Source of the DNA: Bacillus sp. FJAT-29790
Lineage (GTDB): Bacteria; Bacillota; Bacilli; Bacillales; Cytobacillaceae
Assembly: GCF_019039215.1 (NCBI RefSeq)
Contig: NZ_JAHNZZ010000001.1
Location: forward strand, 1,763,670-1,827,669
DNA length: 64,000 nt
Reading direction: 5' to 3'
Position 1 is the first letter of the stretch. Every line of letters begins with the position of its first letter. Both the position numbers and the translations under genes were made by a program. This document shows positions 1 through 64,000 of this stretch, piece by piece. Under the pieces are notes generated by a model. It searched no databases, was not told the origin of the DNA, and was given only the letters and a program-made list of their open reading frames with translations.

Positions 1-98
1 AAATGCGATAGCATTTTCGAGGAGTCAAGTGCCCTCCGCTCCAATCAACTCAGTTGTTAATAATACTAAAAAATGCAGCAAAGTTTACGAAAACAGCC
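1..98 (-). mobile_element. MITE copy, subfamily A, cut by window start
   Basis: Only the inner part and one terminus are present. The terminus reads into GCAAAGTTTACGAAAACAGCC at 75-98, the inverted form of the family end GGCTGTTTTCG. The inner block (CCCTCCGCTCCAATCAACTC) matches the copies at 22821, 38037 and 62870. The left end and its target duplication lie outside the window. It sits just past the 3' end of splB. Confidence 0.8.
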
Positions 99-180
99 AA
101 AATAATAAAAGCTAATCGATTTGAAAGTTCGATTAGCTCATTATGATCATTTATATAGCAACTTTTTAAATTATATCCTA

Positions 181-1209
181 TTACGTGAAATATTCTAATT
201 TTGCATTCGGGAAGAACTTTTCCATATAAGCATAAAGATGATTTTTTATATCCTCCTCTTCTCCTTTTTGGTAAATGTATTTTCCGATACCATATTTCCC
301 CCATTTATACCTTCTTTTCTCTTCATCTAACTCTAATTTTGTCATGGGATAGTTTTTTTCGATGACTCTTTTGGCTGGCTTTGTAAAACGATGTTGAATA
401 AACTCAAACGTTAAATCCTTCCTCGCTTCAGGCAGCAATTCTGCATCCAAACGCTCAAACATTTGATAGTATCCATCCTCCCACCCTTCATGCAAATAAA
501 TGGGCGCTACTATAAATCCAAGTGGATACCCTGCTCTTGCAACTTTTCCTGCCGCCTCAATTCTTTTCTCTAAAGGAGAAGTACCTGGCTCAAAGTTCTT
601 AATCACGTAATCAGCGTTAACACTAAATCGAAATCTGGTTTTTCCGTTATGCTTGGCATCAAGCAAGTGATCAACGTGATGAAATTTCGTCACAAATCTC
701 AATTTTCCATACTCTGATTCTCCAAAATGTTCAATCGCTCGTTTTAACGTATGAGTCAAATGATCGATCCCAACAATATCGGATGTACAGGATGCTTCAA
801 ACCTTGTTAGCTCAGGTGCACGTTCCTCCATATATTTGTCGGCCGCTTCTAAAATCTCATCGACATTCACATATGTGCGGATGTACGGCTTACTCCCCAT
901 CGTCGTTTGTAAATAACAATAATGACAATGACCCATGCAGCCTGTCGCAAAAGGAATTGCATATTCTGCAGAAGGTTTTGAGGTATCGAATTTAAGTGTT
1001 TTTCTAATCCCGACTACTAGTGTAGACTTGGCAACCCGATATCTTTGAAAATCATTTTCCCCAGGAAGATTCCTTACTTGATTATGGGAAGTGGTATACC
1101 TGATTTCTACATCCATCTTTTTAAACTTTTCTAGTAACTCCCTTCCTAATGAGTAATCCAACGCATTGGGTTCAAAATAGACGAGCTTAGGTGTAAATGG
1201 CTGATTCAT
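181..1209 (-). CDS. splB: spore photoproduct lyase SplB
   Basis: Radical-SAM DNA repair enzyme that reverts the spore photoproduct (5-thyminyl-5,6-dihydrothymine) to two thymines during germination. The 342-residue product has the family's usual length. It carries the unusual CxxxCxxC iron-sulfur motif at Cys91, Cys95 and Cys98, and Cys141, which is the H-atom donor in the B. subtilis enzyme. The ATG is preceded by GAGGAGA and overlaps the splA stop by 4 nt, so the two are translationally coupled. Expression is expected in the forespore under sigma-G; I could not point to a convincing sigma-G promoter. Confidence 0.97.
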   Translation of the reverse strand: MNQPFTPKLVYFEPNALDYSLGRELLEKFKKMDVEIRYTTSHNQVRNLPGENDFQRYRVAKSTLVVGIRKTLKFDTSKPSAEYAIPFATGCMGHCHYCYLQTTMGSKPYIRTYVNVDEILEAADKYMEERAPELTRFEASCTSDIVGIDHLTHTLKRAIEHFGESEYGKLRFVTKFHHVDHLLDAKHNGKTRFRFSVNADYVIKNFEPGTSPLEKRIEAAGKVARAGYPLGFIVAPIYLHEGWEDGYYQMFERLDAELLPEARKDLTFEFIQHRFTKPAKRVIEKNYPMTKLELDEEKRRYKWGKYGIGKYIYQKGEEEDIKNHLYAYMEKFFPNAKLEYFT

Positions 1210-1469
1210 TCGAATGTCTCCTCTGAATCATTTCCGTAATAGTAATGGTAGGCTTGGTTAGCCTCTTCTGCTGTTGTATAAATAGCCATTTCACTTGATA
1301 ACGGATAATAATTTTCATACAAAAACAAAGCTAATTCGTTGGTATTCTCAGGGTTATTTACAACTGCTGCTGCCTGTATATTTGCTACATCCTGAGTATG
1401 CGGATTTCGGTAAAAAACATAGACAATATCTCCAGCATGATATGTTCCGTTTTCGTTATTCAGTTCCAT
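1206..1469 (-). CDS. splA: SplA, regulator of spore photoproduct lyase
   Basis: Small 87-residue protein directly upstream of and overlapping splB, as in B. subtilis, where SplA (about 79 residues) is a TRAP-like negative regulator of the operon. The hydrophobic N-terminal part (GDIVYVFYRNPHTQDVA) and acidic C-terminus fit that family. An AAAGGTGATGAA ribosome site precedes the ATG. The assignment rests on both the protein and the operon position. Confidence 0.92.
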   Translation of the reverse strand: MELNNENGTYHAGDIVYVFYRNPHTQDVANIQAAAVVNNPENTNELALFLYENYYPLSSEMAIYTTAEEANQAYHYYYGNDSEETFE

Positions 1470-1681
1470 TTCATCACCTTTTCTATTCTTTAAAATCCAC
1501 TAGGTAAGTAACTTATTAATAGAATTGTGCCTTTATTTCCTAAAATTATGTTTTCTTGATTATGGAAAAGGATGAAATACGGAAAACTAAAGTTTATATA
1601 CAAGAATATTCGTTTAAATATTTACATTTGGCTCATAATATCATTGATGAACATAATTTTTAGAAAGAGAGTGAATGATAA

Positions 1682-2047
1682 ATGGAATTTGAAGCTAGAA
1701 ACTCTACTGAAGCCGCACTTATTAAATATAAAGAAGGACTGGGCATGTTTACCGAAAAAATGCCTGAATTTTCAAGGCAATTTAATTCTTTTACTGAAGA
1801 GTGTTTTAAAGAAGGTGTTTTATCTCAAAAAGTAAAACAATTAATCGCATTAGGCATCAGTCTACATGCCCAGGACGAGTATTGTATCATCTATCATACA
1901 AAAGGGTGTCTTGATCAAGGTTGCTCAGAACAAGAAATTCTTGAAGCTGTAGGTGTGACTGCCGCATTTGGCGGTGGGGCATCTATGAGCCAGGGAGTTA
2001 CACTTGTTCAAGAATGCATTCAGGAATTAAATCAATTGAAACAATAA
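1682..2047 (+). CDS. carboxymuconolactone decarboxylase family protein (AhpD-like)
   Basis: A 121-residue all-helical protein of the CMD/AhpD superfamily, close in size to B. subtilis YurZ. The family core is visible: [12 protein letters not shown], then a Cys at the start of [10 protein letters not shown] in place of the AhpD CxxC (giving a C-x3-H pattern), then [18 protein letters not shown]. With a single Cys at that site, peroxidase activity like AhpD is uncertain; a redox or small-molecule role is inferred. It stands alone, with a weak GAGAGTG ribosome site and no partner gene. Confidence 0.82.
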
Positions 2048-2216
2048 ACGAGTTTTAAGCATTTTATTATGGATGAAATTGATATAGTAGTTTTGTTAAT
2101 GGATGATATATGGTTTCGTGCTTTTTTTTTCACTTTGATTTGATCTAATATATCCCTTTTATATTAATGATTTTTCAACATATTTATTGTCTTTTCAACA
2201 TTTACTCTTTATTTTT

Positions 2217-2428
2217 GGCTGTTTTCGTAAACTTTGTTGCTATTTAATCAACTAGAAGTGTAGTGGATTTCCGTCTCAGGATGCTTAGCGAACCAAGGGG
2301 CGGGCGGTGAGCATCCTCAAGCTTTAAGCCTGTGGTGTCTCACCAGTCTCGCAGGAGTCTCGCACCTTCCGCTCCAATCAACTTCAGTCAAAACCTATTT
2401 AAAAACAACAATCATTTAGAAAACAGCC
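2217..2428. mobile_element. MITE copy, subfamily B, with perfect 8-bp target duplication
   Basis: Begins GGCTGTTTTCG and ends TTTAGAAAACAGCC, the inverted terminal repeats of the family. It is flanked on both sides by TTATTTTT (2209-2216 and 2429-2436), a perfect 8-bp direct repeat. The interior (GATTTCCG ... GGATGCT ... GAGCATCC ... CTCCAATCAAC) is subfamily B, shared with the copies at 24304 and 45634. There is no coding capacity. It fills most of the 450-bp gap between the CMD-like gene and the YugN-like gene. Confidence 0.88.
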
Positions 2429-2501
2429 TTATTTTTTATGTATCTTTACCCATTTTTTTGAAAATAATAGTATTAAATATTCTTATTAGAGGTGAATTAT
2501 T

Positions 2502-2930
2502 ATGATCAAATTAAACTCAGTAATTAAAGGAAAAAGGGCCCATTTTGGTATTGTTCGAAAGATGTTTCTGTCCCATGGGTGTAGTTTTTGCAGTAATTTT
2601 GAATATGATCAAGGTAAATTTGATGCAGTTTTATGGAGGGAAGGTGGGGAAACCATCTATTTAAGAATCCCTTTTAACGTTTTGGATGGGGCCTTGGATC
2701 ATTCTAATGCCTATATTGAGTTTGGAACACCTTATGTTATTAAACATGTTGTAAATACTGGTTTAGATTATGATGAAAACTCATTACTAACCGCTACTAC
2801 AGGACTTAGTCAATTTCAAGAGCCCTTGGATAAAGACGGATTTATAAGAGATAAAAGCAGATGGGAAAAAGCAGGTGAAGAAACGGTAGAACAAGTATTA
2901 AATTCCATGAATAATTTATTAAGCTCCTGA
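2502..2930 (+). CDS. YugN-like family protein
   Basis: A 142-residue soluble protein matching the YugN-like family of bacilli. The family landmarks are visible: a hydrophobic start, NFEYDQGKFDAVLW, YLRIPFNVLDGALD and GTPYVIKHVVNTGLDYD. Function is unknown. It has a good GAGGTGAATT ribosome site, its own terminator at 2963-3005, and no operon partner. The upstream promoter region lies close to the inserted MITE. Confidence 0.8.
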   Translation: MIKLNSVIKGKRAHFGIVRKMFLSHGCSFCSNFEYDQGKFDAVLWREGGETIYLRIPFNVLDGALDHSNAYIEFGTPYVIKHVVNTGLDYDENSLLTATTGLSQFQEPLDKDGFIRDKSRWEKAGEETVEQVLNSMNNLLSS

Positions 2931-2962
2931 TCTCACTGATTTTGCAATGAAACGAAAACATG

Positions 2963-3005
2963 AAAACGCTCGAATAATAAAATGTTTATTCAAGCGTTTT
3001 TAATT
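2963..3005 (+). terminator. terminator of the YugN-like gene
   Basis: AAACGCTCGAATAA pairs with TTATTCAAGCGTTT across a short loop, followed by TTTTAATTTT, 33 nt after the stop codon. Confidence 0.8.
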
Positions 3006-3122
3006 TTCAGATCCTCTCTTGCCAGCATCCACTAACGGATAACCCTTTTCCTATGTAGCAGTTCTTCGTCATTTCCCCCCAAGGAAATGCTAGATATTGA
3101 CTCCAAAAAGATATTTACCTAA

Positions 3123-3173
3123 TTATCCTGTAAAAAAAGAATTGAATGTATGTACTATGTTTTTTGCTTTCAT
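3123..3173 (-). other. possible 16-codon reading frame or gene remnant
   Basis: Twenty bases after the stress-protein stop, a strong ribosome site (AAAGGAGTGATTTATA) leads to an ATG that opens only 16 codons (MKAKNIVHTFNSFFTG). Past the stop, the same frame stays open for about nine more codons. It may be a truncated second gene of the operon rather than a functional peptide. Nothing recognisable is encoded. Confidence 0.3.
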
Positions 3174-3193
3174 TATAAATCACTCCTTTATTG

Positions 3194-3616
3194 TTAGAAA
3201 TAAAGCTCTTGTGGTGGTTCACCTTGATTGTTTAAAATACGGACAGTTTCAGGTTGGATTTGTAGAAATACATAGTTTGGATCTTCAGGACCATCGAACC
3301 ATTTGTTAAATGATTCATCCCAGAATTTCACTTTCAAATCTTGCGACTTATTAATTGTAGATGTTCCAGAAATTTCAACATAGGTATCGCTTTGCCCTTT
3401 TTCTTCATAACCTAACAGTACTGAAACGAATGGATTTTTTTCTATTTCAACTATTTTTTCAGTATCCATTTTCGTTGGTGAATACAATGTTAAGTCCTCA
3501 TTATAAAATGTCATATACCGTGAATGAGGCTTGTTATTTTCAACGGTTGAAAGGACGCCCATCCTATGATCAGAGATAATTTTCATAACTTGCTTTTTTA
3601 AATCTTGCTGGCTCAT
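3194..3616 (-). CDS. general stress protein 26-like flavin-binding protein (PPOX fold)
   Basis: A 140-residue protein of the pyridoxamine 5'-phosphate oxidase-like split-barrel family, close to B. subtilis YdaG (general stress protein 26). Characteristic stretches are MGVLSTVENNKPHSRYMTFY, LTLYSPTKMDTEKIVEIEKNP and YVEISGTSTI. It is likely an FMN- or F420-type cofactor binder with a stress role. The ATG has a strong AAAGGAGTG site. I looked for a sigma-B promoter (GTTTAA/GGGTAT) and found only the -35-like half. Confidence 0.85.
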   Translation of the reverse strand: MSQQDLKKQVMKIISDHRMGVLSTVENNKPHSRYMTFYNEDLTLYSPTKMDTEKIVEIEKNPFVSVLLGYEEKGQSDTYVEISGTSTINKSQDLKVKFWDESFNKWFDGPEDPNYVFLQIQPETVRILNNQGEPPQELYF

Positions 3617-3905
3617 TGATTTTCACTCCTTTACTATGTTACTGTGCCTCTTATTCTTGAAATTAAACCTTCCAGTTCTTTGTATTTTCTTGTAGGTGCG
3701 AGTCAAAAAAAACATATGTACAACTAAAGCAATGGTTAGTCTTTCCTTTTAGGCAGATAATAAAATAAATAAAATAGAGGAGTGACAACACAAAAAAGAA
3801 TAATTAACATCAGTTGAGATTGGTTTATGATGAGGTTTTGTTAAAGCTTTAAATCATGTAATTTTACTTTTCGGTAATACAAAACTGTATTTAGAAGGTG
3901 ATTTT

Positions 3906-4193
3906 TTGAAAATTTTGTTGGTCCTAACAAGTATAATATTCCCTTTAAGTATGTTCATCTTACAGAAATTCCGGGTGAAGTTTCGTTTTATTTTTAATAT
4001 TGGTGCAATCATCTCGATACTCATTTTTGGAAATATCGCTTCTCTATCTATTCTTGAAATTATTAATAATAGAACCGTATTTATGACAAATATCCATGCT
4101 CTTTTCTTAGACCCCATTTTCTTAACTACCGGAGCCTACTTAGGTGTATATATACTTTATCAATTATTGGTAGTCACTTTAGATCAAAAATAA
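3906..4193 (+). CDS. small membrane protein, unknown function
   Basis: A 95-residue hydrophobic protein with three likely membrane spans (about residues 2-19, 28-52 and 66-90). The start is TTG, placed 5-6 nt after AGAAGGTGA; no ATG lies in a better position. I do not recognise the family. It heads a run of three small membrane-protein genes in the same direction but is separated from the next by about 100 nt. Confidence 0.6.
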   Translation: MKILLVLTSIIFPLSMFILQKFRVKFRFIFNIGAIISILIFGNIASLSILEIINNRTVFMTNIHALFLDPIFLTTGAYLGVYILYQLLVVTLDQK

Positions 4194-4295
4194 AATGCTA
4201 CATTGAGCATTCATTACATATTTTTTTGGTATTAAACCAACATTAAATCCTAAAGATAAGAATGAATCTTAGCAACTAACGGGAGGGCTGTTTTT

Positions 4296-4472
4296 ATGGA
4301 GAACGTACGAGAAGGATTAATCCCCGCAGTACTCGGAACAGTAGTAACATCCACTGGGATCGCACTACGGAACAATAAAAACATTAAACCGTTGATCACA
4401 GGTTCGGTTATAGGCTTTGGATTGGCCCATGTTGTATTAGGGGCTATCGATTTAGTCGAACATCGTCGCTAA
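4296..4472 (+). CDS. 58-residue membrane protein, unknown function
   Basis: Opens with MENVREGLIPAV and has two hydrophobic segments (about residues 8-23 and 33-52) joined by a basic loop (RNNKNIK), ending in EHRR. A clear GGGAGGG ribosome site lies 6 nt before the ATG. The two-span hairpin layout and small size suggest an integral membrane peptide. I cannot name a family. It lies 77 nt upstream of the DUF378 gene and may share its transcript. Confidence 0.65.
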   Translation: MENVREGLIPAVLGTVVTSTGIALRNNKNIKPLITGSVIGFGLAHVVLGAIDLVEHRR

Positions 4473-4549
4473 AGATTCAGGTAGGAAGGATGTAGATCCT
4501 TCCTGTACATAGTTTCACAAAAAATTAAGGATAAAGGAGTGTTATACCC

Positions 4550-4888
4550 ATGAAAATCATAAATCGGATTGCCCTAGCTCTAACTATAATTGGTGCTATT
4601 AACTGGGGACTAATTGGTTTTTTTAAATTTGATTTAGTAGGAGCAATATTTGGTGGACAAGGTGCCTTTTTGTCAAGAGTGATTTTTGGTATTGTTGGGC
4701 TAAGTGGACTGGCTTGCGTAGCGCTTTTGTTTGAACCGATGAGAAATGTCGATCAAGACATTAATCGACAAAGCTTTGGAAAACCTAATTATGGCACTGA
4801 ATTTGGGGAAGAAACAGACGTATCAAATTTAAATAGACCTTCTAGACAAGTTTATGAACAAAACCAAAATCCTTCAGATAAGGAATAA
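4550..4888 (+). CDS. DUF378 family membrane protein (YuzA-like)
   Basis: Residues 1-65 are the DUF378 module: IINRIALALTIIGAINWG, then DLVGAIFGG and a second membrane span ending LLFEP. The product is 112 residues, longer than the roughly 80 of YuzA. The excess is a hydrophilic, Asn/Gln/Glu-rich tail (residues 66-112), predicted disordered. Function unknown. The ribosome site is AAAGGAGTG. A strong terminator follows. Confidence 0.85.
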   Translation: MKIINRIALALTIIGAINWGLIGFFKFDLVGAIFGGQGAFLSRVIFGIVGLSGLACVALLFEPMRNVDQDINRQSFGKPNYGTEFGEETDVSNLNRPSRQVYEQNQNPSDKE

Positions 4889-4898
4889 TAACCTGTTT

Positions 4899-4936
4899 TT
4901 TCAAAGCCATGCATTCAGCATGGCTTTGAAATTTCT
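4899..4936 (+). terminator. terminator after the DUF378 gene
   Basis: TTTCAAAGCCATGC pairs perfectly with GCATGGCTTTGAAA over a 5-nt loop, followed by TTTCTTCT. Confidence 0.85.
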
Positions 4937-5037
4937 TCTGAATCTAACAAGTATCTAATGCTCGACGGATAAGATTATTCGCTAGATTTACGTCCCCTTT
5001 AAGCAATGGAATAATACTTTAAATTACTATTGCTTCA

Positions 5038-5199
5038 TTAATTTCTTAAGCCATTCCAATAAAAGTCAACAATTTGTTTGGCCATCTCATCCATTAAGGG
5101 GAAAATAGGTTGTTGGTTTGCATCTTTATAATTTCCAACTGATAGCATAGCTACAAATGCATGAGTTCCTAATCTCCGATGTGTTACATTAGGTGAGGA
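5038..5199 (-). pseudogene. C-terminal remnant of a TetR-family regulator
   Basis: An open stretch of about 53 codons without a start ends in DEMAKQIVDFYWNGLRN and a stop, which resembles the C-terminus of TetR-type regulators. The DNA-binding N-terminal half, which would lie to the right, is absent: 13 nt further on begins the C-terminal piece of an MMPL transporter in the opposite direction. This is what a deletion across a divergent tetR/mmpL pair would leave. Confidence 0.6.
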
Positions 5200-5212
5200 T
5201 TATAATATTTTT

Positions 5213-5524
5213 ATGGTTTCGAAAATATGGAAGAATAAACGAACACAAAGTCATCTTAATGCTGTCGCCAACGGAGTGATTCAAACCGGAAGTGTGATTA
5301 CATCAGCAGGCCTAATCTTAGCAGGAACATTTGCTGTTTTAGCTACCCTACCAATTCAAGTGCTTGTTCAATTTGGTATTGTTACAGCAATAGGTGTGCT
5401 ACTAGATACATTTATCGTCCGTCCACTTCTGGTGCCCGCGATTACTACCGTTCTTGGTCGATTCGCTTTTTGGCCTGGTAAACTGTGGAAGAAGGACACC
5501 TTATCACAAAAATCAAATGCCTAA
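5213..5524 (+). pseudogene. C-terminal remnant of an MMPL/RND-type transporter
   Basis: The 103 residues match only the end of MMPL-family transporters (YdfJ-like, usually about 700 residues): SVITSAGLILAGTFAVLATLP, GIVTAIGVLLDTFIVRPLLVPA and the terminal GRFAFWPGKLW. Two or three C-terminal membrane spans remain. There is no ribosome site before the first ATG, and the roughly 600 N-terminal residues are missing. It abuts the TetR remnant and is followed by a terminator, which supports a decayed gene. Confidence 0.8.
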
Positions 5525-5557
5525 AATTACAAGGAATAAATCGATAGCACATAAATA

Positions 5558-5584
5558 CCGAGGATGGTAATCTATCCTCGGTTA
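5558..5584 (+). terminator. terminator of the former MMPL gene
   Basis: CCGAGGAT pairs with ATCCTCGG over an 8-nt loop, followed by TTAATTAATT. Confidence 0.65.
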
Positions 5585-5679
5585 ATTAATTAAATTACAA
5601 ACAAATAACACACTTTGATTTCTTTTTTTAGGTATACCGAAATTACAAATACCAAGATGAAAACTTTAATTATAACCTA

Positions 5680-6627
5680 TTACTTTTTTGTTTCTCCTTC
5701 TGGTCCTTGTGACACTTCTTCTTTTGTCTTTTTCGCTTTTGTTTCATAAGCAGCATCATCAGGTGCATCCTCATTTGGCCAGTCGTTTTCTTTGCCAGGG
5801 AAGTCCGGCCTATCGTGGGATAAAATATAAGCTGCAAGATCTGCTGCCTGCTGATCTGTCAATTCACCTTGCTTAATCCCACCAACTTCTCCTAATGGCA
5901 TATTCCGCTTTATATATCCCGCCGCTGTTCCCATACGTGCCATCCCAGCACCAATATTAAAAGAGTCTGCTCCCCAAAGAGCAGGACCAGTTGTGGCACC
6001 CGTACCCGCACCATTCTCCCCATGGCACGCCATACAAGATTGCTTGTAAAGCGCCTCGCCGTTTGCGATATTTGCTTCTGGCAGGTTTTCGATTAAATTT
6101 TTTGTGATCCAAGTCCTGTTTTATATTCTTGTTGGAACATCTTTTGAGATATATGAGAGATATGAAACCATTGCTCGCATCTCATCGCTGTTAATCGGAA
6201 GCGGCTTGCCGTTCAAACTCCGCCTCATACAGCCGTTGATCCTATCTTCAATGGTAACTACTCGCCCCCCCCCCCGAGCATTGTATTGCGGATATACTGC
6301 CGACACCCCAACAAAGCTTGAACTTAAATCTAGACCGGCATCTCCATGACAGCTTGAACATGAAAGTTGATTACCAACATAATCATTTAAAAGCACATGC
6401 GTATTGTTCATTAGTCCATAGCCTTGTTTAACCGATTTGCTAAATTGGTCGGTTTTGTCTTTTATACTTTCCATATCAGGAGGTTTAAATCCGATATTTT
6501 CTTCCTGTTTGTTTCCTTGGGCGTCTTTTGTCTCCATTTGTTTTCCATTCGTATTACAAGCTGCCAAAAAGGATAAGATGATAATAAACATAAAAGCAAA
6601 TAATTTCCACCTTCTCGTTAATCCCAT
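5680..6627 (-). pseudogene. TsdA-like diheme cytochrome c lipoprotein interrupted by one in-frame stop
   Basis: Starts with a lipoprotein signal (lipobox LAAC, Cys24). The first cytochrome domain has CSSCH, then INGCMRRSLNGKPLP and MRAMVSYLSY, typical of thiosulfate dehydrogenase/tetrathionate reductase TsdA. A TAA at 6121-6123 stops translation after 168 residues. The same frame then continues without a break through NLIENLPEANIANGEALY and the second heme motif CMACH at about 6029-6043, to a stop at 5680. A restored gene would encode about 315 residues. One C-to-T change (CAA to TAA) would explain it. An 11-C homopolymer (6265-6275) also lies inside the gene. Confidence 0.8.
6265..6275. repeat. 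11-bp C homopolymer inside the cytochrome gene
   Basis: A run of 11 C (G on the coding strand) encodes GGG within ARGGGRVVT. It is the longest C/G run I noticed in a low-GC window. Such tracts slip during replication and are also prone to sequencing error. Confidence 0.85.
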
Positions 6628-6717
6628 GGCAAAAAAAATTTACTTCTAATACAAATTCTTCATTCCCCTTACTAGACTTTTCTATATTTAAAATTTCCAT
6701 TGGTATATTTTCCCTGT

Positions 6718-7755
6718 CTAATTTTTAAGTAGTTCAACCTCTCCTATACCCTCAACAATTAATTTCAGCTTTTTAGCATTGTTATAAGAAGTGATCGGGA
6801 AGTTTGTTGAAATAATTGTTTCATTCTTTCTTTCACTCATATTAAAGCCCCCTGGACGATATTCATTGCCTTCTTCATCTATGATTTTCATTGTATGTGA
6901 GAATGGACTTTCATTCTCAAATAATTCACGCACGGAAAATGTTAGATTTAATGATGTTGGACTTGCCTTGGCGGAAGAAACTTGAATGACAGACAATGGA
7001 TCATCCATTGCATATTCAATGATTGAAATCGATTTGCTTATGTCCTGATTGGCTACCGGCAAATCCCATTTTCCATCGATTTTCTTGAATGCCTTCGTTT
7101 CGTAAAAAACATTGATACTTTCTATTTCTACTACAGCATCTTGTAAAAGAGGAATGTCCCCTTTATTGGAATCAACCACAACATCATATTGAGCAATCCC
7201 CATTTTTATATCTAATTTCGGATTTTCATCTATGAGGCCAGATATGTATCCACCGTTTCCTTTCAATGATTTTGTATCTGGAATAAATTCTACAATGTAT
7301 TCACCATCACCATTTTTCAGACGATAATCCATTGAAACTCGTATCACATCTTTCTTAAGGATCGTGCGGTCTTCAAATTCTAACTGAAAACTCATTCCCA
7401 ATTTATTTGCATCTGCAAAATGTCGTTTTAGTGTTACTTTTATATTCTGATCGGTAGCCGTGCTATTACTTTCTTGTGTGAACCCTTCCGTTACGGCACG
7501 TTCTATGCCTTGATCACCAAAGTTTAAGAAATCATTTATACTGGCGATGACATTTTGGTTAGTGAGGACAACACCAGTTACGATTAGTCCACAAGCAGGC
7601 ATAGCTACTCTCTTCCAAATAAAATTGTGTTTCTTCTTTTTCGATCGTGCTCGAACCATATCATATGATAGATCTAAAGATTGTCTTACTTTAGCAGGCA
7701 TCTCTTTCTTTTCATTCATAATCTGATCAAATTCTTTATCGAAGTTATTTTTCAT
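6718..7755 (-). CDS. DUF4179-type anti-sigma factor, pair 1
   Basis: Membrane protein of 345 residues: a cytoplasmic N-terminal helix region (1-45), one membrane span (about 48-66), and a large extracytoplasmic part beginning with the DUF4179 module (IKVTLKRHFADANKLGMSFQLEF). It overlaps the upstream ECF sigma gene by 11 nt, the standard sigma/anti-sigma arrangement. The ATG is preferred over an upstream TTG because GAGGGAGTG sits 7-8 nt before it. The role as membrane-bound anti-sigma is inferred from family and gene order; the signal sensed is unknown. Confidence 0.82.
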   Translation of the reverse strand: MKNNFDKEFDQIMNEKKEMPAKVRQSLDLSYDMVRARSKKKKHNFIWKRVAMPACGLIVTGVVLTNQNVIASINDFLNFGDQGIERAVTEGFTQESNSTATDQNIKVTLKRHFADANKLGMSFQLEFEDRTILKKDVIRVSMDYRLKNGDGEYIVEFIPDTKSLKGNGGYISGLIDENPKLDIKMGIAQYDVVVDSNKGDIPLLQDAVVEIESINVFYETKAFKKIDGKWDLPVANQDISKSISIIEYAMDDPLSVIQVSSAKASPTSLNLTFSVRELFENESPFSHTMKIIDEEGNEYRPGGFNMSERKNETIISTNFPITSYNNAKKLKLIVEGIGEVELLKN

Positions 7756-8275
7756 ATCCAATCACTCCCTCACTTTTGTAATAATTATTTCTTAATATCG
7801 ACTTGCCTCTGGAGAGTCTTGATTTAATCGTACCTTCTGGCTCCTTTAAAAATTTACTCATTTCCCTAATGTTCAATCCGACAATATAGTATAAGATGAA
7901 AGCTAATTTATAATCTTTATTTAAACTGTTTAGCGCATCCTCTAACTCTATATTTTGAAAATCATCTTTACTTTGTATTGGGAGTAAATACACATCAACC
8001 GTCGAATAATTCTTATTCTTGTTGAGTAAGCTGTTGCATTTATTAATTAATATTTTACAAATCCATGTGTTGAAGTACTCATCACTTTTCAAGGTATGTA
8101 ATTTTTCATAAGCTGAGATAATAGATTCCTGCATAACATCAGCCACATCTTCATCATTGTCTAATAATCTGCTAGCTGTCCTGTACAATACATCTTCATA
8201 TTGCTTTACGAGAGAAACAAAAGCTTCTCCATCTCCCTTTTTCGCCTTTTTGACCAAGGCTTTTAATGATCCCAT
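7745..8275 (-). CDS. ECF RNA polymerase sigma factor, pair 1
   Basis: A 176-residue group-4 sigma factor. Region 2 is residues 20-85 (LVKQYEDVLYRTASRLL, DVADVMQESIISAYEKL, FNTWICKILINKC). Region 4 is about 115-170 (DYKLAFILYYIVGLNIREMSKF, EGTIKSRLSRGKSILR). The ribosome site is GAGGAGGTG. It is coupled to the DUF4179 gene downstream, its presumed membrane inhibitor. Confidence 0.93.
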   Translation of the reverse strand: MGSLKALVKKAKKGDGEAFVSLVKQYEDVLYRTASRLLDNDEDVADVMQESIISAYEKLHTLKSDEYFNTWICKILINKCNSLLNKNKNYSTVDVYLLPIQSKDDFQNIELEDALNSLNKDYKLAFILYYIVGLNIREMSKFLKEPEGTIKSRLSRGKSILRNNYYKSEGVIGYEK

Positions 8276-8320
8276 TTAGACACCTCCTCGCTCGTTTTTT
8301 ATTTGTTTTTCAATAGATTA

Positions 8321-8347
8321 GATACGGGAAGATATCAATTAGTTGCA
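8321..8347 (-). promoter_or_regulatory. possible ECF-type promoter of sigma/anti-sigma pair 1
   Basis: On the minus strand TGCAAC (8342-8347) is followed after 15 nt by CGTATC (8321-8326), resembling the ECF pattern TGAAAC/CGTC. It is placed about 45 nt before the sigma start codon. Weak match. Confidence 0.35.
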
Positions 8348-8542
8348 TTATATTAAAATAATTGTCTAAATCTTTTAAGCTGGCCATTTCAAAAAGGAAT
8401 ATATTTTGTTTAGCGATCTTCCTTCAGATCTCTATGATAGACTAATTAAATTATCTTTTTATTGAAAATGTGAGAAAAAATCAAATTCGTTTCGTTTTAT
8501 AAGGTGTAAAAGCTTTTACAAAAAAATAAGGAGATCATTAAC

Positions 8543-9109
8543 ATGACTTCAAATGATACAAATTTTATACAGAGATTACAGCGTCAAAAAGAAGACGCAT
8601 TAGAATTTATCGTTGATAAATATTTGCCGCTAATAAAAGGGATAACGTATAAAGTTCTCTCCCCTCTTGGGAAGAATGGCGTCATAGAAGAGTGCATAAA
8701 CGATATATTTCTTTCAATATGGAATCATTCGAAAAAATTCCGTGGAGATTCGACTGATTTTAAGAAATGGATATGTGCCATTGCAAAGTTTAAATCGATT
8801 GATTACTACAGAAAGTTTAGTAAAAATGCAGAATTCACTTTAAATGATCTAGAAGTGAATGCGGAAAAATCAGCAGAAGATGAACTAATGATAATGGAAG
8901 ACAAAGCGGAACTAATCAAGCTAATCAATTTATTAGAGCCAGTGGATCGGGAAATTTTTATCATGAAGTTCTTTCTCGGGTTAAAAACGGAGGAGATATC
9001 TGAAAAGCTAGGTTTGACAAAATCTGCGATCGATAATCGAATTTATCGAGGAAAAAAGAAGCTCTATCACAAAGCTACGAATCTTAATCTAGGAGGCAGT
9101 ATCGTATGA
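8543..9109 (+). CDS. ECF RNA polymerase sigma factor, pair 2
   Basis: A 188-residue group-4 sigma factor, divergent from pair 1. Region 2 is seen in VIEECINDIFLSIWNHSKKF and FKKWICAIAKFKSIDYYRK. Region 4 is in LLEPVDREIFIMKFFLGLKT and SEKLGLTKSAIDNRIYRGKK. The ribosome site AAGGAGATC is 6 nt before the ATG. Its stop overlaps the anti-sigma ATG (ATGA), so the pair is translationally coupled. No convincing ECF promoter was found upstream. Confidence 0.93.
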   Translation: MTSNDTNFIQRLQRQKEDALEFIVDKYLPLIKGITYKVLSPLGKNGVIEECINDIFLSIWNHSKKFRGDSTDFKKWICAIAKFKSIDYYRKFSKNAEFTLNDLEVNAEKSAEDELMIMEDKAELIKLINLLEPVDREIFIMKFFLGLKTEEISEKLGLTKSAIDNRIYRGKKKLYHKATNLNLGGSIV

Positions 9110-10218
9110 AAGATATTTATGAATTATTAAATGATATTGATATTGATATAGATGGAAATGAATTTGTGGAAATGGAAGTAAGTGAATTTGAAAACACGAA
9201 AGTAAAAAAAGCTCTGAAAAAATCACTGAATCAGAAGAAAAAAGTAAATAGTTGGAAAAAGAATGTTGCTGCAGCTGTCATCATTGCAGGGTTATCAGCT
9301 ACAACATTCGGATTAACCTTCCCTGCTTATGCCGGCAATATTCCTATCATTGGAGACATATTTAGATTTATAGATAATGGAAGTACTGGTCTATATGATG
9401 ATTATAAGGCCTATTCCAGTGCGATCAACATGACAAAAGAAAGTAAAGGCATTAAAGTTACTATAAATGATGCCATCTTTGATGGGGAAACTATTTCATT
9501 AACATATTCGCTAGAAAGCGATCAAGATTTAGGTGATGACCCTCTCTTGCTTGATTTCTTAAATATAAAAGGAGCAAATGGAACAACAGGTCGTTCTACA
9601 ATTTCAAGAGTGGATAAAAATAATTATGTGGGCTTAATCACTGCTAGCAGCTTTAATCTCATTAATAAGGATGCTGTTAATGTAAAATGGAGGATTGAAG
9701 AAATTACCATTCCGGAAAAGCAAATAGAAATCAAAGGGAATTGGAACTTTGCTTTTTCTTTAAAGGCAACGGAAAACAACACACAATTAACGGACCGTAG
9801 TGCGGTGCATAATGGCGTACAAGTGAATATCGGAAAAATTTCCGTTACGCCAATGTCCTTTATCGTTTATTTTGATCAGATGGTTTCCAAGGAAGTAAGA
9901 GACAAATGGCACGGTGTAGATGTGGATATTGAAATTAAAGATGATTTAGGGAATATTTACTCTGGTGAAGGAAATGGCGGATCAGGTGACAGTGAGGGCT
10001 ATAAAATGAGCTTGAGTAAAACGTTTGAAAAATTAGACCCGAATGCAGCGAAACTTATTATCACCCCTTATGTTCATTTATATGAATATACATCTGAAAA
10101 TTATGGTGGAGTAGAAATAAACGAATTTGGCGAGAAAGCAATTTCAATTCCGAAAAAACCCGGTAAAGGCAGGCAGGAATTTGTATTAGACGATATCATT
10201 ATAGAATTAAAGAAATAG
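9106..10218 (+). CDS. DUF4179-type anti-sigma factor, pair 2
   Basis: A 370-residue single-span membrane protein: cytoplasmic residues 1-47, span about 48-72, then the motif GNIPIIGDIF and a DUF4179 domain (GIKVTINDAIFDGETISLTY), followed by a beta-rich extracytoplasmic region. Closest in the window to the pair-3 protein, which has NIPIIGTFF and GITVTMNEIFYDGTRLTL at equivalent places. It is coupled to its sigma gene by an ATGA overlap with AGGAGG before it. A copy of its last 34 bases recurs at 12543. Confidence 0.84.
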   Translation: MKDIYELLNDIDIDIDGNEFVEMEVSEFENTKVKKALKKSLNQKKKVNSWKKNVAAAVIIAGLSATTFGLTFPAYAGNIPIIGDIFRFIDNGSTGLYDDYKAYSSAINMTKESKGIKVTINDAIFDGETISLTYSLESDQDLGDDPLLLDFLNIKGANGTTGRSTISRVDKNNYVGLITASSFNLINKDAVNVKWRIEEITIPEKQIEIKGNWNFAFSLKATENNTQLTDRSAVHNGVQVNIGKISVTPMSFIVYFDQMVSKEVRDKWHGVDVDIEIKDDLGNIYSGEGNGGSGDSEGYKMSLSKTFEKLDPNAAKLIITPYVHLYEYTSENYGGVEINEFGEKAISIPKKPGKGRQEFVLDDIIIELKK

Positions 10219-10232
10219 CGGAATAGACTTAA

Positions 10233-10260
10233 GGGACTGTCTTGTGAAATTGGACAGTCC
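10233..10260 (+). terminator. hairpin after anti-sigma pair 2
   Basis: GGACTGTC pairs with GACAGTCC over an 11-nt loop, 16 nt after the stop. The following T content is modest (TATGTATTTTAT), so termination is likely but not certain. Confidence 0.55.
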
Positions 10261-10358
10261 TATGTATTTTATGACTAACCCTATTTAACTGATTATTGGA
10301 AAATTCACAATGGTAATTAATTTGTTCGAAAAAAAGAGTTAAAATTTTATTCTCCCTC

Positions 10359-10388
10359 AAAAACCCCTTTCCAAATTTGAAAAGGGGC
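10359..10388 (-). terminator. terminator of anti-sigma pair 3
   Basis: On the minus strand CCCCTTTTCAAA pairs with TTTGGAAAGGGG, followed by TTTTTGAGGG, ten bases after the stop. Confidence 0.75.
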
Positions 10389-10397
10389 CAACCCAAT

Positions 10398-11699
10398 TTA
10401 TGGTATATCAATTTCAAATGCTTCATACGTAATTGTTTTCGGATACTTATGGGTTTTAAGCTGTAAACCTTTCTTTTTACCAGTAGAAAATTCTTGCTTA
10501 TAGCTGTTTCCCTCAATTCGTTCCGCGTCTGGTTTATCCTTCACCATTAAGTTTTTCCCGTTTGCGTCTTCTAACCAAATGGGGTTACTTGCTTTGTCAA
10601 CGATGCAATCACTTTGAACGTCAAAATACACAACCATTTTATTTTCTTGATAAGATATATCTGTAACGATAATCTTCCCAAAATCACCTTGATCAACCAC
10701 AAAAGGAAAACTTTGAGCATCTAAAGGGATTGACACCTTTTCCCAAGCTTCTCCAGACATCGGAATCGTATAAGGAATGATTCGAACTTTTTTTGCTCCT
10801 TCTTTTAAGGGTGAATAAAGAAAATCAAGATCTGTCTTTACCTCCCCATTTTCCACCTCTCCAATGCCTCTTCCGGTGACTGTGTCTAACATGTTTCCTT
10901 TATCATCTATCATGTAAAATTTCAACATATGCGGATCAAACTTAGTATTTTTCTCATCTTTTGATACTTTTACAGAAAGATTGGTTCCAGCTGGACCAAG
11001 TTTCAATGAAGTAATTTGAACGTCTGCCTGTTCAAACCTTTTCACTTCTTGCAGTCGAATGACTGTCACTTCATTCGATTGCTTTACTGGAAATTTGAAC
11101 TCCCACTTTCCAGGAATCAATCCAACAGCATCAATTCTTATCTTCATGTCAAATTCTTCAGGTAGCTCCTCAGTTGGTGTAATATCGATAATCCCCTTAT
11201 ATTTCTGTGGGGTGACAAAATCTCCTGAAGAGCCGGAACTGAAGTTAATTTCCTTTCCGTTTACTTCAATGGTTGGCCGTTCCAGGTCACCAATCGCAAA
11301 TAATGATTCCTGTGTATATCCCAATGTTAAGCGTGTTCCATCATAAAAAATCTCATTCATTGTTACAGTAATCCCATGATCCTTTGAAGACTTATCGACA
11401 ATTTGCGTTAATCCCTTTTTCCCCGCTATTTTTAAGCCTTCATCTAAAGCATCATTAAAAAAGGTTCCGATGATTGGAATATTCGAAGCGATCTTTGCCA
11501 CCGCAGGAGAAACACTCGCCGACCCAATAAACAATCCTAAACCTACAACCGCTGCACTGAGCGAATAGAAAGCCATTTTTCTCTTCGATTTCTTGCCTCG
11601 ATTTTCATTGATCGTATTTGTAATAATCGAATCAAGCTTATCCATTGGTACTGGAATTTTATCCAATTCTTTTTTAAAATCCGGCCATTGGCTACTCAT
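10398..11699 (-). CDS. DUF4179-type anti-sigma factor, pair 3
   Basis: The longest of the three at 433 residues. Cytoplasmic N-terminus 1-40, span about 43-63, then SNIPIIGTFF and DUF4179 (HGITVTMNEIFYDGTRLTL), followed by two beta-rich extracytoplasmic regions ending in THKYPKTITYEAFEIDIP. The start overlaps the sigma gene by 8 nt, with GAAGGAGGATTGTGTAA as ribosome site. It is presumed to hold its partner sigma at the membrane until an envelope signal releases it; the signal cannot be read from sequence. Confidence 0.84.
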   Translation of the reverse strand: MSSQWPDFKKELDKIPVPMDKLDSIITNTINENRGKKSKRKMAFYSLSAAVVGLGLFIGSASVSPAVAKIASNIPIIGTFFNDALDEGLKIAGKKGLTQIVDKSSKDHGITVTMNEIFYDGTRLTLGYTQESLFAIGDLERPTIEVNGKEINFSSGSSGDFVTPQKYKGIIDITPTEELPEEFDMKIRIDAVGLIPGKWEFKFPVKQSNEVTVIRLQEVKRFEQADVQITSLKLGPAGTNLSVKVSKDEKNTKFDPHMLKFYMIDDKGNMLDTVTGRGIGEVENGEVKTDLDFLYSPLKEGAKKVRIIPYTIPMSGEAWEKVSIPLDAQSFPFVVDQGDFGKIIVTDISYQENKMVVYFDVQSDCIVDKASNPIWLEDANGKNLMVKDKPDAERIEGNSYKQEFSTGKKKGLQLKTHKYPKTITYEAFEIDIP

Positions 11700-12216
11700 T
11701 TACACAATCCTCCTTCAATTTTTCTTTTAATAAATTAACTCCGCGATGTATATTTGTTTTCACCGTTCCTTCTGGCCAATTCAAAATTTCCGCAATTTGC
11801 TTGACTGTAAAATCTTTGTAAAACCGGAGAATTAAAACTACTTTATATTTTTCCTCTAACTCCATAACTGCCTGAAGTAAATCTAGATCTGTTTCACTTG
11901 ATAGATTTGAATTCATCTTACTTTCTAAAACTTCTCTTTCCATAGGAACAATTCTTTTCTTCCTGTTTAATAAATCCACAGCTGTGTTAATGAGAATACG
12001 TGTCAACCATGTTGAAAAATACCTTTCATCCTTTAGGTTTTTAATCGAAATAAAAGCTTTATATACTGTTTCCTGAAAAACTTCAAGTGCATCATGTTCG
12101 TTTTTCATATAAACATAGGCCATTTTATAAAGCTTGACCTTTTCCTCCGCCATTAACTCCTGAAAAGCTCTATGATTGCCTCTTTTCGCACGCTGTACTT
12201 TCTTAATATCTGACAA
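11692..12216 (-). CDS. ECF RNA polymerase sigma factor, pair 3
   Basis: A 174-residue group-4 sigma factor: region 2 (LYKMAYVYMKNEHDALEVFQ, YFSTWLTRILINTAVDLLNR) and region 4 (KYKVVLILRFYKDFTVKQIA, WPEGTVKTNIHRGVNLLKEK). The start is TTG, placed 4-5 nt after the strong GGGAGGGAAAGG site. The gene is preceded by the best ECF-type promoter of the three pairs, which suggests autoregulation. Confidence 0.92.
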   Translation of the reverse strand: MSDIKKVQRAKRGNHRAFQELMAEEKVKLYKMAYVYMKNEHDALEVFQETVYKAFISIKNLKDERYFSTWLTRILINTAVDLLNRKKRIVPMEREVLESKMNSNLSSETDLDLLQAVMELEEKYKVVLILRFYKDFTVKQIAEILNWPEGTVKTNIHRGVNLLKEKLKEDCVNE

Positions 12217-12247
12217 ATTCCTTTCCCTCCCTTCTTGTATCTAACTG

Positions 12248-12277
12248 TTAGACAAATGAGGTATGTAAAACGTTTCA
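12248..12277 (-). promoter_or_regulatory. ECF-type promoter candidate of pair 3
   Basis: On the minus strand TGAAAC (12272-12277), followed by a T-rich GTTTT and, 17 nt after the -35, TGTCTAA (12248-12254). Compare the ECF consensus TGAAAC-N16/17-CGTC. The site is 31 nt before the sigma start, placed for self-activation. Confidence 0.6.
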
Positions 12278-12446
12278 ATTTATTTGAATATCTTGTCGAT
12301 TGATGGATAGTAAAAAAATATGTAAATTAAAAAGCGACGAAAAATACAGTGATCCCTCTCTTCACAAAACTTTCTCACTTTACGAATATGACGTTCCAGA
12401 AGAAATCCCTTCCAATCTGTTGTTTGGCTTTGGAAATTCACTATTG

Positions 12447-12478
12447 AAAAAAAAACTGCCGAAATCCGCAGCAGTTAG
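12447..12478 (-). terminator. terminator of the GntR/DUF5808/ParE-like transcript
   Basis: On the minus strand AACTGC pairs with GCAGTT around a GC-containing loop, followed by seven to eight T. It lies about 105 nt after the stop of the chimeric ParE-like ORF. Confidence 0.55.
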
Positions 12479-12514
12479 TTGATTTATTTATGAGCAAAAT
12501 TGATTCTGAAGAAG

Positions 12515-12576
12515 AAATTCCAAAAAACCCCATTTGTACTAGTATTAGACGATATCATTATTGAATGAAAGAAATA
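12515..12576 (+). pseudogene. fossil 3' end of a fourth DUF4179 gene
   Basis: Bases 12543-12576 match 10184-10217, the last codons of anti-sigma pair 2, at 31 of 34 positions. Just upstream, ATTCCAAAAAACCC echoes ATTCCGAAAAAACCC of the same gene. Read in the matching frame it gives VLDDIIIE, then a stop. No start, no membrane span and no sigma partner remain. Confidence 0.65.
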
Positions 12577-12582
12577 TAACTT

Positions 12583-12960
12583 TTACTTGTTGTTTTTTAA
12601 AACATTAATATAATCTCTTGAACCGTGTAAAATACGGTAAACATGCACTTTATTTTCAATAATTCGATAAAAGGCTGCATATGGTTCAATGATGAGCATT
12701 CGAAAATGATAGTTTTTAATGGAACTTTCATTTACCTTTACACCCGAGTTAGGAAAACCTTCTAATTGACGCAATGAGCTCATTATTTTATCAAGCATGC
12801 TTGCTGCTGCAGATGGATTGTCAAGTAAGATATACTCAAAAATATCGTTAAGATCATCATTTATATGATTATTTGCATAGGGACTTGCTCCGTTTCTAGG
12901 AATCAAAAGTAAAGCCCACCATATAAGGACTATATAAAGAAAGTAATATGACCTCTTCAT
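12583..12960 (-). CDS. chimeric ORF: membrane segment joined to a RelE/ParE-type toxin C-terminus
   Basis: Residues from about 33 on (DLNDIFEYILLDNPSAAASM, FPNSGVKV, FRMLIIEPYAAFYRI, VHVYRILHGSRDYINVL) are the RelE/ParE toxin fold up to its end. The normal ParE N-terminus (a short beta strand, about 10 residues) is replaced by MKRSYYFLYIVLIWWALLLI, a membrane segment that looks like the start of an unrelated membrane protein. An AGGGGA ribosome site precedes the ATG. No antitoxin gene is adjacent. A deletion fusing two genes is the simplest reading; toxin activity is doubtful. Confidence 0.6.
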   Translation of the reverse strand: MKRSYYFLYIVLIWWALLLIPRNGASPYANNHINDDLNDIFEYILLDNPSAAASMLDKIMSSLRQLEGFPNSGVKVNESSIKNYHFRMLIIEPYAAFYRIIENKVHVYRILHGSRDYINVLKNNK

Positions 12961-12984
12961 CAAAAGTCCCCTAAAGTTGATTCG

Positions 12985-13194
12985 TTACCCAAAGAACGAA
13001 ATGAGTAAAATAATAATAATCGGCCCAAACAGGACGATATAACCGATAGGGTTGGCAAAGTTTAGCGTCCAGCCTATTCTGAAACGTTTTTCAACAAAAA
13101 TGGAAGGATCATTTTTATTAAAATATAAGAGGCCGCCCTTCCAATATTGATCATCATCAAGATCGGAGATTCCACTCGCTGGATGCGGATCCAT
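12985..13194 (-). CDS. DUF5808-type small membrane protein
   Basis: Sixty-nine residues: a hydrophilic DDDQYWKGGLLYFNKNDPSI block with VEKRFRIGWTLNFANPIGY, then one C-terminal membrane span (about 49-68). This block is typically the C-terminal part of larger DUF1648/DUF5808 membrane proteins that follow YtrA/YhcF-type GntR genes. Here it has its own AAAGGAAAG ribosome site and may be either a stand-alone short version or a truncation. It is in an operon with the GntR gene 22 nt upstream. Confidence 0.7.
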   Translation of the reverse strand: MDPHPASGISDLDDDQYWKGGLLYFNKNDPSIFVEKRFRIGWTLNFANPIGYIVLFGPIIIILLISFFG

Positions 13195-13216
13195 CTTATT
13201 CTTTCCTTTTAAGCAT

Positions 13217-13594
13217 TTAAGTTTTTCCCTTTAAGTCCCCAATGATCGATGACACAAGATCTTGAATCTGCTCTCTTTCCAATCCTAAAACGAGAGCTTC
13301 TGCAATCATCGGTTTAAATTCTTCCAAGAGCCGGTTCGTATACCCTGTCATTTCTTTCGGAAAATTTATCACAGCACCAGATTTTGGAATGATGCGAATA
13401 ATCCCCTTCTTTTCTAACTCATGATAGCTTTTATTTACGGTATGCATATTTACACCAAGATCCGCAGCCAATGCACGTACAGAAGGCAGCGAATCCCCGG
13501 ATTGCATAGCTCCCCTAGCAATTCCCTCAATAATTTGATTCGTTAGCTGAGTAAAGATAGGAATATCTGACTGGGGCTCAATTTGAATAATCAA
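13217..13594 (-). CDS. GntR-family transcriptional regulator (YtrA/YhcF type)
   Basis: Short GntR repressor of about 125 residues: winged helix in residues 8-75 (QLTNQIIEGIARGAMQSGD, LPSVRALAADLGVNMHTVNK, KKGIIRII) and only a short C-terminal dimerisation segment, typical of the YtrA subfamily that controls neighbouring transport operons. I place the start at TTG 13594, because GGAGGGG lies 6 nt before it; an ATG at 13609 has no ribosome site. An inverted repeat upstream (13612-13657) suggests autoregulation. Confidence 0.85.
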   Translation of the reverse strand: MIIQIEPQSDIPIFTQLTNQIIEGIARGAMQSGDSLPSVRALAADLGVNMHTVNKSYHELEKKGIIRIIPKSGAVINFPKEMTGYTNRLLEEFKPMIAEALVLGLEREQIQDLVSSIIGDLKGKT

Positions 13595-13611
13595 CGGTAT
13601 CCCCTCCATAC

Positions 13612-13657
13612 TGTTCTATATTTAATACAACAAATTTGTTATAGTTTGTATAGAACA
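13612..13657. promoter_or_regulatory. candidate GntR operator
   Basis: TGTTCTATA (13612-13620) and TATAGAACA (13649-13657) form a perfect 9-bp inverted repeat around an inner palindrome AACAAATTTGTT. It lies immediately upstream of the GntR start codon, where YtrA-type repressors usually bind. Confidence 0.55.
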
Positions 13658-13671
13658 AAAAAACAAAAAAT

Positions 13672-13693
13672 AAAAACCCCATCTCTGGGGTTT
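13672..13693 (-). terminator. terminator of mhqD
   Basis: On the minus strand AAACCCCAGAGATGGGGTTT forms a compact hairpin followed by TTTATTTTTTG, 46 nt after the mhqD stop. Confidence 0.8.
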
Positions 13694-13738
13694 AATGAAT
13701 GAAATTACTTTTAAATTTAAACTCTAGTAATTGTGCAG

Positions 13739-14341
13739 CTAGATCTGCCGGTACCATTCTGCAGCAGCATTAACTTCTTCGAAAGTCAACTGATGACCGC
13801 GATTCTCCCAATGTAGATGTACATTAGCATTTGCACTTTTTAATATTGAATGAAGGTCTTCAGATTCCTTCGGAGTGCAAATCGGATCATTTGTCCCTGC
13901 ACCGATGAATACGGACCTACCTGAAAGATCCGGTAAATCAATACCTCTTCTTGGAACCATCGGATGATGCAGAATAGCTCCCTTCAATGCATCTTGATAA
14001 TGAAACAATAAGCTTGCGGCGATGTTTGCTCCATTAGAATACCCAACTGCTACAATATTCGTCCGATCAAATTCGTATTTCTGTGAAGCTTCATCCAGAA
14101 ACTCATATAATTCTTTTGTACGAAAAACGAGATCCTCTTCATCAAACACGCCTTCCGCTAATCTCCGAAAAAATCGGGGCATTCCATTTTCGAGAACATT
14201 CCCGCGTACACTAAGGACTGAAGCTGCTTCGTCAATTTTCCCTGCAAGTGGCAGTAAATCTAATTCATTTCCCCCGGTTCCATGGAGTAATAACAAGGTA
14301 GGTTTTGATAAATCTTTGCCTTTTTGGAATATATGTTTCAT
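13739..14341 (-). CDS. mhqD: hydrolase/carboxylesterase MhqD
   Basis: Alpha/beta hydrolase of 200 residues, very close to B. subtilis MhqD, an esterase-like protein induced by hydroquinones and quinones. Conserved blocks: LLLLHGTGGNE (oxyanion region), VRGNVLENGMPRFFRRLAEG, nucleophile elbow GYSNG, HHPMVP, acid GTNDPIC and the catalytic His in RGHQLT. The ribosome site is AAAGGGGGAT. The upstream region carries a palindrome like the MhqR box within a sigma-A promoter, which supports the name. Confidence 0.88.
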   Translation of the reverse strand: MKHIFQKGKDLSKPTLLLLHGTGGNELDLLPLAGKIDEAASVLSVRGNVLENGMPRFFRRLAEGVFDEEDLVFRTKELYEFLDEASQKYEFDRTNIVAVGYSNGANIAASLLFHYQDALKGAILHHPMVPRRGIDLPDLSGRSVFIGAGTNDPICTPKESEDLHSILKSANANVHLHWENRGHQLTFEEVNAAAEWYRQI

Positions 14342-14479
14342 TCACTTATCCCCCTTTGAACTTATATCATAATTCTAGTTTTTACTTGGCATATTAGATC
14401 CATTCCACTCGAATAAAATCTGTTGCTAAAATTAGTTATCTTCCGCATGCCCACTTCCGAGAACTATCTCCACTTCAAG

Positions 14480-14527
14480 TATCTTCAATTCGAGATTTAT
14501 AATAAAATAAAAATTCCCTTTTGTCAA
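14480..14527 (-). promoter_or_regulatory. mhqD promoter with candidate MhqR operator
   Basis: On the minus strand TTGACA (14522-14527), 17 nt, then TATTAT (14499-14504): a near-perfect sigma-A promoter. Overlapping its start region, 14480-14497 reads ATCTCGAATTGAAGAT, an inverted repeat resembling the B. subtilis MhqR box (ATCTcgaAtTCgAGAT). It lies about 140 nt before the mhqD start. The rest of the 350-bp gap (14342-14692) holds only this and the mnt terminator. Confidence 0.7.
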
Positions 14528-14653
14528 CTCATACCTACTTTAATTTAGAATGGTATCCGTCGTTTATACATAAATGATCTAATATATTTACGTTTTCTCT
14601 ATAGTTCGTGAATAAATGGTCCTAGGGGTTATTAGTGACCGTAATTGAATTAG

Positions 14654-14687
14654 CAAAAAAATAAAGCCCTTCACTTTTGTGAAGAGC
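14654..14687 (-). terminator. terminator of the mntABCD operon
   Basis: On the minus strand CTTCACAAAAGTGAAG with flanking AGCT/GGCT pairs, followed by TTTATTTTTTT, immediately after the mntD stop. Confidence 0.75.
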
Positions 14688-14692
14688 TCTCT

Positions 14693-15571
14693 TTAATCCA
14701 TCTTAATTTTTTTCATCGACAGCCTTTTTGAAATCAGCCCTTTTGTTGGCGAGAATAAGAAGACAATGGCGAAAATCAAACCGTTTACTGATGCCATGCT
14801 GCCTGAAATTGAAACATCCTGCCAGCTTGCAAGAAAGTAGCCTATAATCGCAGCAGCTACGCCAAATATAGCACTTAGCAAAAGCATGACACTTAATCGA
14901 TCTGTTAACAGATAAGCAGAAGCTCCCGGTGCAATCAGCATGGCGACGACTAAAATCGCCCCAACACTATCAAAGGAAGCGACTGTTGTGATCGATACCA
15001 TCCCCATGAGGAGATAGTGAATTAGCAGCACGGGGATTCCGATTGCTGCTGCCATTTGCGGATCAAAGGATGTGATTTTCAATTCTTTATAAAAGAACCC
15101 GATAATCATAAGATTGATTACGAGAACAATCGTTAACATCAGAAATGCTTTCGGAAGCTCACTGAGAAAACCCCACTTGACGAGATCCCATGGAACAAAG
15201 GTGATTTCACCCATTAATGCATGATCGACATCCAAATGAACATCATCTGCAAATAATGTTATCAGAATGACACCAACCGCAAACAGGAAAGTAAACACAA
15301 CGCCAATTGAAGCATCCTCCTGAATGCCAGAGCTATGAAATATTTGTACAAGGAATGCGGTCAATAGCCCGACAACCGCTGCGCCAACTAGCATGTAAAA
15401 ACCATTCATGCTTTGACTAATGATAAATGCAAGCACAATACCTAGCAGAACAGTATGACTAATCGCATCAGCTAGCATCGAAAGCTTGCGTAAAATTAAG
15501 AAGCAGCCTGTCATTCCACATGTAATGCCGGCTAAAGAACCAACGATTAATATCCAGCCTTCATAGCTCAT
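14693..15571 (-). CDS. mntD: manganese ABC transporter permease MntD
   Basis: ABC-3 family permease of 292 residues with about eight membrane spans, second permease of the Mn(II) importer. Conserved: GCFLILRKLSMLADAISHTVLLGI near the N-terminus and DSVGAILVVAMLIAPGASAYL in the loop contacting the ATPase. I start at ATG 15571 (MSYEGW), which has AAAGGAGCG before it and overlaps mntC by 11 nt, rather than at the upstream in-frame Met, whose extension has no ribosome site. Confidence 0.9.
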   Translation of the reverse strand: MSYEGWILIVGSLAGITCGMTGCFLILRKLSMLADAISHTVLLGIVLAFIISQSMNGFYMLVGAAVVGLLTAFLVQIFHSSGIQEDASIGVVFTFLFAVGVILITLFADDVHLDVDHALMGEITFVPWDLVKWGFLSELPKAFLMLTIVLVINLMIIGFFYKELKITSFDPQMAAAIGIPVLLIHYLLMGMVSITTVASFDSVGAILVVAMLIAPGASAYLLTDRLSVMLLLSAIFGVAAAIIGYFLASWQDVSISGSMASVNGLIFAIVFLFSPTKGLISKRLSMKKIKMD

Positions 15572-16502
15572 GAAAACCGCTCCTTTTATTCCTTTGAAGC
15601 AGCATTTCTTTTCTAATGTGCTTGTCAAATAACATTCGTTTTACCCATTTCGTCACAAGCCCTCTTTCCGGTGCAAAAAGCATAGAGAGCAGGAACAAAA
15701 CGGTAGCTGTAACAACAATAAACGGGCCTGTTGCCAATCCTTCCCTAAGTGTGCTTATGAGTGTTCCGGCCATACCGGAAACAGCACCAAATATCCCTGA
15801 GATGACAACCATTTTTCCAAGTGAATCCGTCCAATAACGCGCCGCAACAGAAGGCGTAATAAGCAGGGCGGCCATTAAAATAACGCCGACTGCTTGAATC
15901 CCAATGACAACGGCAGCTACTAATAGAGATAGGAACAGGAAATTCAATAAGCCCGTTGGCAGCCCTAGCCCTTTAGCAAAAGCAGGATCAAAGGTCAGCA
16001 CTTTCAATTCTTTAAAAAGCAGGGCGGTGATCAGAATTAAGACAGCAGAGGTCCCTGCCATTAACTTCACATCATTTCCGACTAGTGATGCAGCCTGCCC
16101 GAAGATGAAATTATTCAATCCGCTTTTACTTCCAGATGAAGATTGCGATACTTTTGTTAATAAAACAATTCCGAAACCGAAAAACACGGATAAAACTAAA
16201 CAGATAGCCGCATCCTCTTTTAATATCGATGTTGAGGTAATGAACTGGATACAGTAAGCTGCAAGCAGGCCGGTTATCGTCGCACCAATTAAAAGAGCCG
16301 TTAATGACTTTTCTCCAGTTATTAAAAAAGCAATACATATACCCGGTAACGCCGCATGGGCAACCGCATCCCCGATTAAACTTTGTTTCCTTAGCAAAGC
16401 AATGCTGCCAAGAACCCCGCTTGCTAAACCTAAAAGCATGGTCCCAAGCAGTACCCATTGCGTATTCGCATCAAAAAAAATCATTTTCAGCATCTCATTC
16501 AT
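15561..16502 (-). CDS. mntC: manganese ABC transporter permease MntC
   Basis: First ABC-3 permease, about 313 residues and eight or more spans, with GSIALLRKQSLIGDAVAHAALPGI and GVILMAALLITPSVAARYWT, the equivalents of the MntD motifs. It extends beyond its partner with a basic C-terminal tail (KHIRKEMLLQRNKRSG). ATG 16502 is preferred for its AAGGTGAGG site; a GTG nine bases upstream is possible. It follows mntB by 10 nt. Confidence 0.9.
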   Translation of the reverse strand: MNEMLKMIFFDANTQWVLLGTMLLGLASGVLGSIALLRKQSLIGDAVAHAALPGICIAFLITGEKSLTALLIGATITGLLAAYCIQFITSTSILKEDAAICLVLSVFFGFGIVLLTKVSQSSSGSKSGLNNFIFGQAASLVGNDVKLMAGTSAVLILITALLFKELKVLTFDPAFAKGLGLPTGLLNFLFLSLLVAAVVIGIQAVGVILMAALLITPSVAARYWTDSLGKMVVISGIFGAVSGMAGTLISTLREGLATGPFIVVTATVLFLLSMLFAPERGLVTKWVKRMLFDKHIRKEMLLQRNKRSGFHEL

Positions 16503-16512
16503 TCTGAGCACC

Positions 16513-17262
16513 TCACCTTTGCTCGACCATCAGCTGATCTTTTTCCAAAAAAGCCAATTTCCCCCCATATGTGCGATGAAGGTTTTCAATGGTAAACGTA
16601 TTTTCTGTTGGACCTGCCGCAATTGTTTTTACGTTCAATAAGATGACGTGGTCAAAATAATCTTTTACGGTCTGCAAATCATGATGAACAACAAGCACTG
16701 TTTTCCCCTGGCTTTTTAATTCATTTAACAGTTCAATAATGGCTCTTTCTGTTGCAGCATCCACCCCGACAAATGGTTCATCCATAAAATAAACCAATGC
16801 ATCCTGAGCCAGCGCTCTTGCAAGGAAAACCCTCTGCTGCTGGCCCCCGGATAACTGGCTGATTTGGCGATCCGCAAATGCTTCCATCCCAACTTTCTGC
16901 AAACATTCAAGTGCATGGGCAATGTCCTTTTTTCTGGGTCTCTTGAACCAGCCGATATGTCCATAACGTCCCATTAAAACAACATCGAGTGCATTTGTCG
17001 GAAAATCCCAGTCAACAGAGCCGCGCTGAGGAACGTACCCAACAACTTTATCCTTTGGGTGATACTTTTTTCCGTAAATTTGAATGTCTCCTGTTGCTTT
17101 TGGTATCAAGCCTAAAATGGCTTTAATTAACGTCGATTTTCCCGCTCCATTAGGACCAATGATTCCAATCAGCTTTCCTTCAGGCACATCAAAGCTAACA
17201 TCTGTCAACACAGGCTTTTTCTGATAAGCAACCGTTAAATTTTTCACTTCGACCGGATTCAT
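16513..17262 (-). CDS. mntB: manganese ABC transporter ATPase MntB
   Basis: ABC ATPase of 249 residues. Walker A GPNGAGKST (about 36-44), signature LSGGQQQRVFLARAL (about 137), Walker B LVYFMDEPF, and the switch His in VVHHD. It couples ATP hydrolysis to Mn(II) import through MntC and MntD. The ribosome site is GGGGTGG, 10 nt after the mntA stop. Confidence 0.94.
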   Translation of the reverse strand: MNPVEVKNLTVAYQKKPVLTDVSFDVPEGKLIGIIGPNGAGKSTLIKAILGLIPKATGDIQIYGKKYHPKDKVVGYVPQRGSVDWDFPTNALDVVLMGRYGHIGWFKRPRKKDIAHALECLQKVGMEAFADRQISQLSGGQQQRVFLARALAQDALVYFMDEPFVGVDAATERAIIELLNELKSQGKTVLVVHHDLQTVKDYFDHVILLNVKTIAAGPTENTFTIENLHRTYGGKLAFLEKDQLMVEQR

Positions 17263-17272
17263 ATGTCCACCC

Positions 17273-18199
17273 CTATCTCAAAGCCTCTACTATTGTTTTT
17301 AAATTATGTTTGTACATGCCTATATAAGTGCCTTCTTCTGTCCCTTCTTCACCCATTGCATCCGAGAAAAGTTCTCCGCCAACCTTAACGACATGGCCTT
17401 TTTTCTTCGCACCTTCAATGACAGCATTAATTGAACGATCAGAAATACTCGATTCAATAAAGACAGCTTTAATATTTCTTGTAACCAATGTATTTACTAA
17501 ACTCTGAACATCTCCAAGTCCGTATTCCGAATCTGTACTCAGACCTTGCAGTCCCATTACCTCCATATCATATGCTGCTCCAAAGTATCCAAAGGCATCA
17601 TGGGCTGTAACAAGCACTCTTTGTTCTGTTGGAATTTTCGCCATTTCCTTAAGCGCAAAAGTCTTTAATTCCTCAAGTTTATTAAAATAAGCTTCGGCAT
17701 TTTTTTCATAAAAATCTTTATTATCAGGATCTGCTTTAATTAATCCCTTTTCCACCTCTTCGAGAGCCCTTTTCCACAAATCAATATCAAACCAGATATG
17801 AGGGTCAACTGCAGTACTGTCGTTCACATGGGATAAAAGATTTTCCTTTTTAATCGAATCACCAATCGCGTATGTCGGCTTATCTTTATTCATTTTTTCA
17901 AGAACACCAAGCATTTTCCCTTCCAGATGAAGACCGTTATAAAAAATCACATCTGCTCTTTGGAGTTTCGAAATATCTCCCTGGGTTGCTTTATAAAGAT
18001 GCGGGTCCGTTCCAGGCCCCATCAAACTCTGAACCTCAACCTTGTCACCGCCGATATTCATCGCCGCATCAGCAATTTGACTTATCGTTGTCGTTACAAT
18101 AAGTTTATCTCCTTTTTGCTCACTCTTAGATGAATTCCCTGAGCAAGCTGCTAGAAACAATAAAGAAAAAGCAATGTACAGGGCAATTAATTTTTTCAT
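17273..18199 (-). CDS. mntA: manganese-binding lipoprotein MntA
   Basis: Cluster A-I metal-binding lipoprotein of 308 residues. Signal peptide with lipobox LAAC at about residues 16-20. Metal ligands are expected in DPHLYKAT, DPHIWFD, the Glu/Asp region AVFIESSIS and the Asp of LSTDSEYG. ATG 18199 has AGAAAGAGGTG before it; an upstream in-frame Met would lack a ribosome site and spoil the signal peptide. First gene of mntABCD, behind a promoter with a candidate MntR site. Confidence 0.93.
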   Translation of the reverse strand: MKKLIALYIAFSLLFLAACSGNSSKSEQKGDKLIVTTTISQIADAAMNIGGDKVEVQSLMGPGTDPHLYKATQGDISKLQRADVIFYNGLHLEGKMLGVLEKMNKDKPTYAIGDSIKKENLLSHVNDSTAVDPHIWFDIDLWKRALEEVEKGLIKADPDNKDFYEKNAEAYFNKLEELKTFALKEMAKIPTEQRVLVTAHDAFGYFGAAYDMEVMGLQGLSTDSEYGLGDVQSLVNTLVTRNIKAVFIESSISDRSINAVIEGAKKKGHVVKVGGELFSDAMGEEGTEEGTYIGMYKHNLKTIVEALR

Positions 18200-18313
18200 C
18201 AAAATACACCTCTTTCTCCATTTCAAATGATTCTTTTAATGAGTGTATGCCCATTTTTTCGATATGTGCATTTATTTTTGATTAAATCATTACTTTTTCC
18301 CTCAATTATAAAA

Positions 18314-18357
18314 GTTTCCCTTGTTCAACATTTTAAACCCTATTGAAAATTTGTCAA
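18314..18357 (-). promoter_or_regulatory. mntA promoter with possible MntR operator
   Basis: On the minus strand TTGACA (18352-18357), 16 nt, TAAAAT (18330-18335). Directly downstream, 18314-18329 reads GTTGAACAAGGGAAAC, matching 10 of 16 positions of the MntR box TTTGCCTTAAGGAAAC as I recall it. Repression by Mn(II)-MntR at this place is plausible but the match is partial. Confidence 0.55.
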
Positions 18358-18478
18358 TAATTATTATAAATGAAACCTTCCAATCCGATTTTCAGAAGGA
18401 AATGGTGCGGAGCTGGGAAGTATTTTTTACAATATTCTAAAAAATGGTATTGTTTTTCTGAAAATTCGCCTAAATTCC

Positions 18479-18507
18479 TTGACTGTGCCGTGATATTCGT
18501 GTATATT
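18479..18507 (+). promoter_or_regulatory. sigma-A promoter of cspD
   Basis: TTGACT (18479-18484), 17 nt, TATATT (18502-18507). This would give a 5' untranslated region of about 115 nt, typical of cold-shock genes whose leader controls translation by temperature. Confidence 0.7.
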
Positions 18508-18629
18508 TAAGTCATCATTTAACATAAAATATTTCCGTTATTACTAAATATCAGCAGTATTTTAGTTGAGTGGTAATATTTATCTAAGGCATTTAAATAT
18601 GTCTTAAACGGCTTAGGAGGAAAAGTAAC

Positions 18630-18830
18630 ATGCAAAACGGCAAAGTAAAATGGTTTAACAATGAAAAAGGGTTTGGATTTATCGAAGTTGAAGGTGGAGA
18701 CGATGTATTCGTACACTTCACTGCAATTCAAGGAGAAGGTTTTAAATCTCTAGAAGAAGGCCAAGAAGTTTCTTTCGAAATCGTTGAAGGAAACCGCGGA
18801 CCACAAGCTGCAAACGTTGTAAAACTATAA
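18630..18830 (+). CDS. cspD: cold shock protein CspD
   Basis: A 66-residue single OB-fold cold shock protein with both RNA-binding motifs, KGFGFIEV (RNP1) and VFVHF (RNP2). It binds single-stranded RNA/DNA and acts as an RNA chaperone. AGGAGG lies 8 nt before the ATG. The position beside ypeQ/ypeP agrees with B. subtilis cspD. It has its own promoter and terminator. Confidence 0.95.
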
Positions 18831-18842
18831 TCTAATAAATAA

Positions 18843-18872
18843 AAAGGCTGGCATTTGCCAGCCTTTCTTTAT
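18843..18872 (+). terminator. terminator of cspD
   Basis: AAAGGCTGGC pairs with GCCAGCCTTT over a 4-nt loop, followed by CTTTATTT. Confidence 0.88.
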
Positions 18873-18943
18873 TTACTTTTAAGACTTAATCGTACCTAAT
18901 GTGGAGAAACCCTCTCCTACAGATGAAAGGTTATGTTTGAACG

Positions 18944-19120
18944 CTATGACAATTTACCGCCAATGGCCTTTATTTTATCTCCAACGGTGCACGTTGTAAT
19001 GCAGAATTTATGCGCATAGCGGCGCCCATTTTCCGCTCTATGATGTTTATATAAAAAACAGCCGTTGCAATAGTTGTTCAGCAATTCTTCCACATCATCA
19101 AATATTTTTTTCCGTTTCAT
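18944..19120 (-). CDS. ypeQ: small zinc-finger protein YpeQ
   Basis: Fifty-eight residues with paired cysteines and histidines (YCNGCFLYKHH and HKFCITTC), a zinc-binding pattern found in the short YpeQ-like proteins of bacilli. ATG 19120 is preferred because GAAGGAAGGTG is spaced correctly; an upstream Met at 19141 would have no ribosome site. It lies between cspD and the RNase H-like gene, as in B. subtilis. Function unknown. Confidence 0.75.
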   Translation of the reverse strand: MKRKKIFDDVEELLNNYCNGCFLYKHHRAENGRRYAHKFCITTCTVGDKIKAIGGKLS

Positions 19121-19151
19121 CTTATTCACACCTTCCTTCATTCTTTCGGCC

Positions 19152-19808
19152 CTATATGACTTGCATTTTACTATTTATCATTTTCCCTTCAAGGGCCTGT
19201 GTAGCAAGCTTATCAGCCTCTTTATTCACATTCCTCGGGATAGGTGTAAACTTAGCTTTCACATGAAGCTTTTTGATTTTCCCTTCAATTCGGTCAAGCC
19301 AACGATTTAAATTATCTTCATAACATGGCCATTCCCCTTTTAACTGCATTAACACCCCTTGAGAATCTCCTTTAAACTCACATGTCATATGATGAACGCC
19401 CATTTCTTCAAGGAGGTTGATCGTATAATACATGGCAGCATACTCTGCTTCATTATTATTTTCAATTTCGTCAAACAACTCATTAGACCGAATACGGTAT
19501 TTCTTTTTTCCTTGTTTATAATAAATCACTGCACCTAGCCCCGCTTGATTCGTATCTTTATTAAAACCGCCGTCAAAATAAACGGTCAAATCATGCGGAT
19601 CTTCTTCAATTTCCGTCAGCAGCTTTTTCATTTCTTTTGTGTTCCATGATGTTCCGATCTCATCATGATAGGTAATATCGACACCTTTTCCGCTCTTTTC
19701 AATATCCTCCCCAATTGTTAACGCTAGTTCCCCTTCAACCCAGTCGGAAGAAAAAGCTATCCCTTCCTGCCCTTTTTTTTTGTAAGTCCACTCCAATTTA
19801 TATTTCAT
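19152..19808 (-). CDS. ypeP: RNase H-like protein YpeP
   Basis: About 218 residues: an N-terminal 75-residue module of unknown role, then a ribonuclease HI-type domain with the acidic residues in LTVYFDGGF, ENNNEAEYAAM, FKGDSQGVL and NKEADKLA. All four carboxylates are present, so hydrolysis of RNA-DNA hybrids is possible, although in B. subtilis the equivalent is not a main RNase H. ATG 19808 follows AGAGGCTG; the longer frame upstream lacks a ribosome site. Confidence 0.82.
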   Translation of the reverse strand: MKYKLEWTYKKKGQEGIAFSSDWVEGELALTIGEDIEKSGKGVDITYHDEIGTSWNTKEMKKLLTEIEEDPHDLTVYFDGGFNKDTNQAGLGAVIYYKQGKKKYRIRSNELFDEIENNNEAEYAAMYYTINLLEEMGVHHMTCEFKGDSQGVLMQLKGEWPCYEDNLNRWLDRIEGKIKKLHVKAKFTPIPRNVNKEADKLATQALEGKMINSKMQVI

Positions 19809-20056
19809 CTTTTTCAGCCTCTCTACGCTTTTTATCCGAATAGTAAAATTCCGTTTTACAAGTTTCCTAAATCTAATGAAATGATATGCGGTTCCCGACA
19901 ATAAAATCGAAAAATCCGTTTACAAACATTTATAAAATTCAGCACTATTTTTTCTCTTGAATCCTTCATTTTATGTTAAACTTACTTTTAGCTTACCCTG
20001 TTGATCCTTTTCATAATGACTTTTTTTCAGAATACAATCAAGTGGAGGACTAATCA

Positions 20057-20446
20057 TTGTTTGAAGTATATATAGACGGTGCAAGCGCAGGAAATCCAGG
20101 TCCAAGCGGTGCAGGAATTTTTATCAAAGGCAATGGCCATGTGGAGAGATTTTCGATTCCGCTTGGTGAAATGGAGAATCACAAAGCAGAATATTACGCG
20201 CTGATTCATGCCCTTGAAATCTGTATCGAGAAAGGTTATAAAGTCGTTTCATTCCGGACGGATTCTCAAGCGGTTAATCGGGCGGTTGAAAAAGAATTTG
20301 CAAAAAACAAAACATATGCCCCACTGCTTGAGCAGGCATTAACATTAAGCAAACAGCTGGATTTATTTTTCATGAAATGGATTCCAAGCTCAGAAAACAA
20401 GACGGCAGATGAATTAGCCCGTGCGGCTATTCGAAAAAATCATTAG
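20057..20446 (+). CDS. ypdQ: RNase HI-like protein YpdQ
   Basis: A compact 129-residue RNase H domain: VYIDGASAGNPGPSGAG, HKAEYYALIHAL, FRTDSQAVNRAV and KTADELARAA hold the Asp/Glu/Asp/Asp active site. The start is TTG, 7-8 nt after TGGAGG. It is divergent from ypeP, so two RNase H-like genes face away from each other across about 250 bp. Biochemical activity remains an inference from motifs. Confidence 0.85.
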   Translation: MFEVYIDGASAGNPGPSGAGIFIKGNGHVERFSIPLGEMENHKAEYYALIHALEICIEKGYKVVSFRTDSQAVNRAVEKEFAKNKTYAPLLEQALTLSKQLDLFFMKWIPSSENKTADELARAAIRKNH

Positions 20447-20450
20447 AAAA

Positions 20451-20476
20451 ATTTGGCGTTCGCTAAAACTTTTTTG
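20451..20476 (+). terminator. terminator of ypdQ
   Basis: TTTGGC pairs with GCTAAA over a GTTC loop, followed by ACTTTTTT. A short stem with one G-T pair. Confidence 0.5.
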
Positions 20477-20553
20477 GCGATGCGATATTTTTAGCAGGAA
20501 TAGTAGGTTAATAACTTAAACTTTCCTACTAGCCAAGAAAGGAGAACTCTAAT

Positions 20554-21480
20554 ATGAAACAATCTAGAATATTTGCGGATTCAAGCTTGTTGCTCATCGC
20601 CTTAATTTGGGGATCAACATTTGTCGTCATTCAAAACGCGATCGCTTTTCTCCCGCCGCTTTCATTTAATGGGGTGCGGTTTTTTATTGCTGCCGTATTG
20701 CTTGCAGGGTGGCTTTTTCTGTTTGAGAAGAAGCAGCTAAAACATTTCGACCGGAAGTTGTTATTTTCAGGGTTCATTCTTGGCATATGTCTATTTATTG
20801 GCTATGCGTTTCAAACAGCCGGGTTATTATACACTTCTTCATCGAAAGCAGGCTTTATTACCGGGCTTAGCGTCGTCTTAGTTCCAGTTCTCTCCCTTTT
20901 CTTATTAAAGATAAAGCCGGGAATTAACGCGATTATCGGTGTTTCGATTGCGACGGTCGGTCTATATTTTTTAACAATGACTGATAAGGTTTCCCTAAAT
21001 ATCGGGGATGGCTTCGTATTTATAGGGGCTTTAGGGTTTGCGATGCATATCGTTTCTACAGGAAAGTTTAGCAGCAAATACCCTTCACTCCTATTGACGG
21101 TAATCCAAATTTCTACTGTTGCTTTACTGTCAAGCACATTTGCTATTTTTACGGAGGATTGGCAACAAGCGTTTCGACCCGATGTGATCCTGCGTGGTAA
21201 TGTGTTGTCGGCGCTCATAATTACTTCTGTTTTTGCGACGGCTCTTGCTTTTTTTGCCCAAACGAGCTTTCAGAGGTATACGACGCCAACGAGAGTGGCT
21301 TTAATCTTCGCCATGGAGCCCGTATTTGCAGCCGCCACAGCCTACATCTGGGCGGATGAGCGTCTTTCAATGAGTGCGATCTTCGGTTGTCTGCTCATTT
21401 TTGCTGGAATGATCTTCGCTGAACTGCCGATGAAAAAATCGCTACTCAAAATGAAAAAAAGCCGGAAAGAGGCTATATAA
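20554..21480 (+). CDS. EamA/DMT-family transporter
   Basis: A 308-residue drug/metabolite transporter with ten predicted spans arranged as two EamA repeats; LIWGSTFVVIQNAIAFLPPLSF opens repeat 1 and FFAQTSFQRYTTPTRVALIF lies in repeat 2. Substrate cannot be told from sequence. The ribosome site is AAAGGAGAAC. Monocistronic, with a strong terminator two bases after the stop. Two further EamA proteins occur in the window (35381 and 45817). Confidence 0.88.
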   Translation: MKQSRIFADSSLLLIALIWGSTFVVIQNAIAFLPPLSFNGVRFFIAAVLLAGWLFLFEKKQLKHFDRKLLFSGFILGICLFIGYAFQTAGLLYTSSSKAGFITGLSVVLVPVLSLFLLKIKPGINAIIGVSIATVGLYFLTMTDKVSLNIGDGFVFIGALGFAMHIVSTGKFSSKYPSLLLTVIQISTVALLSSTFAIFTEDWQQAFRPDVILRGNVLSALIITSVFATALAFFAQTSFQRYTTPTRVALIFAMEPVFAAATAYIWADERLSMSAIFGCLLIFAGMIFAELPMKKSLLKMKKSRKEAI

Positions 21481-21481
21481 A

Positions 21482-21508
21482 AAATCGGCACTGCTGCCGA
21501 TTTTTTTG
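21482..21508 (+). terminator. terminator of the EamA gene
   Basis: AAATCGGCA pairs with TGCCGATTT over a short loop, followed by TTTTGTTG. Confidence 0.85.
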
Positions 21509-21567
21509 TTGTTTTTAAACGGGAAATCTTTTGCTTTATTTTAACAGCAGTTCAAATAAAGTCTCAA

Positions 21568-21931
21568 AAAGAGAAAAATGAGACTCGTACGGTCAATGAA
21601 AGAGCGCTTCTTTGACCAAAATGAGAAAAATGAAACTCGCGCGGTCAATGAAAGAGCGTTTCTTTTACCGAAATGAGAAAAATGAAGCTCGTATGGTCAA
21701 TGAAAGAGCGTTTTATTTACCGAAATGAGAAAAATGAAGCTCATACGGTCAATGAAAGTGCGTTTCTTTTACCGAAATGAGAAAAATGAAGCTCGTATGG
21801 TCAATGAAAGAGCGTTTTATTTACCGAAATGAGAAAAATGAAGCTCGTACGGTCAATGAAAGACCCTTTCTTTTACCGAAATAAGAAAAATGAAGCTCGC
21901 ACGGTCAATGAAATAATGCTTCATTGACCGA
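21568..21931. repeat. 52-bp tandem repeat, seven units
   Basis: Seven head-to-tail units start at 21568, 21620, 21672, 21724, 21776, 21828 and 21880. Each begins AATGAGAAAAATGAAGCTCG or a close variant, then GGTCAATGAAAGAGCG and a T-rich end with ACCGA. Units differ by 2-8 bases. A 52-bp period is not a multiple of three, and no frame stays open, so the array is non-coding. It fills the gap between the EamA gene and the next convergent gene. Confidence 0.93.
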
Positions 21932-21950
21932 AAAAAGATGCAAGCCTGTT

Positions 21951-22226
21951 TTAAATCGAGATCATCTCTTTTTCTTTGACGAAATGGATCGCATCTTTCC
22001 GTGTTTTTACGCGATTTGCGATAAATGTTTCGAGCAGTGAAATATAGAAGCTACCATCAAACTTTTTTTGTGCTTTTAGTGTTAATTCGATGGCTGTATT
22101 AATAAGCTCATCGGATGCGTTCGTGTAGTGTTTTCCAAAATAAATAAATCCGATGGCGTCTTCTTCAAACTGAAAGCCTTTACTTTGCAATAATTGCAAA
22201 TAATCTTCCACTGTCATCACAGACAA
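21951..22226 (-). CDS. conserved small protein of bacilli (possibly DUF6123)
   Basis: Ninety-one residues, soluble and largely helical: VEDYLQLLQSKGFQFEEDAI, GFIYFGKHYTNASDELINTA and a charged C-terminus. I recall similar proteins as DUF6123 but am not certain. The start is TTG after GGGGAGAGGG. The upstream PAP2-like gene ends 1 nt before it, and its last codons carry this gene's ribosome site. The two are therefore an operon. Function unknown. Confidence 0.65.
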   Translation of the reverse strand: MSVMTVEDYLQLLQSKGFQFEEDAIGFIYFGKHYTNASDELINTAIELTLKAQKKFDGSFYISLLETFIANRVKTRKDAIHFVKEKEMISI

Positions 22227-22227
22227 G

Positions 22228-22746
22228 TCATCCCTCTCCCCTTAGTCCCAACCTCCTAAATCTTACCTTACATTTCAACATTTTTCTATCTTTTTTCGTT
22301 AAGAAATAGCCAATCGTCCCGGTTATCACCCCGAGGAGTGCTCCTCCAATGACTTCAACTGGCTGGTGACCAAGCATTTCCTTTAATTTCTTCGAGGATT
22401 CTTTTTCAACCTTTACCGATTCATCCTTTTGGATCTTGTCCATTTGTTCACCCATGCGATTTACTTTTAATGTTAATTCCCCTGTTTGCCGTCTGATTCC
22501 TTGTGCATCATACATGACGATTAGTCCATAAACGAGGGATAGAGCAAAATCAATCGTTGGAACTCCGCGTTTCAATGCAATAAAGGTTGTCAGTGACGAC
22601 ACCCCTGCGGAATGAGAACTTGGCATTCCGCCAGTATGAAAGAATAACTCAGGCCGAAACTCCTTTTTTTTATAATAGTGAATAGGAATCTTCAAACCTT
22701 GGGCTAAACCTATACTTAACAAAGCAATATATACACCTTTATTCAT
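22228..22746 (-). CDS. divergent PAP2-family membrane protein (YuiD-like)
   Basis: A 172-residue membrane protein of the DUF212/divergent PAP2 family. FFHTGGMPSSHSAGVSSLTT carries the phosphatase-like SSHS motif, followed by LVYGLIVMYDAQGIRRQTGE and a last span VIGGALLGVITGTIGYFLTK. Presumed membrane-embedded phosphatase-like role; substrate unknown. The C-terminal 15 residues (basic, KVRFRRLGLRGEG) are unusual for the family and are encoded by the DNA that also forms the next gene's ribosome site. Confidence 0.85.
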   Translation of the reverse strand: MNKGVYIALLSIGLAQGLKIPIHYYKKKEFRPELFFHTGGMPSSHSAGVSSLTTFIALKRGVPTIDFALSLVYGLIVMYDAQGIRRQTGELTLKVNRMGEQMDKIQKDESVKVEKESSKKLKEMLGHQPVEVIGGALLGVITGTIGYFLTKKDRKMLKCKVRFRRLGLRGEG

Positions 22747-22820
22747 ACATCAACTCACCTCTGTTTTAGTGTGAAGTAAGAAGAGTTTATTTATTCTTTT
22801 CGGAAATACTATTAATGGAA

Positions 22821-23111
22821 AACGGTTTTCGTAAACTTTGTTGCATTTTAGTGTGATTTTATATAAATAAATCTGAGTTGATTGGAGCGGAGGGCGCTTG
22901 ACTCCTCGAAAATGCTATCGCATTTCCTTCGTGCGTGGGCAGATTCAAGGATGTAAATTCAATTTCCTACGGGAGATAGAGGGAACGGGAGACCCCACAG
23001 GCGGTAACGCCGAGGAGGCTCCCGTCCCTCCCCGCGGAAAGCAAGTGCCCGCAGCGGAAATCAACGGGCTAACTTTTTAAAGCCAAAACAACAAACTATG
23101 CGAAATGAGCC
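22821..23111 (+). mobile_element. MITE copy, subfamily A, full length, just upstream of sspL
   Basis: Runs from a slightly altered left end (CGGTTTTCGTAAACTTTG) to TATGCGAAATGAGCC. Flanks TAATGGAA (left) and AAATGGAA (right) agree at 7 of 8 bases. The interior is about 85% alike by eye to the copy at 62870, including GACTCCTCGAAAATGCTATC and ACCCCACAGGCGGTAACGCC. Frames inside it are open only by chance. It ends 32 nt before the sspL ATG. Confidence 0.88.
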
Positions 23112-23143
23112 AAATGGAAACATAAAACAAGGAGGTGAAGAAA

Positions 23144-23284
23144 ATGGGTAAAAGAAAACAAAAAAATCGAGGGAAAACAGCATCTGGCGTAAATCCACAA
23201 GGATATGGACAGGATACTGAATTTGCAGCCGAAGAACCAAAGAGCAAACTGGAAAATGCAGTTAAAAAGAAAAATACGAAATAA
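23144..23284 (+). CDS. sspL: small acid-soluble spore protein SspL
   Basis: Forty-six residues, very basic and hydrophilic: MGKRKQKNRGKTASGVNPQG, then an acidic stretch and SKLENAVKKKNTK. The pattern TASGVNPQG and the K-rich ends match SspL of bacilli (about 42 residues), a minor forespore protein. The place next to ypcP is also the B. subtilis arrangement. AGGAGGTG lies 7 nt before the ATG. The forespore promoter must lie in or beyond the MITE that ends 32 nt upstream. Confidence 0.85.
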   Translation: MGKRKQKNRGKTASGVNPQGYGQDTEFAAEEPKSKLENAVKKKNTK

Positions 23285-23289
23285 TATGA

Positions 23290-23321
23290 AAGGCTGTCTC
23301 AAAATTTGAGACAGCCCTTCC
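23290..23321. terminator. bidirectional terminator between sspL and ypcP
   Basis: AGGCTGTCTCAAA pairs with TTTGAGACAGCCT-like arms; the hairpin sits between the convergent stops of sspL and ypcP. Confidence 0.75.
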
Positions 23322-23323
23322 TG

Positions 23324-24211
23324 TTAAGCATATTCTTTCATATTTAAAAACCGATCTAATCCGCGGAATTCGATTTCAGTGAATTTCTCCAAAACCTTTT
23401 CGCGATTCAACTCAAATCTTGCTTCGGCTAATACACACTCAACCGGAACGTCACATTTAATTTCCGCAAGCTGACGGCTTAAATGGAGCATCTCAAGATC
23501 CTGTTCGATTTTCGTCCGCTGACCTTTTGTCAACTGATCTAAATTCGCTAAGACTCCTTCAATATGCTCAAATTGCTGCAAAAGTTTTAGGGCTGTTTTT
23601 TCGCCGATCCCTTTTACCCCAGGGTAATTATCGCTTGAGTCACCCATAAAAGCTTTTAAATCAATCATTTGTTTTGGCTTGATGCCCTTTTCTTCAAAGA
23701 ATGTATCCTTAGTATGCACTAAATAATTGCCATAACCCTTTTGCAATAAGACGACAGATATTTGTTCATCAAGCAGCTGCAAAATATCCTGGTCCCCTGT
23801 AAGAATATGCACACGCGCCTCTTCTTTTATGCTCTTTGCGATCGTTCCAATACAATCATCCGCTTCATAGCCCGCTAAACCAATATTCGGTACATCAAAA
23901 GCTTCAACGACTTCTTTTACTAGATCAAACTGAGGGATAAGTTCAACAGGTGCCTCCGGACGATTCGCTTTATACCCATCATACATCTCCGTGCGAAATG
24001 TTTTGCTTCCCATATCCCAACACACAGCGACATGTGTCGGGTTGAAGGAAGAAATCGCTGTTAAAAAATGCTTAACAAATCCATATACCCCATTTGTTGG
24101 TACACCTTTTGAATTAATCATAAATTGTCCAGTTACAGCAGTCGCGAAATATGCCCTAAATAATAAAGCCATGCCATCAACGAGCATCAAAGATGGTTTA
24201 TTTTCATTCAT
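23324..24211 (-). CDS. ypcP: 5'-3' exonuclease YpcP (ExoIX/PolI 5'-nuclease family)
   Basis: A 295-residue stand-alone 5'-nuclease. Acidic metal ligands lie in LMLVDGMALLFRAYF, YEADDCIG and TGDQDILQLL, and the helix-hairpin-helix is DNYPGVKGIGEKTALKLL. The family trims RNA primers and flaps during Okazaki fragment processing, overlapping with the PolI 5'-nuclease. All acidic residues expected are present. The ribosome site is GGGAGAGAAG. Confidence 0.92.
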   Translation of the reverse strand: MNENKPSLMLVDGMALLFRAYFATAVTGQFMINSKGVPTNGVYGFVKHFLTAISSFNPTHVAVCWDMGSKTFRTEMYDGYKANRPEAPVELIPQFDLVKEVVEAFDVPNIGLAGYEADDCIGTIAKSIKEEARVHILTGDQDILQLLDEQISVVLLQKGYGNYLVHTKDTFFEEKGIKPKQMIDLKAFMGDSSDNYPGVKGIGEKTALKLLQQFEHIEGVLANLDQLTKGQRTKIEQDLEMLHLSRQLAEIKCDVPVECVLAEARFELNREKVLEKFTEIEFRGLDRFLNMKEYA

Positions 24212-24303
24212 CTATTTCTTCTCTCCCATTCATTTCTATTATAATATTAATCCTATTATAACATGGGAAACTCGCCTGATAGAATGCAATCTTTGACAAC
24301 TAA

Positions 24304-24450
24304 AGAGGAGTGGTTGATTTCCGCTCCAGGATGCTCGCTTTCCGCAGTACGGGCGGTGAGCATCCTCGGCGCTTTGACCTGTGGGGTCTCACCTGTCCCG
24401 TTGCTCCCGAAGGAGTCTCACACCTTCCGCTTCAATCAACTTCTTTATCG
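24304..24450. mobile_element. MITE remnant, subfamily B, termini lost
   Basis: The interior of subfamily B is present: GGTTGATTTCCGCTCC, AGGATGCTCGC, CGGGCGGTGAGCATCC, CTGTGGGGTCTCACC, GAAGGAGTCTCACACC and CGCTTCAATCAACTTC. Neither GGCTGTTTTCG end is found on either side and no target duplication is visible. It lies between ypcP and the sulfurtransferase gene. Confidence 0.75.
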
Positions 24451-24483
24451 ACGGTTTGCTTTTACAAAATCTTATTTTAATTA

Positions 24484-25320
24484 TTATTCTCCTGTTTCTA
24501 CATCGTTTTCATCATACGTGATCCAGTCACTGAAGCTGCCTGCGTAGAGTTTGACATTCTCAAAACCTGCTGCTTTAAGCGCGATGAAATTGGGCGTTGC
24601 TGTGATCCCAGATCCGCAGTAAACAATGATCTGCTTGTTTTTGTCTAGATCTGTAAATCTTTTTTCCTGCTCCTCACTCGGTTTGAAAAAGCCTTGTTCA
24701 TAACCTTCAGACCAAACTTTATTAATAGCCCCTGGAATATGACCGGCTTTTCTATCAATTGGTTCTTCTATACCTAAATAGCGTTTACAATCTCTTGAAT
24801 CAATTAATATGGAGGCCTCATCTTTGTCATTGACCGCTTTTTTTACCTCTTCATAGGAAGCCAAAATTCCTTCATTTACCTTTATATCAAAATCCTTTTT
24901 TTGATAGGTTGGGATTTCACTGGAAACTGGAAACTCCGAATCGATCCAGCCCTTATACCCGCCATCTAAAACAAACACATTTTCATGCCCAACATATTTT
25001 AATAGCCACCACAGTCGGGCAGCGAAGGCACCCTCGCCCCCATCATAAGCGATAACAGTCGTATCTTTATTGATCCCTGCCTTTTGAAGAGACCCCCTCA
25101 ACTTTTCCAGATCGGGGAGGGGGTGCCTGCCTCCATGTACTAAAACGGGGCCGGCTAAATCCTTGCCTAAATGAAAATAAACGGCTCCCGGGATGTGATC
25201 CTTCAAGTATGATTCATACCCATCGTCTGAAGAACTAAGGTTATAGCGGCAATCCGCCATTCTAATATTCCCATCATCCAATCGATCTAAAACCCATTCT
25301 TTGTCAACGAAATATTTCAT
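24484..25320 (-). CDS. thiosulfate/3-mercaptopyruvate sulfurtransferase
   Basis: A 278-residue tandem rhodanese protein. The N-terminal inactive domain (about 5-125) has RMADCRYNL and GAVYFHLGKDL. The C-terminal catalytic domain (about 150-278) has the active Cys in VYCGSGITATPN. The loop CGSGITA resembles mercaptopyruvate sulfurtransferases (CGSGVTA) rather than thiosulfate-specific enzymes. The ATG overlaps the upstream gene by 4 nt, making it the third gene after dynA. Confidence 0.9.
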   Translation of the reverse strand: MKYFVDKEWVLDRLDDGNIRMADCRYNLSSSDDGYESYLKDHIPGAVYFHLGKDLAGPVLVHGGRHPLPDLEKLRGSLQKAGINKDTTVIAYDGGEGAFAARLWWLLKYVGHENVFVLDGGYKGWIDSEFPVSSEIPTYQKKDFDIKVNEGILASYEEVKKAVNDKDEASILIDSRDCKRYLGIEEPIDRKAGHIPGAINKVWSEGYEQGFFKPSEEQEKRFTDLDKNKQIIVYCGSGITATPNFIALKAAGFENVKLYAGSFSDWITYDENDVETGE

Positions 25321-25508
25321 TCCTTCTTCTCCCTCTTTCTCTTTTCAATAAGCTTTTGAACCTGCTCTTTAGGCGTCCAGCATTTGAATTGATAGTTTGG
25401 CTTTGTTTCGAAACCTAATCGCTTACAGAAATAATTCATCCTTTTATCCGTCCTGACCGCTTGAAAATGGATGCAAGTCGCGCATGCATGAAAGGATTTG
25501 ATATTCAT
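25317..25508 (-). CDS. small four-cysteine protein, unknown function
   Basis: Sixty-three residues with Cys9, Cys12, Cys28 and Cys43 (CATC, YFCKRLG, FKCW), compatible with one bound zinc or an iron-sulfur site, and a basic, charged C-terminus. It overlaps both neighbours by 4 nt, between dynA and the sulfurtransferase gene. In B. subtilis ypbS follows ypbR here, but I cannot confirm that this is its homologue. Confidence 0.7.
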   Translation of the reverse strand: MNIKSFHACATCIHFQAVRTDKRMNYFCKRLGFETKPNYQFKCWTPKEQVQKLIEKRKREKKE

Positions 25509-28500
25509 CTATTCTCCTCGAAATTGGCAATGTCCTTTTCCATTTTTTGAAGCTGGGCAATCGGAAAATCATCGCTCAAGATAGCTAAAATTCCACCATA
25601 GTACTCACCTGCTTGCTCGATAAGAACGGAAAGCAATCGTCCGTATTCTTCTTCAAGCAATTTGTGATAATGATTTCTCAACCTACGGCCTTCGGATTGC
25701 AAATAGGTATCAGACGGCGCTGATATCATTTGTTCAAGTTCTTCACTTAAAAATTTTCTTTCGTTCTTTTCAAAGAATGATTTCGGATTTTTAAAATGGG
25801 CGAGCGCTTTTTTAAACTGTGCTCTGTCCTCATTTACAAATGCCGTTTCAAATTCGATTCCTTCCAAGCCTCTTACTTCGAAGGGACTGAAACTAAGTTC
25901 CGGGTTGACTTCAGCAGTCGTTTTTATTAGCATCTCTTGCGCTTGCTTTAATTGTTTGCTGATAAAGGCTTCCATTCTTAATGTCGTGGCCCGTAATTCT
26001 TGAGCAAAATCAAATCCAAAGCTTTGCAGAAAATCCTCCAAAGCCGTTTGCAGCGCTTTTTTAATATTGCGGCCGTCATCCTTTAATAGCGCAGGATTAA
26101 ACGCCTCCTTCACAAAATCACCAAACCGTAAAAACACGCGTTGCTTAATATAGAAAACAAGCTCATCTGCTTCTTGCTCCAGCCTTTGGGAGAGGATTCC
26201 GGCATCATTTTTTCCGATCAGCAATTGAACAGCTTGTTGCTCTTCTTCTAATTGAATTCGTTTCTGTGCTTTTAATTCTTTATTTTCCTGTGAAGACTGA
26301 ATAAATCTTCGAAGCTGTTCTAAAACTCGTTGCCATGCTAATTCAGCTGATGTTATGGAAATTTCCATCAGCTCATTCGTGATAAAGGAATAAAAACTCT
26401 CTTCAAAAAGATTAATTTTTGACCGGGCTCCTTCTTTCCTTTCAAGCTTTTCTGCCAATGCTTCTAAGCTTGATAACCCGAAAAGATGAGGGCGACGAAT
26501 TCCATATTGGATGAGCTGTTCCTCAACGTATTCTAGCACTGATTTCATTTCTTCTTCATTATTTGCGAGATCAATTGCATTTACGATAAAGAACATTTTA
26601 TCCAGCTCAAAAGAATCCTTAACACGTCCTAATTGGATGAGAAATTCACGATCTGCTTTGGAAAACGCATGGTTATAATAAGTGACAAATAGGATCGCAT
26701 CTGAATTTTTTATATAATCAAAAGCAACACCGGTATGGCGGGCATTAATTGAGTCAGCACCGGGCGTATCAACGAGGGTAATCCCCTTCTGAGTGAGCGC
26801 ACAATCATAATACACTTCAATCGTTTCAACAAAACAGGATTTTTCTTCAATCGCGACATAATCTTTAAATTCTTCCAGGTCCGTACTGATCGTTTTACCT
26901 AGATGATGTCGGAAGGATTCAAATCCCTTTAAGAAAGCGTGCAAGAACGCAAAATGGGTTTTTTCATTCGCATCAAAATTCGCTTTTGCATTGATCACTT
27001 TTTGGATATTTTTTAGCGCATCATCAAAATCGATTGCCGAAAGATCAAACATCTTCAATGAGCGATTCACATCATCGAATAACGTTTTCTCTGCCTTCAC
27101 CTTTACTAACACAGTTCCATGCTTATGTTCATCATCTATAGGCATGATTTTATTAATCGCAGCCGTCGTCGGATTGGGCGAAACAGGGAGCACTTTATTC
27201 CCGATTAGGGCATTGGCAAAGGAAGATTTCCCCGCACTAAAGGCGCCGAATAGAGCCACCGTAAATTGTTTATTTCCAAGCCGGTCCGCTTTTTGCAGTA
27301 ATTCCGCAGCCATTTTTTTAAAGCCTGGAACATCCTGGACAGTGTCAGCAGTGAAATGTAGTTTCTCGACTAAAGATTGAACAGACTGAGTCTCTGCTTT
27401 TTCGGGACTTTCCTTCAAACCCTGTTCTAGCACGACCTCAGATAAATGGCTGACTTCCATTTGATCCTCGGCAGCATCAATCGATTGATAAATCACTTCA
27501 GCCTCTTCCATTGGCACAGCAAGTAATTGAGTGATTTTTTCCTTATAACCCTCTTGCGGGAATTGCCCAGCTAGTAATTCGTCAATCCGTGTTTTGAATA
27601 AGCGAAGATTTTCCTTAATCGCTATGATTCCTTGCCAAGATTCTGCATGCATTTTTAGCTGCTTCCACTCTTTTTCTAATCGATTTTGCTTAAGCTGATT
27701 TTTCGATTTTAGGGCTTTAAGAAATAATTCTTTTAACTCTAAAAGGCTATTTTTTGCAAATCTCTTTACTAAGTCAGCGACCTCATTCGTATACTGGAGG
27801 ACATAGTCACCTGAAAGGAGCGCCCCTTCCTTAACCGTATTTACTAGAAGAGCTTCAGGGAAAACGACTTGAAAGGTTTGAGCACGTGCTAATAATGCGG
27901 AATCATGAATTTCATAATGCTTTAGTTCATGAAGGTATAGCTCTTTCAAATGCCACTCTAGCTGAGATTTTACTTTTTCGGAAAAATCTTTTTTAAATTG
28001 TTCGAGCCGCACATTTCTTTCCATCTCTGTTTTCTGTCGTGAAAAGAAAAGACCTACTTTAAAGTTAGATTGGCGGGACTCGATGTAACTTTCGGCAAGT
28101 TCCCTCGTCTGAAACGGCATTAAATAAGCGTTTTTTAATATTTCATCCACTTTATTATTTAAATCAATTTCAGTCTTATCAAGTGAACCCTGGATTATGG
28201 TTAGATCCCTTTCGATCTCTTCCACTTGCTTAGAAAGTGACTCCCTCTCCTCAATAGAAAGTTCTGTTAACTTCTGCTCATATTCTTCGATGGCTTTCCA
28301 ATTCTTCTCATCTAAATACGTTAGATGTTCACTTGCTAGTTTTTTTAACGAATGAAAAACGGATGCTGGAAGAAGCAATTGCCTTTTGGCAATCTGATCT
28401 TTAAGAAATTGCTGCAAGGCGTGGAATTCGTTTTCCCGGTGAGATATTTCTTTTAACGATGTATAAAAAATTCTCGCAGGTTCAACACCCCATGAAGCGA

Positions 28501-29176
28501 ATGAATCGCGAACACTATTCTTAAACTGCTCGAAACTCAATTCTTCCTCACGATGCTTATCTATTTGATTGATAATTAAATAAACCTGTTTACCAGCTGA
28601 AGTTAATTCCTTTGTAAAAAGGAAGTTTAATTCAGACTGAACATGATTATAATCCATTACATAAAAAACGAGATCAGCTAGATGCAATGCCGACTCCGTT
28701 GCAATTCGATGAGCATCGTCAGTGGAATCGATGCCAGGAGTATCCATTATCACAGCATCAGCAGGCAGGCTAGTTTCTGAATAGCTAATTTCGATTGCAT
28801 GGATTTGATCCCCGTCCTTACAATACGATTTCACTTGGTCATAATCATAAGGTGCCGGATATAATCTCGGTTTCCCTTCTTTAAAAATCACTTTCGCATA
28901 GTCCTCGCCTGATTTGATTTTTACGAGATTCGCGCTCGTAGGGATCGGACTAGATGGAAGTAAATCTTCTCCAACAATTTTATTAATCATACTCGATTTT
29001 CCCGCTGAAAAATGCCCGCAAAAAGCAATCGAATATTCCTGTTTCTTGAGTTTCAGTGCCAAATCCTTTGCTCTATCAGCCGTTTGCAGATCTTGATTTT
29101 TGGAAAAATACTCATGCATTGCTGTAATTTTACTCATTAAATCAACTGTGTCTTGTTTTAATGCTGTTTGAACCAT
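25505..29176 (-). CDS. dynA: dynamin-like membrane-fusion protein DynA (YpbR)
   Basis: A 1223-residue bacterial dynamin formed by head-to-tail fusion of two GTPase modules (B. subtilis DynA is about 1193). D1: P-loop GHFSAGKSS (about 54-62), switch DTPGIDST, and NQID. D2: P-loop GAFSAGKSS (about 644-652), DTPGADSI, and NAID. Between and after them are long helical stalk/paddle regions. DynA tethers and fuses membranes and protects against pore-forming agents and phage. Both G domains look intact. The ribosome site is AAGGGGAT. Confidence 0.95.
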   Translation of the reverse strand: MVQTALKQDTVDLMSKITAMHEYFSKNQDLQTADRAKDLALKLKKQEYSIAFCGHFSAGKSSMINKIVGEDLLPSSPIPTSANLVKIKSGEDYAKVIFKEGKPRLYPAPYDYDQVKSYCKDGDQIHAIEISYSETSLPADAVIMDTPGIDSTDDAHRIATESALHLADLVFYVMDYNHVQSELNFLFTKELTSAGKQVYLIINQIDKHREEELSFEQFKNSVRDSFASWGVEPARIFYTSLKEISHRENEFHALQQFLKDQIAKRQLLLPASVFHSLKKLASEHLTYLDEKNWKAIEEYEQKLTELSIEERESLSKQVEEIERDLTIIQGSLDKTEIDLNNKVDEILKNAYLMPFQTRELAESYIESRQSNFKVGLFFSRQKTEMERNVRLEQFKKDFSEKVKSQLEWHLKELYLHELKHYEIHDSALLARAQTFQVVFPEALLVNTVKEGALLSGDYVLQYTNEVADLVKRFAKNSLLELKELFLKALKSKNQLKQNRLEKEWKQLKMHAESWQGIIAIKENLRLFKTRIDELLAGQFPQEGYKEKITQLLAVPMEEAEVIYQSIDAAEDQMEVSHLSEVVLEQGLKESPEKAETQSVQSLVEKLHFTADTVQDVPGFKKMAAELLQKADRLGNKQFTVALFGAFSAGKSSFANALIGNKVLPVSPNPTTAAINKIMPIDDEHKHGTVLVKVKAEKTLFDDVNRSLKMFDLSAIDFDDALKNIQKVINAKANFDANEKTHFAFLHAFLKGFESFRHHLGKTISTDLEEFKDYVAIEEKSCFVETIEVYYDCALTQKGITLVDTPGADSINARHTGVAFDYIKNSDAILFVTYYNHAFSKADREFLIQLGRVKDSFELDKMFFIVNAIDLANNEEEMKSVLEYVEEQLIQYGIRRPHLFGLSSLEALAEKLERKEGARSKINLFEESFYSFITNELMEISITSAELAWQRVLEQLRRFIQSSQENKELKAQKRIQLEEEQQAVQLLIGKNDAGILSQRLEQEADELVFYIKQRVFLRFGDFVKEAFNPALLKDDGRNIKKALQTALEDFLQSFGFDFAQELRATTLRMEAFISKQLKQAQEMLIKTTAEVNPELSFSPFEVRGLEGIEFETAFVNEDRAQFKKALAHFKNPKSFFEKNERKFLSEELEQMISAPSDTYLQSEGRRLRNHYHKLLEEEYGRLLSVLIEQAGEYYGGILAILSDDFPIAQLQKMEKDIANFEENR

Positions 29177-29256
29177 GTATATTTATCCCCTTGTTGAATC
29201 ATTTTACATTCTATTTTAAATGATTTTTCTCACAATTCCTATCATAAGCCGAAAAT

Positions 29257-29385
29257 AAAAAGAGGACGACTCAGGAACTAAGCATCCGACCCCACATCAG
29301 TCATATATTGTAGATGGATTGTTATTATCCAATACATACAGTATATTGATCGCGGAGCCAGACCCTTCTTGAGTCATCCTCTTCA
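29257..29385 (-). ncRNA. structured RNA or long terminator 3' of a Fur-box small gene
   Basis: On the minus strand AAGAGGATGACTCA (29370-29383) pairs with TGAGTCGTCCTCTTT (29259-29273), enclosing about 96 nt with inner hairpins such as TGGAT-N7-ATCCA, followed by TTATTTTC. It begins about 17 nt after the 30-codon gene at 29402-29494. The T-rich tail fits an intrinsic terminator on this strand only. The large structured loop is more than a terminator needs, so a regulatory RNA is possible. I do not recognise an Rfam family. Confidence 0.55.
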
Positions 29386-29401
29386 GATTGTATATTCATC
29401 A

Positions 29402-29494
29402 TTATCTATTTTGTGGTTTTGCAACATGATTTAAGACATGTTTCATCATGAATGCATAGGCTGTTACTGTGCCTGCAATAAAAATCGCTACCAT
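29402..29494 (-). CDS. 30-residue membrane-type small protein behind a Fur box
   Basis: ATG with AGGAAGGTG 9 nt upstream opens 30 codons: MVAIFIAGTVTAYAFMMKHV followed by LNHVAKPQNR. A hydrophobic N-terminal helix (2-17) and a basic tail. It has its own sigma-A promoter with an overlapping Fur-type operator, so it is probably made under iron limitation. B. subtilis has small basic Fur-regulated proteins (FbpA, FbpB, FbpC, working with the sRNA FsrA). Similarity in size and regulation is suggestive, but homology is not shown. Confidence 0.6.
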   Translation of the reverse strand: MVAIFIAGTVTAYAFMMKHVLNHVAKPQNR

Positions 29495-29553
29495 ATGTAA
29501 CAACACCTTCCTATTGGAATGGTACTTGAGAATAATATTCAACTTCAATTAGA

Positions 29554-29582
29554 ATTTTAGCACGAACGATAATCATTTTCAA
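29554..29582 (-). promoter_or_regulatory. sigma-A promoter with overlapping Fur box
   Basis: On the minus strand TTGAAA (29577-29582), 17 nt, TAAAAT (29554-29559). Bases 29567-29581 read TGAAAATGATTATCG, 13 of 15 matches to the 7-1-7 Fur box TGATAATNATTATCA, covering the -35 and spacer. The MITE target site TTTTCAAT (29576-29583) includes the -35. Confidence 0.7.
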
Positions 29583-29583
29583 T

Positions 29584-29760
29584 GGCTATTTTCGCATATA
29601 TTGTTGTTTTAGCCTAAAAAGTTTGCCCGCTGATTTCCGCTGCGGACAATTGCTTTCCTCGAGGAGGTATGGGAGCCTCCTCGGCGTTACCGCCTGCGGG
29701 GTCTTCCGCTCCAATCAACTCAGATTATTAAATAAAAATCACATTATTAAAGCAACAGCC
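29584..29760 (-). mobile_element. MITE copy, subfamily A, internally deleted, with perfect 8-bp target duplication
   Basis: Ends GGCTATTTTCG (left) and GCAACAGCC (right), flanked by TTTTCAAT on both sides (29576-29583 and 29761-29768). The interior lacks about 100 bp present in the 22821 copy but keeps TGATTTCCGCTGCGG, GAGCCTCCTCGGCGTTACCG and CCAATCAACTCAG. It is inserted directly against the -35 of the Fur-box promoter and 25 nt from the ypbQ stop. Confidence 0.9.
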
Positions 29761-29784
29761 TTTTCAATAGAATCTATATAATTG

Positions 29785-30345
29785 TCACACTTTTTTAACA
29801 TCCTTTGTCAAGCGAGATATCCCATTAAAAGCTTCCTCATATTGAGTTAATTGTCTTAACGCCTTTTCCTCAGCCGGGATTCGAATCATAAGGATTACTG
29901 CATTAAAAATAGTAAACAGGAATGCGGTAAAATAAGCCTGAAACATAAGCGGAATAATAATCAATTCTGCCGTGACGATGATATAGTTAGGATGCTTAAC
30001 AAACCGGTATGGTCCTTTTTTTACAATCTTCGCGTTTGGCAAGACAATAATCTTTGTATTCCAATATGAGCCAAGTGAAGCAAGTGCCCAAAGTCTGCCT
30101 GCCTGTGTGAGTAGGAATAATGCGAGAAGAACCGGCCAACTTAGCGACAAACCTTTATTAAGAACAAGGACTTCACATATAAACGAAACAAAAAATAAGC
30201 AATGAACGAGCACGATGAACGGATAATGGGATTGTCCGAATTCTAACGCACCTTGCTGCTTCATCCAGCGTTCGTTTTTTTTGGCAATACATAATTCAGA
30301 AACTCGCTGAAAAATAATAAATGCGACAAAAATAGCGAATGCCAT
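29785..30345 (-). CDS. ypbQ: isoprenylcysteine carboxyl methyltransferase family protein YpbQ
   Basis: A 186-residue ICMT-like membrane protein with about five spans. The cofactor-binding C-terminal signature is GPYRFVKHPNYIIVTAELI, then PAEEKALRQ. In B. subtilis the equivalent (BpsB) methylates the alkylpyrones made by the neighbouring type III polyketide synthase, giving methyl ethers. It starts 3 nt after the bpsA stop with GGGAGGAAT, clearly the same operon. Confidence 0.9.
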   Translation of the reverse strand: MAFAIFVAFIIFQRVSELCIAKKNERWMKQQGALEFGQSHYPFIVLVHCLFFVSFICEVLVLNKGLSLSWPVLLALFLLTQAGRLWALASLGSYWNTKIIVLPNAKIVKKGPYRFVKHPNYIIVTAELIIIPLMFQAYFTAFLFTIFNAVILMIRIPAEEKALRQLTQYEEAFNGISRLTKDVKKV

Positions 30346-30348
30346 CCT

Positions 30349-31437
30349 CTATTCCTCCCATTTTATAAGCAGCATCTCGGAACTAAAACCCGGACCCAAA
30401 GCGGTAGCAAGGCCATATTCACCCGCCTGGCCTATTTCCATAAATCTTTTCAGTACATACAGGATCGTGCTTGCGGACATATTTCCGTATTGCTTTAATA
30501 CTTCAAGTGATATCTTTGTCATTTCAGGATCGAATTGTAATGATTGCACATACGCGTCAATGACTTTTTTCCCTCCCGGATGAGCAATGAAATGATGGAG
30601 ATCTGTAATCGCCAATTCGTTCTGAAGTAAAAATTCCGTCACATTCGGCTTTAACCAGCTTGCAATGATCGTCGGAATATCTTTAGAGAAAACAACAAAA
30701 AGGCCTTCATCCCTCACCTCCCAGCCCATAACGTCAAGTGAACCCGGCAACATTGTAGATTGGGTAGCGATAATTGCGGGAACGGTTTCCATCTTTTGAA
30801 AGGATCTCCTGTCTGCTTGGTCACCTGTAACAAGCGCACAAGCTACTCCATCCGCAAATAGTGACGTTCCAATTAAATTGCTTTTTGAACGATCGTTTCG
30901 TTGAAAAGTTAAACTGCATAGTTCAATAGAAAGAACAAGAACTTTTGCATGAGGGAAAGCAAGGCAATACTCATGTGCACGTGAAAGACCTGAAGCTCCG
31001 CCAGCGCAGCCCAATCCCCAAATCGGAATTCTTTTCGTATGCTGTGAAAACGGAAGCTTATTCATGATCCTGGCTTCAATACTTGGCGTAGCCAAACCGG
31101 AACTCGAAATACAAAAAATCGCATCGATCTCGTTATAAGGGATTTCCTTCTGTAGAAAAATATTGCTTTTCAAGCAATTTTCAATCGCTTCAGTCCCTAA
31201 TTCCACGGCACATTCAATATAAGCTTGATTTCTTTCCGCAAATGATTTATTTGCTTTAAACCAATCCAGCCCTTTTGCAAAATGCCGTTTTTCAATTTGA
31301 CCATTATGGAAAGCCTTCAGTAAACGTTCGATATCATGAAAGGAATCAGAAAACAAATCCCTGGCAAAATTCATTGCTTCATCTTGTTTGAGAACATGAA
31401 CCGGGATTGCCTCGGCTACCGAAACAATGGATGGCAT
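30349..31437 (-). CDS. bpsA: type III polyketide synthase BpsA (alkylpyrone synthase)
   Basis: A 362-residue chalcone synthase-like enzyme that condenses fatty acyl-CoA with malonyl-CoA into alkylpyrones. The catalytic Cys144 is in GLGCAGGASGLSRA, the His in AHPGGKKVIDAY, and the Asn in QYGNMSASTIL. ATG 31437 follows AAGGAGAGA; a longer frame upstream has no ribosome site and would add non-conserved residues. It forms a two-gene operon with ypbQ, so synthesis and O-methylation are encoded together. Confidence 0.93.
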   Translation of the reverse strand: MPSIVSVAEAIPVHVLKQDEAMNFARDLFSDSFHDIERLLKAFHNGQIEKRHFAKGLDWFKANKSFAERNQAYIECAVELGTEAIENCLKSNIFLQKEIPYNEIDAIFCISSSGLATPSIEARIMNKLPFSQHTKRIPIWGLGCAGGASGLSRAHEYCLAFPHAKVLVLSIELCSLTFQRNDRSKSNLIGTSLFADGVACALVTGDQADRRSFQKMETVPAIIATQSTMLPGSLDVMGWEVRDEGLFVVFSKDIPTIIASWLKPNVTEFLLQNELAITDLHHFIAHPGGKKVIDAYVQSLQFDPEMTKISLEVLKQYGNMSASTILYVLKRFMEIGQAGEYGLATALGPGFSSEMLLIKWEE

Positions 31438-31534
31438 AACGATCTCTCCTTCTTCTTCATATAGATACTTTTTACCAAAATATTGAATTCTATACAAATT
31501 TGAATCCTAATGGTAAAAATGCAGCAAGGTGAAC

Positions 31535-31700
31535 TTCGTTATGTGGCTTAAGTGGCTGAAATAGGCTTATGCGGTAGTTCAAGCTCTTTATGCGGCAATC
31601 TTCTTATGCCTCTTCGGATCTTGATTCGTTTTGCGGCTGTTTCGTCGATTTATGTGGAATATTATGCTCTATTCAAGGCACTTTTTTTGCATTTTTGCGG
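31535..31700. repeat. degenerate TTATGCGG-type repeats in a gene-free region
   Basis: The 520-bp gap 31438-31961 has no supported gene. In its first part a short motif (TTATGTGG, TTATGCGG, TTATGCGG, TTTTGCGG, TTATGTGG, TTTTGCGG) recurs about every 20-28 nt with irregular spacing. I see no other structure except a hairpin ACTTCC/GGAAGT near 31755. Confidence 0.4.
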
Positions 31701-31961
31701 AAACATTCAGTTCCAATGCGAATGCAAATCAGCAATACGGGGAAATAAAAAAAACTTCCCCAACAGGAGGAAGTAATGTTTTGAAGGAGTTGTTGTGCTC
31801 TTTTATTATAGATCCTTTCTACTGATGAAGCATTACGAAATCTTTACCAATTCACTTCATGTCGAATTGATGGGAAATGTGGAATTTTTATAAACTTTTT
31901 TATAAAAATCAACGGGAAATATGGTAAGATTATACTAGGTATTTAGTGGGAGGAATGAAGT

Positions 31962-32417
31962 GTGACACTAACAAAAAGTGTAACAGATATATTGAACGGA
32001 ACGATTGAATCAGTTAAATCAGTGTTGCCTTTAGAGATTACAGTCGAGAAACCTGCGTTATTTACGCAGCCTTACACCCAACATTCGATTGGGGTCTTAA
32101 TCGGGATGACTGGCGATGCTAAAGGCCGAATTATCATTGATGGCGATGAAATCGTGTTCGGGAAAATTGGCGAAGCCATGTTTGGAATGATGCTCGAAGG
32201 AGAAATGCTTGAATCCTTTGCAGGGGAGCTTGGCAATATGATTGCCGGCGGCCTCTCCACATTTGTTTCCCAAAGAGGATTTGAAATGGACATCACTCCT
32301 CCAACGGTTCTAATTGGGCAAACAAAGGTTTATGGTTTTACAAAAGCTTTTCGGCTGCCAGTCAAGATCAACAATGTCGGCGATTTAATGATTGTATTAA
32401 TGGTAGAACTGAATTAA
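31962..32417 (+). CDS. CheX-like CheY-P phosphatase
   Basis: A 151-residue CheC/CheX-family protein. The phosphatase signature SxxxExxN is present as SFAGELGN (about 85-92), followed by MIAGGLS. The conserved blocks GVLIGMTGDAKGRIIIDGDE and KAFRLPVKI fit single-helix CheX. It would dephosphorylate response regulators such as CheY-P. The start is GTG, 6 nt after GGGAGGAA. It lies away from chemotaxis genes, so its partner is unknown. Confidence 0.88.
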   Translation: MTLTKSVTDILNGTIESVKSVLPLEITVEKPALFTQPYTQHSIGVLIGMTGDAKGRIIIDGDEIVFGKIGEAMFGMMLEGEMLESFAGELGNMIAGGLSTFVSQRGFEMDITPPTVLIGQTKVYGFTKAFRLPVKINNVGDLMIVLMVELN

Positions 32418-32446
32418 ACGGCACTCATAAAGTGCCGTTTTTTTAT
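32416..32446 (+). terminator. terminator of the CheX gene
   Basis: ACGGCACT pairs with AGTGCCGT over a short loop, followed by TTTTTTATTT. Confidence 0.88.
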
Positions 32447-32482
32447 TTGTCAATATTGAAATTTTATTTTTAAGCAACGTTA

Positions 32483-32629
32483 TTACTCTGATTCCGCATA
32501 ATTTTTATTATTTTTCTGTTTTTGAACTTCAATGATAATTTTCTTCTTCACAAAGGAGCCGCAAGCTTTACAAAATTCCTCATCTTCCTTATATAAAATC
32601 CTGCAATGATCACAATAGTATTTTTCCAT
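32483..32629 (-). CDS. 48-residue zinc-ribbon protein
   Basis: MEKYYCDHCRILYKEDEEFC and KACGSF give two CxxC pairs (Cys6, Cys9, Cys20, Cys23), a zinc ribbon, followed by a very basic tail rich in Lys, Gln and Asn. The ribosome site is weak (TAAGAGA). Convergent with the cheX gene. Function unknown; nucleic-acid binding is possible given the charge. Confidence 0.6.
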   Translation of the reverse strand: MEKYYCDHCRILYKEDEEFCKACGSFVKKKIIIEVQKQKNNKNYAESE

Positions 32630-32874
32630 AGTTTCTCTTACCCACATCCTGTCATGGCCGTTTATACATTATATTTTTTTTCGCTAAAAATGTGAGTGAT
32701 AGGAATAGCTACGAAAGAGATCTCGTTGGTTTATTTTCTTAAAATCACCGCATATTTCATTAAGTAATACTTCTCAATACGCTTCGCTCAAAGATACTTC
32801 ACACTCTAGGTCAAAAGACCTCGTCAACCCTCAATGTACACTTCACAATTCCTTCACATTTAACCGTTCTTCTA

Positions 32875-32917
32875 CGTGATATATATCACTGAAAAATCAA
32901 TTTCCCCCTATTACCAT
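32875..32917 (+). promoter_or_regulatory. Crp/Fnr-type box and promoter of the ba3 oxidase operon
   Basis: CGTGATATATATCACT (32875-32890) contains the perfect palindrome GTGATATATATCAC. A -10-like TACCAT sits at 32912-32917. Box centre to -10 spacing matches a class II activator site (centre at about -41.5). The predicted transcript starts near 32924, giving a 118-nt leader. Confidence 0.65.
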
Positions 32918-33041
32918 AGTGTTAAAGTGATGAATGAACATTTTGTGAATTCAATGAAACACCTAGATTCTTCGCCATTGTCTTGTATTATGAAATTGTA
33001 ATCATTTACTTTTTCCAATTTTTCGAGGGGAGGGAAAGAAA

Positions 33042-33191
33042 ATGGCAAAACCGGAACTCAATAGAAAAGTTGAAACTGAAATTGAGGATAGCTCTTCTCT
33101 GAAAGGAACATTTGCTTCCGTAATGATATTAGGAGTGTTCCTGATCGTTACTTGGGTTGGTGTTTACATGTTGTTTTTAGACCGTTCATAA
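33042..33191 (+). CDS. ba3-type cytochrome c oxidase subunit IIa
   Basis: Forty-nine residues: a charged N-terminus (MAKPELNRKVETEIED) and one membrane span (about 22-44, FASVMILGVFLIVTWVGVYM). The position directly before subunits II and I and the single-helix form match the small subunit 2A of ba3/b(o/a)3-type oxidases. GGGAGGGAAAG precedes the ATG by 5-6 nt. First gene of the operon. Confidence 0.8.
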   Translation: MAKPELNRKVETEIEDSSSLKGTFASVMILGVFLIVTWVGVYMLFLDRS

Positions 33192-33213
33192 CAGAAAGAA
33201 AGGGGAAAAAGCC

Positions 33214-33690
33214 ATGCATATGCATAAGTTTGAAAAAATTTGGCTCATTTTCGGGATAGGAACACTGCTTGTATTTCTAACCGTCATTGGCGTCAGTGCT
33301 TTCTATCTTGGAAACCAGCCGCCAAGCTGTTTAGCAACAATTGATCCGGAAAAGGTTGACACACAAGTGCCTTTTAATGAGCCTGGACTAAAAAAAGTTG
33401 AAGGAAAAGATTGGGATTATGAATTAGTTTTTGTCGCATCCGCATTCAATTATGACCCTGGACATGTTCAAGTTCCACTTGGAGCGAAAGTAAAGGTCAT
33501 TGCTACTACAAAGGATGTTATTCACGGATTTGAGGTTGCAGGGACGAATGTCAATATGATGCTTGAGCCTGGGTATATTAGTGAACTTGTTTATACATTT
33601 AATAAACCTGGAGAGTTTTTAGTTCTATGTAATGAATATTGTGGGATTGGACACCACATGATGACATCGACGATTGAGGTGGTTGAATAA
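33214..33690 (+). CDS. cbaB: ba3-type cytochrome c oxidase subunit II
   Basis: A 158-residue protein with one N-terminal span (about 8-32) and an extracytoplasmic cupredoxin domain. The dinuclear CuA site is complete: His in DVIHGFEV, then CNEYCGIGHHMM (C-x3-C-x3-H-x2-M). It takes electrons from cytochrome c. The small size and single span are typical of ba3-type rather than caa3-type subunit II. The start has GAAAGGGGAAAA; the stop is adjacent to the cbaA start. Confidence 0.93.
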   Translation: MHMHKFEKIWLIFGIGTLLVFLTVIGVSAFYLGNQPPSCLATIDPEKVDTQVPFNEPGLKKVEGKDWDYELVFVASAFNYDPGHVQVPLGAKVKVIATTKDVIHGFEVAGTNVNMMLEPGYISELVYTFNKPGEFLVLCNEYCGIGHHMMTSTIEVVE

Positions 33691-35345
33691 TGATTAACAA
33701 ACAAGCTAATCCGAATGTTGACCGCCGTGATGGAAAATTGGCAATGGCTCACTTCTATGTTGCATTCATTGCTTTAGCAATTGGTGGCCTTGCAGGTTTG
33801 TTACAAACTTTAGTTCGTTCAGGAAAATTCACTTTACCAGCTGGAATTGGTTATTACCAAATCCTCACAGTGCATGGAGTTGTTTTAGGACTTGTCCTTA
33901 CTATTTTCTTTATCATCGGCTTTATGCTTTCTTGTGTCAGCAAAACATCAGGAACGTTTTCCGGCCGCCAACGGACAACTGGTTGGATTGGTTTTTGGTT
34001 AAAGACAATCGGTACGGCAACTGCAGCTACGATGATCCTATTAAATGAAGCAACAGTGCTTTTCACTTTCTATGCACCACTTCAAGCACATGCACTCTTT
34101 TACATAGGATTGACATTAGTGATTGTCGGTACTTGGTTTGACGCTGGAGTTATTTTCACAAAGTACTTTGCATGGAAAAAACAAAATCCTGGCATCCCAA
34201 GCCCGCTTTTAACATTTATGGCTGTTATCACATTCATCATGTGGTGTGTTGCTTCAATTGGAGTGGCAATCACCGTTCTATTCCAAATGCTTCCTTGGTC
34301 GCTTGGACTAATTGATACAATGAACATCGGTCTAAGCCGGACATTATTCTGGTATTTCGGCCACCCACTTGTATATTTCTGGTTATTCCCAGCTTACATG
34401 GCATGGTATGTAATTATTCCAAAGGTGATTGGCGGAAAAATCTTCTCCGACGCTTTAGCTCGGATGTCATTTGTTTTGCTCTTGCTATTTTCAATCCCAG
34501 TTGGCTTCCACCACCAGTTATTGGAGCCAGGAATTGATCCAGCATGGAAATTCTTACAAGTTGTCTTAACTTTCTTAGTTGTCGTCCCTTCATTAATGAC
34601 TGCTTTCTCAATATTCGCTACGTTCGAAAACTTTGGACGTTTAAAGGGAGCAACGGGCCTTTTCGGCTGGTTTAAAAAGCTTCCATGGGGTGATGCACGC
34701 TTTACGGTACCTTTCATTGGAATGGTTGCCTTTATCCCTGGGGGTGCAGGTGGAATTGTTAACGCATCTCACCAGATGAACCAAGTTGTGCATAATACGA
34801 TTTGGGTAACAGGACACTTTCATTTAACTGCTGCTACAGCTGTTATGTTAACGTACTTCGGCATCTCTTTTTGGCTAATACCGCATTTAACAGGACGAAC
34901 TTTTACGAAAAAGTTGAATAAAATTGCCATGATCCAAGGGATCACCTGGGCTATTGGGATGACTTTCATGTCAGGTGCCATGCATGCTGCCGGATTACTA
35001 GGCGCACCACGCCGCTCTGCTTTCTCTGAATACGGCGGTGCTGCCCAAGCAGCGGAATGGATACCATATCAAATCGCACAAGCAGTTGGCGGATCCATTC
35101 TTTTCATATCAATCATCATCATGCTTTATATCGTTGTGAATCTTTCGTTCTTTGCTCCAAAAGGTGATCAGGAATTCCCAGTTGGAGAAGTTGCAGAACA
35201 AGCAGAAAAAGTTCCAATGGTGTTTGATAACATGAAGATTTGGCTTGGAATTACAGCAGCTCTCATCTTATTCGCTTACACAATTCCGTTAATTGATTTA
35301 ATCCAGAATGCACCACCTGGAGCAAAAGGCTTTAAACTCTGGTAA
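33690..35345 (+). CDS. cbaA: ba3-type cytochrome c oxidase subunit I
   Basis: A 551-residue heme-copper oxidase subunit I with 12-13 spans. Heme and copper ligands are seen in LTVHGVVLGL (low-spin heme His), YFGHPLVYFWLFPAYM (CuB His and the cross-linked Tyr region), HHQLLEPGI (two CuB His) and VTGHFHLTAATAV (high-spin and low-spin heme His). It is the B-type, proton-pumping terminal oxidase with high oxygen affinity. Its ATG begins at the last base of the cbaB TAA. Confidence 0.94.
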   Translation: MINKQANPNVDRRDGKLAMAHFYVAFIALAIGGLAGLLQTLVRSGKFTLPAGIGYYQILTVHGVVLGLVLTIFFIIGFMLSCVSKTSGTFSGRQRTTGWIGFWLKTIGTATAATMILLNEATVLFTFYAPLQAHALFYIGLTLVIVGTWFDAGVIFTKYFAWKKQNPGIPSPLLTFMAVITFIMWCVASIGVAITVLFQMLPWSLGLIDTMNIGLSRTLFWYFGHPLVYFWLFPAYMAWYVIIPKVIGGKIFSDALARMSFVLLLLFSIPVGFHHQLLEPGIDPAWKFLQVVLTFLVVVPSLMTAFSIFATFENFGRLKGATGLFGWFKKLPWGDARFTVPFIGMVAFIPGGAGGIVNASHQMNQVVHNTIWVTGHFHLTAATAVMLTYFGISFWLIPHLTGRTFTKKLNKIAMIQGITWAIGMTFMSGAMHAAGLLGAPRRSAFSEYGGAAQAAEWIPYQIAQAVGGSILFISIIIMLYIVVNLSFFAPKGDQEFPVGEVAEQAEKVPMVFDNMKIWLGITAALILFAYTIPLIDLIQNAPPGAKGFKLW

Positions 35346-35350
35346 GAAAT

Positions 35351-35384
35351 CAACACTCCGATCAATGATCGGAGTGTTTTTTAA
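35351..35384. terminator. bidirectional terminator between cbaA and the EamA gene
   Basis: AACACTCCGATC pairs with GATCGGAGTGTT around a 4-nt loop, with TTTTAA on the plus side; it overlaps the stop of the convergent EamA gene. Confidence 0.85.
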
Positions 35385-36295
35385 TTTGCTAAGTCCGTTT
35401 CTTCGATAAGGTTTTCTTTTTTACGGATCGGCATATTGACTATTAAAACAGAACTTAGGATTAATAATGCACCTACAATTTGAATGATCCCAAGCCTTTC
35501 TCCATAAAGCATGACGCCTAACATCGTGGCTACCACAGGTTCAATTGTAGCAATAACTGCGGCTTTGCTCCCTTCTGTCTTCTCAAGCCCCCATGTGTAT
35601 AAAAAATAAGCTAATACAGTTGGGATTAGCCCTAAACCAACACTATATAGCAATACATTGACATTGAGTAAAACGTCAAGCTTTTCCCAAAGCTGAGTGA
35701 CAGGGATGAGTGCAATAGAAGCAACTAGAAAGGTATATAAAGTAATTGTAAACGGCTGATACTTCTTTAAGGCAAACTTCCCAAAAATCGTATACAATGC
35801 ATAACCAAGCCCTGACCCTAATCCTGTTAAAATTCCAATGAAAGTAATCGTGCTCTGCCCAGCAGTTAAACCTGCAATTAATATACAGCCGACTAGGGTC
35901 CCTGCTACAGCAAGGAGTTTATTCAGGCTGAGCCCTTCTTTTAAAAAAATGAAAGATAACACAGTCACAAAAGCCGGGGCCGTATAAAGCAGAATAACAG
36001 CGATCGAGATATTCATCTGGCTAATTGTTGTAAAATAACAAAAGTTAAAAAACACAACACTAAAGATACCTGTTCCGACAAACAATCGACCATCTGTGAT
36101 TCGATTCAGCTTCATTTGATTTCGGTAGCGTACGAACCCAATTAGCAATAGGAATATGGCAGCAAATGCCACTCTAATAGCAACGATTTCCATTGCTGTA
36201 AAGCCATAATCTCCTAAGCCTTTTACAAAGAAAGCAATCAGTCCCCAGAGACTCGCTCCTGAAGCAATCATAAAGTAAGGAAGAAGTTTTTTCAT
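35381..36295 (-). CDS. EamA/DMT-family transporter
   Basis: A 304-residue, ten-span transporter of two EamA repeats (ASLWGLIAFFVKGLGDYGF opening repeat 1; LGSGLGYALYTIFGKFALKK opening repeat 2). The form resembles RarD/YcbK-type carriers; substrate not deducible. It starts 52 nt after the ypwA stop and reads in the same direction. The intervening DNA has a hairpin without a clear T-run, so partial read-through is possible. Confidence 0.86.
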   Translation of the reverse strand: MKKLLPYFMIASGASLWGLIAFFVKGLGDYGFTAMEIVAIRVAFAAIFLLLIGFVRYRNQMKLNRITDGRLFVGTGIFSVVFFNFCYFTTISQMNISIAVILLYTAPAFVTVLSFIFLKEGLSLNKLLAVAGTLVGCILIAGLTAGQSTITFIGILTGLGSGLGYALYTIFGKFALKKYQPFTITLYTFLVASIALIPVTQLWEKLDVLLNVNVLLYSVGLGLIPTVLAYFLYTWGLEKTEGSKAAVIATIEPVVATMLGVMLYGERLGIIQIVGALLILSSVLIVNMPIRKKENLIEETDLAN

Positions 36296-36347
36296 TTTAT
36301 ACTCCTGTGAAGGAAAGGATGACGGTACGTCACCCCTTCAATCCTTC

Positions 36348-37868
36348 TTATTTTAATTGATAAACATTGCCGTATTTTTCATACAAATAATCAATTAGGT
36401 ACTGAGCATTCAGTCCCTCGCCTGTTACATCATTTAAGATCTCAAGCGGTTTTTTCATTTTTCCAAATTGGTGAACATGTTTCGTGAACCATTCTTTGAT
36501 AGGTGTTAAATTTCCTTCTTCAAGCAGCTTATCGTAGTCAGGCAGGTCTTTTAACATTGCATTCTTCAGCTGGGCCGCATACATATAGCCTAATGCATAG
36601 GAAGGAAAATATCCGAACATCCCGCCCGACCAGTGCACATCCTGCAGAACGCCTTGGGCATCATTTTCCGGCGTTAATCCTAAATATTCCTTATATTTCT
36701 CATTCCAAACATGTGGCAAGTCTTTCACATCAATCTCATTATTAAATAATCCTTTTTCGATCTCATAGCGAATAATCACATGCAGTGAATATGTTAATTC
36801 ATCTGCTTCAATGCGAATAAGCGATGGCTTCGATTCATTGATCGCCCTGTAAAAGTCAGCTAAATGTACATCATCAAATTGCCCGTTTGAATGCTCCTTT
36901 AATAAGTCATAATTCTTTTTCCAAAACGATGGATGACGCCCGACAAAATTCTCATAGAATAATGATTGCGATTCGTGAATGCCCATCGAAGTGCCCGTAC
37001 ATAATGGCGTACCAATTAATTTTGCGGAAAGATTTTGCTCATATAAAGCATGACCCCCTTCATGGATCGTTCCGAATACGGCCGTTCGGAAGTCGCTCTC
37101 ATCATATCTAGTCGTCACACGGACGTCTCCAGGACTTATTCCAATAGCAAAAGGATGAACGGTTTCATCTAAGCGGCCTGCATTGAAGTCGTAACCCATC
37201 TGTTTCAGAATTTCCAAACTAAATTCGCGCTGATTTTCTTTTGGAAAATGCTCAAACAGGAAGGCTGTTGCTGGTTTATGATCAGACTCGGAAATTCTTT
37301 GCACAAGAGGAACGATTTTCTCCCGCAGCTCACCAAAAACTTGGTCCAGCACTTCAACGGTAACCCCTGGCTCATACATGTCTAGAAGGGTATTATATTT
37401 ATTCCCCTCGTAACCCCAATAGCCGATAAAGCGCTTCGTCTTTTCCACTAATTTCTCTAAGTAAGGGCGGAACATCTCAAAATCCGATTTGGCTCTCGCC
37501 TCTTCCCAAACACTTTCTGCCTTTGACTGAAGAATAACGTACTCCTTATATTCATCTGCGGGGATCTTTTTATTGCGGTCATATTCCTTCTTACATTCCT
37601 GAAGCGTTTTCTTTGTTACTTCAGAAAGATAATTGCCTTTTTCTGTACCTGATAATTCTGCTATGTATGCTGCCATTTCTTCTGATGTGGACATTTTAAA
37701 TACTTCTGAAGACAGCATTCCAATTATCTCTGAACGCTGCTCTACGCCTTTTTTAGGGGCACCTGTACGTAAATCCCAGTAAATTAATGAGAGTGCTTCA
37801 TTGTAAGCTGCCATCTTTTTCACATATTCCAAAAACTCATTTTCAGTTTGTTTTATTGTTTCTCTCAT
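36348..37868 (-). CDS. ypwA: M32-family metallocarboxypeptidase YpwA
   Basis: A 506-residue zinc carboxypeptidase of family M32 (Taq carboxypeptidase type). The zinc site is FGTIHEGGHALYEQ (HExxH), with the third ligand in GIHESQSLFYENFVG. The family landmark HPFAIGISPGDVRVTTRY lies just before it. It releases C-terminal residues, with broad specificity except proline. Length is normal for the family. AAGGGGGAAA precedes the ATG. Confidence 0.94.
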   Translation of the reverse strand: MRETIKQTENEFLEYVKKMAAYNEALSLIYWDLRTGAPKKGVEQRSEIIGMLSSEVFKMSTSEEMAAYIAELSGTEKGNYLSEVTKKTLQECKKEYDRNKKIPADEYKEYVILQSKAESVWEEARAKSDFEMFRPYLEKLVEKTKRFIGYWGYEGNKYNTLLDMYEPGVTVEVLDQVFGELREKIVPLVQRISESDHKPATAFLFEHFPKENQREFSLEILKQMGYDFNAGRLDETVHPFAIGISPGDVRVTTRYDESDFRTAVFGTIHEGGHALYEQNLSAKLIGTPLCTGTSMGIHESQSLFYENFVGRHPSFWKKNYDLLKEHSNGQFDDVHLADFYRAINESKPSLIRIEADELTYSLHVIIRYEIEKGLFNNEIDVKDLPHVWNEKYKEYLGLTPENDAQGVLQDVHWSGGMFGYFPSYALGYMYAAQLKNAMLKDLPDYDKLLEEGNLTPIKEWFTKHVHQFGKMKKPLEILNDVTGEGLNAQYLIDYLYEKYGNVYQLK

Positions 37869-38036
37869 CCTGTTTCCCCCTTAAAGTCAAATACTATTAT
37901 ATTTTATCACATTCTTTTGAAAAAACAGGAATTAGACGGGTTTTCACAAATAAATAAAACGCTAATTTCCAACAGAAAAAGACAACAGATTCACTGTTGC
38001 CTTGCATTTGAGGAACGCGTATTCATTTAAATCTTA

Positions 38037-38264
38037 GGCTGTGTTCGGATATATTTGTTGTTATTGCCTATAAAGTTTGCCCGTTGATTTCCGCTGCGGG
38101 CACTTGCTTTCCGCGGGGAGGGACGGAAGCCTCCTCGGCTTACCGCCTGTGGGGTCTCCCGCTTCCCTCTATTCCCGCAGGAGTCAAGCGCCCTCCGCTC
38201 CAATCAACTCAGATTATTAAATAAAAATCACATTATAAAAGCAACAAACTTTATAAAAACGGCC
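38037..38264 (-). mobile_element. MITE copy, subfamily A, with perfect 8-bp target duplication
   Basis: Left end GGCTGTGTTCG, right end TATAAAAACGGCC, flanked by AAATCTTA on both sides (38029-38036 and 38265-38272). The right-hand duplicate overlaps the stop codon of the DUF2249 gene (38270-38272). The interior includes CGTTGATTTCCGCTGCGGGC and the matching arm GCGCCCTCCGCTCCAATCAA, which give a long imperfect stem. Confidence 0.92.
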
Positions 38265-38269
38265 AAATC

Positions 38270-38503
38270 TTATTTCTTACCAATTGCTACCTTCCATGTA
38301 TCTGGTCCTTCTTCAAGATATTCCCACGTGAATTGGTTTTCTCTTTCCATCATAAATTGATATTGCAACGGTCTTGGATCATGGTCATTGACTAATTGCA
38401 TAAATTGGCCTGATTCTAAGGAATCAAATGTTCTAAAAATAGTCGGATGCTTTTCACGCGGCGGATAATCGGGTGCAATAACGGTTTGAGCGAATTCTTT
38501 CAT
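38270..38503 (-). CDS. DUF2249 protein
   Basis: Seventy-seven residues with the DUF2249 pattern: HPTIFRTFDSLESGQFMQLV, NDHDPRPLQYQF, and the closing FTWEYLEEGPDTWKVAIGK. DUF2249 proteins are small TusA-like folds often found with oxidases or nitrogen-oxide genes; the biochemical role is unknown. Two more copies are at 48977 and 49216. AGGAGGAAAG precedes the ATG, and a Crp/Fnr-type box lies upstream. The stop codon lies within the duplicated target of the adjacent MITE. Confidence 0.87.
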   Translation of the reverse strand: MKEFAQTVIAPDYPPREKHPTIFRTFDSLESGQFMQLVNDHDPRPLQYQFMMERENQFTWEYLEEGPDTWKVAIGKK

Positions 38504-38536
38504 TTTCTTTCCTCCTAATCTGTAATTAACACCTTT

Positions 38537-38579
38537 ATCTTATATAATTAGGGCTAATCAATTAGTGAGGCTGGTCACG
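38537..38579 (-). promoter_or_regulatory. Crp/Fnr-type box and promoter of the DUF2249 gene
   Basis: On the minus strand CGTGACCAGCCTCACT (38564-38579) with -10 TAAGAT at 38537-38542. The distance from box start to -10 is 37 nt, identical to the sites at 32875 and 48167. The predicted leader is about 27 nt. Confidence 0.65.
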
Positions 38580-38718
38580 GTATTGCTATGATATTTCTCC
38601 AACACGTTAAGTATTTTCTCATAATAATTGCTCGGTTTAAGAAGCGAATATTCGTTTTACAGCTCATAAACAGCTATAATGGGGAAAGACAGAATATATT
38701 ACAATAGGAAGAGATTAG

Positions 38719-39876
38719 ATGAAACCGTTTATTTTATTTCTCGTTTTGCTTGCTTTTATCGATATGTTTGCTCAGTTGCCAATTATGAGTCCGTTTGCGA
38801 AAAGCTTGGGTGCTTCGCCTGCGTTAATAGGGTTAGTCGTCGGGATGTATTCATTCTCTAATATGTTTGGAAACATTTTAGCAGGATATTGGATTGATAA
38901 ACAAGGCGCAAAAAAGGTTTTGATTATTGGCTTTTTCTTTACAGGAGCCATTCTCCTTCTCTATACAATTGTGACTACTCCTTCACAATTAATGGCCGTG
39001 AGATTCCTTCATGGCTTATTTAGCGGTTTTCTTGTTCCTGCTGCTTTCACTGTTATTGCAAATAAGGGGAAAGATGGAAAACAAGGAAAGTCAATGGCTA
39101 TTTCTGGCGTAGCTGTCGGTATTTCAGCCATTATCGGACCTGCTTTCGGTGGGATAGTTACCTCAAAATACGGCATTAACTGGGTGTTTATAATTATTGC
39201 CGTTATCATGCTATTAATCGCTGTTTTGTCATTCTTTGTCCTTCCGAATGGAGTTACAGCAATATCGAGAAAAATCGAGCCACCTGTTAATACACTTTTT
39301 TCCTTATTAAAAGCCCCTATGTTGGCTATTAGCTTTACAGGCGCTTTTTCCCTTATGTTTGCCCAAGGAGTATTGGCATACATGCTTCCGTTGCAGGTTG
39401 AAGCTCTTAACTATGGCACCCACTTCAGCGGCATTCTCCTTAGTGCATTCGGCATTACCGCCATCTTAATTTTTGGCTTACCAACCAATAAGCTCTTTGA
39501 TGCCTATCAGCACCATCATCTGATGATGGTTGGCATGAGCATTATCGGCATCGCTCTCATTTTTTTAAGTTGGGCAGCTTCCTTGCTGTTTTTGTTTACC
39601 TGTATGGTCATTTATGGGATTGGATTCGCATTGTTATTTCCATCCATGACTGCATTGCTCGTCCAACACACAGATCAAGAAACAAGAGGAAAAGCTTTTG
39701 GACTGTTTTATGCATTTTTCTCTATTGGCACTGTTGTTGGCTCTTCATTAACAGGTTTATTAGCTGTCAGTTTTGGAATGGGCTTCGTAATCGCAGCATG
39801 CATTTTGTTCGCAAATACGCTTTGGCTATTCTTTTATTTTAAAAACAAACCATCAGTATTAGGAAGTCTGGAGTGA
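38719..39876 (+). CDS. MFS transporter
   Basis: A 385-residue major facilitator with 12 spans. Signature between spans 2 and 3: GYWIDKQGAKKVLI (the GxxxDRxGxxK variant). Span 5 has the antiporter-like GVAVGISAIIGPAFGGIVTS, suggesting a drug/H+ antiporter of the DHA1 group. Substrate unknown. The ribosome site is AGGAAGAGA. A small zinc-binding gene follows four bases later. Confidence 0.88.
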   Translation: MKPFILFLVLLAFIDMFAQLPIMSPFAKSLGASPALIGLVVGMYSFSNMFGNILAGYWIDKQGAKKVLIIGFFFTGAILLLYTIVTTPSQLMAVRFLHGLFSGFLVPAAFTVIANKGKDGKQGKSMAISGVAVGISAIIGPAFGGIVTSKYGINWVFIIIAVIMLLIAVLSFFVLPNGVTAISRKIEPPVNTLFSLLKAPMLAISFTGAFSLMFAQGVLAYMLPLQVEALNYGTHFSGILLSAFGITAILIFGLPTNKLFDAYQHHHLMMVGMSIIGIALIFLSWAASLLFLFTCMVIYGIGFALLFPSMTALLVQHTDQETRGKAFGLFYAFFSIGTVVGSSLTGLLAVSFGMGFVIAACILFANTLWLFFYFKNKPSVLGSLE

Positions 39877-39880
39877 TTAT

Positions 39881-40021
39881 GTGGAAGAATTCGTGGGCAA
39901 GTGTCTCATTTGCCGAAAGAATCTCTATTGTATCGATGGCTTTTTTAATGGTGTTCATACGGATGAAAAGCAAACCCTTTGCTTTAATTGTGCCGAAAAA
40001 GAGGAAAAATCCGCAGAATAA
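39881..40021 (+). CDS. 46-residue four-cysteine zinc-finger protein
   Basis: GTG start, 5-6 nt after TGGAGTG. The product begins MEEFVGKCLICRKNLYCIDG and continues with TDEKQTLCFNCAEK. CLIC and CFNC form a probable zinc site, with an extra Cys17. It begins 4 nt after the MFS stop and is likely co-transcribed. An overlapping longer frame (39873-40103) has no such pattern and was rejected. Function unknown. Confidence 0.68.
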   Translation: MEEFVGKCLICRKNLYCIDGFFNGVHTDEKQTLCFNCAEKEEKSAE

Positions 40022-40030
40022 ACTGCGGAT
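40003..40030 (-). terminator. terminator of the nucleoside/pseudouridine operon
   Basis: On the minus strand ATCCGCAG pairs with CTGCGGAT over 6 nt, followed by TTTTTCC, 16 nt after the rbsK stop. It overlaps the end of the convergent zinc-finger gene. Confidence 0.82.
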
Positions 40031-40045
40031 TACTTTGAAGGATGA

Positions 40046-40927
40046 CTATCTTTCTAAATTCACCCTTTTTAACACGCTTTCCAATGAAGGCATCCCGCTT
40101 TGAGCACCTTTTTTTTCAACTGATATTGAAGCACTTGCATTTGCAAATCGTACGGCTTCTTCAATGCTTTTTCCTTCTGTTATTGCAACAGCGAAACTCC
40201 CATTGAAAGTATCACCAGCGCCTGTTGTATCAACCGTATTAGTGTTAAATCCTTTAATGAATATATGCAGTTTACCATCATAAAAACGAGCACCTTTGTC
40301 ACCTAAGGTTACGATTAATTTATTGGGATAACGTTCTAATGATTGTTCAATATTTTCACCAAAAATACTAATACATTCAGATTCATTTGGTGTGATATAA
40401 GTTGCTAAATCAATAAATTCTTTTTTAAAATTATCAATTGGTGCAGGATTCAATACAACAGGTACGTTATGATCTTTACATATTTTCAATACTTTATGAA
40501 CTGTATTTGAAGGTATTTCTAACTGTATGACTACCATTTCACTTTTAATAATCTCATTTTTAACAAGTTCTATTTCTTTAGATGTCAATCGATTATTCGC
40601 CCCAGGAACGACAATAATTCTATTATCACCATCGGATACAATGATTGTAGCAGTACCTGTTGTTTCATCAGGAAACAAGAACAGATGATCCGTTTTAACG
40701 TTTTCTTGTTTTAATGAGGTCAATGCGATCTTTCCATATTCATCAGTACCACATGCACCAATAATTTGCGCTTCCTTACCTAATCTCGCAATAGATACGA
40801 CCTGATTTGCACCTTTTCCACCAAAAAAAGTTGAAAAAGAGTTCCCTAACCTAGTCTCGCCTTTATTAGGTACGTGATCTGTTTGAACAACTAAATCCAT
40901 ATTTATGCTTCCAATTACGGTAATCAT
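40046..40927 (-). CDS. rbsK: ribokinase RbsK
   Basis: PfkB-family kinase of 293 residues. N-terminal GSINMDLVVQ and FFGGKGANQVVSIARLG bind the sugar; the C-terminal catalytic and anion-hole motif is DTTGAGDTFNGSFAVAI. It phosphorylates ribose to ribose 5-phosphate. As last gene of the operon it would capture ribose released by the nucleoside hydrolase upstream, feeding the pentose phosphate pathway. The ribosome site is AGAGGTGA. Confidence 0.92.
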   Translation of the reverse strand: MITVIGSINMDLVVQTDHVPNKGETRLGNSFSTFFGGKGANQVVSIARLGKEAQIIGACGTDEYGKIALTSLKQENVKTDHLFLFPDETTGTATIIVSDGDNRIIVVPGANNRLTSKEIELVKNEIIKSEMVVIQLEIPSNTVHKVLKICKDHNVPVVLNPAPIDNFKKEFIDLATYITPNESECISIFGENIEQSLERYPNKLIVTLGDKGARFYDGKLHIFIKGFNTNTVDTTGAGDTFNGSFAVAITEGKSIEEAVRFANASASISVEKKGAQSGMPSLESVLKRVNLER

Positions 40928-40964
40928 TTTTTCACCTCTATTAAAAGTTAATCATAGATTAATA

Positions 40965-41032
40965 GGCAGTTATCCCCCACTTAAAGACTTATGAGTGGGG
41001 GATAACTGCCCGCAAATGTCCGACGACGGACA
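40965..41032 (-). other. double-hairpin element between the nucleoside hydrolase gene and rbsK
   Basis: GGCAGTTATCCCCCACT (40965-40981) pairs perfectly over 17 bp with AGTGGGGGATAACTGCC (40994-41010), with a 12-nt loop. Seven bases on, TGTCCG pairs with CGGACA around ACGA (41017-41032). No T-run follows on either strand, so it is not a simple terminator. Stems of this type resemble ends of IS200/IS605-type elements or their palindromic derivatives; an mRNA-stability element is the alternative. Confidence 0.6.
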
Positions 41033-41057
41033 GGATGCCCTAGCCAGGCTTTAGATT

Positions 41058-41990
41058 CTAGTATGTTTTAAGTGCGTCAATCATTAGTTTCCAAAAACCT
41101 TCTACATCAAGTTCTAATCCAAACTTCGCATTTACTTTTCTGCCAGTAACCCCATGCAAATCAACCAACATTGTTCCTGCAGTGAACTCACCTTTCGTTT
41201 CCACTGTAATATTTACGTCTTTCGTCTTAAACAATTCTGGTGCAACACAATATGCCACCGTTAATACATCATGGACTGGCGCCCCATCAAAATCGAACAT
41301 TTCTTTATATGTTGAGGCAAAAAATACTAATAATTCACCAACTATTTTCGCCACTTTGTTATCAATTTTATTTACTTGATCGATCACTTCTTTTGTTGCT
41401 AAAGCTTGATGTGTGATATCTAGTCCCATTACTACTATTGGAATCCCGCTATCAAATACTTTTTTTGCGGCTTCTGGATCTGCCCAAATATTAAATTCAG
41501 CTGTTGGTGTCCAGTTACCAAATGTTCCACCACCCATTAGGACAATCTCTTCAATATTATCCTTAATTTCTGGTGCTTTAGATAACGCTAATGCTATATT
41601 CGTTAATGGAGCTGTCGGAAGGAGGGTAACAGGTTCTTTTGATTCTTTGACAAGTCTAATAATCGTATCAGACCCATGTTCCCCACTCCAACTGCGTGAA
41701 GGTTCCGGTAAATCAGGTCCATCTAAACCTGAATCTCCATGAATACCAGGTGCAGTTTCTCGTACACGAATCAATGGCTCACTTGCACCTTTTGAAACAA
41801 TAACATCATGTAATGAAACTAAATCACAAGTTTTTAAGGCATTTATCGTCGTTTTTTCGATTTCTGCATTTCCTGAAACCGTTGTAATCCCCAATATTTC
41901 TAATTTCGGTTGTGAAGCTGCTAAAATAATGGCAATTGCGTCATCATGCCCCGGATCACAATCCATAATCACTTTTCTTCTTTTAGTCAT
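41058..41990 (-). CDS. inosine/uridine-preferring nucleoside hydrolase
   Basis: A 310-residue nucleoside hydrolase. The calcium-binding cluster is VIMDCDPGHDDAIAI, with the further motifs LLPTAPLTNIA, EEIVLMGG and NIWADPEAA; the last Asp/His pair lies in APVHDVLTVAY. It splits ribonucleosides into base and ribose. It lies between the CNT permease and rbsK, giving uptake, hydrolysis and phosphorylation in order. Base preference cannot be read directly. The ribosome site is GGAGTGAGA. Confidence 0.92.
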   Translation of the reverse strand: MTKRRKVIMDCDPGHDDAIAIILAASQPKLEILGITTVSGNAEIEKTTINALKTCDLVSLHDVIVSKGASEPLIRVRETAPGIHGDSGLDGPDLPEPSRSWSGEHGSDTIIRLVKESKEPVTLLPTAPLTNIALALSKAPEIKDNIEEIVLMGGGTFGNWTPTAEFNIWADPEAAKKVFDSGIPIVVMGLDITHQALATKEVIDQVNKIDNKVAKIVGELLVFFASTYKEMFDFDGAPVHDVLTVAYCVAPELFKTKDVNITVETKGEFTAGTMLVDLHGVTGRKVNAKFGLELDVEGFWKLMIDALKTY

Positions 41991-42014
41991 TTTATTCTCA
42001 CTCCTATATATAAA

Positions 42015-43196
42015 TTACATGACAAGACCCATGATTGTACCTGAAATGACAGATGCTAATGTTGCACCTAACAATAATTTCAACGAAAATTTCGCAATAT
42101 AACTCCCTTGTTTTTCACTGATTGATTTGATTGAACCAGCAACAATACCTACAGTTCCGAAATTCGCAAAACTAACTAAATAAACGGAAACAATTGCAAT
42201 CGTTTTAGCGGAAAGATGATTTGAAATTTCGCCAAAATTCAACATAGCCACAAATTCATTCGTGATAAGTTTTGTCGCCATAATTCCGCCTGCTTGTACA
42301 GCTTCAGCCCATGGAATCCCCATTAAGAAAGCAATTGGCGCAAAGATATAACCAATAACCGTTTGGAAAGAAACTTGAAATACCCCTAGGAAAATCACAT
42401 TAATAAATTCCATCAACGAAATAAATCCTAATAGCATAGCAGCAACAATGATCACAATTTTAAATCCATCCATTACACTTTCTCCAACCATTTGGAAGAA
42501 AGGAATTCTTTCTTTTTCTTGAATATCTATTAAATCATCATCATCGTCTAAATCATATGGGTTAATAATATTAGCAACGATCAGCGCACTAAAAATATTC
42601 AATACAACTGCAGTTACAACATATTTTGGCTCTAACATTTTCATATAAGACCCTACCATCGCCATACTTATTGCACTCATTGCTGAAGTACAAATAGTAT
42701 AAAGTCTTTGTGGAGATAAAAGTGGAATTTGTTTGATAATTGTTAAGAACACTTCAGGTTGTCCAAGCGCAGCCGTCGAGATAGCAAAATAGCTTTCTAA
42801 TTTGCCCATTCCCGTTATTTTACTTAAAAATAAACCTAAATATTTGATTACGAATGGCAATACTTTTATATAATTTAATATTCCGATTAAGACGGAAATG
42901 AAAACAAGGGGCAATAACACTCCAAGGAAAAACGAAAATTGACCTTCATTCAACATACCGCCAAAAACAAATTCAATTCCTGAATTAGCAATCTTCATTA
43001 ATTTTTCAAAAAACACGCCTACTTTAGTAATAGCAATTAAACCTATACTGGTGTGCATCATGAAGTAAACTAAAAAGATTTGCACAGCAAACATGATCAT
43101 AATACGTTTATATTTTATTTGTTTTCGATTATTACTAACTAAAAAACCAATAACAAAAACAAGCAAAATTCCTGTTATTAAGAAGATAAAATTCAT
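42015..43196 (-). CDS. concentrative nucleoside transporter (NupC/CNT family)
   Basis: A 393-residue CNT permease. Family motifs: FVFGGMLNEGQFSFFLGVLL, GQPEVFLTIIKQIP, SAISMAMVGSYMKML, and in the C-terminal half GIPWAEAVQAGGIMATKLIT, NEFVAMLNF and SFANFGTVGIVAGSI. It imports nucleosides with H+ or Na+, presumably pseudouridine and others here. ATG 43196 follows AAGGGAGAGG; the upstream in-frame Met lacks a ribosome site. Confidence 0.92.
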   Translation of the reverse strand: MNFIFLITGILLVFVIGFLVSNNRKQIKYKRIMIMFAVQIFLVYFMMHTSIGLIAITKVGVFFEKLMKIANSGIEFVFGGMLNEGQFSFFLGVLLPLVFISVLIGILNYIKVLPFVIKYLGLFLSKITGMGKLESYFAISTAALGQPEVFLTIIKQIPLLSPQRLYTICTSAMSAISMAMVGSYMKMLEPKYVVTAVVLNIFSALIVANIINPYDLDDDDDLIDIQEKERIPFFQMVGESVMDGFKIVIIVAAMLLGFISLMEFINVIFLGVFQVSFQTVIGYIFAPIAFLMGIPWAEAVQAGGIMATKLITNEFVAMLNFGEISNHLSAKTIAIVSVYLVSFANFGTVGIVAGSIKSISEKQGSYIAKFSLKLLLGATLASVISGTIMGLVM

Positions 43197-43246
43197 TTGC
43201 AACCTCTCCCTTGATGTTAACGCTTTCATGCGAAGGATTAAAACAA

Positions 43247-43319
43247 CAACTTCTATAAAGTTTGGTTATTTTCGATTATTGGTAACAATAATCTGGGAAG
43301 TTTAACTTTATAGAAGTTG
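43247..43319 (-). other. nested inverted repeat between psuG and the CNT gene
   Basis: CAACTTCTATAAAGTT (43247-43262) pairs perfectly over 16 bp with AACTTTATAGAAGTTG (43304-43319). Inside the loop GATTATTG and CAATAATC form a second perfect 8-bp hairpin around GTAA. No T-run follows. It lies in the 150-bp gap between the two genes of the operon, where it could tune transcript stability or termination. Confidence 0.65.
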
Positions 43320-43350
43320 AGTTTATTTCTAAATTCGATTTACTTTAGGA

Positions 43351-44268
43351 TTATTTCGTTTTGTTGTTGAAGCTAACTGCAATTTGTGTTCCTACTTTAG
43401 CATTGTGTTTTACTAATTCAATGTTGGCAACAAGGCTTGAACCGCCAGTAATTTCTTTGATTTTCCCAAGCAAGAATGGTGTGCTATCTTTACCAACAAT
43501 ATTATTTTCTTCTGCTTCTTTAATTGCTTGATCGATAATTCCATTGATATATGCTTCATCCATAGCATGTTCTTCTGGAATTGGGTTAGCGATTACAGCT
43601 CCACCTTTAAGGTTTAATTCCCATTTCGTTTTTAATGTTTCAGCAATTACATCAATAGAATCAGTAGAGATATTTAACTTATGTTCACTTCTTCTTGTGT
43701 AGAATGCTGGAAGAACTTCTGTTTCAAATCCAATTACAGGAACCCCTTTAGTTTCAAGGTATTCTAGTGTAAGACCTAAATCTAGGATTGATTTAGCACC
43801 TGCACAAATAACAGCTACATCTGTTTGAGCTAATTCATCAAGGTCAGCTGAAATATCCATTGTCGTTTCAGCGCCTTTATGAACTCCGCCAATACCGCCT
43901 GTTACAAAGATTTTGATATCTGCTAAATCAGCACAGATCATTGTTGTAGCAACCGTAGTAGCACCTAATTTTTTTGATGCAACAATATGTGCTAAATCAC
44001 GTCTTGATACTTTCGCAACATCCGGGCTTTTACCAAATAACTCCAATTCTTCATCTGTTAATCCAATTTTAATTTTTCCATCAATGATCGCAATTGTCGC
44101 TGGAACAGCACCATTATCACGAACAATTTGTTCAACTTCACGAGCCATTGTTACGTTTTGAGGATATGGCATACCATGAGAAATAATCGTAGATTCTAAT
44201 GCAACGATCGCTTTTCCTTCAGCTTTTGCTTGTTGTACCTCTGCAGATAATTCAATATAATTTTTCAT
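43351..44268 (-). CDS. psuG: pseudouridine-5'-phosphate glycosidase PsuG
   Basis: A 305-residue member of the PsuG family, which reversibly splits pseudouridine 5'-phosphate (a C-C bond) into uracil and ribose 5-phosphate. Diagnostic stretches: [57 protein letters not shown] and GKDSTPFLL. It begins right after the psuK stop, with TTGGAGGAATTT as ribosome site. Kinase and glycosidase together define the bacterial pseudouridine pathway. Confidence 0.95.
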
Positions 44269-45375
44269 TTAAAATTCCTCCATATCTAATGTAAATTGTT
44301 TTTGTGATAATTCTTGTCTAACTGTATATTTTGACATAATCGTTTTATGGGCATTAACCATCCCAGATTTAATAATGTAATCAAATTCCTTCTTTTGCAG
44401 CCAGGAATAAATAACTCCTGAACAAAAGGAATCCCCTGCACCTGTCACATCAACAACCATTGGTGTTTCGATAGCTGGAAAATAACGAATCTCGCCATTT
44501 TCTAGACCTGACATGACACCTTTTGATCCATTAGTTACAATTACATTTTTTACCCCTAATTCTAACCACTTCTTAACTGAATTTTCCCAATCTTTCTCAT
44601 CATTGATTTTAATATTCATAAAAGTTTCTGTTTCATCTTTATTGACGATGAGCCAACTCACTGCACTTAATGTTTTTGGAAGCCGGTTCATCTTTGGTGA
44701 CGAAACAGGGATAATGACTAATGGAATATTATATTTAGATGTGAAGGAACAAACATAATCAATTGTTTCTCTTGGACAATTCAAATCCACAACGATACAT
44801 TTAGCTCTTCTAAGAAATTTACTGTTTTTTATCATTAACTCAGGAGTGATATTTTCATAAACATCCATGTCTGCTAATGCAATGGATAAATCACCATTCT
44901 TATCTAAAACAGCTGTATAGGAACCTGTTGCCGAATTTTCAAATTGAGCGACATGCTCTAAATTCATAAAAGGTGAAGATAAATCGTAAATCTCTTCCCA
45001 TGCTGAATCGTGACCACTTGCTGAAATTAAGACAACTTCCTCACCTAATCTTCCTAAGTTTTCAGCAATATTTCTTGCTACACCTCCAACCGAGCTAGAG
45101 GATTTTACTGGATTAGACGTTTCATTCGTAATTTCATATTTCGCATAGAATTTTCTATCTACATTAGCCCCCCCTATACAAATAATAGGGTTTGTCTCAT
45201 TTAAGACATAAGCCTTGCCCATAACATACTCTTTCTTGATAAGCTCAGAAATAATATTAGCAATTGATGACTTTGATATTCCTACAAGATCAGATAACTC
45301 CTGTTGAGAAATAAATGGATTTTCTTTAATCTTGCCTAAAATAAATTCTTCATTTTCATTCATATCATTTGTCAT
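44269..45375 (-). CDS. psuK: pseudouridine kinase PsuK with N-terminal winged-helix domain
   Basis: A 368-residue fusion. Residues 8-58 form a winged helix (NPFISQQELSDLVGISKSSI, ANIISELIKKEYVMGK); residues 65-365 are a PfkB kinase with GGANVDRKF, SVGGVARNIAENLGRLG and the intact catalytic motif DVTGAGDSFCSGVI. The kinase makes pseudouridine 5'-phosphate for PsuG. The DNA-binding domain suggests that it also represses its own operon; a palindromic motif lies just downstream of its promoter. A paralogue at 46956 has the same architecture. Confidence 0.9.
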   Translation of the reverse strand: MTNDMNENEEFILGKIKENPFISQQELSDLVGISKSSIANIISELIKKEYVMGKAYVLNETNPIICIGGANVDRKFYAKYEITNETSNPVKSSSSVGGVARNIAENLGRLGEEVVLISASGHDSAWEEIYDLSSPFMNLEHVAQFENSATGSYTAVLDKNGDLSIALADMDVYENITPELMIKNSKFLRRAKCIVVDLNCPRETIDYVCSFTSKYNIPLVIIPVSSPKMNRLPKTLSAVSWLIVNKDETETFMNIKINDEKDWENSVKKWLELGVKNVIVTNGSKGVMSGLENGEIRYFPAIETPMVVDVTGAGDSFCSGVIYSWLQKKEFDYIIKSGMVNAHKTIMSKYTVRQELSQKQFTLDMEEF

Positions 45376-45392
45376 TATTCCACCTCACTTCT

Positions 45393-45451
45393 TAACAAAT
45401 GTTTGTTTGTTAAACACATGTTTAGTATACGCTTTCATATCAAATTGTCAA
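45393..45451 (-). promoter_or_regulatory. psuK operon promoter and candidate operator
   Basis: On the minus strand TTGACA (45446-45451), 16 nt, TATACT (45424-45429): a strong sigma-A promoter. Downstream, 45393-45406 reads ACAAACATTTGTTA. The core ACAAACATTYGTT recurs before the kinase-like gene at 46902. A repressor bound there would block initiation or early elongation. Confidence 0.7.
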
Positions 45452-45552
45452 TAGGATTTTATATTTCATTTTCTTTGTAATCATAATGTAATATTCCCAG
45501 CTAATAGCAGATCCATCCAATTACCTTTCAAAATCAACACTTTCAGTAATAA

Positions 45553-45598
45553 CAAAAAAGACCTCATCCGCTATATTTTCTGGATAAGGCAATTTTTT
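45553..45598 (-). terminator. terminator of the 45.8-kb EamA gene
   Basis: On the minus strand CCTTATCC pairs with GGATGAGG (one G-T pair) over a 12-nt loop, followed by TCTTTTTTG. T-rich sequence on the plus side may make it bidirectional. A MITE (45634-45746) separates it from the EamA stop. Confidence 0.6.
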
Positions 45599-45633
45599 CA
45601 TAATAAATTTCATTACGGATCATTTTAATTAAA

Positions 45634-45746
45634 GTCTGTTTTCGTTAACTTTGTTGCTATTTAACCAAAAAGAGGTGTAGTTGATTTCCGCTCCAATCAA
45701 CTTAAACAAAACTTTTTTAAAAACAACAATCATTTAGAAAACAGCC
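45634..45746. mobile_element. MITE copy, subfamily B, internally deleted, with perfect 8-bp target duplication
   Basis: Ends GTCTGTTTTCG and TTTAGAAAACAGCC, flanked by TAATTAAA on both sides (45626-45633 and 45747-45754). Only 113 bp remain: both termini as in the 2217 copy, joined through GTTGATTTCCGCTCCAATCA, with the central GGATGCT block missing. Same subfamily as 2217 and 24304. Confidence 0.92.
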
Positions 45747-45816
45747 TAATTAAAACATGAGGTTGTAAATTGACTAGTAAGTGTGATCTAAATTTAGAGT
45801 AACTAGAATACAAGCA

Positions 45817-46776
45817 TCAGCTAATATTTTTTTTAAATTCACTAGCCAAATAAGATTTATTTTTTAATTTTTGTTTTGCATCGTTATTTTTAAACACCAA
45901 TATTTTACTATTTAGCATTGTTGGTAAACTTATCCCTAGAATAATGACGACGATTCCTACTATTTGTACCGTCGTAACCGTTTCACTTAGTAAAATAACT
46001 GACACCATTACCGCGATTGGCAATTCAATAGCACTCAATATAGATGTCATCCCTAATCCGACTTTAGGTACAGCAATCGTGAACAAGAAAACAGGAATAA
46101 TCAGGCCAAATAACCCTAATGCCAAACCATAAATCCAAAGTCCTTCGGTAAACAAAGTTCCATTCCAAATAATTTCTGGAGATTGAAAAACAGCCGACAT
46201 CATAAAAGCAAAGAAAGAAACCAATACTAACCGATTAGAGGTTGACATACTTGTAGTTGCCCGGCCATTGACAAATAAAAAGAGGGAATAACTAAGAGCC
46301 GCCGCTAAACCCCATAACCACCCTTGAAAAGGGATTTGAGATAAATCAACATCAATCAAGCCAGCTGCAGGTATGGTTCCCGTTACCAATATGATTAAAG
46401 AAAGAAATTCAATTCGACTCGGAAGCTGACGTTTTGTTATACACGAAATCAACACGCCTATCCATGTAAATTGAAACAGTAATACAACTGCCAGTGAAGC
46501 AGGTAAATAGTTCAAAGAACGGCCATATAAAATATTTGTCAACCCCGTTAGAACGCCTGCTAAGATAAGAATTTTAATTCCATTAAAGCTTAATTTTGTT
46601 CTATTTGTAAGAAGGTAGATACATACAGCGATGCAAAAACCGATAAAAAATTGACTTGTAACAGCTTCCGAAACCGAAAAACCACTTTGCATTGCCAGTT
46701 TAATGATTGTTGAAACGACTCCGTAACTGCTTGCTGCGATCACGACCAATATAGGGTATAGGTATATCTTCATCAT
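45817..46776 (-). CDS. EamA/DMT-family transporter divergent from the kinase-like regulator
   Basis: A 319-residue ten-span DMT transporter (SSYGVVSTIIKLAMQSGF opening; WLWGLAAALSYSLFLFVNGR opening repeat 2) with a basic cytoplasmic tail of about 30 residues. ATG 46776 follows TGGAGGAAGTGG; the longer frame upstream has no ribosome site. It is divergent from the winged-helix/PfkB gene at 46956 across 180 bp, so regulation by that protein, and a nucleoside- or sugar-related substrate, are plausible inferences. Confidence 0.85.
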   Translation of the reverse strand: MMKIYLYPILVVIAASSYGVVSTIIKLAMQSGFSVSEAVTSQFFIGFCIAVCIYLLTNRTKLSFNGIKILILAGVLTGLTNILYGRSLNYLPASLAVVLLFQFTWIGVLISCITKRQLPSRIEFLSLIILVTGTIPAAGLIDVDLSQIPFQGWLWGLAAALSYSLFLFVNGRATTSMSTSNRLVLVSFFAFMMSAVFQSPEIIWNGTLFTEGLWIYGLALGLFGLIIPVFLFTIAVPKVGLGMTSILSAIELPIAVMVSVILLSETVTTVQIVGIVVIILGISLPTMLNSKILVFKNNDAKQKLKNKSYLASEFKKNIS

Positions 46777-46901
46777 TCCACTTCCTCCAATAATTTTATG
46801 AGTGTAAATAATCATGTTCGTTTTTTGTTATAATGGATTGACTATATGATTATGACTTAATAAGAATCCTTTCAAAATTATAGTACACAATTAACCGTTT
46901 T

Positions 46902-46916
46902 ACAAACATTCGTTTA
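46902..46916 (+). promoter_or_regulatory. second copy of the kinase-regulator operator motif
   Basis: ACAAACATTCGTTTA, sharing ACAAACATTYGTT with 45393-45406. It lies 39 nt before the start of the kinase-like gene, in the divergent promoter region shared with the EamA gene, and in the same orientation relative to its gene as the psuK copy. Confidence 0.5.
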
Positions 46917-46955
46917 TGGATTAAACTATTGTTTAAGGAGAAGTGAGGTTGTTTC

Positions 46956-48047
46956 ATGGATAAAGAGAGTCAAATTTTACATTACATAAAAATGAATCCT
47001 TTCATTTCACAGCAAGAATTATCAAGTAAAGTTGGATTATCACGACCGGCGGTTGCTAATTATATCGCCAACCTGACAAGACGCGGTGAAATCAAAGGAC
47101 GTGGATATATTATCCGAGAAGAATCGGCAATCATGTGTATTGGAGGAGCGAACACCGACCGAAAAGCGCGAACAATTAAAAAGGTGCGTTTATATTCATC
47201 TAATCCAGTAAAAATTACTGAGACATGTGGCGGTGTAGCACGTAATTTTGCCGAAAATTTAAGTCGGCTCGGCTTAAGCTCTTCTCTTTTATCTTGTGTC
47301 GGTGACGACAAAGAGGGGAACTGGATTCTAAAGGAAACGAAGAGTCAAGGTGTGGATGTTAGCCAAGTATGGGTGCTGCCAACAGAACGGACAGGGACTT
47401 ATACTACCTTATTGGATATTAATGGCGAAAGTATTGTCTCAATGGCTGACATGAATATATACGAAAAAATATCAACTTCCATGATTGAGGAAAAATGGTC
47501 TTATATTATTGCCTCAAAAGCTGTTTTTTTGGATACGAATATTCCTAAGGAGTGTATCGATTATTTAATTAAACGCTGCAGCGATGCAAACATCCCCATT
47601 TATATTGACCCTGTATCTTCAGCCAAGGCTCGAAAACTTCCATATCGTCTTGACGGTGTAGAACTGCTGATTCCTAACCGAGAAGAAGCTGAAGTGCTTG
47701 CTGAAATAAAGATCGACTCCATCGAGGATTGTCAATTAGCGTGTGAAAAAATTAGTCAGCGCGGCGTTGAAAAAGTGATTATCACGCTTGGTGATCAGGG
47801 GGTTTATTATTTCTCTTCTGAAGAATCAGGGCATTTGCCCACTTTCAAAACGGAGGTAGTTGATGTCACAGGGGCTGGTGAGGCATTTGCTTCATGTGCC
47901 ATATTTGGACTCATGCACGAGGACTCGTTATTCAGTGCTTGTCAATTAGGACTTGCTGGTGCTGCTCTTACCCTTCAAACCGAAAAATCTATTTCATCAT
48001 CATTAAAACCCGAAAAAATTTATGAATTAGTAAAGGAGTTTTCGTGA
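46956..48047 (+). CDS. PsuK-like winged-helix/PfkB protein with altered catalytic residue
   Basis: A 363-residue paralogue of PsuK. Winged helix in residues 1-52 (NPFISQQELSSKVGLSRPAV, ANYIANLTRRGEIKGRGYII), PfkB domain 60-360 with GGANTDRKAR and CGGVARNFAENLSRLG. The motif that holds the catalytic base reads DVTGAGEAFASC: the Asp of GAGD is Glu (codon GAG at 47879-47881). Kinase activity is probably lost or weak, leaving a ligand-sensing regulator. AAGGAGAAGTGAGG precedes the ATG. It stands divergent to an EamA transporter. Confidence 0.85.
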   Translation: MDKESQILHYIKMNPFISQQELSSKVGLSRPAVANYIANLTRRGEIKGRGYIIREESAIMCIGGANTDRKARTIKKVRLYSSNPVKITETCGGVARNFAENLSRLGLSSSLLSCVGDDKEGNWILKETKSQGVDVSQVWVLPTERTGTYTTLLDINGESIVSMADMNIYEKISTSMIEEKWSYIIASKAVFLDTNIPKECIDYLIKRCSDANIPIYIDPVSSAKARKLPYRLDGVELLIPNREEAEVLAEIKIDSIEDCQLACEKISQRGVEKVIITLGDQGVYYFSSEESGHLPTFKTEVVDVTGAGEAFASCAIFGLMHEDSLFSACQLGLAGAALTLQTEKSISSSLKPEKIYELVKEFS

Positions 48048-48093
48048 CTTTAACCAAAGCTTTATTTCTTTTATTATGCCAAAAAATGGTAAA

Positions 48094-48124
48094 AATCTGC
48101 AGATTAACTGTGGATTTTTTTATT
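48094..48124 (+). terminator. terminator of the kinase-like regulator gene
   Basis: ATCTGCAG pairs imperfectly with CTGTGGAT around ATTAA, followed by TTTTTTTATTTTA, about 50 nt after the stop. Confidence 0.65.
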
Positions 48125-48166
48125 TTAATATTACACATTGAGAATGAGAATCAAAAATGCAATTGC

Positions 48167-48209
48167 TATGATTGAGGTCACTTAATTGGGTATTTTAACA
48201 TGCTAAACT
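48167..48209 (+). promoter_or_regulatory. Crp/Fnr-type box and promoter of the 48.2-kb regulator operon
   Basis: TATGATTGAGGTCACT (48167-48182; TATGA-N6-TCACT) with -10 TAAACT at 48204-48209, the same 37-nt box-to-hexamer distance as at 32875 and 38579. The regulator gene begins about 34 nt after the predicted start, which suggests autoregulation. Confidence 0.6.
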
Positions 48210-48249
48210 AGTATCAAATAGGCTTATTACGAATTGGTAGGTGTGCTAA

Positions 48250-48939
48250 TTGAGAATAAAGGATATTGAAAAAAGGCTGTCAGCAGTCCCGCTTTTTAAA
48301 GAGTTGGAAGCGGAGGAAATATCTCATATCGTCAAAATCGCTCAAACACGGGCTTACAAGCAAAAATTATATGTCTTTATGCAGGATGATCCGCTTGATC
48401 GCGTTTTTTTCATTCATTCCGGCAAAATTAAGATTTATAAAACCGATTCCTCAGGCAGAGAGCAAATTGTTTCTGTTCTAGAAGCCGGAGAAATGTTTCC
48501 CCATGCCGGTTTCTTCAGACAAGGAATATACCCTGCACATGCGGAAGTGATGGAAGAGGCTCAATTAATCGTTATTCCTATTGATCAATTCGAGAAATTA
48601 CTTCTTTCTTACCCTGAATTATGCATTAAGTTATTTAAAGTGCTAGGCGAAAGAATCGTAGATTTACAAAACCGATTGGAAGCGCAAATCCTCCATAATA
48701 CGTATGAGCAAATAATTTTACTACTATTAAGGCTTTGTAAAACAAATGGTGTGAAATCGGATGATTTATATAAAATTACGACCCATTTTACAAACCGGGA
48801 GCTTGCTAATATGATTGGCACCTCAAGGGAAACGGTCAGCAGAACGGTCAATCATCTGAAGAAAAAAGGCTACTTGGAAACGGATGAAGAAGGCTTTTTC
48901 TTAATCAACCGAGACGTGCTAAAACAGGAAGTTCTTTAA
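48250..48939 (+). CDS. Crp/Fnr-family transcriptional regulator
   Basis: A 229-residue regulator: cyclic-nucleotide-binding-like beta barrel (about 10-120), long dimer helix, and a C-terminal winged helix with recognition segment MIGTSRETVSRTVNHLKKKG. The R-E-x-x-S-R pattern keeps the CRP residues that read GTGA half-sites. No N-terminal 4-Cys cluster and no C-terminal Cys cluster, so it is not a canonical iron-sulfur Fnr; heme, NO or redox sensing is possible. Start is TTG after TAGGTGTG. It heads the DUF2249/membrane protein cluster. A close paralogue is at 63320. Confidence 0.88.
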   Translation: MRIKDIEKRLSAVPLFKELEAEEISHIVKIAQTRAYKQKLYVFMQDDPLDRVFFIHSGKIKIYKTDSSGREQIVSVLEAGEMFPHAGFFRQGIYPAHAEVMEEAQLIVIPIDQFEKLLLSYPELCIKLFKVLGERIVDLQNRLEAQILHNTYEQIILLLLRLCKTNGVKSDDLYKITTHFTNRELANMIGTSRETVSRTVNHLKKKGYLETDEEGFFLINRDVLKQEVL

Positions 48940-48976
48940 AGAAATCCATAAAAACATAAATAGGGAGAGATTAAAA

Positions 48977-49219
48977 ATGGAAAAAAATATCGTTGAACTA
49001 GATGTTAGGGAAGATATAAAAAACAAGCTTGAGCCTTTCCATAAAATCATGACAGCTGTTGCTGGTTTGAAAAAGGATGACGTGTTTATCCTCAATGCTC
49101 CATTTAAACCCGTCCCGCTCTATCCGATAATGAAGGGAAAAGGGTTTGAATATGAAGCCGAGGAAATTGAGAGTAAACATTGGAAAATCACATTTACCAA
49201 AAGAGGTGTACAGCAATGA
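48977..49219 (+). CDS. DUF2249 protein, first of a tandem pair
   Basis: Eighty residues: VELDVREDIKNKLEPFHKIM, DDVFILNAPFKPVPLYPIM, and EIESKHWKITFTKRG. This is the DUF2249 (TusA-like) fold in which a short helix follows the first strand. AGGGAGAGA precedes the ATG. Its stop overlaps the start of the next DUF2249 gene (ATGA), so the two are co-translated and may form a heterodimer. Function unknown. Confidence 0.82.
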   Translation: MEKNIVELDVREDIKNKLEPFHKIMTAVAGLKKDDVFILNAPFKPVPLYPIMKGKGFEYEAEEIESKHWKITFTKRGVQQ

Positions 49220-49422
49220 TTTTGGATAATCGCGGACTTGAACCGCCGCAGCCGATGATGAGGACACTTGAAGCACTTGAAACTTTAAGTGCTGGCGAAA
49301 CTCTATCGATCATCAATGACCGCAGGCCGATGTTTTTATATGAGCAGCTCGAGGAAAAGGGTTTAGAGCATGTCACCCGTCAACAAGAAGATGGAAGTTA
49401 CTTAATTGAAATAACGAAATAA
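49216..49422 (+). CDS. DUF2249 protein, second of a tandem pair
   Basis: Sixty-eight residues starting MILDNRGLEPPQPMMRTLEA, with TLSAGETLSIINDRRPMFLY and the closing GSYLIEITK. The DNRG-LEPPQPM opening is typical of DUF2249. ATG 49216 follows AGAGGTG; the earlier in-frame Met lies inside the upstream gene without a ribosome site. It precedes the polytopic membrane protein by 14 nt. Confidence 0.84.
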   Translation: MILDNRGLEPPQPMMRTLEALETLSAGETLSIINDRRPMFLYEQLEEKGLEHVTRQQEDGSYLIEITK

Positions 49423-49436
49423 AGCAGGTGATGAAG

Positions 49437-50681
49437 ATGTTTTCTTCACATTCAAGTAATGAAACGAATATAAAGCTGCCGTTTTCCTTTATTTTTATGA
49501 GCATGGTAGCATTAATGGGCTCGCAAATTTTACTCTTAGTACATGGTGATTTCATCATCAATGGTCAGTTTCGAATCCCTGGTATCTGGTCTGCAGCCCA
49601 TTTATTCGTTTTAGGTTGGGCTTTAATGATTGCAATGGGATCGATGTACCAGCTTGTACCTGTTGCTTTTCTGACACCCATTTGGAGTGAGAAATTCGGA
49701 TTTATCCAGTTTGGAATCACCGCCATCGGGATATTCTCGTTTGCTCATTTTCTCTTTTATGATCCGCAGAAAGCTTTAATACCTGGCCTCATAACGTTAG
49801 CCGGGATTCTCATGTTTCTTTTTCAAATGTTTATGACTTTACGACAGCAAACGAAGCCAAATATTTTAACACTTTATGTTGGTTTCGCTTTGCTATGCTT
49901 GCTTTTAACGATCATTCTCGGGATTACGCTGCTTTATAGCATGAAGACAGGGATTGCCAGCAGTTACTATCAACCCATTTTTAAAAGCCATTTATTACTT
50001 GGAACGTCTGGTTGGTTTACAATGCTGATTTTTGGATTTTCATACAAAATGGCGCCAATGTTTTCCCTTTCCCATGGCTACAGTATGAAGCCGGCAAATA
50101 TTGTTTATCCGTTTTACACAGGCGGATTAGCCGCTACGATCGTATCATTCTTTGTTGAATTGCCAGGCCTGTTAACACTTGGACTTTTACTGCAATTCAT
50201 TGGATTTGCCGTGTTTATTTATCACATTTCATTAATCTTAAAGAATAGAGTGAAAAAGAAGCTTGATCGGTCGTTCATGTTTGCTTTATTAGCAATCGTT
50301 AGCGGCGGGGTTATCCATTTGGCGGCATTTATCACGGCCTTATTTGGAATTTTCTCTAAAGCGGTCGGTCTATTATTATTTTTGTACTTGTTCCTATGGA
50401 TTGCCTTCAGTATTATTGGCTATTTGTACAAAATTGTTCCCTTCTTATGGTGGACAGCTAAATATAGTAAAGAAATCGGAAAAAAAGATGTCCCTGCATT
50501 AAAAGATATGATGAATGATAAAGCGGCTACCCCTGTTTTCTTCGGATTGATGCTTGGCATTCTAGGTGTTGCTGCTTCGATATGTATTGGCAGCAAAATA
50601 TTATTCCTGACTAGCCAAATTTTGTTTACCGCCGCTTGCTTGATCTTTTGCTATTCGATTGCGAAAGTAATTACTAAATAG
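49437..50681 (+). CDS. polytopic membrane protein, heme-copper-oxidase/NnrS-like
   Basis: About 414 residues and 12 membrane spans. Three similar segments recur: AHLFVLGWALMIAMGSMYQL with VPVAF, SHLLLGTSGWFTMLIFGFSY with KMAPMF, and WIAFSIIGYLYKIVPFLWW, each ending G-x2-Y-x3-P, the first two opening with His. Conserved His in spans could bind heme or copper. I place it near heme-copper oxidase subunit I-like and NnrS-like proteins without certainty. ATG 49437 follows AGGTG. The gene context (Crp/Fnr, DUF2249 pair, MIP18 protein) suggests nitrogen-oxide or oxygen respiration stress. Confidence 0.6.
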   Translation: MFSSHSSNETNIKLPFSFIFMSMVALMGSQILLLVHGDFIINGQFRIPGIWSAAHLFVLGWALMIAMGSMYQLVPVAFLTPIWSEKFGFIQFGITAIGIFSFAHFLFYDPQKALIPGLITLAGILMFLFQMFMTLRQQTKPNILTLYVGFALLCLLLTIILGITLLYSMKTGIASSYYQPIFKSHLLLGTSGWFTMLIFGFSYKMAPMFSLSHGYSMKPANIVYPFYTGGLAATIVSFFVELPGLLTLGLLLQFIGFAVFIYHISLILKNRVKKKLDRSFMFALLAIVSGGVIHLAAFITALFGIFSKAVGLLLFLYLFLWIAFSIIGYLYKIVPFLWWTAKYSKEIGKKDVPALKDMMNDKAATPVFFGLMLGILGVAASICIGSKILFLTSQILFTAACLIFCYSIAKVITK

Positions 50682-50692
50682 GAGGGTTATTT

Positions 50693-50992
50693 ATGTTGTT
50701 AAAAGATAAGGTAATTGAAAATTTGAAGAGAGTAATGGATCCAGAACTTAATATTAATGTGGTCGATTTAGGCCTAATCTATGATGTTGAAATTCCATCA
50801 GAAGGAACAGTCTATATTACAATGACATTAACAACACCTGGCTGTCCTCTTCATGACAGTATTACAAGCGGGGTAAAATATTGTATCCTCGAAATGGACG
50901 AAATCACAACAGTTGAAGTCAATCTCGTCTGGGAACCTGCTTGGACACCGGAAAAAATGACAGCCGAAGGTTTGAAGAAATTACAAAGCTAA
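50693..50992 (+). CDS. MIP18/DUF59 family metal-sulfur cluster assembly protein
   Basis: Ninety-nine residues of the SufT/PaaD-like MIP18 family: VMDPELNINVVDLGLIYDVE, TMTLTTPGCPLHDSI (with the conserved Cys) and VNLVWEPAWTPEKMT. The family helps mature iron-sulfur proteins. It begins 11 nt after the membrane protein gene with AGGAGGG. As last gene of the cluster it may serve a metal-containing partner. Confidence 0.9.
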   Translation: MLLKDKVIENLKRVMDPELNINVVDLGLIYDVEIPSEGTVYITMTLTTPGCPLHDSITSGVKYCILEMDEITTVEVNLVWEPAWTPEKMTAEGLKKLQS

Positions 50993-51000
50993 GTTAGCAA

Positions 51001-51035
51001 AAACCCCCTCTTTGAAGCAAAGAGGGGGTTTTTAA
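51001..51035. terminator. strong bidirectional terminator
   Basis: AACCCCCTCTTTG pairs with CAAAGAGGGGGTT over a 2-4 nt loop with T on both sides, between the convergent MIP18 gene and ypvA. Confidence 0.92.
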
Positions 51036-51037
51036 AA

Positions 51038-52963
51038 TTAACCGACTGCGACATTCACTGGCAGCACACTTTTCACCAATTCAATTACTTCCGGATTTTC
51101 ATTATCGTTCATTAATATGTGAACAATCCCTTTATCTTCATGCGTTCGAATTAACCTGCCTATACCTTGCCGTAAGCGCAAAATCATATATGGCAAATCA
51201 ACTTCTCTGAATGGATCTTCTACACTTTCGCGCTTAGCAGTAAAGACAGGATCCCGAGGAGGAAACGGCAGTGAAAAGATCAGCACATTTTCAAGCGCAC
51301 TACCTGGAATGTCTAGCCCCTCCCATAAATGAACAGCACAGAGAACTGAATGCTCCTCATTTTGAAAGCTGGATACTAACGTACTAATTTCCGCATCACC
51401 TTCAAAATAGACCGGGAGATTCGTCTTCCCATTAATATACTGTTTGAAATTGGCAAGTTCATCTTTATTTGTAAATAATACTAACGCTTTTCCCTCTGAT
51501 TTTTCAATCTGTTCATGGACATACCTCATTTTGGCAGCCATGTCTTTTTCTTGGAACTTTGGCATTGTAATAGCCATATTTTCCTCATAATCAAACGGAG
51601 AGGAAACAGAAAAGGAAAGATAGTTGTCGATTCCAAGGCTTTTTGCCATATAATCAAATGATTTATTCTCTGATAAGGTTGCAGATGAGAATATGAACGG
51701 TTTCCTTTGCGAAAAGACCTCTTCTCTCATAATATCTTCAACCATCCGCGGCATAATGACGAGTGTTCTTTCCTCGTAGTTTTCTTCAAACCAGGTTATT
51801 CCTTTTAATTCTTTTAGGAATAGTGACAAAGAATAGGAAATTTGTTCTAAATATTCCTCTACGATTTTTAAATCATAGTCATTGATAACATACATTTCAC
51901 TTTCAAAGACGAGCTCTTCCTCGAGAGTACTGATTAACTCTAGAAGGAATTTCCCCTCTTTGATAACAGCCGCTGTTTTATTGATCGTTCTTTTCTCTGA
52001 TCCTTCGGTTGCTGAGGAAGCGTCCGTTAATGTGTGAAAAAATCGCTCGTTTTGAACAATCGCATCATCAATGATATTTAAGGTTTTTTCTCTGACGTCA
52101 TTGGCCATCAGCCTTGTCAATAGAGATTCCAGGATTTGCTCAGTAAATCTGTATGTCAAAGCTTTTTGAGAAGCATATTCCAATAAATGCCCTTCATCAA
52201 ACACGACACATGAGCTTTCAGGCAGTAATGGCAGCTGTCCTTCACGCTTTCTTGATTCCTTCGTCCAAATATGCTCCATGTAGAAATCATGGGAACAGAT
52301 GATGATATCCTTTGCATTACGGTAGTAATCCCTGTTAAGTGTTTGACCGCATCTGTGTCGCTTTTCACATGTAAAACAGTCTTGAAAAGCATCCCAAGCA
52401 ACATTGTCCCAGTTTTCATCGGTTAATTCCGGGTAATCCTTCCGATCACCATATCGTTCAAACATTTGCATTGAAGATCCGACATGAACAAATTCAGGGA
52501 GCTGGTCATAAATCGAGTTATATGTATCCATGTCGTCACTTGCAACGAGCTTGTCAAGCTTATTCAAACACAAATATTGATCCCTTGACTTCGCAAGCCT
52601 TACATCAATATTCAGTCCTAAAGCATTTTCAAGTTTGGCAATGTCTCCCTCTTTTTTTACTAGCTGCTCAATGAGCGTCTCGTCTGCACACGCAATAATC
52701 GCTGGCTTATTTACGTAACGAGCATAAGCTAGACAATAGAGTAAATAGACGATCGTCTTCCCTGTCCCAACACCCGCTTCCGCGAAAATAACCTTCTTGT
52801 CTTTAAAAGCATTTTCTACCTGAAAGGCCATAAAAATTTGTTCATCCCTTATTTCAAAACCTGATTCAGGCAATATATCGTAAAATACATCCCCTATCCA
52901 CTCACCCAATTTTTCAAAAAAAGATTCACTTTTGGATAATGCAAATGGCATCCTGCTTTGCAT
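51038..52963 (-). CDS. ypvA: DinG-family ATP-dependent helicase YpvA
   Basis: A 641-residue superfamily 2, XPD/DinG-like helicase. Walker A EAGVGTGKTIVYLLY (about 61-75), iron-sulfur cysteines in FTCEKRHRCG plus an earlier and a later Cys, Walker B VVFDEGHLLEYA, and motif VI LRLRQGIGRLIRT. 5'-3' unwinding of DNA or R-loops is the family role. The C-terminal LWEGLDIPG is the usual motif V region. GGAGGGATA precedes the ATG. Confidence 0.93.
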   Translation of the reverse strand: MQSRMPFALSKSESFFEKLGEWIGDVFYDILPESGFEIRDEQIFMAFQVENAFKDKKVIFAEAGVGTGKTIVYLLYCLAYARYVNKPAIIACADETLIEQLVKKEGDIAKLENALGLNIDVRLAKSRDQYLCLNKLDKLVASDDMDTYNSIYDQLPEFVHVGSSMQMFERYGDRKDYPELTDENWDNVAWDAFQDCFTCEKRHRCGQTLNRDYYRNAKDIIICSHDFYMEHIWTKESRKREGQLPLLPESSCVVFDEGHLLEYASQKALTYRFTEQILESLLTRLMANDVREKTLNIIDDAIVQNERFFHTLTDASSATEGSEKRTINKTAAVIKEGKFLLELISTLEEELVFESEMYVINDYDLKIVEEYLEQISYSLSLFLKELKGITWFEENYEERTLVIMPRMVEDIMREEVFSQRKPFIFSSATLSENKSFDYMAKSLGIDNYLSFSVSSPFDYEENMAITMPKFQEKDMAAKMRYVHEQIEKSEGKALVLFTNKDELANFKQYINGKTNLPVYFEGDAEISTLVSSFQNEEHSVLCAVHLWEGLDIPGSALENVLIFSLPFPPRDPVFTAKRESVEDPFREVDLPYMILRLRQGIGRLIRTHEDKGIVHILMNDNENPEVIELVKSVLPVNVAVG

Positions 52964-53002
52964 ATTATCCCTCCGTCCAAAGAATTAAGCGTCTTTATTA
53001 AA

Positions 53003-53055
53003 TACTGTTTTCGCATATATAGTTGTTTTAGCCTACAAAGTTTGCGAAAACAGCC
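53003..53055. mobile_element. minimal MITE: two termini only
   Basis: Fifty-three bases: TACTGTTTTCGCATATATAG ... GTTTGCGAAAACAGCC. Left and right ends of the family are joined with no interior. Flanks TTATTAAA and TTATTAAT agree at 7 of 8 bases. Outside the element AAGCGTCT (52988-52995) and AGACGCTT (53065-53072) form a further inverted repeat followed by ATTTTATATTT, so the element lies in the loop of what looks like a terminator hairpin. Confidence 0.8.
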
Positions 53056-53219
53056 TTATTAATAGACGCTTATTTTATATTTGTATCATTATCTCATTAT
53101 TTCTTCATTAATAAACAAAAGACCACCAATCATTTTATCGTATAATCTGATCGTGTTCAAGTAAGAAGGTATTTTTCGAATGATAAACTAAGAAATTCGT
53201 TTCTGTGTTCCATCCCCGC

Positions 53220-53258
53220 AAAAAAAAAAGATCCGGCTCATTCAATAAGCCAGATCCC
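53220..53258 (-). terminator. terminator of the 56-codon gene
   Basis: On the minus strand GGATCTGGCTTATT pairs with AATGAGCCGGATC, followed by nine or more T, 18 nt after the stop. Confidence 0.85.
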
Positions 53259-53276
53259 ACTCATTTTATTTCCGCT

Positions 53277-53447
53277 CTATTTATGTTTCGATGATAACGA
53301 AAATGATAATGCCTGCTGAAGTTCATTCTGTGCATTTTCCAGCTGCTCGAGAGCTGTGTTAGAAAAATTATTATCGTCCTTTACTGCCTCGATCGTATCC
53401 GTTAAAGCACGGGATATTTTATTAAAGTCAATAATGGAATGATTCAT
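53277..53447 (-). CDS. 56-residue protein, unknown function
   Basis: Short, acidic and helical: MNHSIIDFNKISRALTDTIE, then NNFSNTALEQLENAQNELQQ and a Ser-rich end. ATG 53447 has AGGAGGG 5-6 nt before it. The position between ypvA and ypsC is that of the small yptA in B. subtilis, but sequence identity was not verified. It has its own terminator. Confidence 0.7.
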   Translation of the reverse strand: MNHSIIDFNKISRALTDTIEAVKDDNNFSNTALEQLENAQNELQQALSFSLSSKHK

Positions 53448-53616
53448 ATAAAGCCCTCCTGATCTTTTTGAAGATAAATATATAATATTCAGGAACAGCA
53501 GATAATATGCGGAATATTGTTTGAGGTGTGAGTTTGATGATTTTTTAATTTGGAACAATTAATTTAAAAATGTGCTCAATTATACATTTTCGAATGCCAT
53601 CACATTCTTAAACTGC

Positions 53617-53643
53617 AAAAAAAGCCCTGTATCCAGGACTTTT
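53617..53643 (-). terminator. terminator of ypsC
   Basis: On the minus strand GTCCTGGATACAGGGC forms a hairpin followed by seven T. Confidence 0.75.
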
Positions 53644-53647
53644 CGCT

Positions 53648-54787
53648 TTATCTTATTTTCGGAGGCCGTTTCCCCCAGTATTGGTAATAGTCTGTACGGA
53701 TAAATCCGTTAAACAACTTACGCTTTTTCGTGGCTGGTTTGCCGAAAACTTTTTCAAATTCCTCATCTGAAGTAAGAATATAGATCGACCATGTATCAAG
53801 AGGCGCTAAAACCTTGCCCATTGCCTCATACATTTTCTGAACGGCTTCTTTGTCACCGAGCCTCTCACCATAAGGGGGATTGCCAACGATGACGCCATAT
53901 TCCTTCGTCGTTGTAAAATCCTTCACCTGCATTTGTTTAAATTGGATTAAATCTCCGAGTCCGGCTTCAAATGCGTTTTCTTCTGCGATTTTAATCATGC
54001 AATGATCAATATCAGAGCCAGTAATTTCAAGAGGCTGATCATATTTGGCCAGATCCTCTGCCTCCATTCTTGCGTCTTCCCACACTTTTTCGGGAATCCA
54101 ATTCCATGCTTCTGAAACAAATTCACGATTAAATCCCGGGGCAATATTTTGCCCGATCAAGGCTGCTTCAATCGGAATTGTACCCGAACCGCAAAAGGGG
54201 TCGACGAACGGTTTGTTCGGTGTCCAATTTGTCAGCGTCACAAGCGCTGCTGCAAGCGTTTCTTTTATTGGCGCTTCACCTTGCCCGGTTCTATAACCCC
54301 GTTTATGTAAACCGCTTCCGCTCGCATCAATTGTCAGTATAGCTACATCCTTAAGGAGCGCCACTTCAATTTTAAAAAAGGGGCCGCTTTCTTCTAGCCA
54401 GCCTGTTTTTTTATAATGTGTTCTCATTCTTTCAACAATCGCCTTTTTTACGATTGCCTGACAATCAGATACACTGAAAAGCTGTGACTTCACTGATTTC
54501 CCGGTCACTGGAAACTCCGCGTCTTCAGGCAAATATTGCTCCCATGGGAGTGATTTCGTTTTTTCAAAGAGTTCATCAAAGGTTCTTGCTTTAAACTCGC
54601 CGACCTTTATTCTGATTCTATCCGCCGTACGCAGCCACATATTGGCACGTGCGATGGCTGCCTCATCTCCTTTAAAAGAGATTCTGCCATTTTCAACTTC
54701 ACATTCATACCCAAGATCACGTACCTCTTTGGCAACGAGCGCTTCAAGCCCCATTGCAGAGGTAGCAATTAAATCAAACTTCGTCAT
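53648..54787 (-). CDS. ypsC: THUMP-domain 23S rRNA methyltransferase (RlmL/YpsC family)
   Basis: A 379-residue protein: ferredoxin-like and THUMP RNA-binding region (1-155), then a class I SAM methyltransferase (165-379) with PFVDPFCGSGTIPIEAA (SAM site) and the N2-guanine/adenine catalytic motif VGNPPYGER. By family it methylates guanine in 23S rRNA (the N-terminal enzyme of E. coli RlmKL); the RlmK part is absent, as usual in Firmicutes. AAGGGTGAAA precedes the ATG. The GGDEF/EAL gene lies 11 nt upstream. Confidence 0.9.
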   Translation of the reverse strand: MTKFDLIATSAMGLEALVAKEVRDLGYECEVENGRISFKGDEAAIARANMWLRTADRIRIKVGEFKARTFDELFEKTKSLPWEQYLPEDAEFPVTGKSVKSQLFSVSDCQAIVKKAIVERMRTHYKKTGWLEESGPFFKIEVALLKDVAILTIDASGSGLHKRGYRTGQGEAPIKETLAAALVTLTNWTPNKPFVDPFCGSGTIPIEAALIGQNIAPGFNREFVSEAWNWIPEKVWEDARMEAEDLAKYDQPLEITGSDIDHCMIKIAEENAFEAGLGDLIQFKQMQVKDFTTTKEYGVIVGNPPYGERLGDKEAVQKMYEAMGKVLAPLDTWSIYILTSDEEFEKVFGKPATKKRKLFNGFIRTDYYQYWGKRPPKIR

Positions 54788-54797
54788 AGTTTCACCC

Positions 54798-56873
54798 TTA
54801 CTGTAATAATTGCCGATCCCAAATTTCCATTAATGACAAAACTTCGGGTAATGGGATCGGTTTTGCGATAAAAAAGCCTTGAACAAAATCGCAATTTTCC
54901 CTTTTCAGAAAATCATATTGCTTTTTGTTTTCTACCCCTTCTGCTACTACCTTCAAATGCAATCGATGAGCCATCGTGATAATAGCTTCCACAATCGAAC
55001 TATCATCCTGATAAACCATTAAGCCGCTAATAAAGCTTTGATCAATTTTTAATGTATCCAAGGGAAATCGATTTAAATAACTTAATGATGAATATCCTGT
55101 GCCAAAATCATCTATAGATAGCTTAATGCCCAGTTTTTTAAGCTTAACGAGCTTATCAACCGTTTCAACAGCTTTTGGCATAATCATGCTTTCCGTTAAC
55201 TCTAATTCAATATTGTGCGGGTTCACATTTGTTCTTTGAATGATCTCATCAATTGATTTAACAAATCCTTCTTGATTGAAATGAAAGGCTGAAATATTTA
55301 TATTCATTCTTAATTTAGGATAACCATTTAAGTGTAATGTTTTTAAATCTTCACATGCCTTTTCAATAATCCATTCACTTATCGGAATGATTAAACCAGT
55401 TTCTTCTGCAAGCGGAATAAAATCTGAAGGCGGAATCACACCTAAATGTTCCTGCTTCCATCTTACTAATGCTTCTACACTGGTTATTTCATTTGTTTGT
55501 GTTTCCACTATTGGATGATACTCAAGAAAAAATTCATTTCGCTCCAATGCTTTGCGTAAATAAGTTTCCTTCACCATTTGGATCGATTCATCTTGATGCA
55601 TCTCCGTATGATAAACCTCATATTGATTTCTGCCGCTAGCTTTCGCTTGATACATCGCTTTATCCGCATTTCGCAACAATGTCTCCATATCCGTCCCATC
55701 CAACGGGAATAAACTGATGCCAATGCTTGTCGAGATGTATACTTCATGCTTGTTTAATAGAAAGGATTTAGACAATGCTTCAATAATCTTCTCGGCCATA
55801 TGAATGGCTTCCTTCGGATGTTTAAGATTTGGCAAGACGATGACAAACTCATCCCCGCCAAGCCTGGCAATCATATCTTTATTCTTGATTAACCCCTTCA
55901 GCCTTGTAGAAACGTTTTTTAATAATAGATCACCATGATTATGCCCTAGTGTATCATTAATGTGCTTAAACCGATCTAAGTCGAGAAATAGAACTGCTAG
56001 CTGCTGATTATATTTTTCGGCCGTAGTGATTAACCCTTCAAGCCGCATATTTAAGGTATACCTGTTTGCGACACCAGTTAGAGAATCATAATGCGCGAGA
56101 ATCCTGAGCTGTTCTTCCGTATGTTTGCGGTCAGTAATATCAGAAAATACGGCGACAAAGTTAGTAATATTGCCGAGATCATCCTTTATGGAACTAATCG
56201 TGATCCACTCGGGAAAGACCTCCTCGTTTTTGCGTTTATTCCAAATTTCGCCTTTCCAATAACCTTGTGTAAATATTTGTTTCCATAAATTTCTGTAAAA
56301 TAATTCATCATGAACACCAGATTGAAGTATGTTTGGATTTTTTCCAATCACTTCCTCCGCACTGTAGCCAGTTACAATTTCAAATGAAGGATTAACCGAT
56401 AAAATCCTGCCATTACTATCGGTCACCATAACCCCTTCACTTGTATTCTCGAGGACTTTCCCTGCCAGCTTAATCTCATTAATGGACTTTTTTTGTTTAG
56501 TCATATCGCGGAAAACAACGACATAATTTGTCAAAGATCCACTCGTATTCAATACGGTGCGAATATTCATCCATTCTGGATAGAGTTCACCGTTCTTTCT
56601 TTTCTTCCAGACCTCGCCTTCCCACTTGTTATCTTGATCTAAGGAGGAGCGAATCGTTTGGAAATCCTTCATCTCTTTAAACAAAGAGGCAAAATTTAAT
56701 CCTCGGGCCTCTTCATCTTCATAGAGGATGACCTTTTTCGCCCATGGATTTATAGATAGAATGGAAAAATCCTTGTTTAAAACAATGATACCCTCTTGCA
56801 TATGATTGAAAACTATTTCAGATAATGACATATTTTTTTCATCGATATTAGGTTCCAGACTAACGTAAGCCAC
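54798..56873 (-). CDS. PAS-PAS-GGDEF-EAL cyclic di-GMP protein
   Basis: A 691-residue soluble signalling protein. PAS 1 about 14-130, PAS 2 about 138-255, GGDEF about 260-420 with intact RLGGDEFVIVLPN, EAL about 435-685 with EALVRW, NINISAF, ELTES, DDFGTGYSSLSYL and KIDQSFI. Both domains keep active-site residues, so synthesis and hydrolysis of c-di-GMP are both possible. PAS 1 and PAS 2 each end in PEWMNIRTV and PEWITISSI, a flavin- or heme-type pattern. Start is GTG after GGAGGTTG. No membrane span. Confidence 0.93.
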   Translation of the reverse strand: MAYVSLEPNIDEKNMSLSEIVFNHMQEGIIVLNKDFSILSINPWAKKVILYEDEEARGLNFASLFKEMKDFQTIRSSLDQDNKWEGEVWKKRKNGELYPEWMNIRTVLNTSGSLTNYVVVFRDMTKQKKSINEIKLAGKVLENTSEGVMVTDSNGRILSVNPSFEIVTGYSAEEVIGKNPNILQSGVHDELFYRNLWKQIFTQGYWKGEIWNKRKNEEVFPEWITISSIKDDLGNITNFVAVFSDITDRKHTEEQLRILAHYDSLTGVANRYTLNMRLEGLITTAEKYNQQLAVLFLDLDRFKHINDTLGHNHGDLLLKNVSTRLKGLIKNKDMIARLGGDEFVIVLPNLKHPKEAIHMAEKIIEALSKSFLLNKHEVYISTSIGISLFPLDGTDMETLLRNADKAMYQAKASGRNQYEVYHTEMHQDESIQMVKETYLRKALERNEFFLEYHPIVETQTNEITSVEALVRWKQEHLGVIPPSDFIPLAEETGLIIPISEWIIEKACEDLKTLHLNGYPKLRMNINISAFHFNQEGFVKSIDEIIQRTNVNPHNIELELTESMIMPKAVETVDKLVKLKKLGIKLSIDDFGTGYSSLSYLNRFPLDTLKIDQSFISGLMVYQDDSSIVEAIITMAHRLHLKVVAEGVENKKQYDFLKRENCDFVQGFFIAKPIPLPEVLSLMEIWDRQLLQ

Positions 56874-56949
56874 TAAACAACCTCCATTGATGCCTAAAGC
56901 TATGTAGTAATTCTTACTTTATAATAAATGTATTTTATCAATAGTACAA

Positions 56950-56976
56950 GAAAAGCTCTCCTACAAAGGAGAGCTA
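56950..56976 (-). terminator. terminator of rnpB
   Basis: On the minus strand AGCTCTCC pairs with GGAGAGCT over a 6-nt loop, followed by TTTCTTGT, 20 nt after the RNase P RNA 3' end. Confidence 0.82.
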
Positions 56977-56995
56977 CACTAGTCTTTAATAAATC

Positions 56996-57412
56996 TCACT
57001 AATAACGTTCTGTAAGCCATGTTTTGTGCCTTCGTACTGCAAGCGACCAAAGTCTCGTACTTAGGTGGTAATCATCTATCTACAGGTTATATAACCTGTC
57101 CTTCTCGTTGTTGAGTTCCTAAGAGAAAGTGCCCCTACCATTATTTGGGTTTCTCGCTCGTGGGGTTTACCTCGTTCCACCCTTTTCATTTCTGAAAAGG
57201 CTCCGTCACTGTGGCACTTTCAAGGTATTCATGCCATATCCAAAAGGACTTAGGCATTTTCCCTGCCGTCAGCCAAGCAAACGCCTAACTGCCCTAGCTT
57301 ATGAATTGGCTAGGCACGAACACTACAGGCATCTCAGCCCGTGCGAGCATGGACTTTCCTCTACAATGATTAAGAATCATCGCAGCGATTACCCGAACGC
57401 TATTAATGATTA
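56996..57412 (-). ncRNA. rnpB: RNase P RNA, Bacillus (type B) form
   Basis: Catalytic RNA of the tRNA 5'-processing enzyme. On the minus strand, conserved parts occur in order: GTTCGGGTAATCGCTGC (P1/P2 start), GAGGAAAGTCCATGCTCGCA (CR-I), TAGTGTTCGTGCCTAGC, GCCACAGTGACGGAG, GAAACCCAAATAATGG, and at the end TACGAGACTTTGGTCGCTTG and GGCTTACAGAACGTTATTAG closing P1. About 415 nt, normal for type B. Ends are estimated from P1 pairing. Position between ypsC and gpsB as in B. subtilis. Confidence 0.95.
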
Positions 57413-57420
57413 CAAAGATT

Positions 57421-57449
57421 ATTATATGTAACTTTGAAACGAATATCAA
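57421..57449 (-). promoter_or_regulatory. sigma-A promoter of rnpB
   Basis: On the minus strand TTGATA (57444-57449), 17 nt, TATAAT (57421-57426), placing the start near 57412. Confidence 0.85.
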
Positions 57450-57481
57450 TTGTTTTCGACAAGAAATTGAGAGATAATCTG

Positions 57482-57784
57482 TTAATCGTACAATTTACTG
57501 CCAAAAACATGCTTTTCTAAATTAGAAAGCCGTTTTAATATATCGAAATTCGTTGTCCCGGCTGTCTGTGTTGTTGCTGGACGTTTTGAAGCATCTTCAA
57601 GCTGTTTCTTTAATTTCATATTTTCCAGCTGCAGTTCTTCAATTTCTTGATGGAACGTCTCATAATCTTTAATAATCCAATCTAAAAATTTGTCCACTTC
57701 TTCCGGTTTGTACCCACGCATAGCTGTTTTAAATTCTTTTTCCAAAATATCTTTTGCCGTTAATTTCACTTTATCGGATAGCAT
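57482..57784 (-). CDS. gpsB: cell-division regulator GpsB
   Basis: A 100-residue DivIVA-domain protein: [38 protein letters not shown], a coiled coil to about residue 70, a variable linker, and the C-terminal domain [20 protein letters not shown]. It shuttles the bifunctional penicillin-binding protein PBP1 between lateral wall and septum. ATG 57784 follows GAGGTG; a GTG nine bases upstream lies within that ribosome site and is rejected. Confidence 0.95.
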
Positions 57785-57871
57785 TACACTCACCTCAGTA
57801 TATCACCAATCATCACTTCTATTTTTTCAAAGATAGTCATGTTTGTCAATTTTTCTTTCATACTATTTTTT

Positions 57872-58435
57872 TCACATATCTTGGTCTTTCATATGCTCTT
57901 CTTCAACTAAGACTTGCAAATCATAAAAATCGATAGTGTAAATTTTATAATCGTGCTTTTCCTGATGTCTTTTCGCCGTCTCATAAAGGTATTTCGGACT
58001 TCCCTCTTTTTCAGAATCATAAAATAAAAGAAGAACATCACTTTTTTCGACAAAAAACTGATTCTTTAAACGAAACTGCCACGGATTTTCGTATGGCTTG
58101 CGGGAGACGGAGTCGATAAAATCTGCCTGGGCAAGAATGGAGTCATACCATTCCTTATTTGCTTCTTTCCAAGATTCTTCTTGATTCAAGAAGGGGGTAA
58201 TCACCCCAAGCTGTAGCTCATGATAACCTTCCAGCTGCAATTCAAAGACCACTTCTGCTGCCCATAACTCTGTTCCAAGCTGTCCGCTGATGATGACCCA
58301 TTCAAGGCCCTCTTCTAATAAGGAAACAAGATTATTTCTTAAAGCTGCTTTAATATAATGTACTGCCGGATCGTCATTCTTAAAGATGCCAACCTCAAAT
58401 GGTTTATATCCGGAAATAATCGCTATTCTAGCCAA
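57872..58435 (-). CDS. ypsA: YpsA, SLOG-superfamily (DUF1273) protein
   Basis: A 187-residue Rossmann-like SLOG protein: [34 protein letters not shown] and [20 protein letters not shown]. YpsA influences cell division together with GpsB, beside which it is always found in bacilli. It probably binds a nucleotide or NAD-like ligand. The start is TTG; only AAGGA lies very close to it, so the ribosome site is poor and a slightly different start is possible. Confidence 0.92.
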
Positions 58436-58536
58436 TCCTTAAACCCCTTATCGTTTATGTCCTCAAAAGAAATTTTCTCTTAAGCAGACGGAAGAGTCAA
58501 ACTTTATTTCCTGCTTAACAATCTTGAACATAATAA

Positions 58537-58560
58537 GACAAGGGCAATCATGCCCTTGTC
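58537..58560 (-). terminator. terminator of cotD
   Basis: GACAAGGGCA pairs perfectly with TGCCCTTGTC over a 4-nt loop, followed on the minus strand by TTATTATG. Confidence 0.78.
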
Positions 58561-58591
58561 AGCTTCTTTATTCACCGAAAAATAGCACTTC

Positions 58592-58894
58592 TTAGTAAAA
58601 GCCCGGTCTTGGAACGCCGTATGGTCCCACAGGCCCGCCAAATCCTCCTGGTCCAGGTACACCAAACCCTGCATGTGTTGGTGCAGCAACAAACTGTTGG
58701 TTTGTCACCTCATTAACAAAAGATTCAGTGTGCGGGAAGAAATGCTCGTGTTGAAAATTAATGTGGTTTACATTTGTTGTGTGAGTCGGATGAATATGTG
58801 GAACCACATTATTTTGGAAAGTGTTGTTTACACAACATTGCGTCGGATGAACAATTGGTGGTAAAATACATGATGGTCTTGGTCCGCAATACAT
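58592..58894 (-). CDS. cotD: spore coat protein CotD
   Basis: One hundred residues, rich in His, Pro, Asn and Gly with few charged residues: MYCGPRPSCILPPIVHPTQC, HPTHTTNVNHINFQHEHFFP and a Gly/Pro tail. This composition and the CotD core (VHPTQCCVNN) identify an inner spore coat protein. AGAAAGGGGA precedes the ATG. A sigma-K-like promoter lies 40 nt upstream, consistent with late mother-cell expression. Confidence 0.92.
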   Translation of the reverse strand: MYCGPRPSCILPPIVHPTQCCVNNTFQNNVVPHIHPTHTTNVNHINFQHEHFFPHTESFVNEVTNQQFVAAPTHAGFGVPGPGGFGGPVGPYGVPRPGFY

Positions 58895-58933
58895 TTGAAG
58901 ATCCCCTTTCTACAAAGTTTTATTTACACTAAC

Positions 58934-58961
58934 AACCTATGTTGAAGGGGATAATCTTGTA
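58934..58961 (-). promoter_or_regulatory. candidate sigma-K promoter of cotD
   Basis: On the minus strand TAC (58959-58961), 17 nt, CATAGGTT (58934-58941), matching AC-N16/17-CATANNNT. Confidence 0.55.
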
Positions 58962-58992
58962 CTAATGCAAATACCTAATTTAAACCTATTTT

Positions 58993-59088
58993 TTAAAACA
59001 TATTATAAAAACTGTCTCTTAAGTTTGAAAAAATAACAGCTGTAAATAAAACAACGAAAAAAAACAGAAATAAAATTGCTTTGTACAT
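58993..59088 (-). CDS. 31-residue hydrophobic peptide, unknown function
   Basis: ATG with GTGAGG 6-7 nt upstream encodes MYKAILFLFFFVVLFTAVIF followed by SNLRDSFYNMF: one membrane span and a short polar tail. It fills the first part of the 350-bp gap between cotD and mrfB; the rest (59089-59243) shows nothing. Small single-span peptides are common in bacilli, but with no relatives known to me the call is tentative. Confidence 0.45.
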   Translation of the reverse strand: MYKAILFLFFFVVLFTAVIFSNLRDSFYNMF

Positions 59089-59243
59089 GTCGTTAGCCTC
59101 ACTATATTATTGTAAATTAAACACCACACAAGTATTTATTTTACAACTTTCTAAATGTACAGACAACTAGAAAATAGTGGATTTTCAACTTAAAATCGTA
59201 AACTTTTGTTACATTTCACTTTTTTTGATTAATTTGATGCAAA

Positions 59244-60500
59244 TTAATCGATTTTTTTCAAAAGCCTTTGAATTCTTTTTTCAATTTCTTCTTGGCTCAC
59301 TTTTATTTTTTCACATTTCTTCGTCAATGCTTCTTTATAAAATACCTTTGCCTTTTCACTATAAAGAATCGCTTTCTTTAAGTCCTTTTCTCTATGTTCA
59401 TAGATTTTGGCCAGTTCAATGCAGGCGGCTAGCTTTAATTCATGATGTCCCTTTTCGGTTACAGCCTCCCATAATCGAGCCGCCTCCATCCAGTTTTTTT
59501 GCTTTTTGTATTCGAATGCAAGTGCATGCTTTGCATCAATTGCTTCCCGTTCGTTTCCATTTGATATGTGCGCAAATGCTGATTGAGCTGCCGATGTTTC
59601 CCCCAATTGAGAAAACCATCTGCCTACTTCATAAACTTCCCGTCCTGTTTGCTTGCGATCGAGTCCAAGTAGTTGAAAAGAAAGATGCGTATACAAACTG
59701 ATAAGCGATAAAATATCATTTTCATTATGTTCTAGAATGCCAAGCATCCCGTGCGGATCTTTTCTTTCAACAAAGTCAAAATAGATCATCGGGGCTAAGT
59801 AACCTGGGATATCATCTTTCCGTTCGATTCCTAATACTTCTTTCTCCACGACTGATAGCTTCGTCCGTTCTAATTTATGCTTCCACATTCTTCTCGCAGC
59901 ATGATACAAATCAAAATGGCCAAAAGAGGGAAGCTTCGGCAAATGCTCTCGAATCAGCGTGTGCCGCGTTTTTACTTGTGGCCAATCGAATGATTTCCCA
60001 TTATATGTAACCATTGTTGTATAGTTGACACTTTCTAAAAAACTTTTGTATAAAGGTACTTCTGCCCCGGGATTTGGAAGAATATGCTGTTTTAACTTTA
60101 TCTTATTTTCTGTCAGGCTAGCATGTCCAAGGATGAAAATCGAGTTGCCAACCCCACCACCTAACCCGGTTGTTTCTGTGTCAAAGAAAAAGAGATTTTC
60201 CGGTTGATGCCCCGCGGCAGAAAGAGGATGATTGACCTCTGAAGAATGCCAAGCGTCCACAGCAGCGGAAAACTCGGCAAAGGAGTAAATTCCATGTTTT
60301 TGCTGAAGCGAAAATTCCCTCTCCCTTACAAGGCAGTAGCTTCCATCAAAGAAAAAGGGATGAACCCCCTCACTCTCCCATGTTTCTCTGAAGGGGATTT
60401 CCTCGATTTCTACGGAAGGAATACTGATGAGTTCAGTCTTATTACTGCTTTCATGTGAAAGATGTGATTTTAACCGGTTCAGCTTGTTTTTAATGGACAT
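59244..60500 (-). CDS. mrfB: exonuclease MrfB (YprB)
   Basis: A 418-residue protein: a DEDDh-type RNase H-like exonuclease domain (about 100-270) with FFDTETTGLGGGVGNSIF, MVTYNGKSFDWPQVKTRH and EHNENDILSL, then a C-terminal TPR-like helical region. In B. subtilis MrfA and MrfB repair mitomycin C lesions independently of UvrABC; MrfB is the nuclease. ATG 60500 follows GAAGGTGAT and overlaps the mrfA stop by 11 nt. Confidence 0.92.
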   Translation of the reverse strand: MSIKNKLNRLKSHLSHESSNKTELISIPSVEIEEIPFRETWESEGVHPFFFDGSYCLVREREFSLQQKHGIYSFAEFSAAVDAWHSSEVNHPLSAAGHQPENLFFFDTETTGLGGGVGNSIFILGHASLTENKIKLKQHILPNPGAEVPLYKSFLESVNYTTMVTYNGKSFDWPQVKTRHTLIREHLPKLPSFGHFDLYHAARRMWKHKLERTKLSVVEKEVLGIERKDDIPGYLAPMIYFDFVERKDPHGMLGILEHNENDILSLISLYTHLSFQLLGLDRKQTGREVYEVGRWFSQLGETSAAQSAFAHISNGNEREAIDAKHALAFEYKKQKNWMEAARLWEAVTEKGHHELKLAACIELAKIYEHREKDLKKAILYSEKAKVFYKEALTKKCEKIKVSQEEIEKRIQRLLKKID

Positions 60501-62790
60501 AGAAATCACCTTCGTTGACTTTCACCGAAGTGAAATTTGCAAATATGGTCAATACATCCTTTTTTGCTGTTCCAGAAGAAGTATCCGTACCAATGCATGA
60601 TGGACATCCGCCCTCACATTGACACCGATACACCATCTCCCTTGCCTCTTTCAGAACATGCTCGATGCCACCATAAATTTTTTCACTTAATCCGATCCCG
60701 CCTGGATAACGGTCATAAAAGAAAATCGTTGGTTTTTCATTATGAGCAGCTTTCACTTGGGGAACGACATGGATATCCTGAGGATCACACATGACAAATA
60801 GCGGGGCAATATGTCTTAATGCATGCGCCGTCCCAATAAGCGCTTGTTCAAGGCGGTCTTGATTATTTTGTAAAAGCTCCTCTTTGACTGAAATCCAAGT
60901 TGAACTCGTATGAAGTTCAGCTTCTGGCAGTGATATCGGACCTGATCCAATATTTTCGTGCGTCTCAAATTTTATTTTCTTAAAAATAGTTGCCATCGCC
61001 CTCACACTTACGTCTCCATAGCCAATTTCACCTAAAGCTGTAACCCGATGCTTATCCTGTTCAAGCACTTTCAGCTGGACGGCAAGATTCGCGTCTGTGA
61101 AATAGTCAACATCCACTTCCCTGACAAACGCCTTTTTCTCTTCCCAGTCAAGCAATTCCACTTGATATTGAGTCCCTTGATGAAGATAGATCGCTTCTTC
61201 ATGTAAAAGAGTCATTGCCGAAAATCGGTCCATTTCTCCGATTACTCTTACATTCGCGACATCAGATTGGTCGATAATGACGACATTTTCTTGTGATGCC
61301 GAGCGGAGACTGATATTATGGGCTGGAAAAGAGTCGTTCATCCAATAGAACTTTTCACCATTTTGATGGAGCACTCTTTCTTCTGCTAAATATTCTAGCA
61401 CTTCTTCCGTTTCAAACTGGCCAAAGTTTTCCCCGGCATTGAATGGAAGCTCGTATGCGGCACATTTAATATGATCAATTAATATGATCAGGTTATCAGG
61501 ATTAATCCTTGCTGTTTCTGGACTTTTGTTAAAGAAATAGTCCGGATTTTGGATCACAAATTGATCAAGGGGACTGGAGCTTGCGACCATAATAACGAGG
61601 GACTCACTATGCCGGCGGCCGGCACGTCCCGCCTGCTGCCAGGAACTTGCAATCGTCCCCGGATAACCTGTCATGATGCACACTTGCAGCTGCCCGATAT
61701 CGACCCCTAATTCCAGCGCATTTGTACTGACTACACCATAAATATCCCCTGAGCGGAGACCTTTCTCAATCTCCCGCCTTTCTGTAGGCAAATAACCTCC
61801 TCGATAGCCACGTATCGCTTTCGGCCCTAATTTATGCTTGATTAATTCTTGTAAATACGTCAGCAAGATTTCCACTCTAACCCTGCTTCTTGCAAACACA
61901 ATAGTCTGAATTTTATTTTTCAAAAGTTCCCCAGCAAGCCTTCTTACTTCTAAGGTCGCACTTCTCCTAATATTTAGCGGCTTATTCACAATTGGTGGAT
62001 TATAGAATACAAAATGCTTTCTGCCGCTAGGTGCGCCATTATTATCGATGAGCGCGACGGTTTTTTCGGTTAGTTTTTCTGCAAGTTCTAACGGATTAGC
62101 GATCGTTGCAGAAGTACAGATAAAAATCGGATCGCTGCCATAAAAACGGCAAATTCGCCGTAAGCGTCGAATCACATTTGCCACATGACTTCCGAAAACC
62201 CCTCTATAAATATGAAGTTCGTCAATTACTACATACTTCAGGTTTTCGAATAAGGAAACCCATTTTGTATGATGTGGCAAAATGGCCGAGTGCAGCATAT
62301 CTGGATTCGTTATTACAACATGGCCCGCTCTCCGGACTTTCTGGCGAATGTTAGAGGGCGTGTCCCCATCATAAGTATAGCTATTTATATTTAACCCCGA
62401 TTCCTCGATAATCTCATTGATTTCACTTTTCTGGTCTTGTGCCAACGCTTTTGTCGGGAACATATATAGAGCACGGGCCTTCGGATCATTAATGATTGTC
62501 TGCAAAACAGGGAGATTATAACATAACGTCTTCCCCGAAGCTGTTGGTGTGACAGCAACAAGGCTTTTCCCGCTCATAGCTGTCTTAAATGCCGTTTTTT
62601 GATGGGTAAATAATCTTGTAATCCCCCGCTTTTGTAAGGCTTCTTTAAGGGCCTGGTGTATGTTTGAAGGGAGATCAGCTGTTTTAGCTTCCTTTTCCTC
62701 GATTGTATGCCAATGAACTACATTCTCTTTAAATTGATCTGTCATTTTTAATTCTTTCATTAATTCGTGCAAGCTTTTACGTACTTTCAT
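60490..62790 (-). CDS. mrfA: DEAD/DEAH-box helicase MrfA (YprA)
   Basis: A 766-residue superfamily 2 helicase: Walker A VTPTASGKT, DELH box VVIDELHIYRG, motif III CTSATIANP, motif VI QQAGRAGRR, and a C-terminal MrfA zinc domain with the four-cysteine set in YRCQCEGGCPSCIG. 3'-5' DNA translocase that acts with MrfB in mitomycin adduct excision. ATG 62790 follows GGGGTGA; the GTG three codons upstream is rejected because it lies in the ribosome site. Confidence 0.94.
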   Translation of the reverse strand: MKVRKSLHELMKELKMTDQFKENVVHWHTIEEKEAKTADLPSNIHQALKEALQKRGITRLFTHQKTAFKTAMSGKSLVAVTPTASGKTLCYNLPVLQTIINDPKARALYMFPTKALAQDQKSEINEIIEESGLNINSYTYDGDTPSNIRQKVRRAGHVVITNPDMLHSAILPHHTKWVSLFENLKYVVIDELHIYRGVFGSHVANVIRRLRRICRFYGSDPIFICTSATIANPLELAEKLTEKTVALIDNNGAPSGRKHFVFYNPPIVNKPLNIRRSATLEVRRLAGELLKNKIQTIVFARSRVRVEILLTYLQELIKHKLGPKAIRGYRGGYLPTERREIEKGLRSGDIYGVVSTNALELGVDIGQLQVCIMTGYPGTIASSWQQAGRAGRRHSESLVIMVASSSPLDQFVIQNPDYFFNKSPETARINPDNLIILIDHIKCAAYELPFNAGENFGQFETEEVLEYLAEERVLHQNGEKFYWMNDSFPAHNISLRSASQENVVIIDQSDVANVRVIGEMDRFSAMTLLHEEAIYLHQGTQYQVELLDWEEKKAFVREVDVDYFTDANLAVQLKVLEQDKHRVTALGEIGYGDVSVRAMATIFKKIKFETHENIGSGPISLPEAELHTSSTWISVKEELLQNNQDRLEQALIGTAHALRHIAPLFVMCDPQDIHVVPQVKAAHNEKPTIFFYDRYPGGIGLSEKIYGGIEHVLKEAREMVYRCQCEGGCPSCIGTDTSSGTAKKDVLTIFANFTSVKVNEGDFYVH

Positions 62791-62869
62791 CTTATTCACC
62801 CCATAATACTATTCTAGCGAATAAGCGTTCGTTTACAACAGATAATTTCTTCATTTTATAGTTAGGAAT

Positions 62870-63161
62870 GGCTGTTTTCGTAAACTTTGTTGCTTTTTTA
62901 GTATGATTTTATATAACAATCTGAGTTGATTGGAGCGGAGGGCACTTGACTCCTCGAAAATGCTATCGCATTTTCTTCGTGCGTGGGCAAATTCAAGGAT
63001 GTAAATTCAATGTCCTGCGGGAAATAGAAGGAAACCGGGAGACCCCACAGGCGGTAACGCCGAGGAGGCCCCCGTCCCTCCCCGCGGAAAGCAAGTGCCC
63101 GCAGCGGAAATCAACAGGCAAACTTTGAAGGCTAAAAACAACAATATATGCGAAAAGAGCC
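62870..63161 (+). mobile_element. MITE copy, subfamily A, full length
   Basis: From GGCTGTTTTCGTAAACTTTG to ATATGCGAAAAGAGCC, 292 bp, flanked by TTAGGAAT (left) and TTAGGAAA (right), 7 of 8 alike. The best-preserved copy in the window. The subterminal arms (TTGATTGGAGCGGAGGGCAC and GTGCCCGCAGCGGAAATCAA) are themselves inverted. It separates mrfA from the divergent Crp/Fnr gene at 63320. Confidence 0.92.
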
Positions 63162-63273
63162 TTAGGAAATATTCCCCAATAAAATCGCAAGGATCACGGG
63201 AAGATCTGCATCCCATTTCTTTCATAGAACGTTCAAAATCTTTCTCACAAAGAGGCATTTCCCAAAGGTTTTT

Positions 63274-63294
63274 TTGTTACAATGTTGGTAACAA
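63274..63294 (+). promoter_or_regulatory. palindromic operator candidate before the second Crp/Fnr gene
   Basis: TTGTTAC (63274-63280) and GTAACAA (63288-63294) form a perfect 7-7-7 inverted repeat, 26 nt before the start codon. It differs from the GTGA-N6-TCAC boxes elsewhere in the window. A repressor site or an autoregulatory site is possible. Confidence 0.5.
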
Positions 63295-63319
63295 TGGAAT
63301 TACCAGCTGAGGTGAAAAA

Positions 63320-64000
63320 ATGGATATTGCAGAAATAAAGAGGGTACTTTCACAGTTTTCTCTTTTTAAAGAATTGAACGGTGAAGAAATGGAGAAAATT
63401 GTCGAGATTGCGATTTCACGGGAATGGAAGAGAGGCAGCCATGTCTTTATGCAAGATGATCCGCTGGAAAATGTGTATTTCATTCATAATGGCCGGATCA
63501 AAATTTATAAAAGTGACGTAAACGGAAGAGAGCAAATTGTGGCGATCGTTAAAAAAGGCGAGATGTTTCCACATGTCGGTTTCTTCCGTAAGGGCGGCTA
63601 CCCTGCTTTTTCCGAGGTTCTCGAAAATGCTGAATTAGTAGTTGTCCCAATTGACCAATTCGAAAAGGTGCTTATCGAAAACCCCGAGTTATGTATTAAA
63701 GTGTTTAAAGTGCTTGGCGAAAAAATTGTCGACTTGCAGGAACGCTTAGAATCCCAGATTCTGAATAATACATACGAGCAAATTATTAAACTGCTCGTTC
63801 GCTTGGCGAAATTTCACGGAGAAAAACTCGAAGACGGATCGTTTCTACTAAAAGCTGAATTCACAAATAAAGATCTTGCCAATATGATTGGCACGACAAG
63901 AGAAACCGTCAGCAGAACATTAACAAAGCTAAAAAAGGAAAAACTAATTGAGACAGACAAAGCAGGGAATATCATCATTGATCCGGAAAGTCTTTTAGAA
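63320..64000 (+). CDS. Crp/Fnr-family regulator, cut by window end
   Basis: 227 codons are visible and the frame is still open at the edge. MDIAEIKRVLSQFSLFKELN, then VFMQDDPLENVYFIHNGRIK, and a C-terminal winged helix with MIGTTRETVSRTLTKLKKEK. It aligns along its length with the regulator at 48250 (both have FMQDDPL, YEQII, ANMIGT.RETVSRT), about 55-60% alike by eye. No Cys cluster. AGGTG lies 6 nt before the ATG. Few residues can be missing, judging from its paralogue. Confidence 0.88.
   Translation, partial: MDIAEIKRVLSQFSLFKELNGEEMEKIVEIAISREWKRGSHVFMQDDPLENVYFIHNGRIKIYKSDVNGREQIVAIVKKGEMFPHVGFFRKGGYPAFSEVLENAELVVVPIDQFEKVLIENPELCIKVFKVLGEKIVDLQERLESQILNNTYEQIIKLLVRLAKFHGEKLEDGSFLLKAEFTNKDLANMIGTTRETVSRTLTKLKKEKLIETDKAGNIIIDPESLLE

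Follow-up and report, generated by a model that had tools for sequence, protein, structure and literature searches.

The MITEs dispersed through a 64,000-nucleotide stretch of Bacillus sp. FJAT-29790 DNA (hereafter the window) were very probably spread by a clade-1 transposase of the IS1595 family that now escapes detection, and the folded core that many of them share with other MITEs has most likely switched transposition ends. Directly observed are the ends, the target duplications, one empty site, the matching of end types to transposase clades, and the sharing of and covariation within the core. According to the explanation that we favor, the clade-1 transposase would have acted in trans on type-1 MITEs, duplicating 8 bp of AT-rich target, and would since have been lost, leaving it undetectable in this genome. 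Many type-1 copies bear a GC-rich core with conserved structure, and elsewhere in the order the same core is borne by type-2 MITEs, whose ends correspond to a second clade of IS1595 transposases. Retention of the core may be due to its fold, which would make copies easier to mobilise or to tolerate.

A MITE Family With 8-bp Target Duplications

When at most one mismatch is allowed, the window contains 10 occurrences of the terminal motif GGCTGTTTTCG, compared with a mean of 1.17 in shuffled sequences, none of 100 shuffles reaching 10. By recomputed coordinates the copies span 53–292 bp (Table 1), and no ORF of at least 150 aa overlaps any of them. A preliminary description of this DNA had listed nine copies or fragments with shared ends, among them deletion forms, and had recognized two interiors, A and B, with the same termini. 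The deletion forms were borne out, down to 53 bp, and the copy at position 1 stands as a partial one, but the feature at 24304 is core only, with no recognisable end. The shared termini of A and B likewise held, but the core alignment showed that the two forms share the core and not the termini alone, being homologous forms of one core rather than separate interiors.

Table 1. MITE copies and related features in the window.
Feature	Position	Strand	Target duplication	Remarks
Form-A MITE end	1..98	-		Part of a 287-bp element starting outside the window
Form-B MITE	2217..2428	+	TTATTTTT, 8/8	
Form-A MITE	22821..23111	+	7/8	
Core without recognisable terminal repeats	24313..24440	+		Feature noted earlier at 24304
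Form-A MITE, internal deletion	29584..29760	+	TTTTCAAT, 8/8	
Form-A MITE without extra insert	38037..38264	+	AAATCTTA, 8/8	Empty site in eight congeners
Form-B MITE, internal deletion	45634..45746	+	TAATTAAA, 8/8	
53-bp deletion form	53003..53055	+	7/8	~40 bp upstream of the start (52963) of a 641-aa ORF
Full form-A MITE, 292 bp	62870..63161	+	7/8	Its core on the - strand

The 8-bp direct repeats reported at the seven two-ended copies were recovered when the flanking octamers were recomputed (four at 8/8, three at 7/8), and when flanks were swapped among these copies 1 of 42 pairs reached at least 7/8. Both ends were present in 50 of 60 copies sampled from the whole genome. Flanks agreed at 8/8 in 18 of these 50 and at 7/8 or better in 29, compared with 0.45% and 2.4% of swapped flanks, and flank identity peaked at a length of 8 only. 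Matches to the type-1 (T1) end number 449 in this genome (control, 0). The orthologous site of the MITE at 38037..38264 is empty in eight congeners at 69–73% identity, which supports insertion at one site, as seen in congeners at ~70% identity and not in the sister strains that had been proposed for this comparison. The repeats are confirmed as a genuine MITE family whose insertions duplicate 8 bp of target.

IS1595-Family Elements Carry the MITE Ends

Both MITE-type ends were found at 19 of 27 IS1595-family loci, with perfect 8-bp repeats in 16, and the duplications at these elements are 8 bp long and AT-rich; L274, an apparent further two-ended element that is one base out of register, was left out of the 19. 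IS1595 domains were confirmed in the transposases with cognate ends. The clade-1 ends of IS1595 insertion sequences (PF12762, NF033547) match the MITE ends at up to 25/25 bp, one MITE end being identical over that length to the right ends of L270, L272, and L290. Compared with these insertion sequences, the MITEs lack a transposase, and their ends resemble the right end of the element, not the left. By eye, the IS1595 left end holds a promoter-like TTGACC..TATAAT. The ends, the 8-bp duplications, the short and multicopy form without a transposase gene, and the one empty site all agree with derivation from IS1595 elements, to which the MITEs can be assigned on sequence grounds.

Two types of end are each tied to one transposase clade. 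Type-1 ends (GGCTGTTTTCGTA..TTGTTGCT) are borne by clade-1 IS1595 elements, and type-2 (T2) ends (GGCTNTGTTAAA..TGTTGAT) were found on clade-2 elements at 8 of the 30 loci examined. A transposase tree of 20 chosen loci contains two clades, one per end type, with 100/100 for each.

One Core Between Two End Types

The core pattern occurs in 67 of 101 genomes, with at least five matches in 58, and was not found in phage records. From genome to genome the core is not bound to one end type, being present in genomes nearly without T2 and in others nearly without T1. Among 127 distinct core loci, 16 have T1 at both ends, 18 have T2 at both, and none is mixed. Another 59, among them every one of the 15 typed copies from genome G075, showed no end of either type at the threshold applied, and no duplications at a fixed offset were found around the cores of G075 and G034. 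The second core motif is absent from its expected place in 29 of the 127 loci, so some cores are truncated or altered, and L147 appears to match by chance. L220, the sole T2 copy among those sampled from this genome, lacks a recognisable duplication (4/8). Since the same core lies between two IS1595 end types, it has most probably switched transposition ends on more than one occasion.

Structure of the Core

The preliminary description had suspected a structured interior, and the core is indeed a GC-rich imperfect hairpin of ~120–132 bp with strong compensatory changes. A set of 110 cores (104 distinct) was reduced to 99 by dropping five that aligned poorly (L028, L210, two in L166, and L031, the copy that starts at 2217 in the window), and 58 of the 99 were kept in alignment A1 after near-copies were thinned. 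In this alignment, where mean column identity is 78%, 96.4% of the cells are paired and 82 are double changes, compared with 18.3 in shuffles (0 of 500 reach that number), the structure having been derived from the same sequences on which covariation was counted. RNAalifold gave the same alignment only -15.05 kcal/mol, with a covariation share of -1.42.

Evidence for the strand on which the core would fold is mixed. Two core pairs stay U.G in 54 and 53 of the 58 cores, and since U.G pairs are mismatches on the opposite strand, they give a weak hint in favor of the strand shown. G.U cells outnumber A.C cells by 70 to 25, a count that omits the second kept U.G pair (53/58); a single kept pair accounts for 54 of the 70, and without the kept pairs the numbers are 16 vs. 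25.

Alternative Explanations

An ISL3-like mobiliser had been proposed in the preliminary description, which had also reported that no transposase lies in the window. The absence was upheld, neither an ISL3 nor an IS1595 transposase being detected when the genome was searched as well (ISL3 by domain search), and the mobiliser was not. ISL3 elements do have GG-type ends and 8-bp duplications, as the MITEs have, and the ISL3 domain is present in 13 of 41 genomes (our own and 40 relatives). However, when 30 of the 38 ISL3 matches, all from relatives, were examined for ends, just three loci (two overlapping) had a bracketing end pair, with two mismatches on each side, and these match the MITE end at only 12–14 of 25 bp and have no 8-bp duplication. 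No ISL3 transposase bounded by MITE ends was thus present among these 30 matches. Given also that the MITE-type ends sit on IS1595 elements and that the own genome is without ISL3, mobilisation by an ISL3-family transposase is exceedingly improbable. A different objection concerns the switching of ends: T1 and T2 ends could have diverged from one ancestral MITE alongside their transposases, with the core as an inherited interior. The two ends are distantly alike (GGCT..GTT..TGTTG), and the inner edge of the T2 end is also where the core has its boundary, GTTGAT. Against this, the transposases of the two types are ~36–43% identical, compared with the 78% column identity of the cores from our own and other genomes, and T1 and T2 both occur around the core in one genome (L220 vs. 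the rest). The end label, moreover, changes four times on the core tree, at least two changes being forced, in a tree with few columns and many weak forks (own-genome T1 rows were randomly thinned from 70 to 26; in another core tree own-genome rows were thinned to 24). With the core also kept where one or the other end type is nearly lacking, such co-divergence seems unlikely.

Other doubts concern what maintains the fold. Perfecting of inverted repeats can yield paired changes without selection, and template switching at replication forks, with correction of a quasi-palindrome, could have produced the compensatory changes. The lack of a G.U excess over A.C once the two kept pairs are removed would fit. 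However, mismatch loops beside well-kept stems (TCC-GC-TCC, both arms) are kept in most copies across genera; correction should erase such loops, and their persistence counts against this origin of the changes, which we consider rather doubtful. The main role of the core could instead be to terminate the transcription of adjacent genes or to stabilise their mRNA, as the very stable folding of the whole 62870 element (z = -5.25 and -5.90, one per strand) and the kept U.G pairs might suggest. Yet convergent gaps are not enriched: of 60 copies, 43 lie in tandem, 11 in divergent, and 6 in convergent gaps, compared with 24, 9, and 5 among 38 background intergenic gaps in the window. Nor are distances to 3′ ends strikingly short (median 67 bp, vs. 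97 bp to 5′ ends), orientations and distances both coming from a crude ORF caller, and a main role of this kind is improbable. An apparent orientation bias of the copies was disregarded as probably artefactual, since the minus-strand match in the window itself is absent from the matches concerned. Returning to selection on the fold, we suggest tentatively, as a possibility that we would not call probable, that the core behaves as an independent selfish module, under selection for a fold that it takes up as RNA, single-stranded DNA, or a cruciform. It would spread through the Bacillales by repeated packaging between the ends of available IS1595-type transposases, and perhaps amplify free of such ends in some hosts (G075).

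Relationship to Known Elements

The closest parallel is an ISHwa6-related, IS1595-derived MITE of Haloquadratum walsbyi (165 bp, 7 copies, IR 25, DR 8; PMC3852290), which resembles ours in its IS1595 assignment, its ~25-bp ends, and its 8-bp duplications. It differs in having 7 copies, compared with hundreds here, and its table entry mentions neither a structured core nor two end types (PMC3852290). Interspersed stem-loop repeats are known in Bacillus: Bhal-1 and Bhal-2 of Bacillus halodurans are described as 74–76 bp long with 36–50 copies, Bhal-2 being noted to contain CRISPR repeats, and bcr1 of the Bacillus cereus group, likewise a small intergenic repeat, is listed at 147–167 bp and 12–31 copies (PMC2267715). 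REP/BIME sequences are short GTAG- or CGTC-tagged palindromes moved by RAYT, without TIR and TSD (in part PMC3733652); the TIRs and 8-bp TSDs of the MITEs exclude this identity. Open-access literature on MITEs, ISL3, IS1595, and Bacillus stem-loops, searched also with core strings, yielded no description of the element, nor do the passages considered from PMC2267715, PMC3852290, PMC9208149, and PMC1590033 describe it; a review of prokaryotic MITEs contains neither the word IS1595 nor the word Bacillus (PMC10969869). No structured RNA family of Rfam 15 reached its gathering score with the core: at that score the window contains RNase P only, and six core loci searched at E ≤0.5 returned tsr24 alone (21.7 bits vs. 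a cut-off of 50).

The usual view of bacterial MITEs is that each is what deletion has left of a single insertion sequence. In the present case the ends of two transposase clades enclose the same folded core, which is kept with paired changes in many genera. The transposase assignment is corrected from ISL3 to IS1595, and the 25-bp end signatures could be used for annotating intergenic repeats across the order. Why some short non-autonomous elements attain copy numbers in the hundreds also becomes testable, namely whether internal structure improves an element as a substrate or makes the host more tolerant of it.

MITE Copies in the Window and in the Genome

At one mismatch or fewer, the inverted-end sequence GGCTGTTTTCG matched 10 times in the window, well beyond chance, as 1.17 matches were expected and 0/100 shuffles reached 10. 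The genome of Bacillus sp. FJAT-29790 (the own genome; 4.55 Mb, nine contigs) held 449 matches to a 25-bp end pattern, an intact element counting as two ends, and 242 to an interior pattern, with 0 control matches for each. The preliminary description had reported 8-bp flanking repeats on all seven two-ended window copies (four perfect, three at 7/8) and deletion forms down to 53 bp; both reports hold, the ends and duplications still being present on internally deleted copies. The feature at 24304 does belong to the family by its interior, but it lacks recognisable ends. Similarly, the two interior forms A and B exist, but not as separate interiors that share only termini, since both are versions of one GC-rich core of ~120-132 bp. 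Runs of N occur within two own-genome copies (L217, L222), as either assembly gaps or withheld bases.

Among 60 genomic copies fetched, both ends were present in 50, and in these flank identity was 0.81 at length 8 versus 0.39-0.55 at every other length between 2 and 12. The repeats were perfect in 18/50 and at least 7/8 in 29/50, compared with 0.45% and 2.4% for swapped flanks, so the proposed 8-bp target duplication extends to the genomic copies at far above the swapped-flank rate. The duplicated octamer is AT-rich, with T the commonest first base and A the commonest last base. For an empty site, the flanks of one window copy (38037) were joined with one octamer and queried against 51 relatives and the own genome. 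A single match ran through the junction at 69-73% identity in eight congeners (G013, G045, G044, G042, G009, G012, G002, and G046), whose alignment shows no element there; both flanks matched in G041, about 0.8 kb apart, and most other genomes matched one flank only. The restored octamer is too diverged to be read at every base, and the empty orthologous site is therefore one in related species, not in the sister strains originally envisaged.

Locations of features in the window and in two IS1595 loci of relatives
Feature	Position	Strand	Remark
Window in own genome	C1:1763670-1827669		
MITE copy at window start	1		extends beyond the window edge
Core interior of the feature at 24304	24313-24440		
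MITE copy used in the empty-site search	38037-38264		
Palindrome AAGCGTC..GACGCTT (by eye)	52985-53075		contains the 53-bp deletion copy; just upstream of a 641-aa ORF
RNase P class B RNA gene, bacterial	57008-57400	minus	
IS1595 element with type-1 ends, L095	985-2826		also present in L269
Second ORF of the L095 element	2189-2716		GNAT-acetyltransferase matches, all under curated cut-offs
L092	988-2670		145-aa ORF without family match; lipoprotein-like start (by eye)

IS1595 Transposases and Two End Types

An ISL3-like element had been proposed as mobiliser. ISL3 (PF01610) was detected in 13/41 genomes (40 relatives and the own genome, the latter without a match), and in 30 fetched ISL3 loci a bracketing end pair at 2 mismatches per side was seen in three (L066 and L077, which overlap, and L083). 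These pairs matched 12-14 of 25 bp with flanking identity of at most 5/8 and look like chance. On the 30 loci fetched, out of 38 ISL3 matches, we reject ISL3 as the mobiliser; it is IS1595 elements of relatives that bear ends of the MITE kind. A scan of genome contigs with the transposase of one such element (L095) gave 27 loci, 19 of them with both type-1 ends and a duplication of 8/8 (16 loci), 7/8 (two), or 6/8 (one). The remaining eight show no clear end pair; several are incomplete or lie close to the end of a contig, and L274 is probably a two-ended element read out of register. The MITE end GGCTGTTTTCGTAAACTTTGTTGCT, present in the copies at 2217 and 62870, agrees at all 25 bp with IS1595 right ends in L270, L272, and L290, and Pfam and NCBIfam models assign three proteins to the IS1595-family transposases. 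Searches of the own genome for a transposase detected neither ISL3 nor IS1595 (PF12762), and the IS1595 transposase query, matched in 59/101 genomes, had no match there.

When 30 IS1595 loci were searched for ends with a duplication of at least 7/8, six had type-1 ends, eight had ends of a second type, and 16 had no pair. Type-2 ends read GGCTNTGTTAAA..TGTTGAT (variant CGCTGTGTTAG in L126), and duplications are perfect in all eight such loci (L114, L116, L118, L119, L120, L126, L134, and L137). Type-2 transposases are 36-43% identical to that of L095, the IS1595 domain is also found in the two type-2 proteins tested, and in a tree of 20 selected transposases (14 type-1, six type-2) the end types separate with 100/100 support.

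A Core Shared Between End Types

GTTGATT and AATCAAC mark the boundaries of the core, whose left pattern occurs in 67/101 genomes (own plus 100 relatives; two control matches in total), with at least five matches in 58 and at least 10 in 50; the pattern derives from the own genome, so diverged cores elsewhere may escape it. In a class sample of 200 genomes, own included, 38 had a match, many single matches probably being chance, and outside the order counts of at least four were confined to four genomes, all of family f44. Seventeen plasmid records (Priestia, Peribacillus, Bacillus, Paenibacillus, Niallia, Cytobacillus, and Sporosarcina) carry core matches, 8/17 spanning at least 80% of the query; none was found in phage records. 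In G077, a relative, the core is split at seven loci (L172, L176, L177, L180, L183, L185, and L187) by a repeated module, TTTCACCC-AAGGGCACAAG..GTGTCTTCTTTGC, present twice in tandem in L187 as a repeat within a repeat.

Ends were typed at 130 loci (127 distinct, three having been fetched twice) with a threshold that 1.3% of random stretches pass on a single side. Two recognisable ends were present in 34/127 (16 T1/T1, 18 T2/T2, none mixed), one in 34, and neither in 59. Duplications in the two-ended copies were perfect in 8/18 T2 and 5/16 T1, and at least 7/8 in 10/18 and 8/16. Of 20 own-genome copies sampled, 18 had at least one type-1 end, one had no end of either type, and one (L220) had type-2 ends without a recognisable duplication (4/8). 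Although core counts correlate with both end counts over 101 genomes (Spearman 0.51 for T1, 0.54 for T2), core and end types dissociate across genomes and are separable. Core/T1/T2 counts are 65/44/0 in G007, and 90/1/110 and 98/3/84 in G077 and G069; core matches are absent in G090 (0/736/6), G088 (0/231/0), G084 (0/313/1), and G086 (0/3/106). In G090, G088, and G084, the type-1 ends probably enclose different interiors, in MITE families of large size. In a tree of 53 cores (34 T1, 19 T2), built on a short alignment with many weak forks and an unsettled bootstrap, the end label requires four changes, at least two of them forced by starred branches; a tree also retaining end-less cores requires 19 over three labels.

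In the relative G075, mean similarity between cores is 88% (14 rows, comparing pairs of like length), against 49% for the adjoining 20+20 bp. No GG-type end or duplication was found at them, and flanks of the dispersed cores (L229-L243, L145) hold a weak TAATGGGGCT / AGGNTTTTAAA-like consensus. They may be type-2 copies that have decayed except for a conserved core, or may have spread by another route.

Structure of the Core

The structured interior suspected from the sequence was borne out by the folding of window copies, which is much stronger than that of shuffled sequence (copy at 62870, z -5.25 on one strand and -5.90 on the other; copy at 2217, z -3.64) and to which terminal repeats contribute, and by paired changes among 58 cores. 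A structure of 29 pairs, derived from the predicted pairing of the same 58 cores on which it was counted, is formed in 96.4% of cells, with changes on both sides in 13 pairs. Double-change cells numbered 82 versus 18.3 in shuffles (0/500 as high), dropping to 3-19 when the partner was slid by 1-3 columns. On the same alignment RNAalifold gave 25 pairs, 11 with double changes, at a modest -15.05 kcal/mol; 99 cores with gap-rich columns removed and ribosum scoring gave -84.5.

Paired changes could also result from palindrome correction by template switching, which we keep as a rival. However, the mismatch loops TCC-GC-TCC, adjoining the outer stem on both arms, are retained in most copies, which argues against simple correction; the GC pairs between the TCC loops covary. 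Exceptions to pairing comprise 70 G.U and 25 A.C, 54 of the 70 being one pair kept as U.G, without which the counts are 16 and 25; a second pair, outside the 70, is kept as U.G in 53/58 cores. These two U.G pairs are a weak indication for the strand shown, which the remaining exceptions do not favour.

Mechanism and Meaning

Most likely, a clade-1 IS1595 transposase (the clade that goes with type-1 ends) binds the 25-bp MITE ends in trans and inserts the MITEs into AT-rich octamers, duplicating 8 bp; its source would be gone from the own genome, or was missed. Gene context did not clearly point to a regulatory role, the 60 copies being tandem (43), divergent (11), or convergent (6), near the window background. 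MITEs derived from IS1595 are a kind already known, and that derivation is common to the present family and the one described in PMC3852290. No description of an element such as this one was found in the open-access literature, subscription papers and ISfinder lying outside the scope of the search. What sets this family apart is that one covarying core is shared between two end types. Spread in itself does not require the core, given that type-1 ends occur in hundreds without the core pattern in G090. Highly successful families with either end type nevertheless have it as their interior, and we prefer the reading that its fold improves the element as a substrate or helps the host to tolerate it. 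At its boldest, our interpretation would make the core a unit that itself persists and changes ends.
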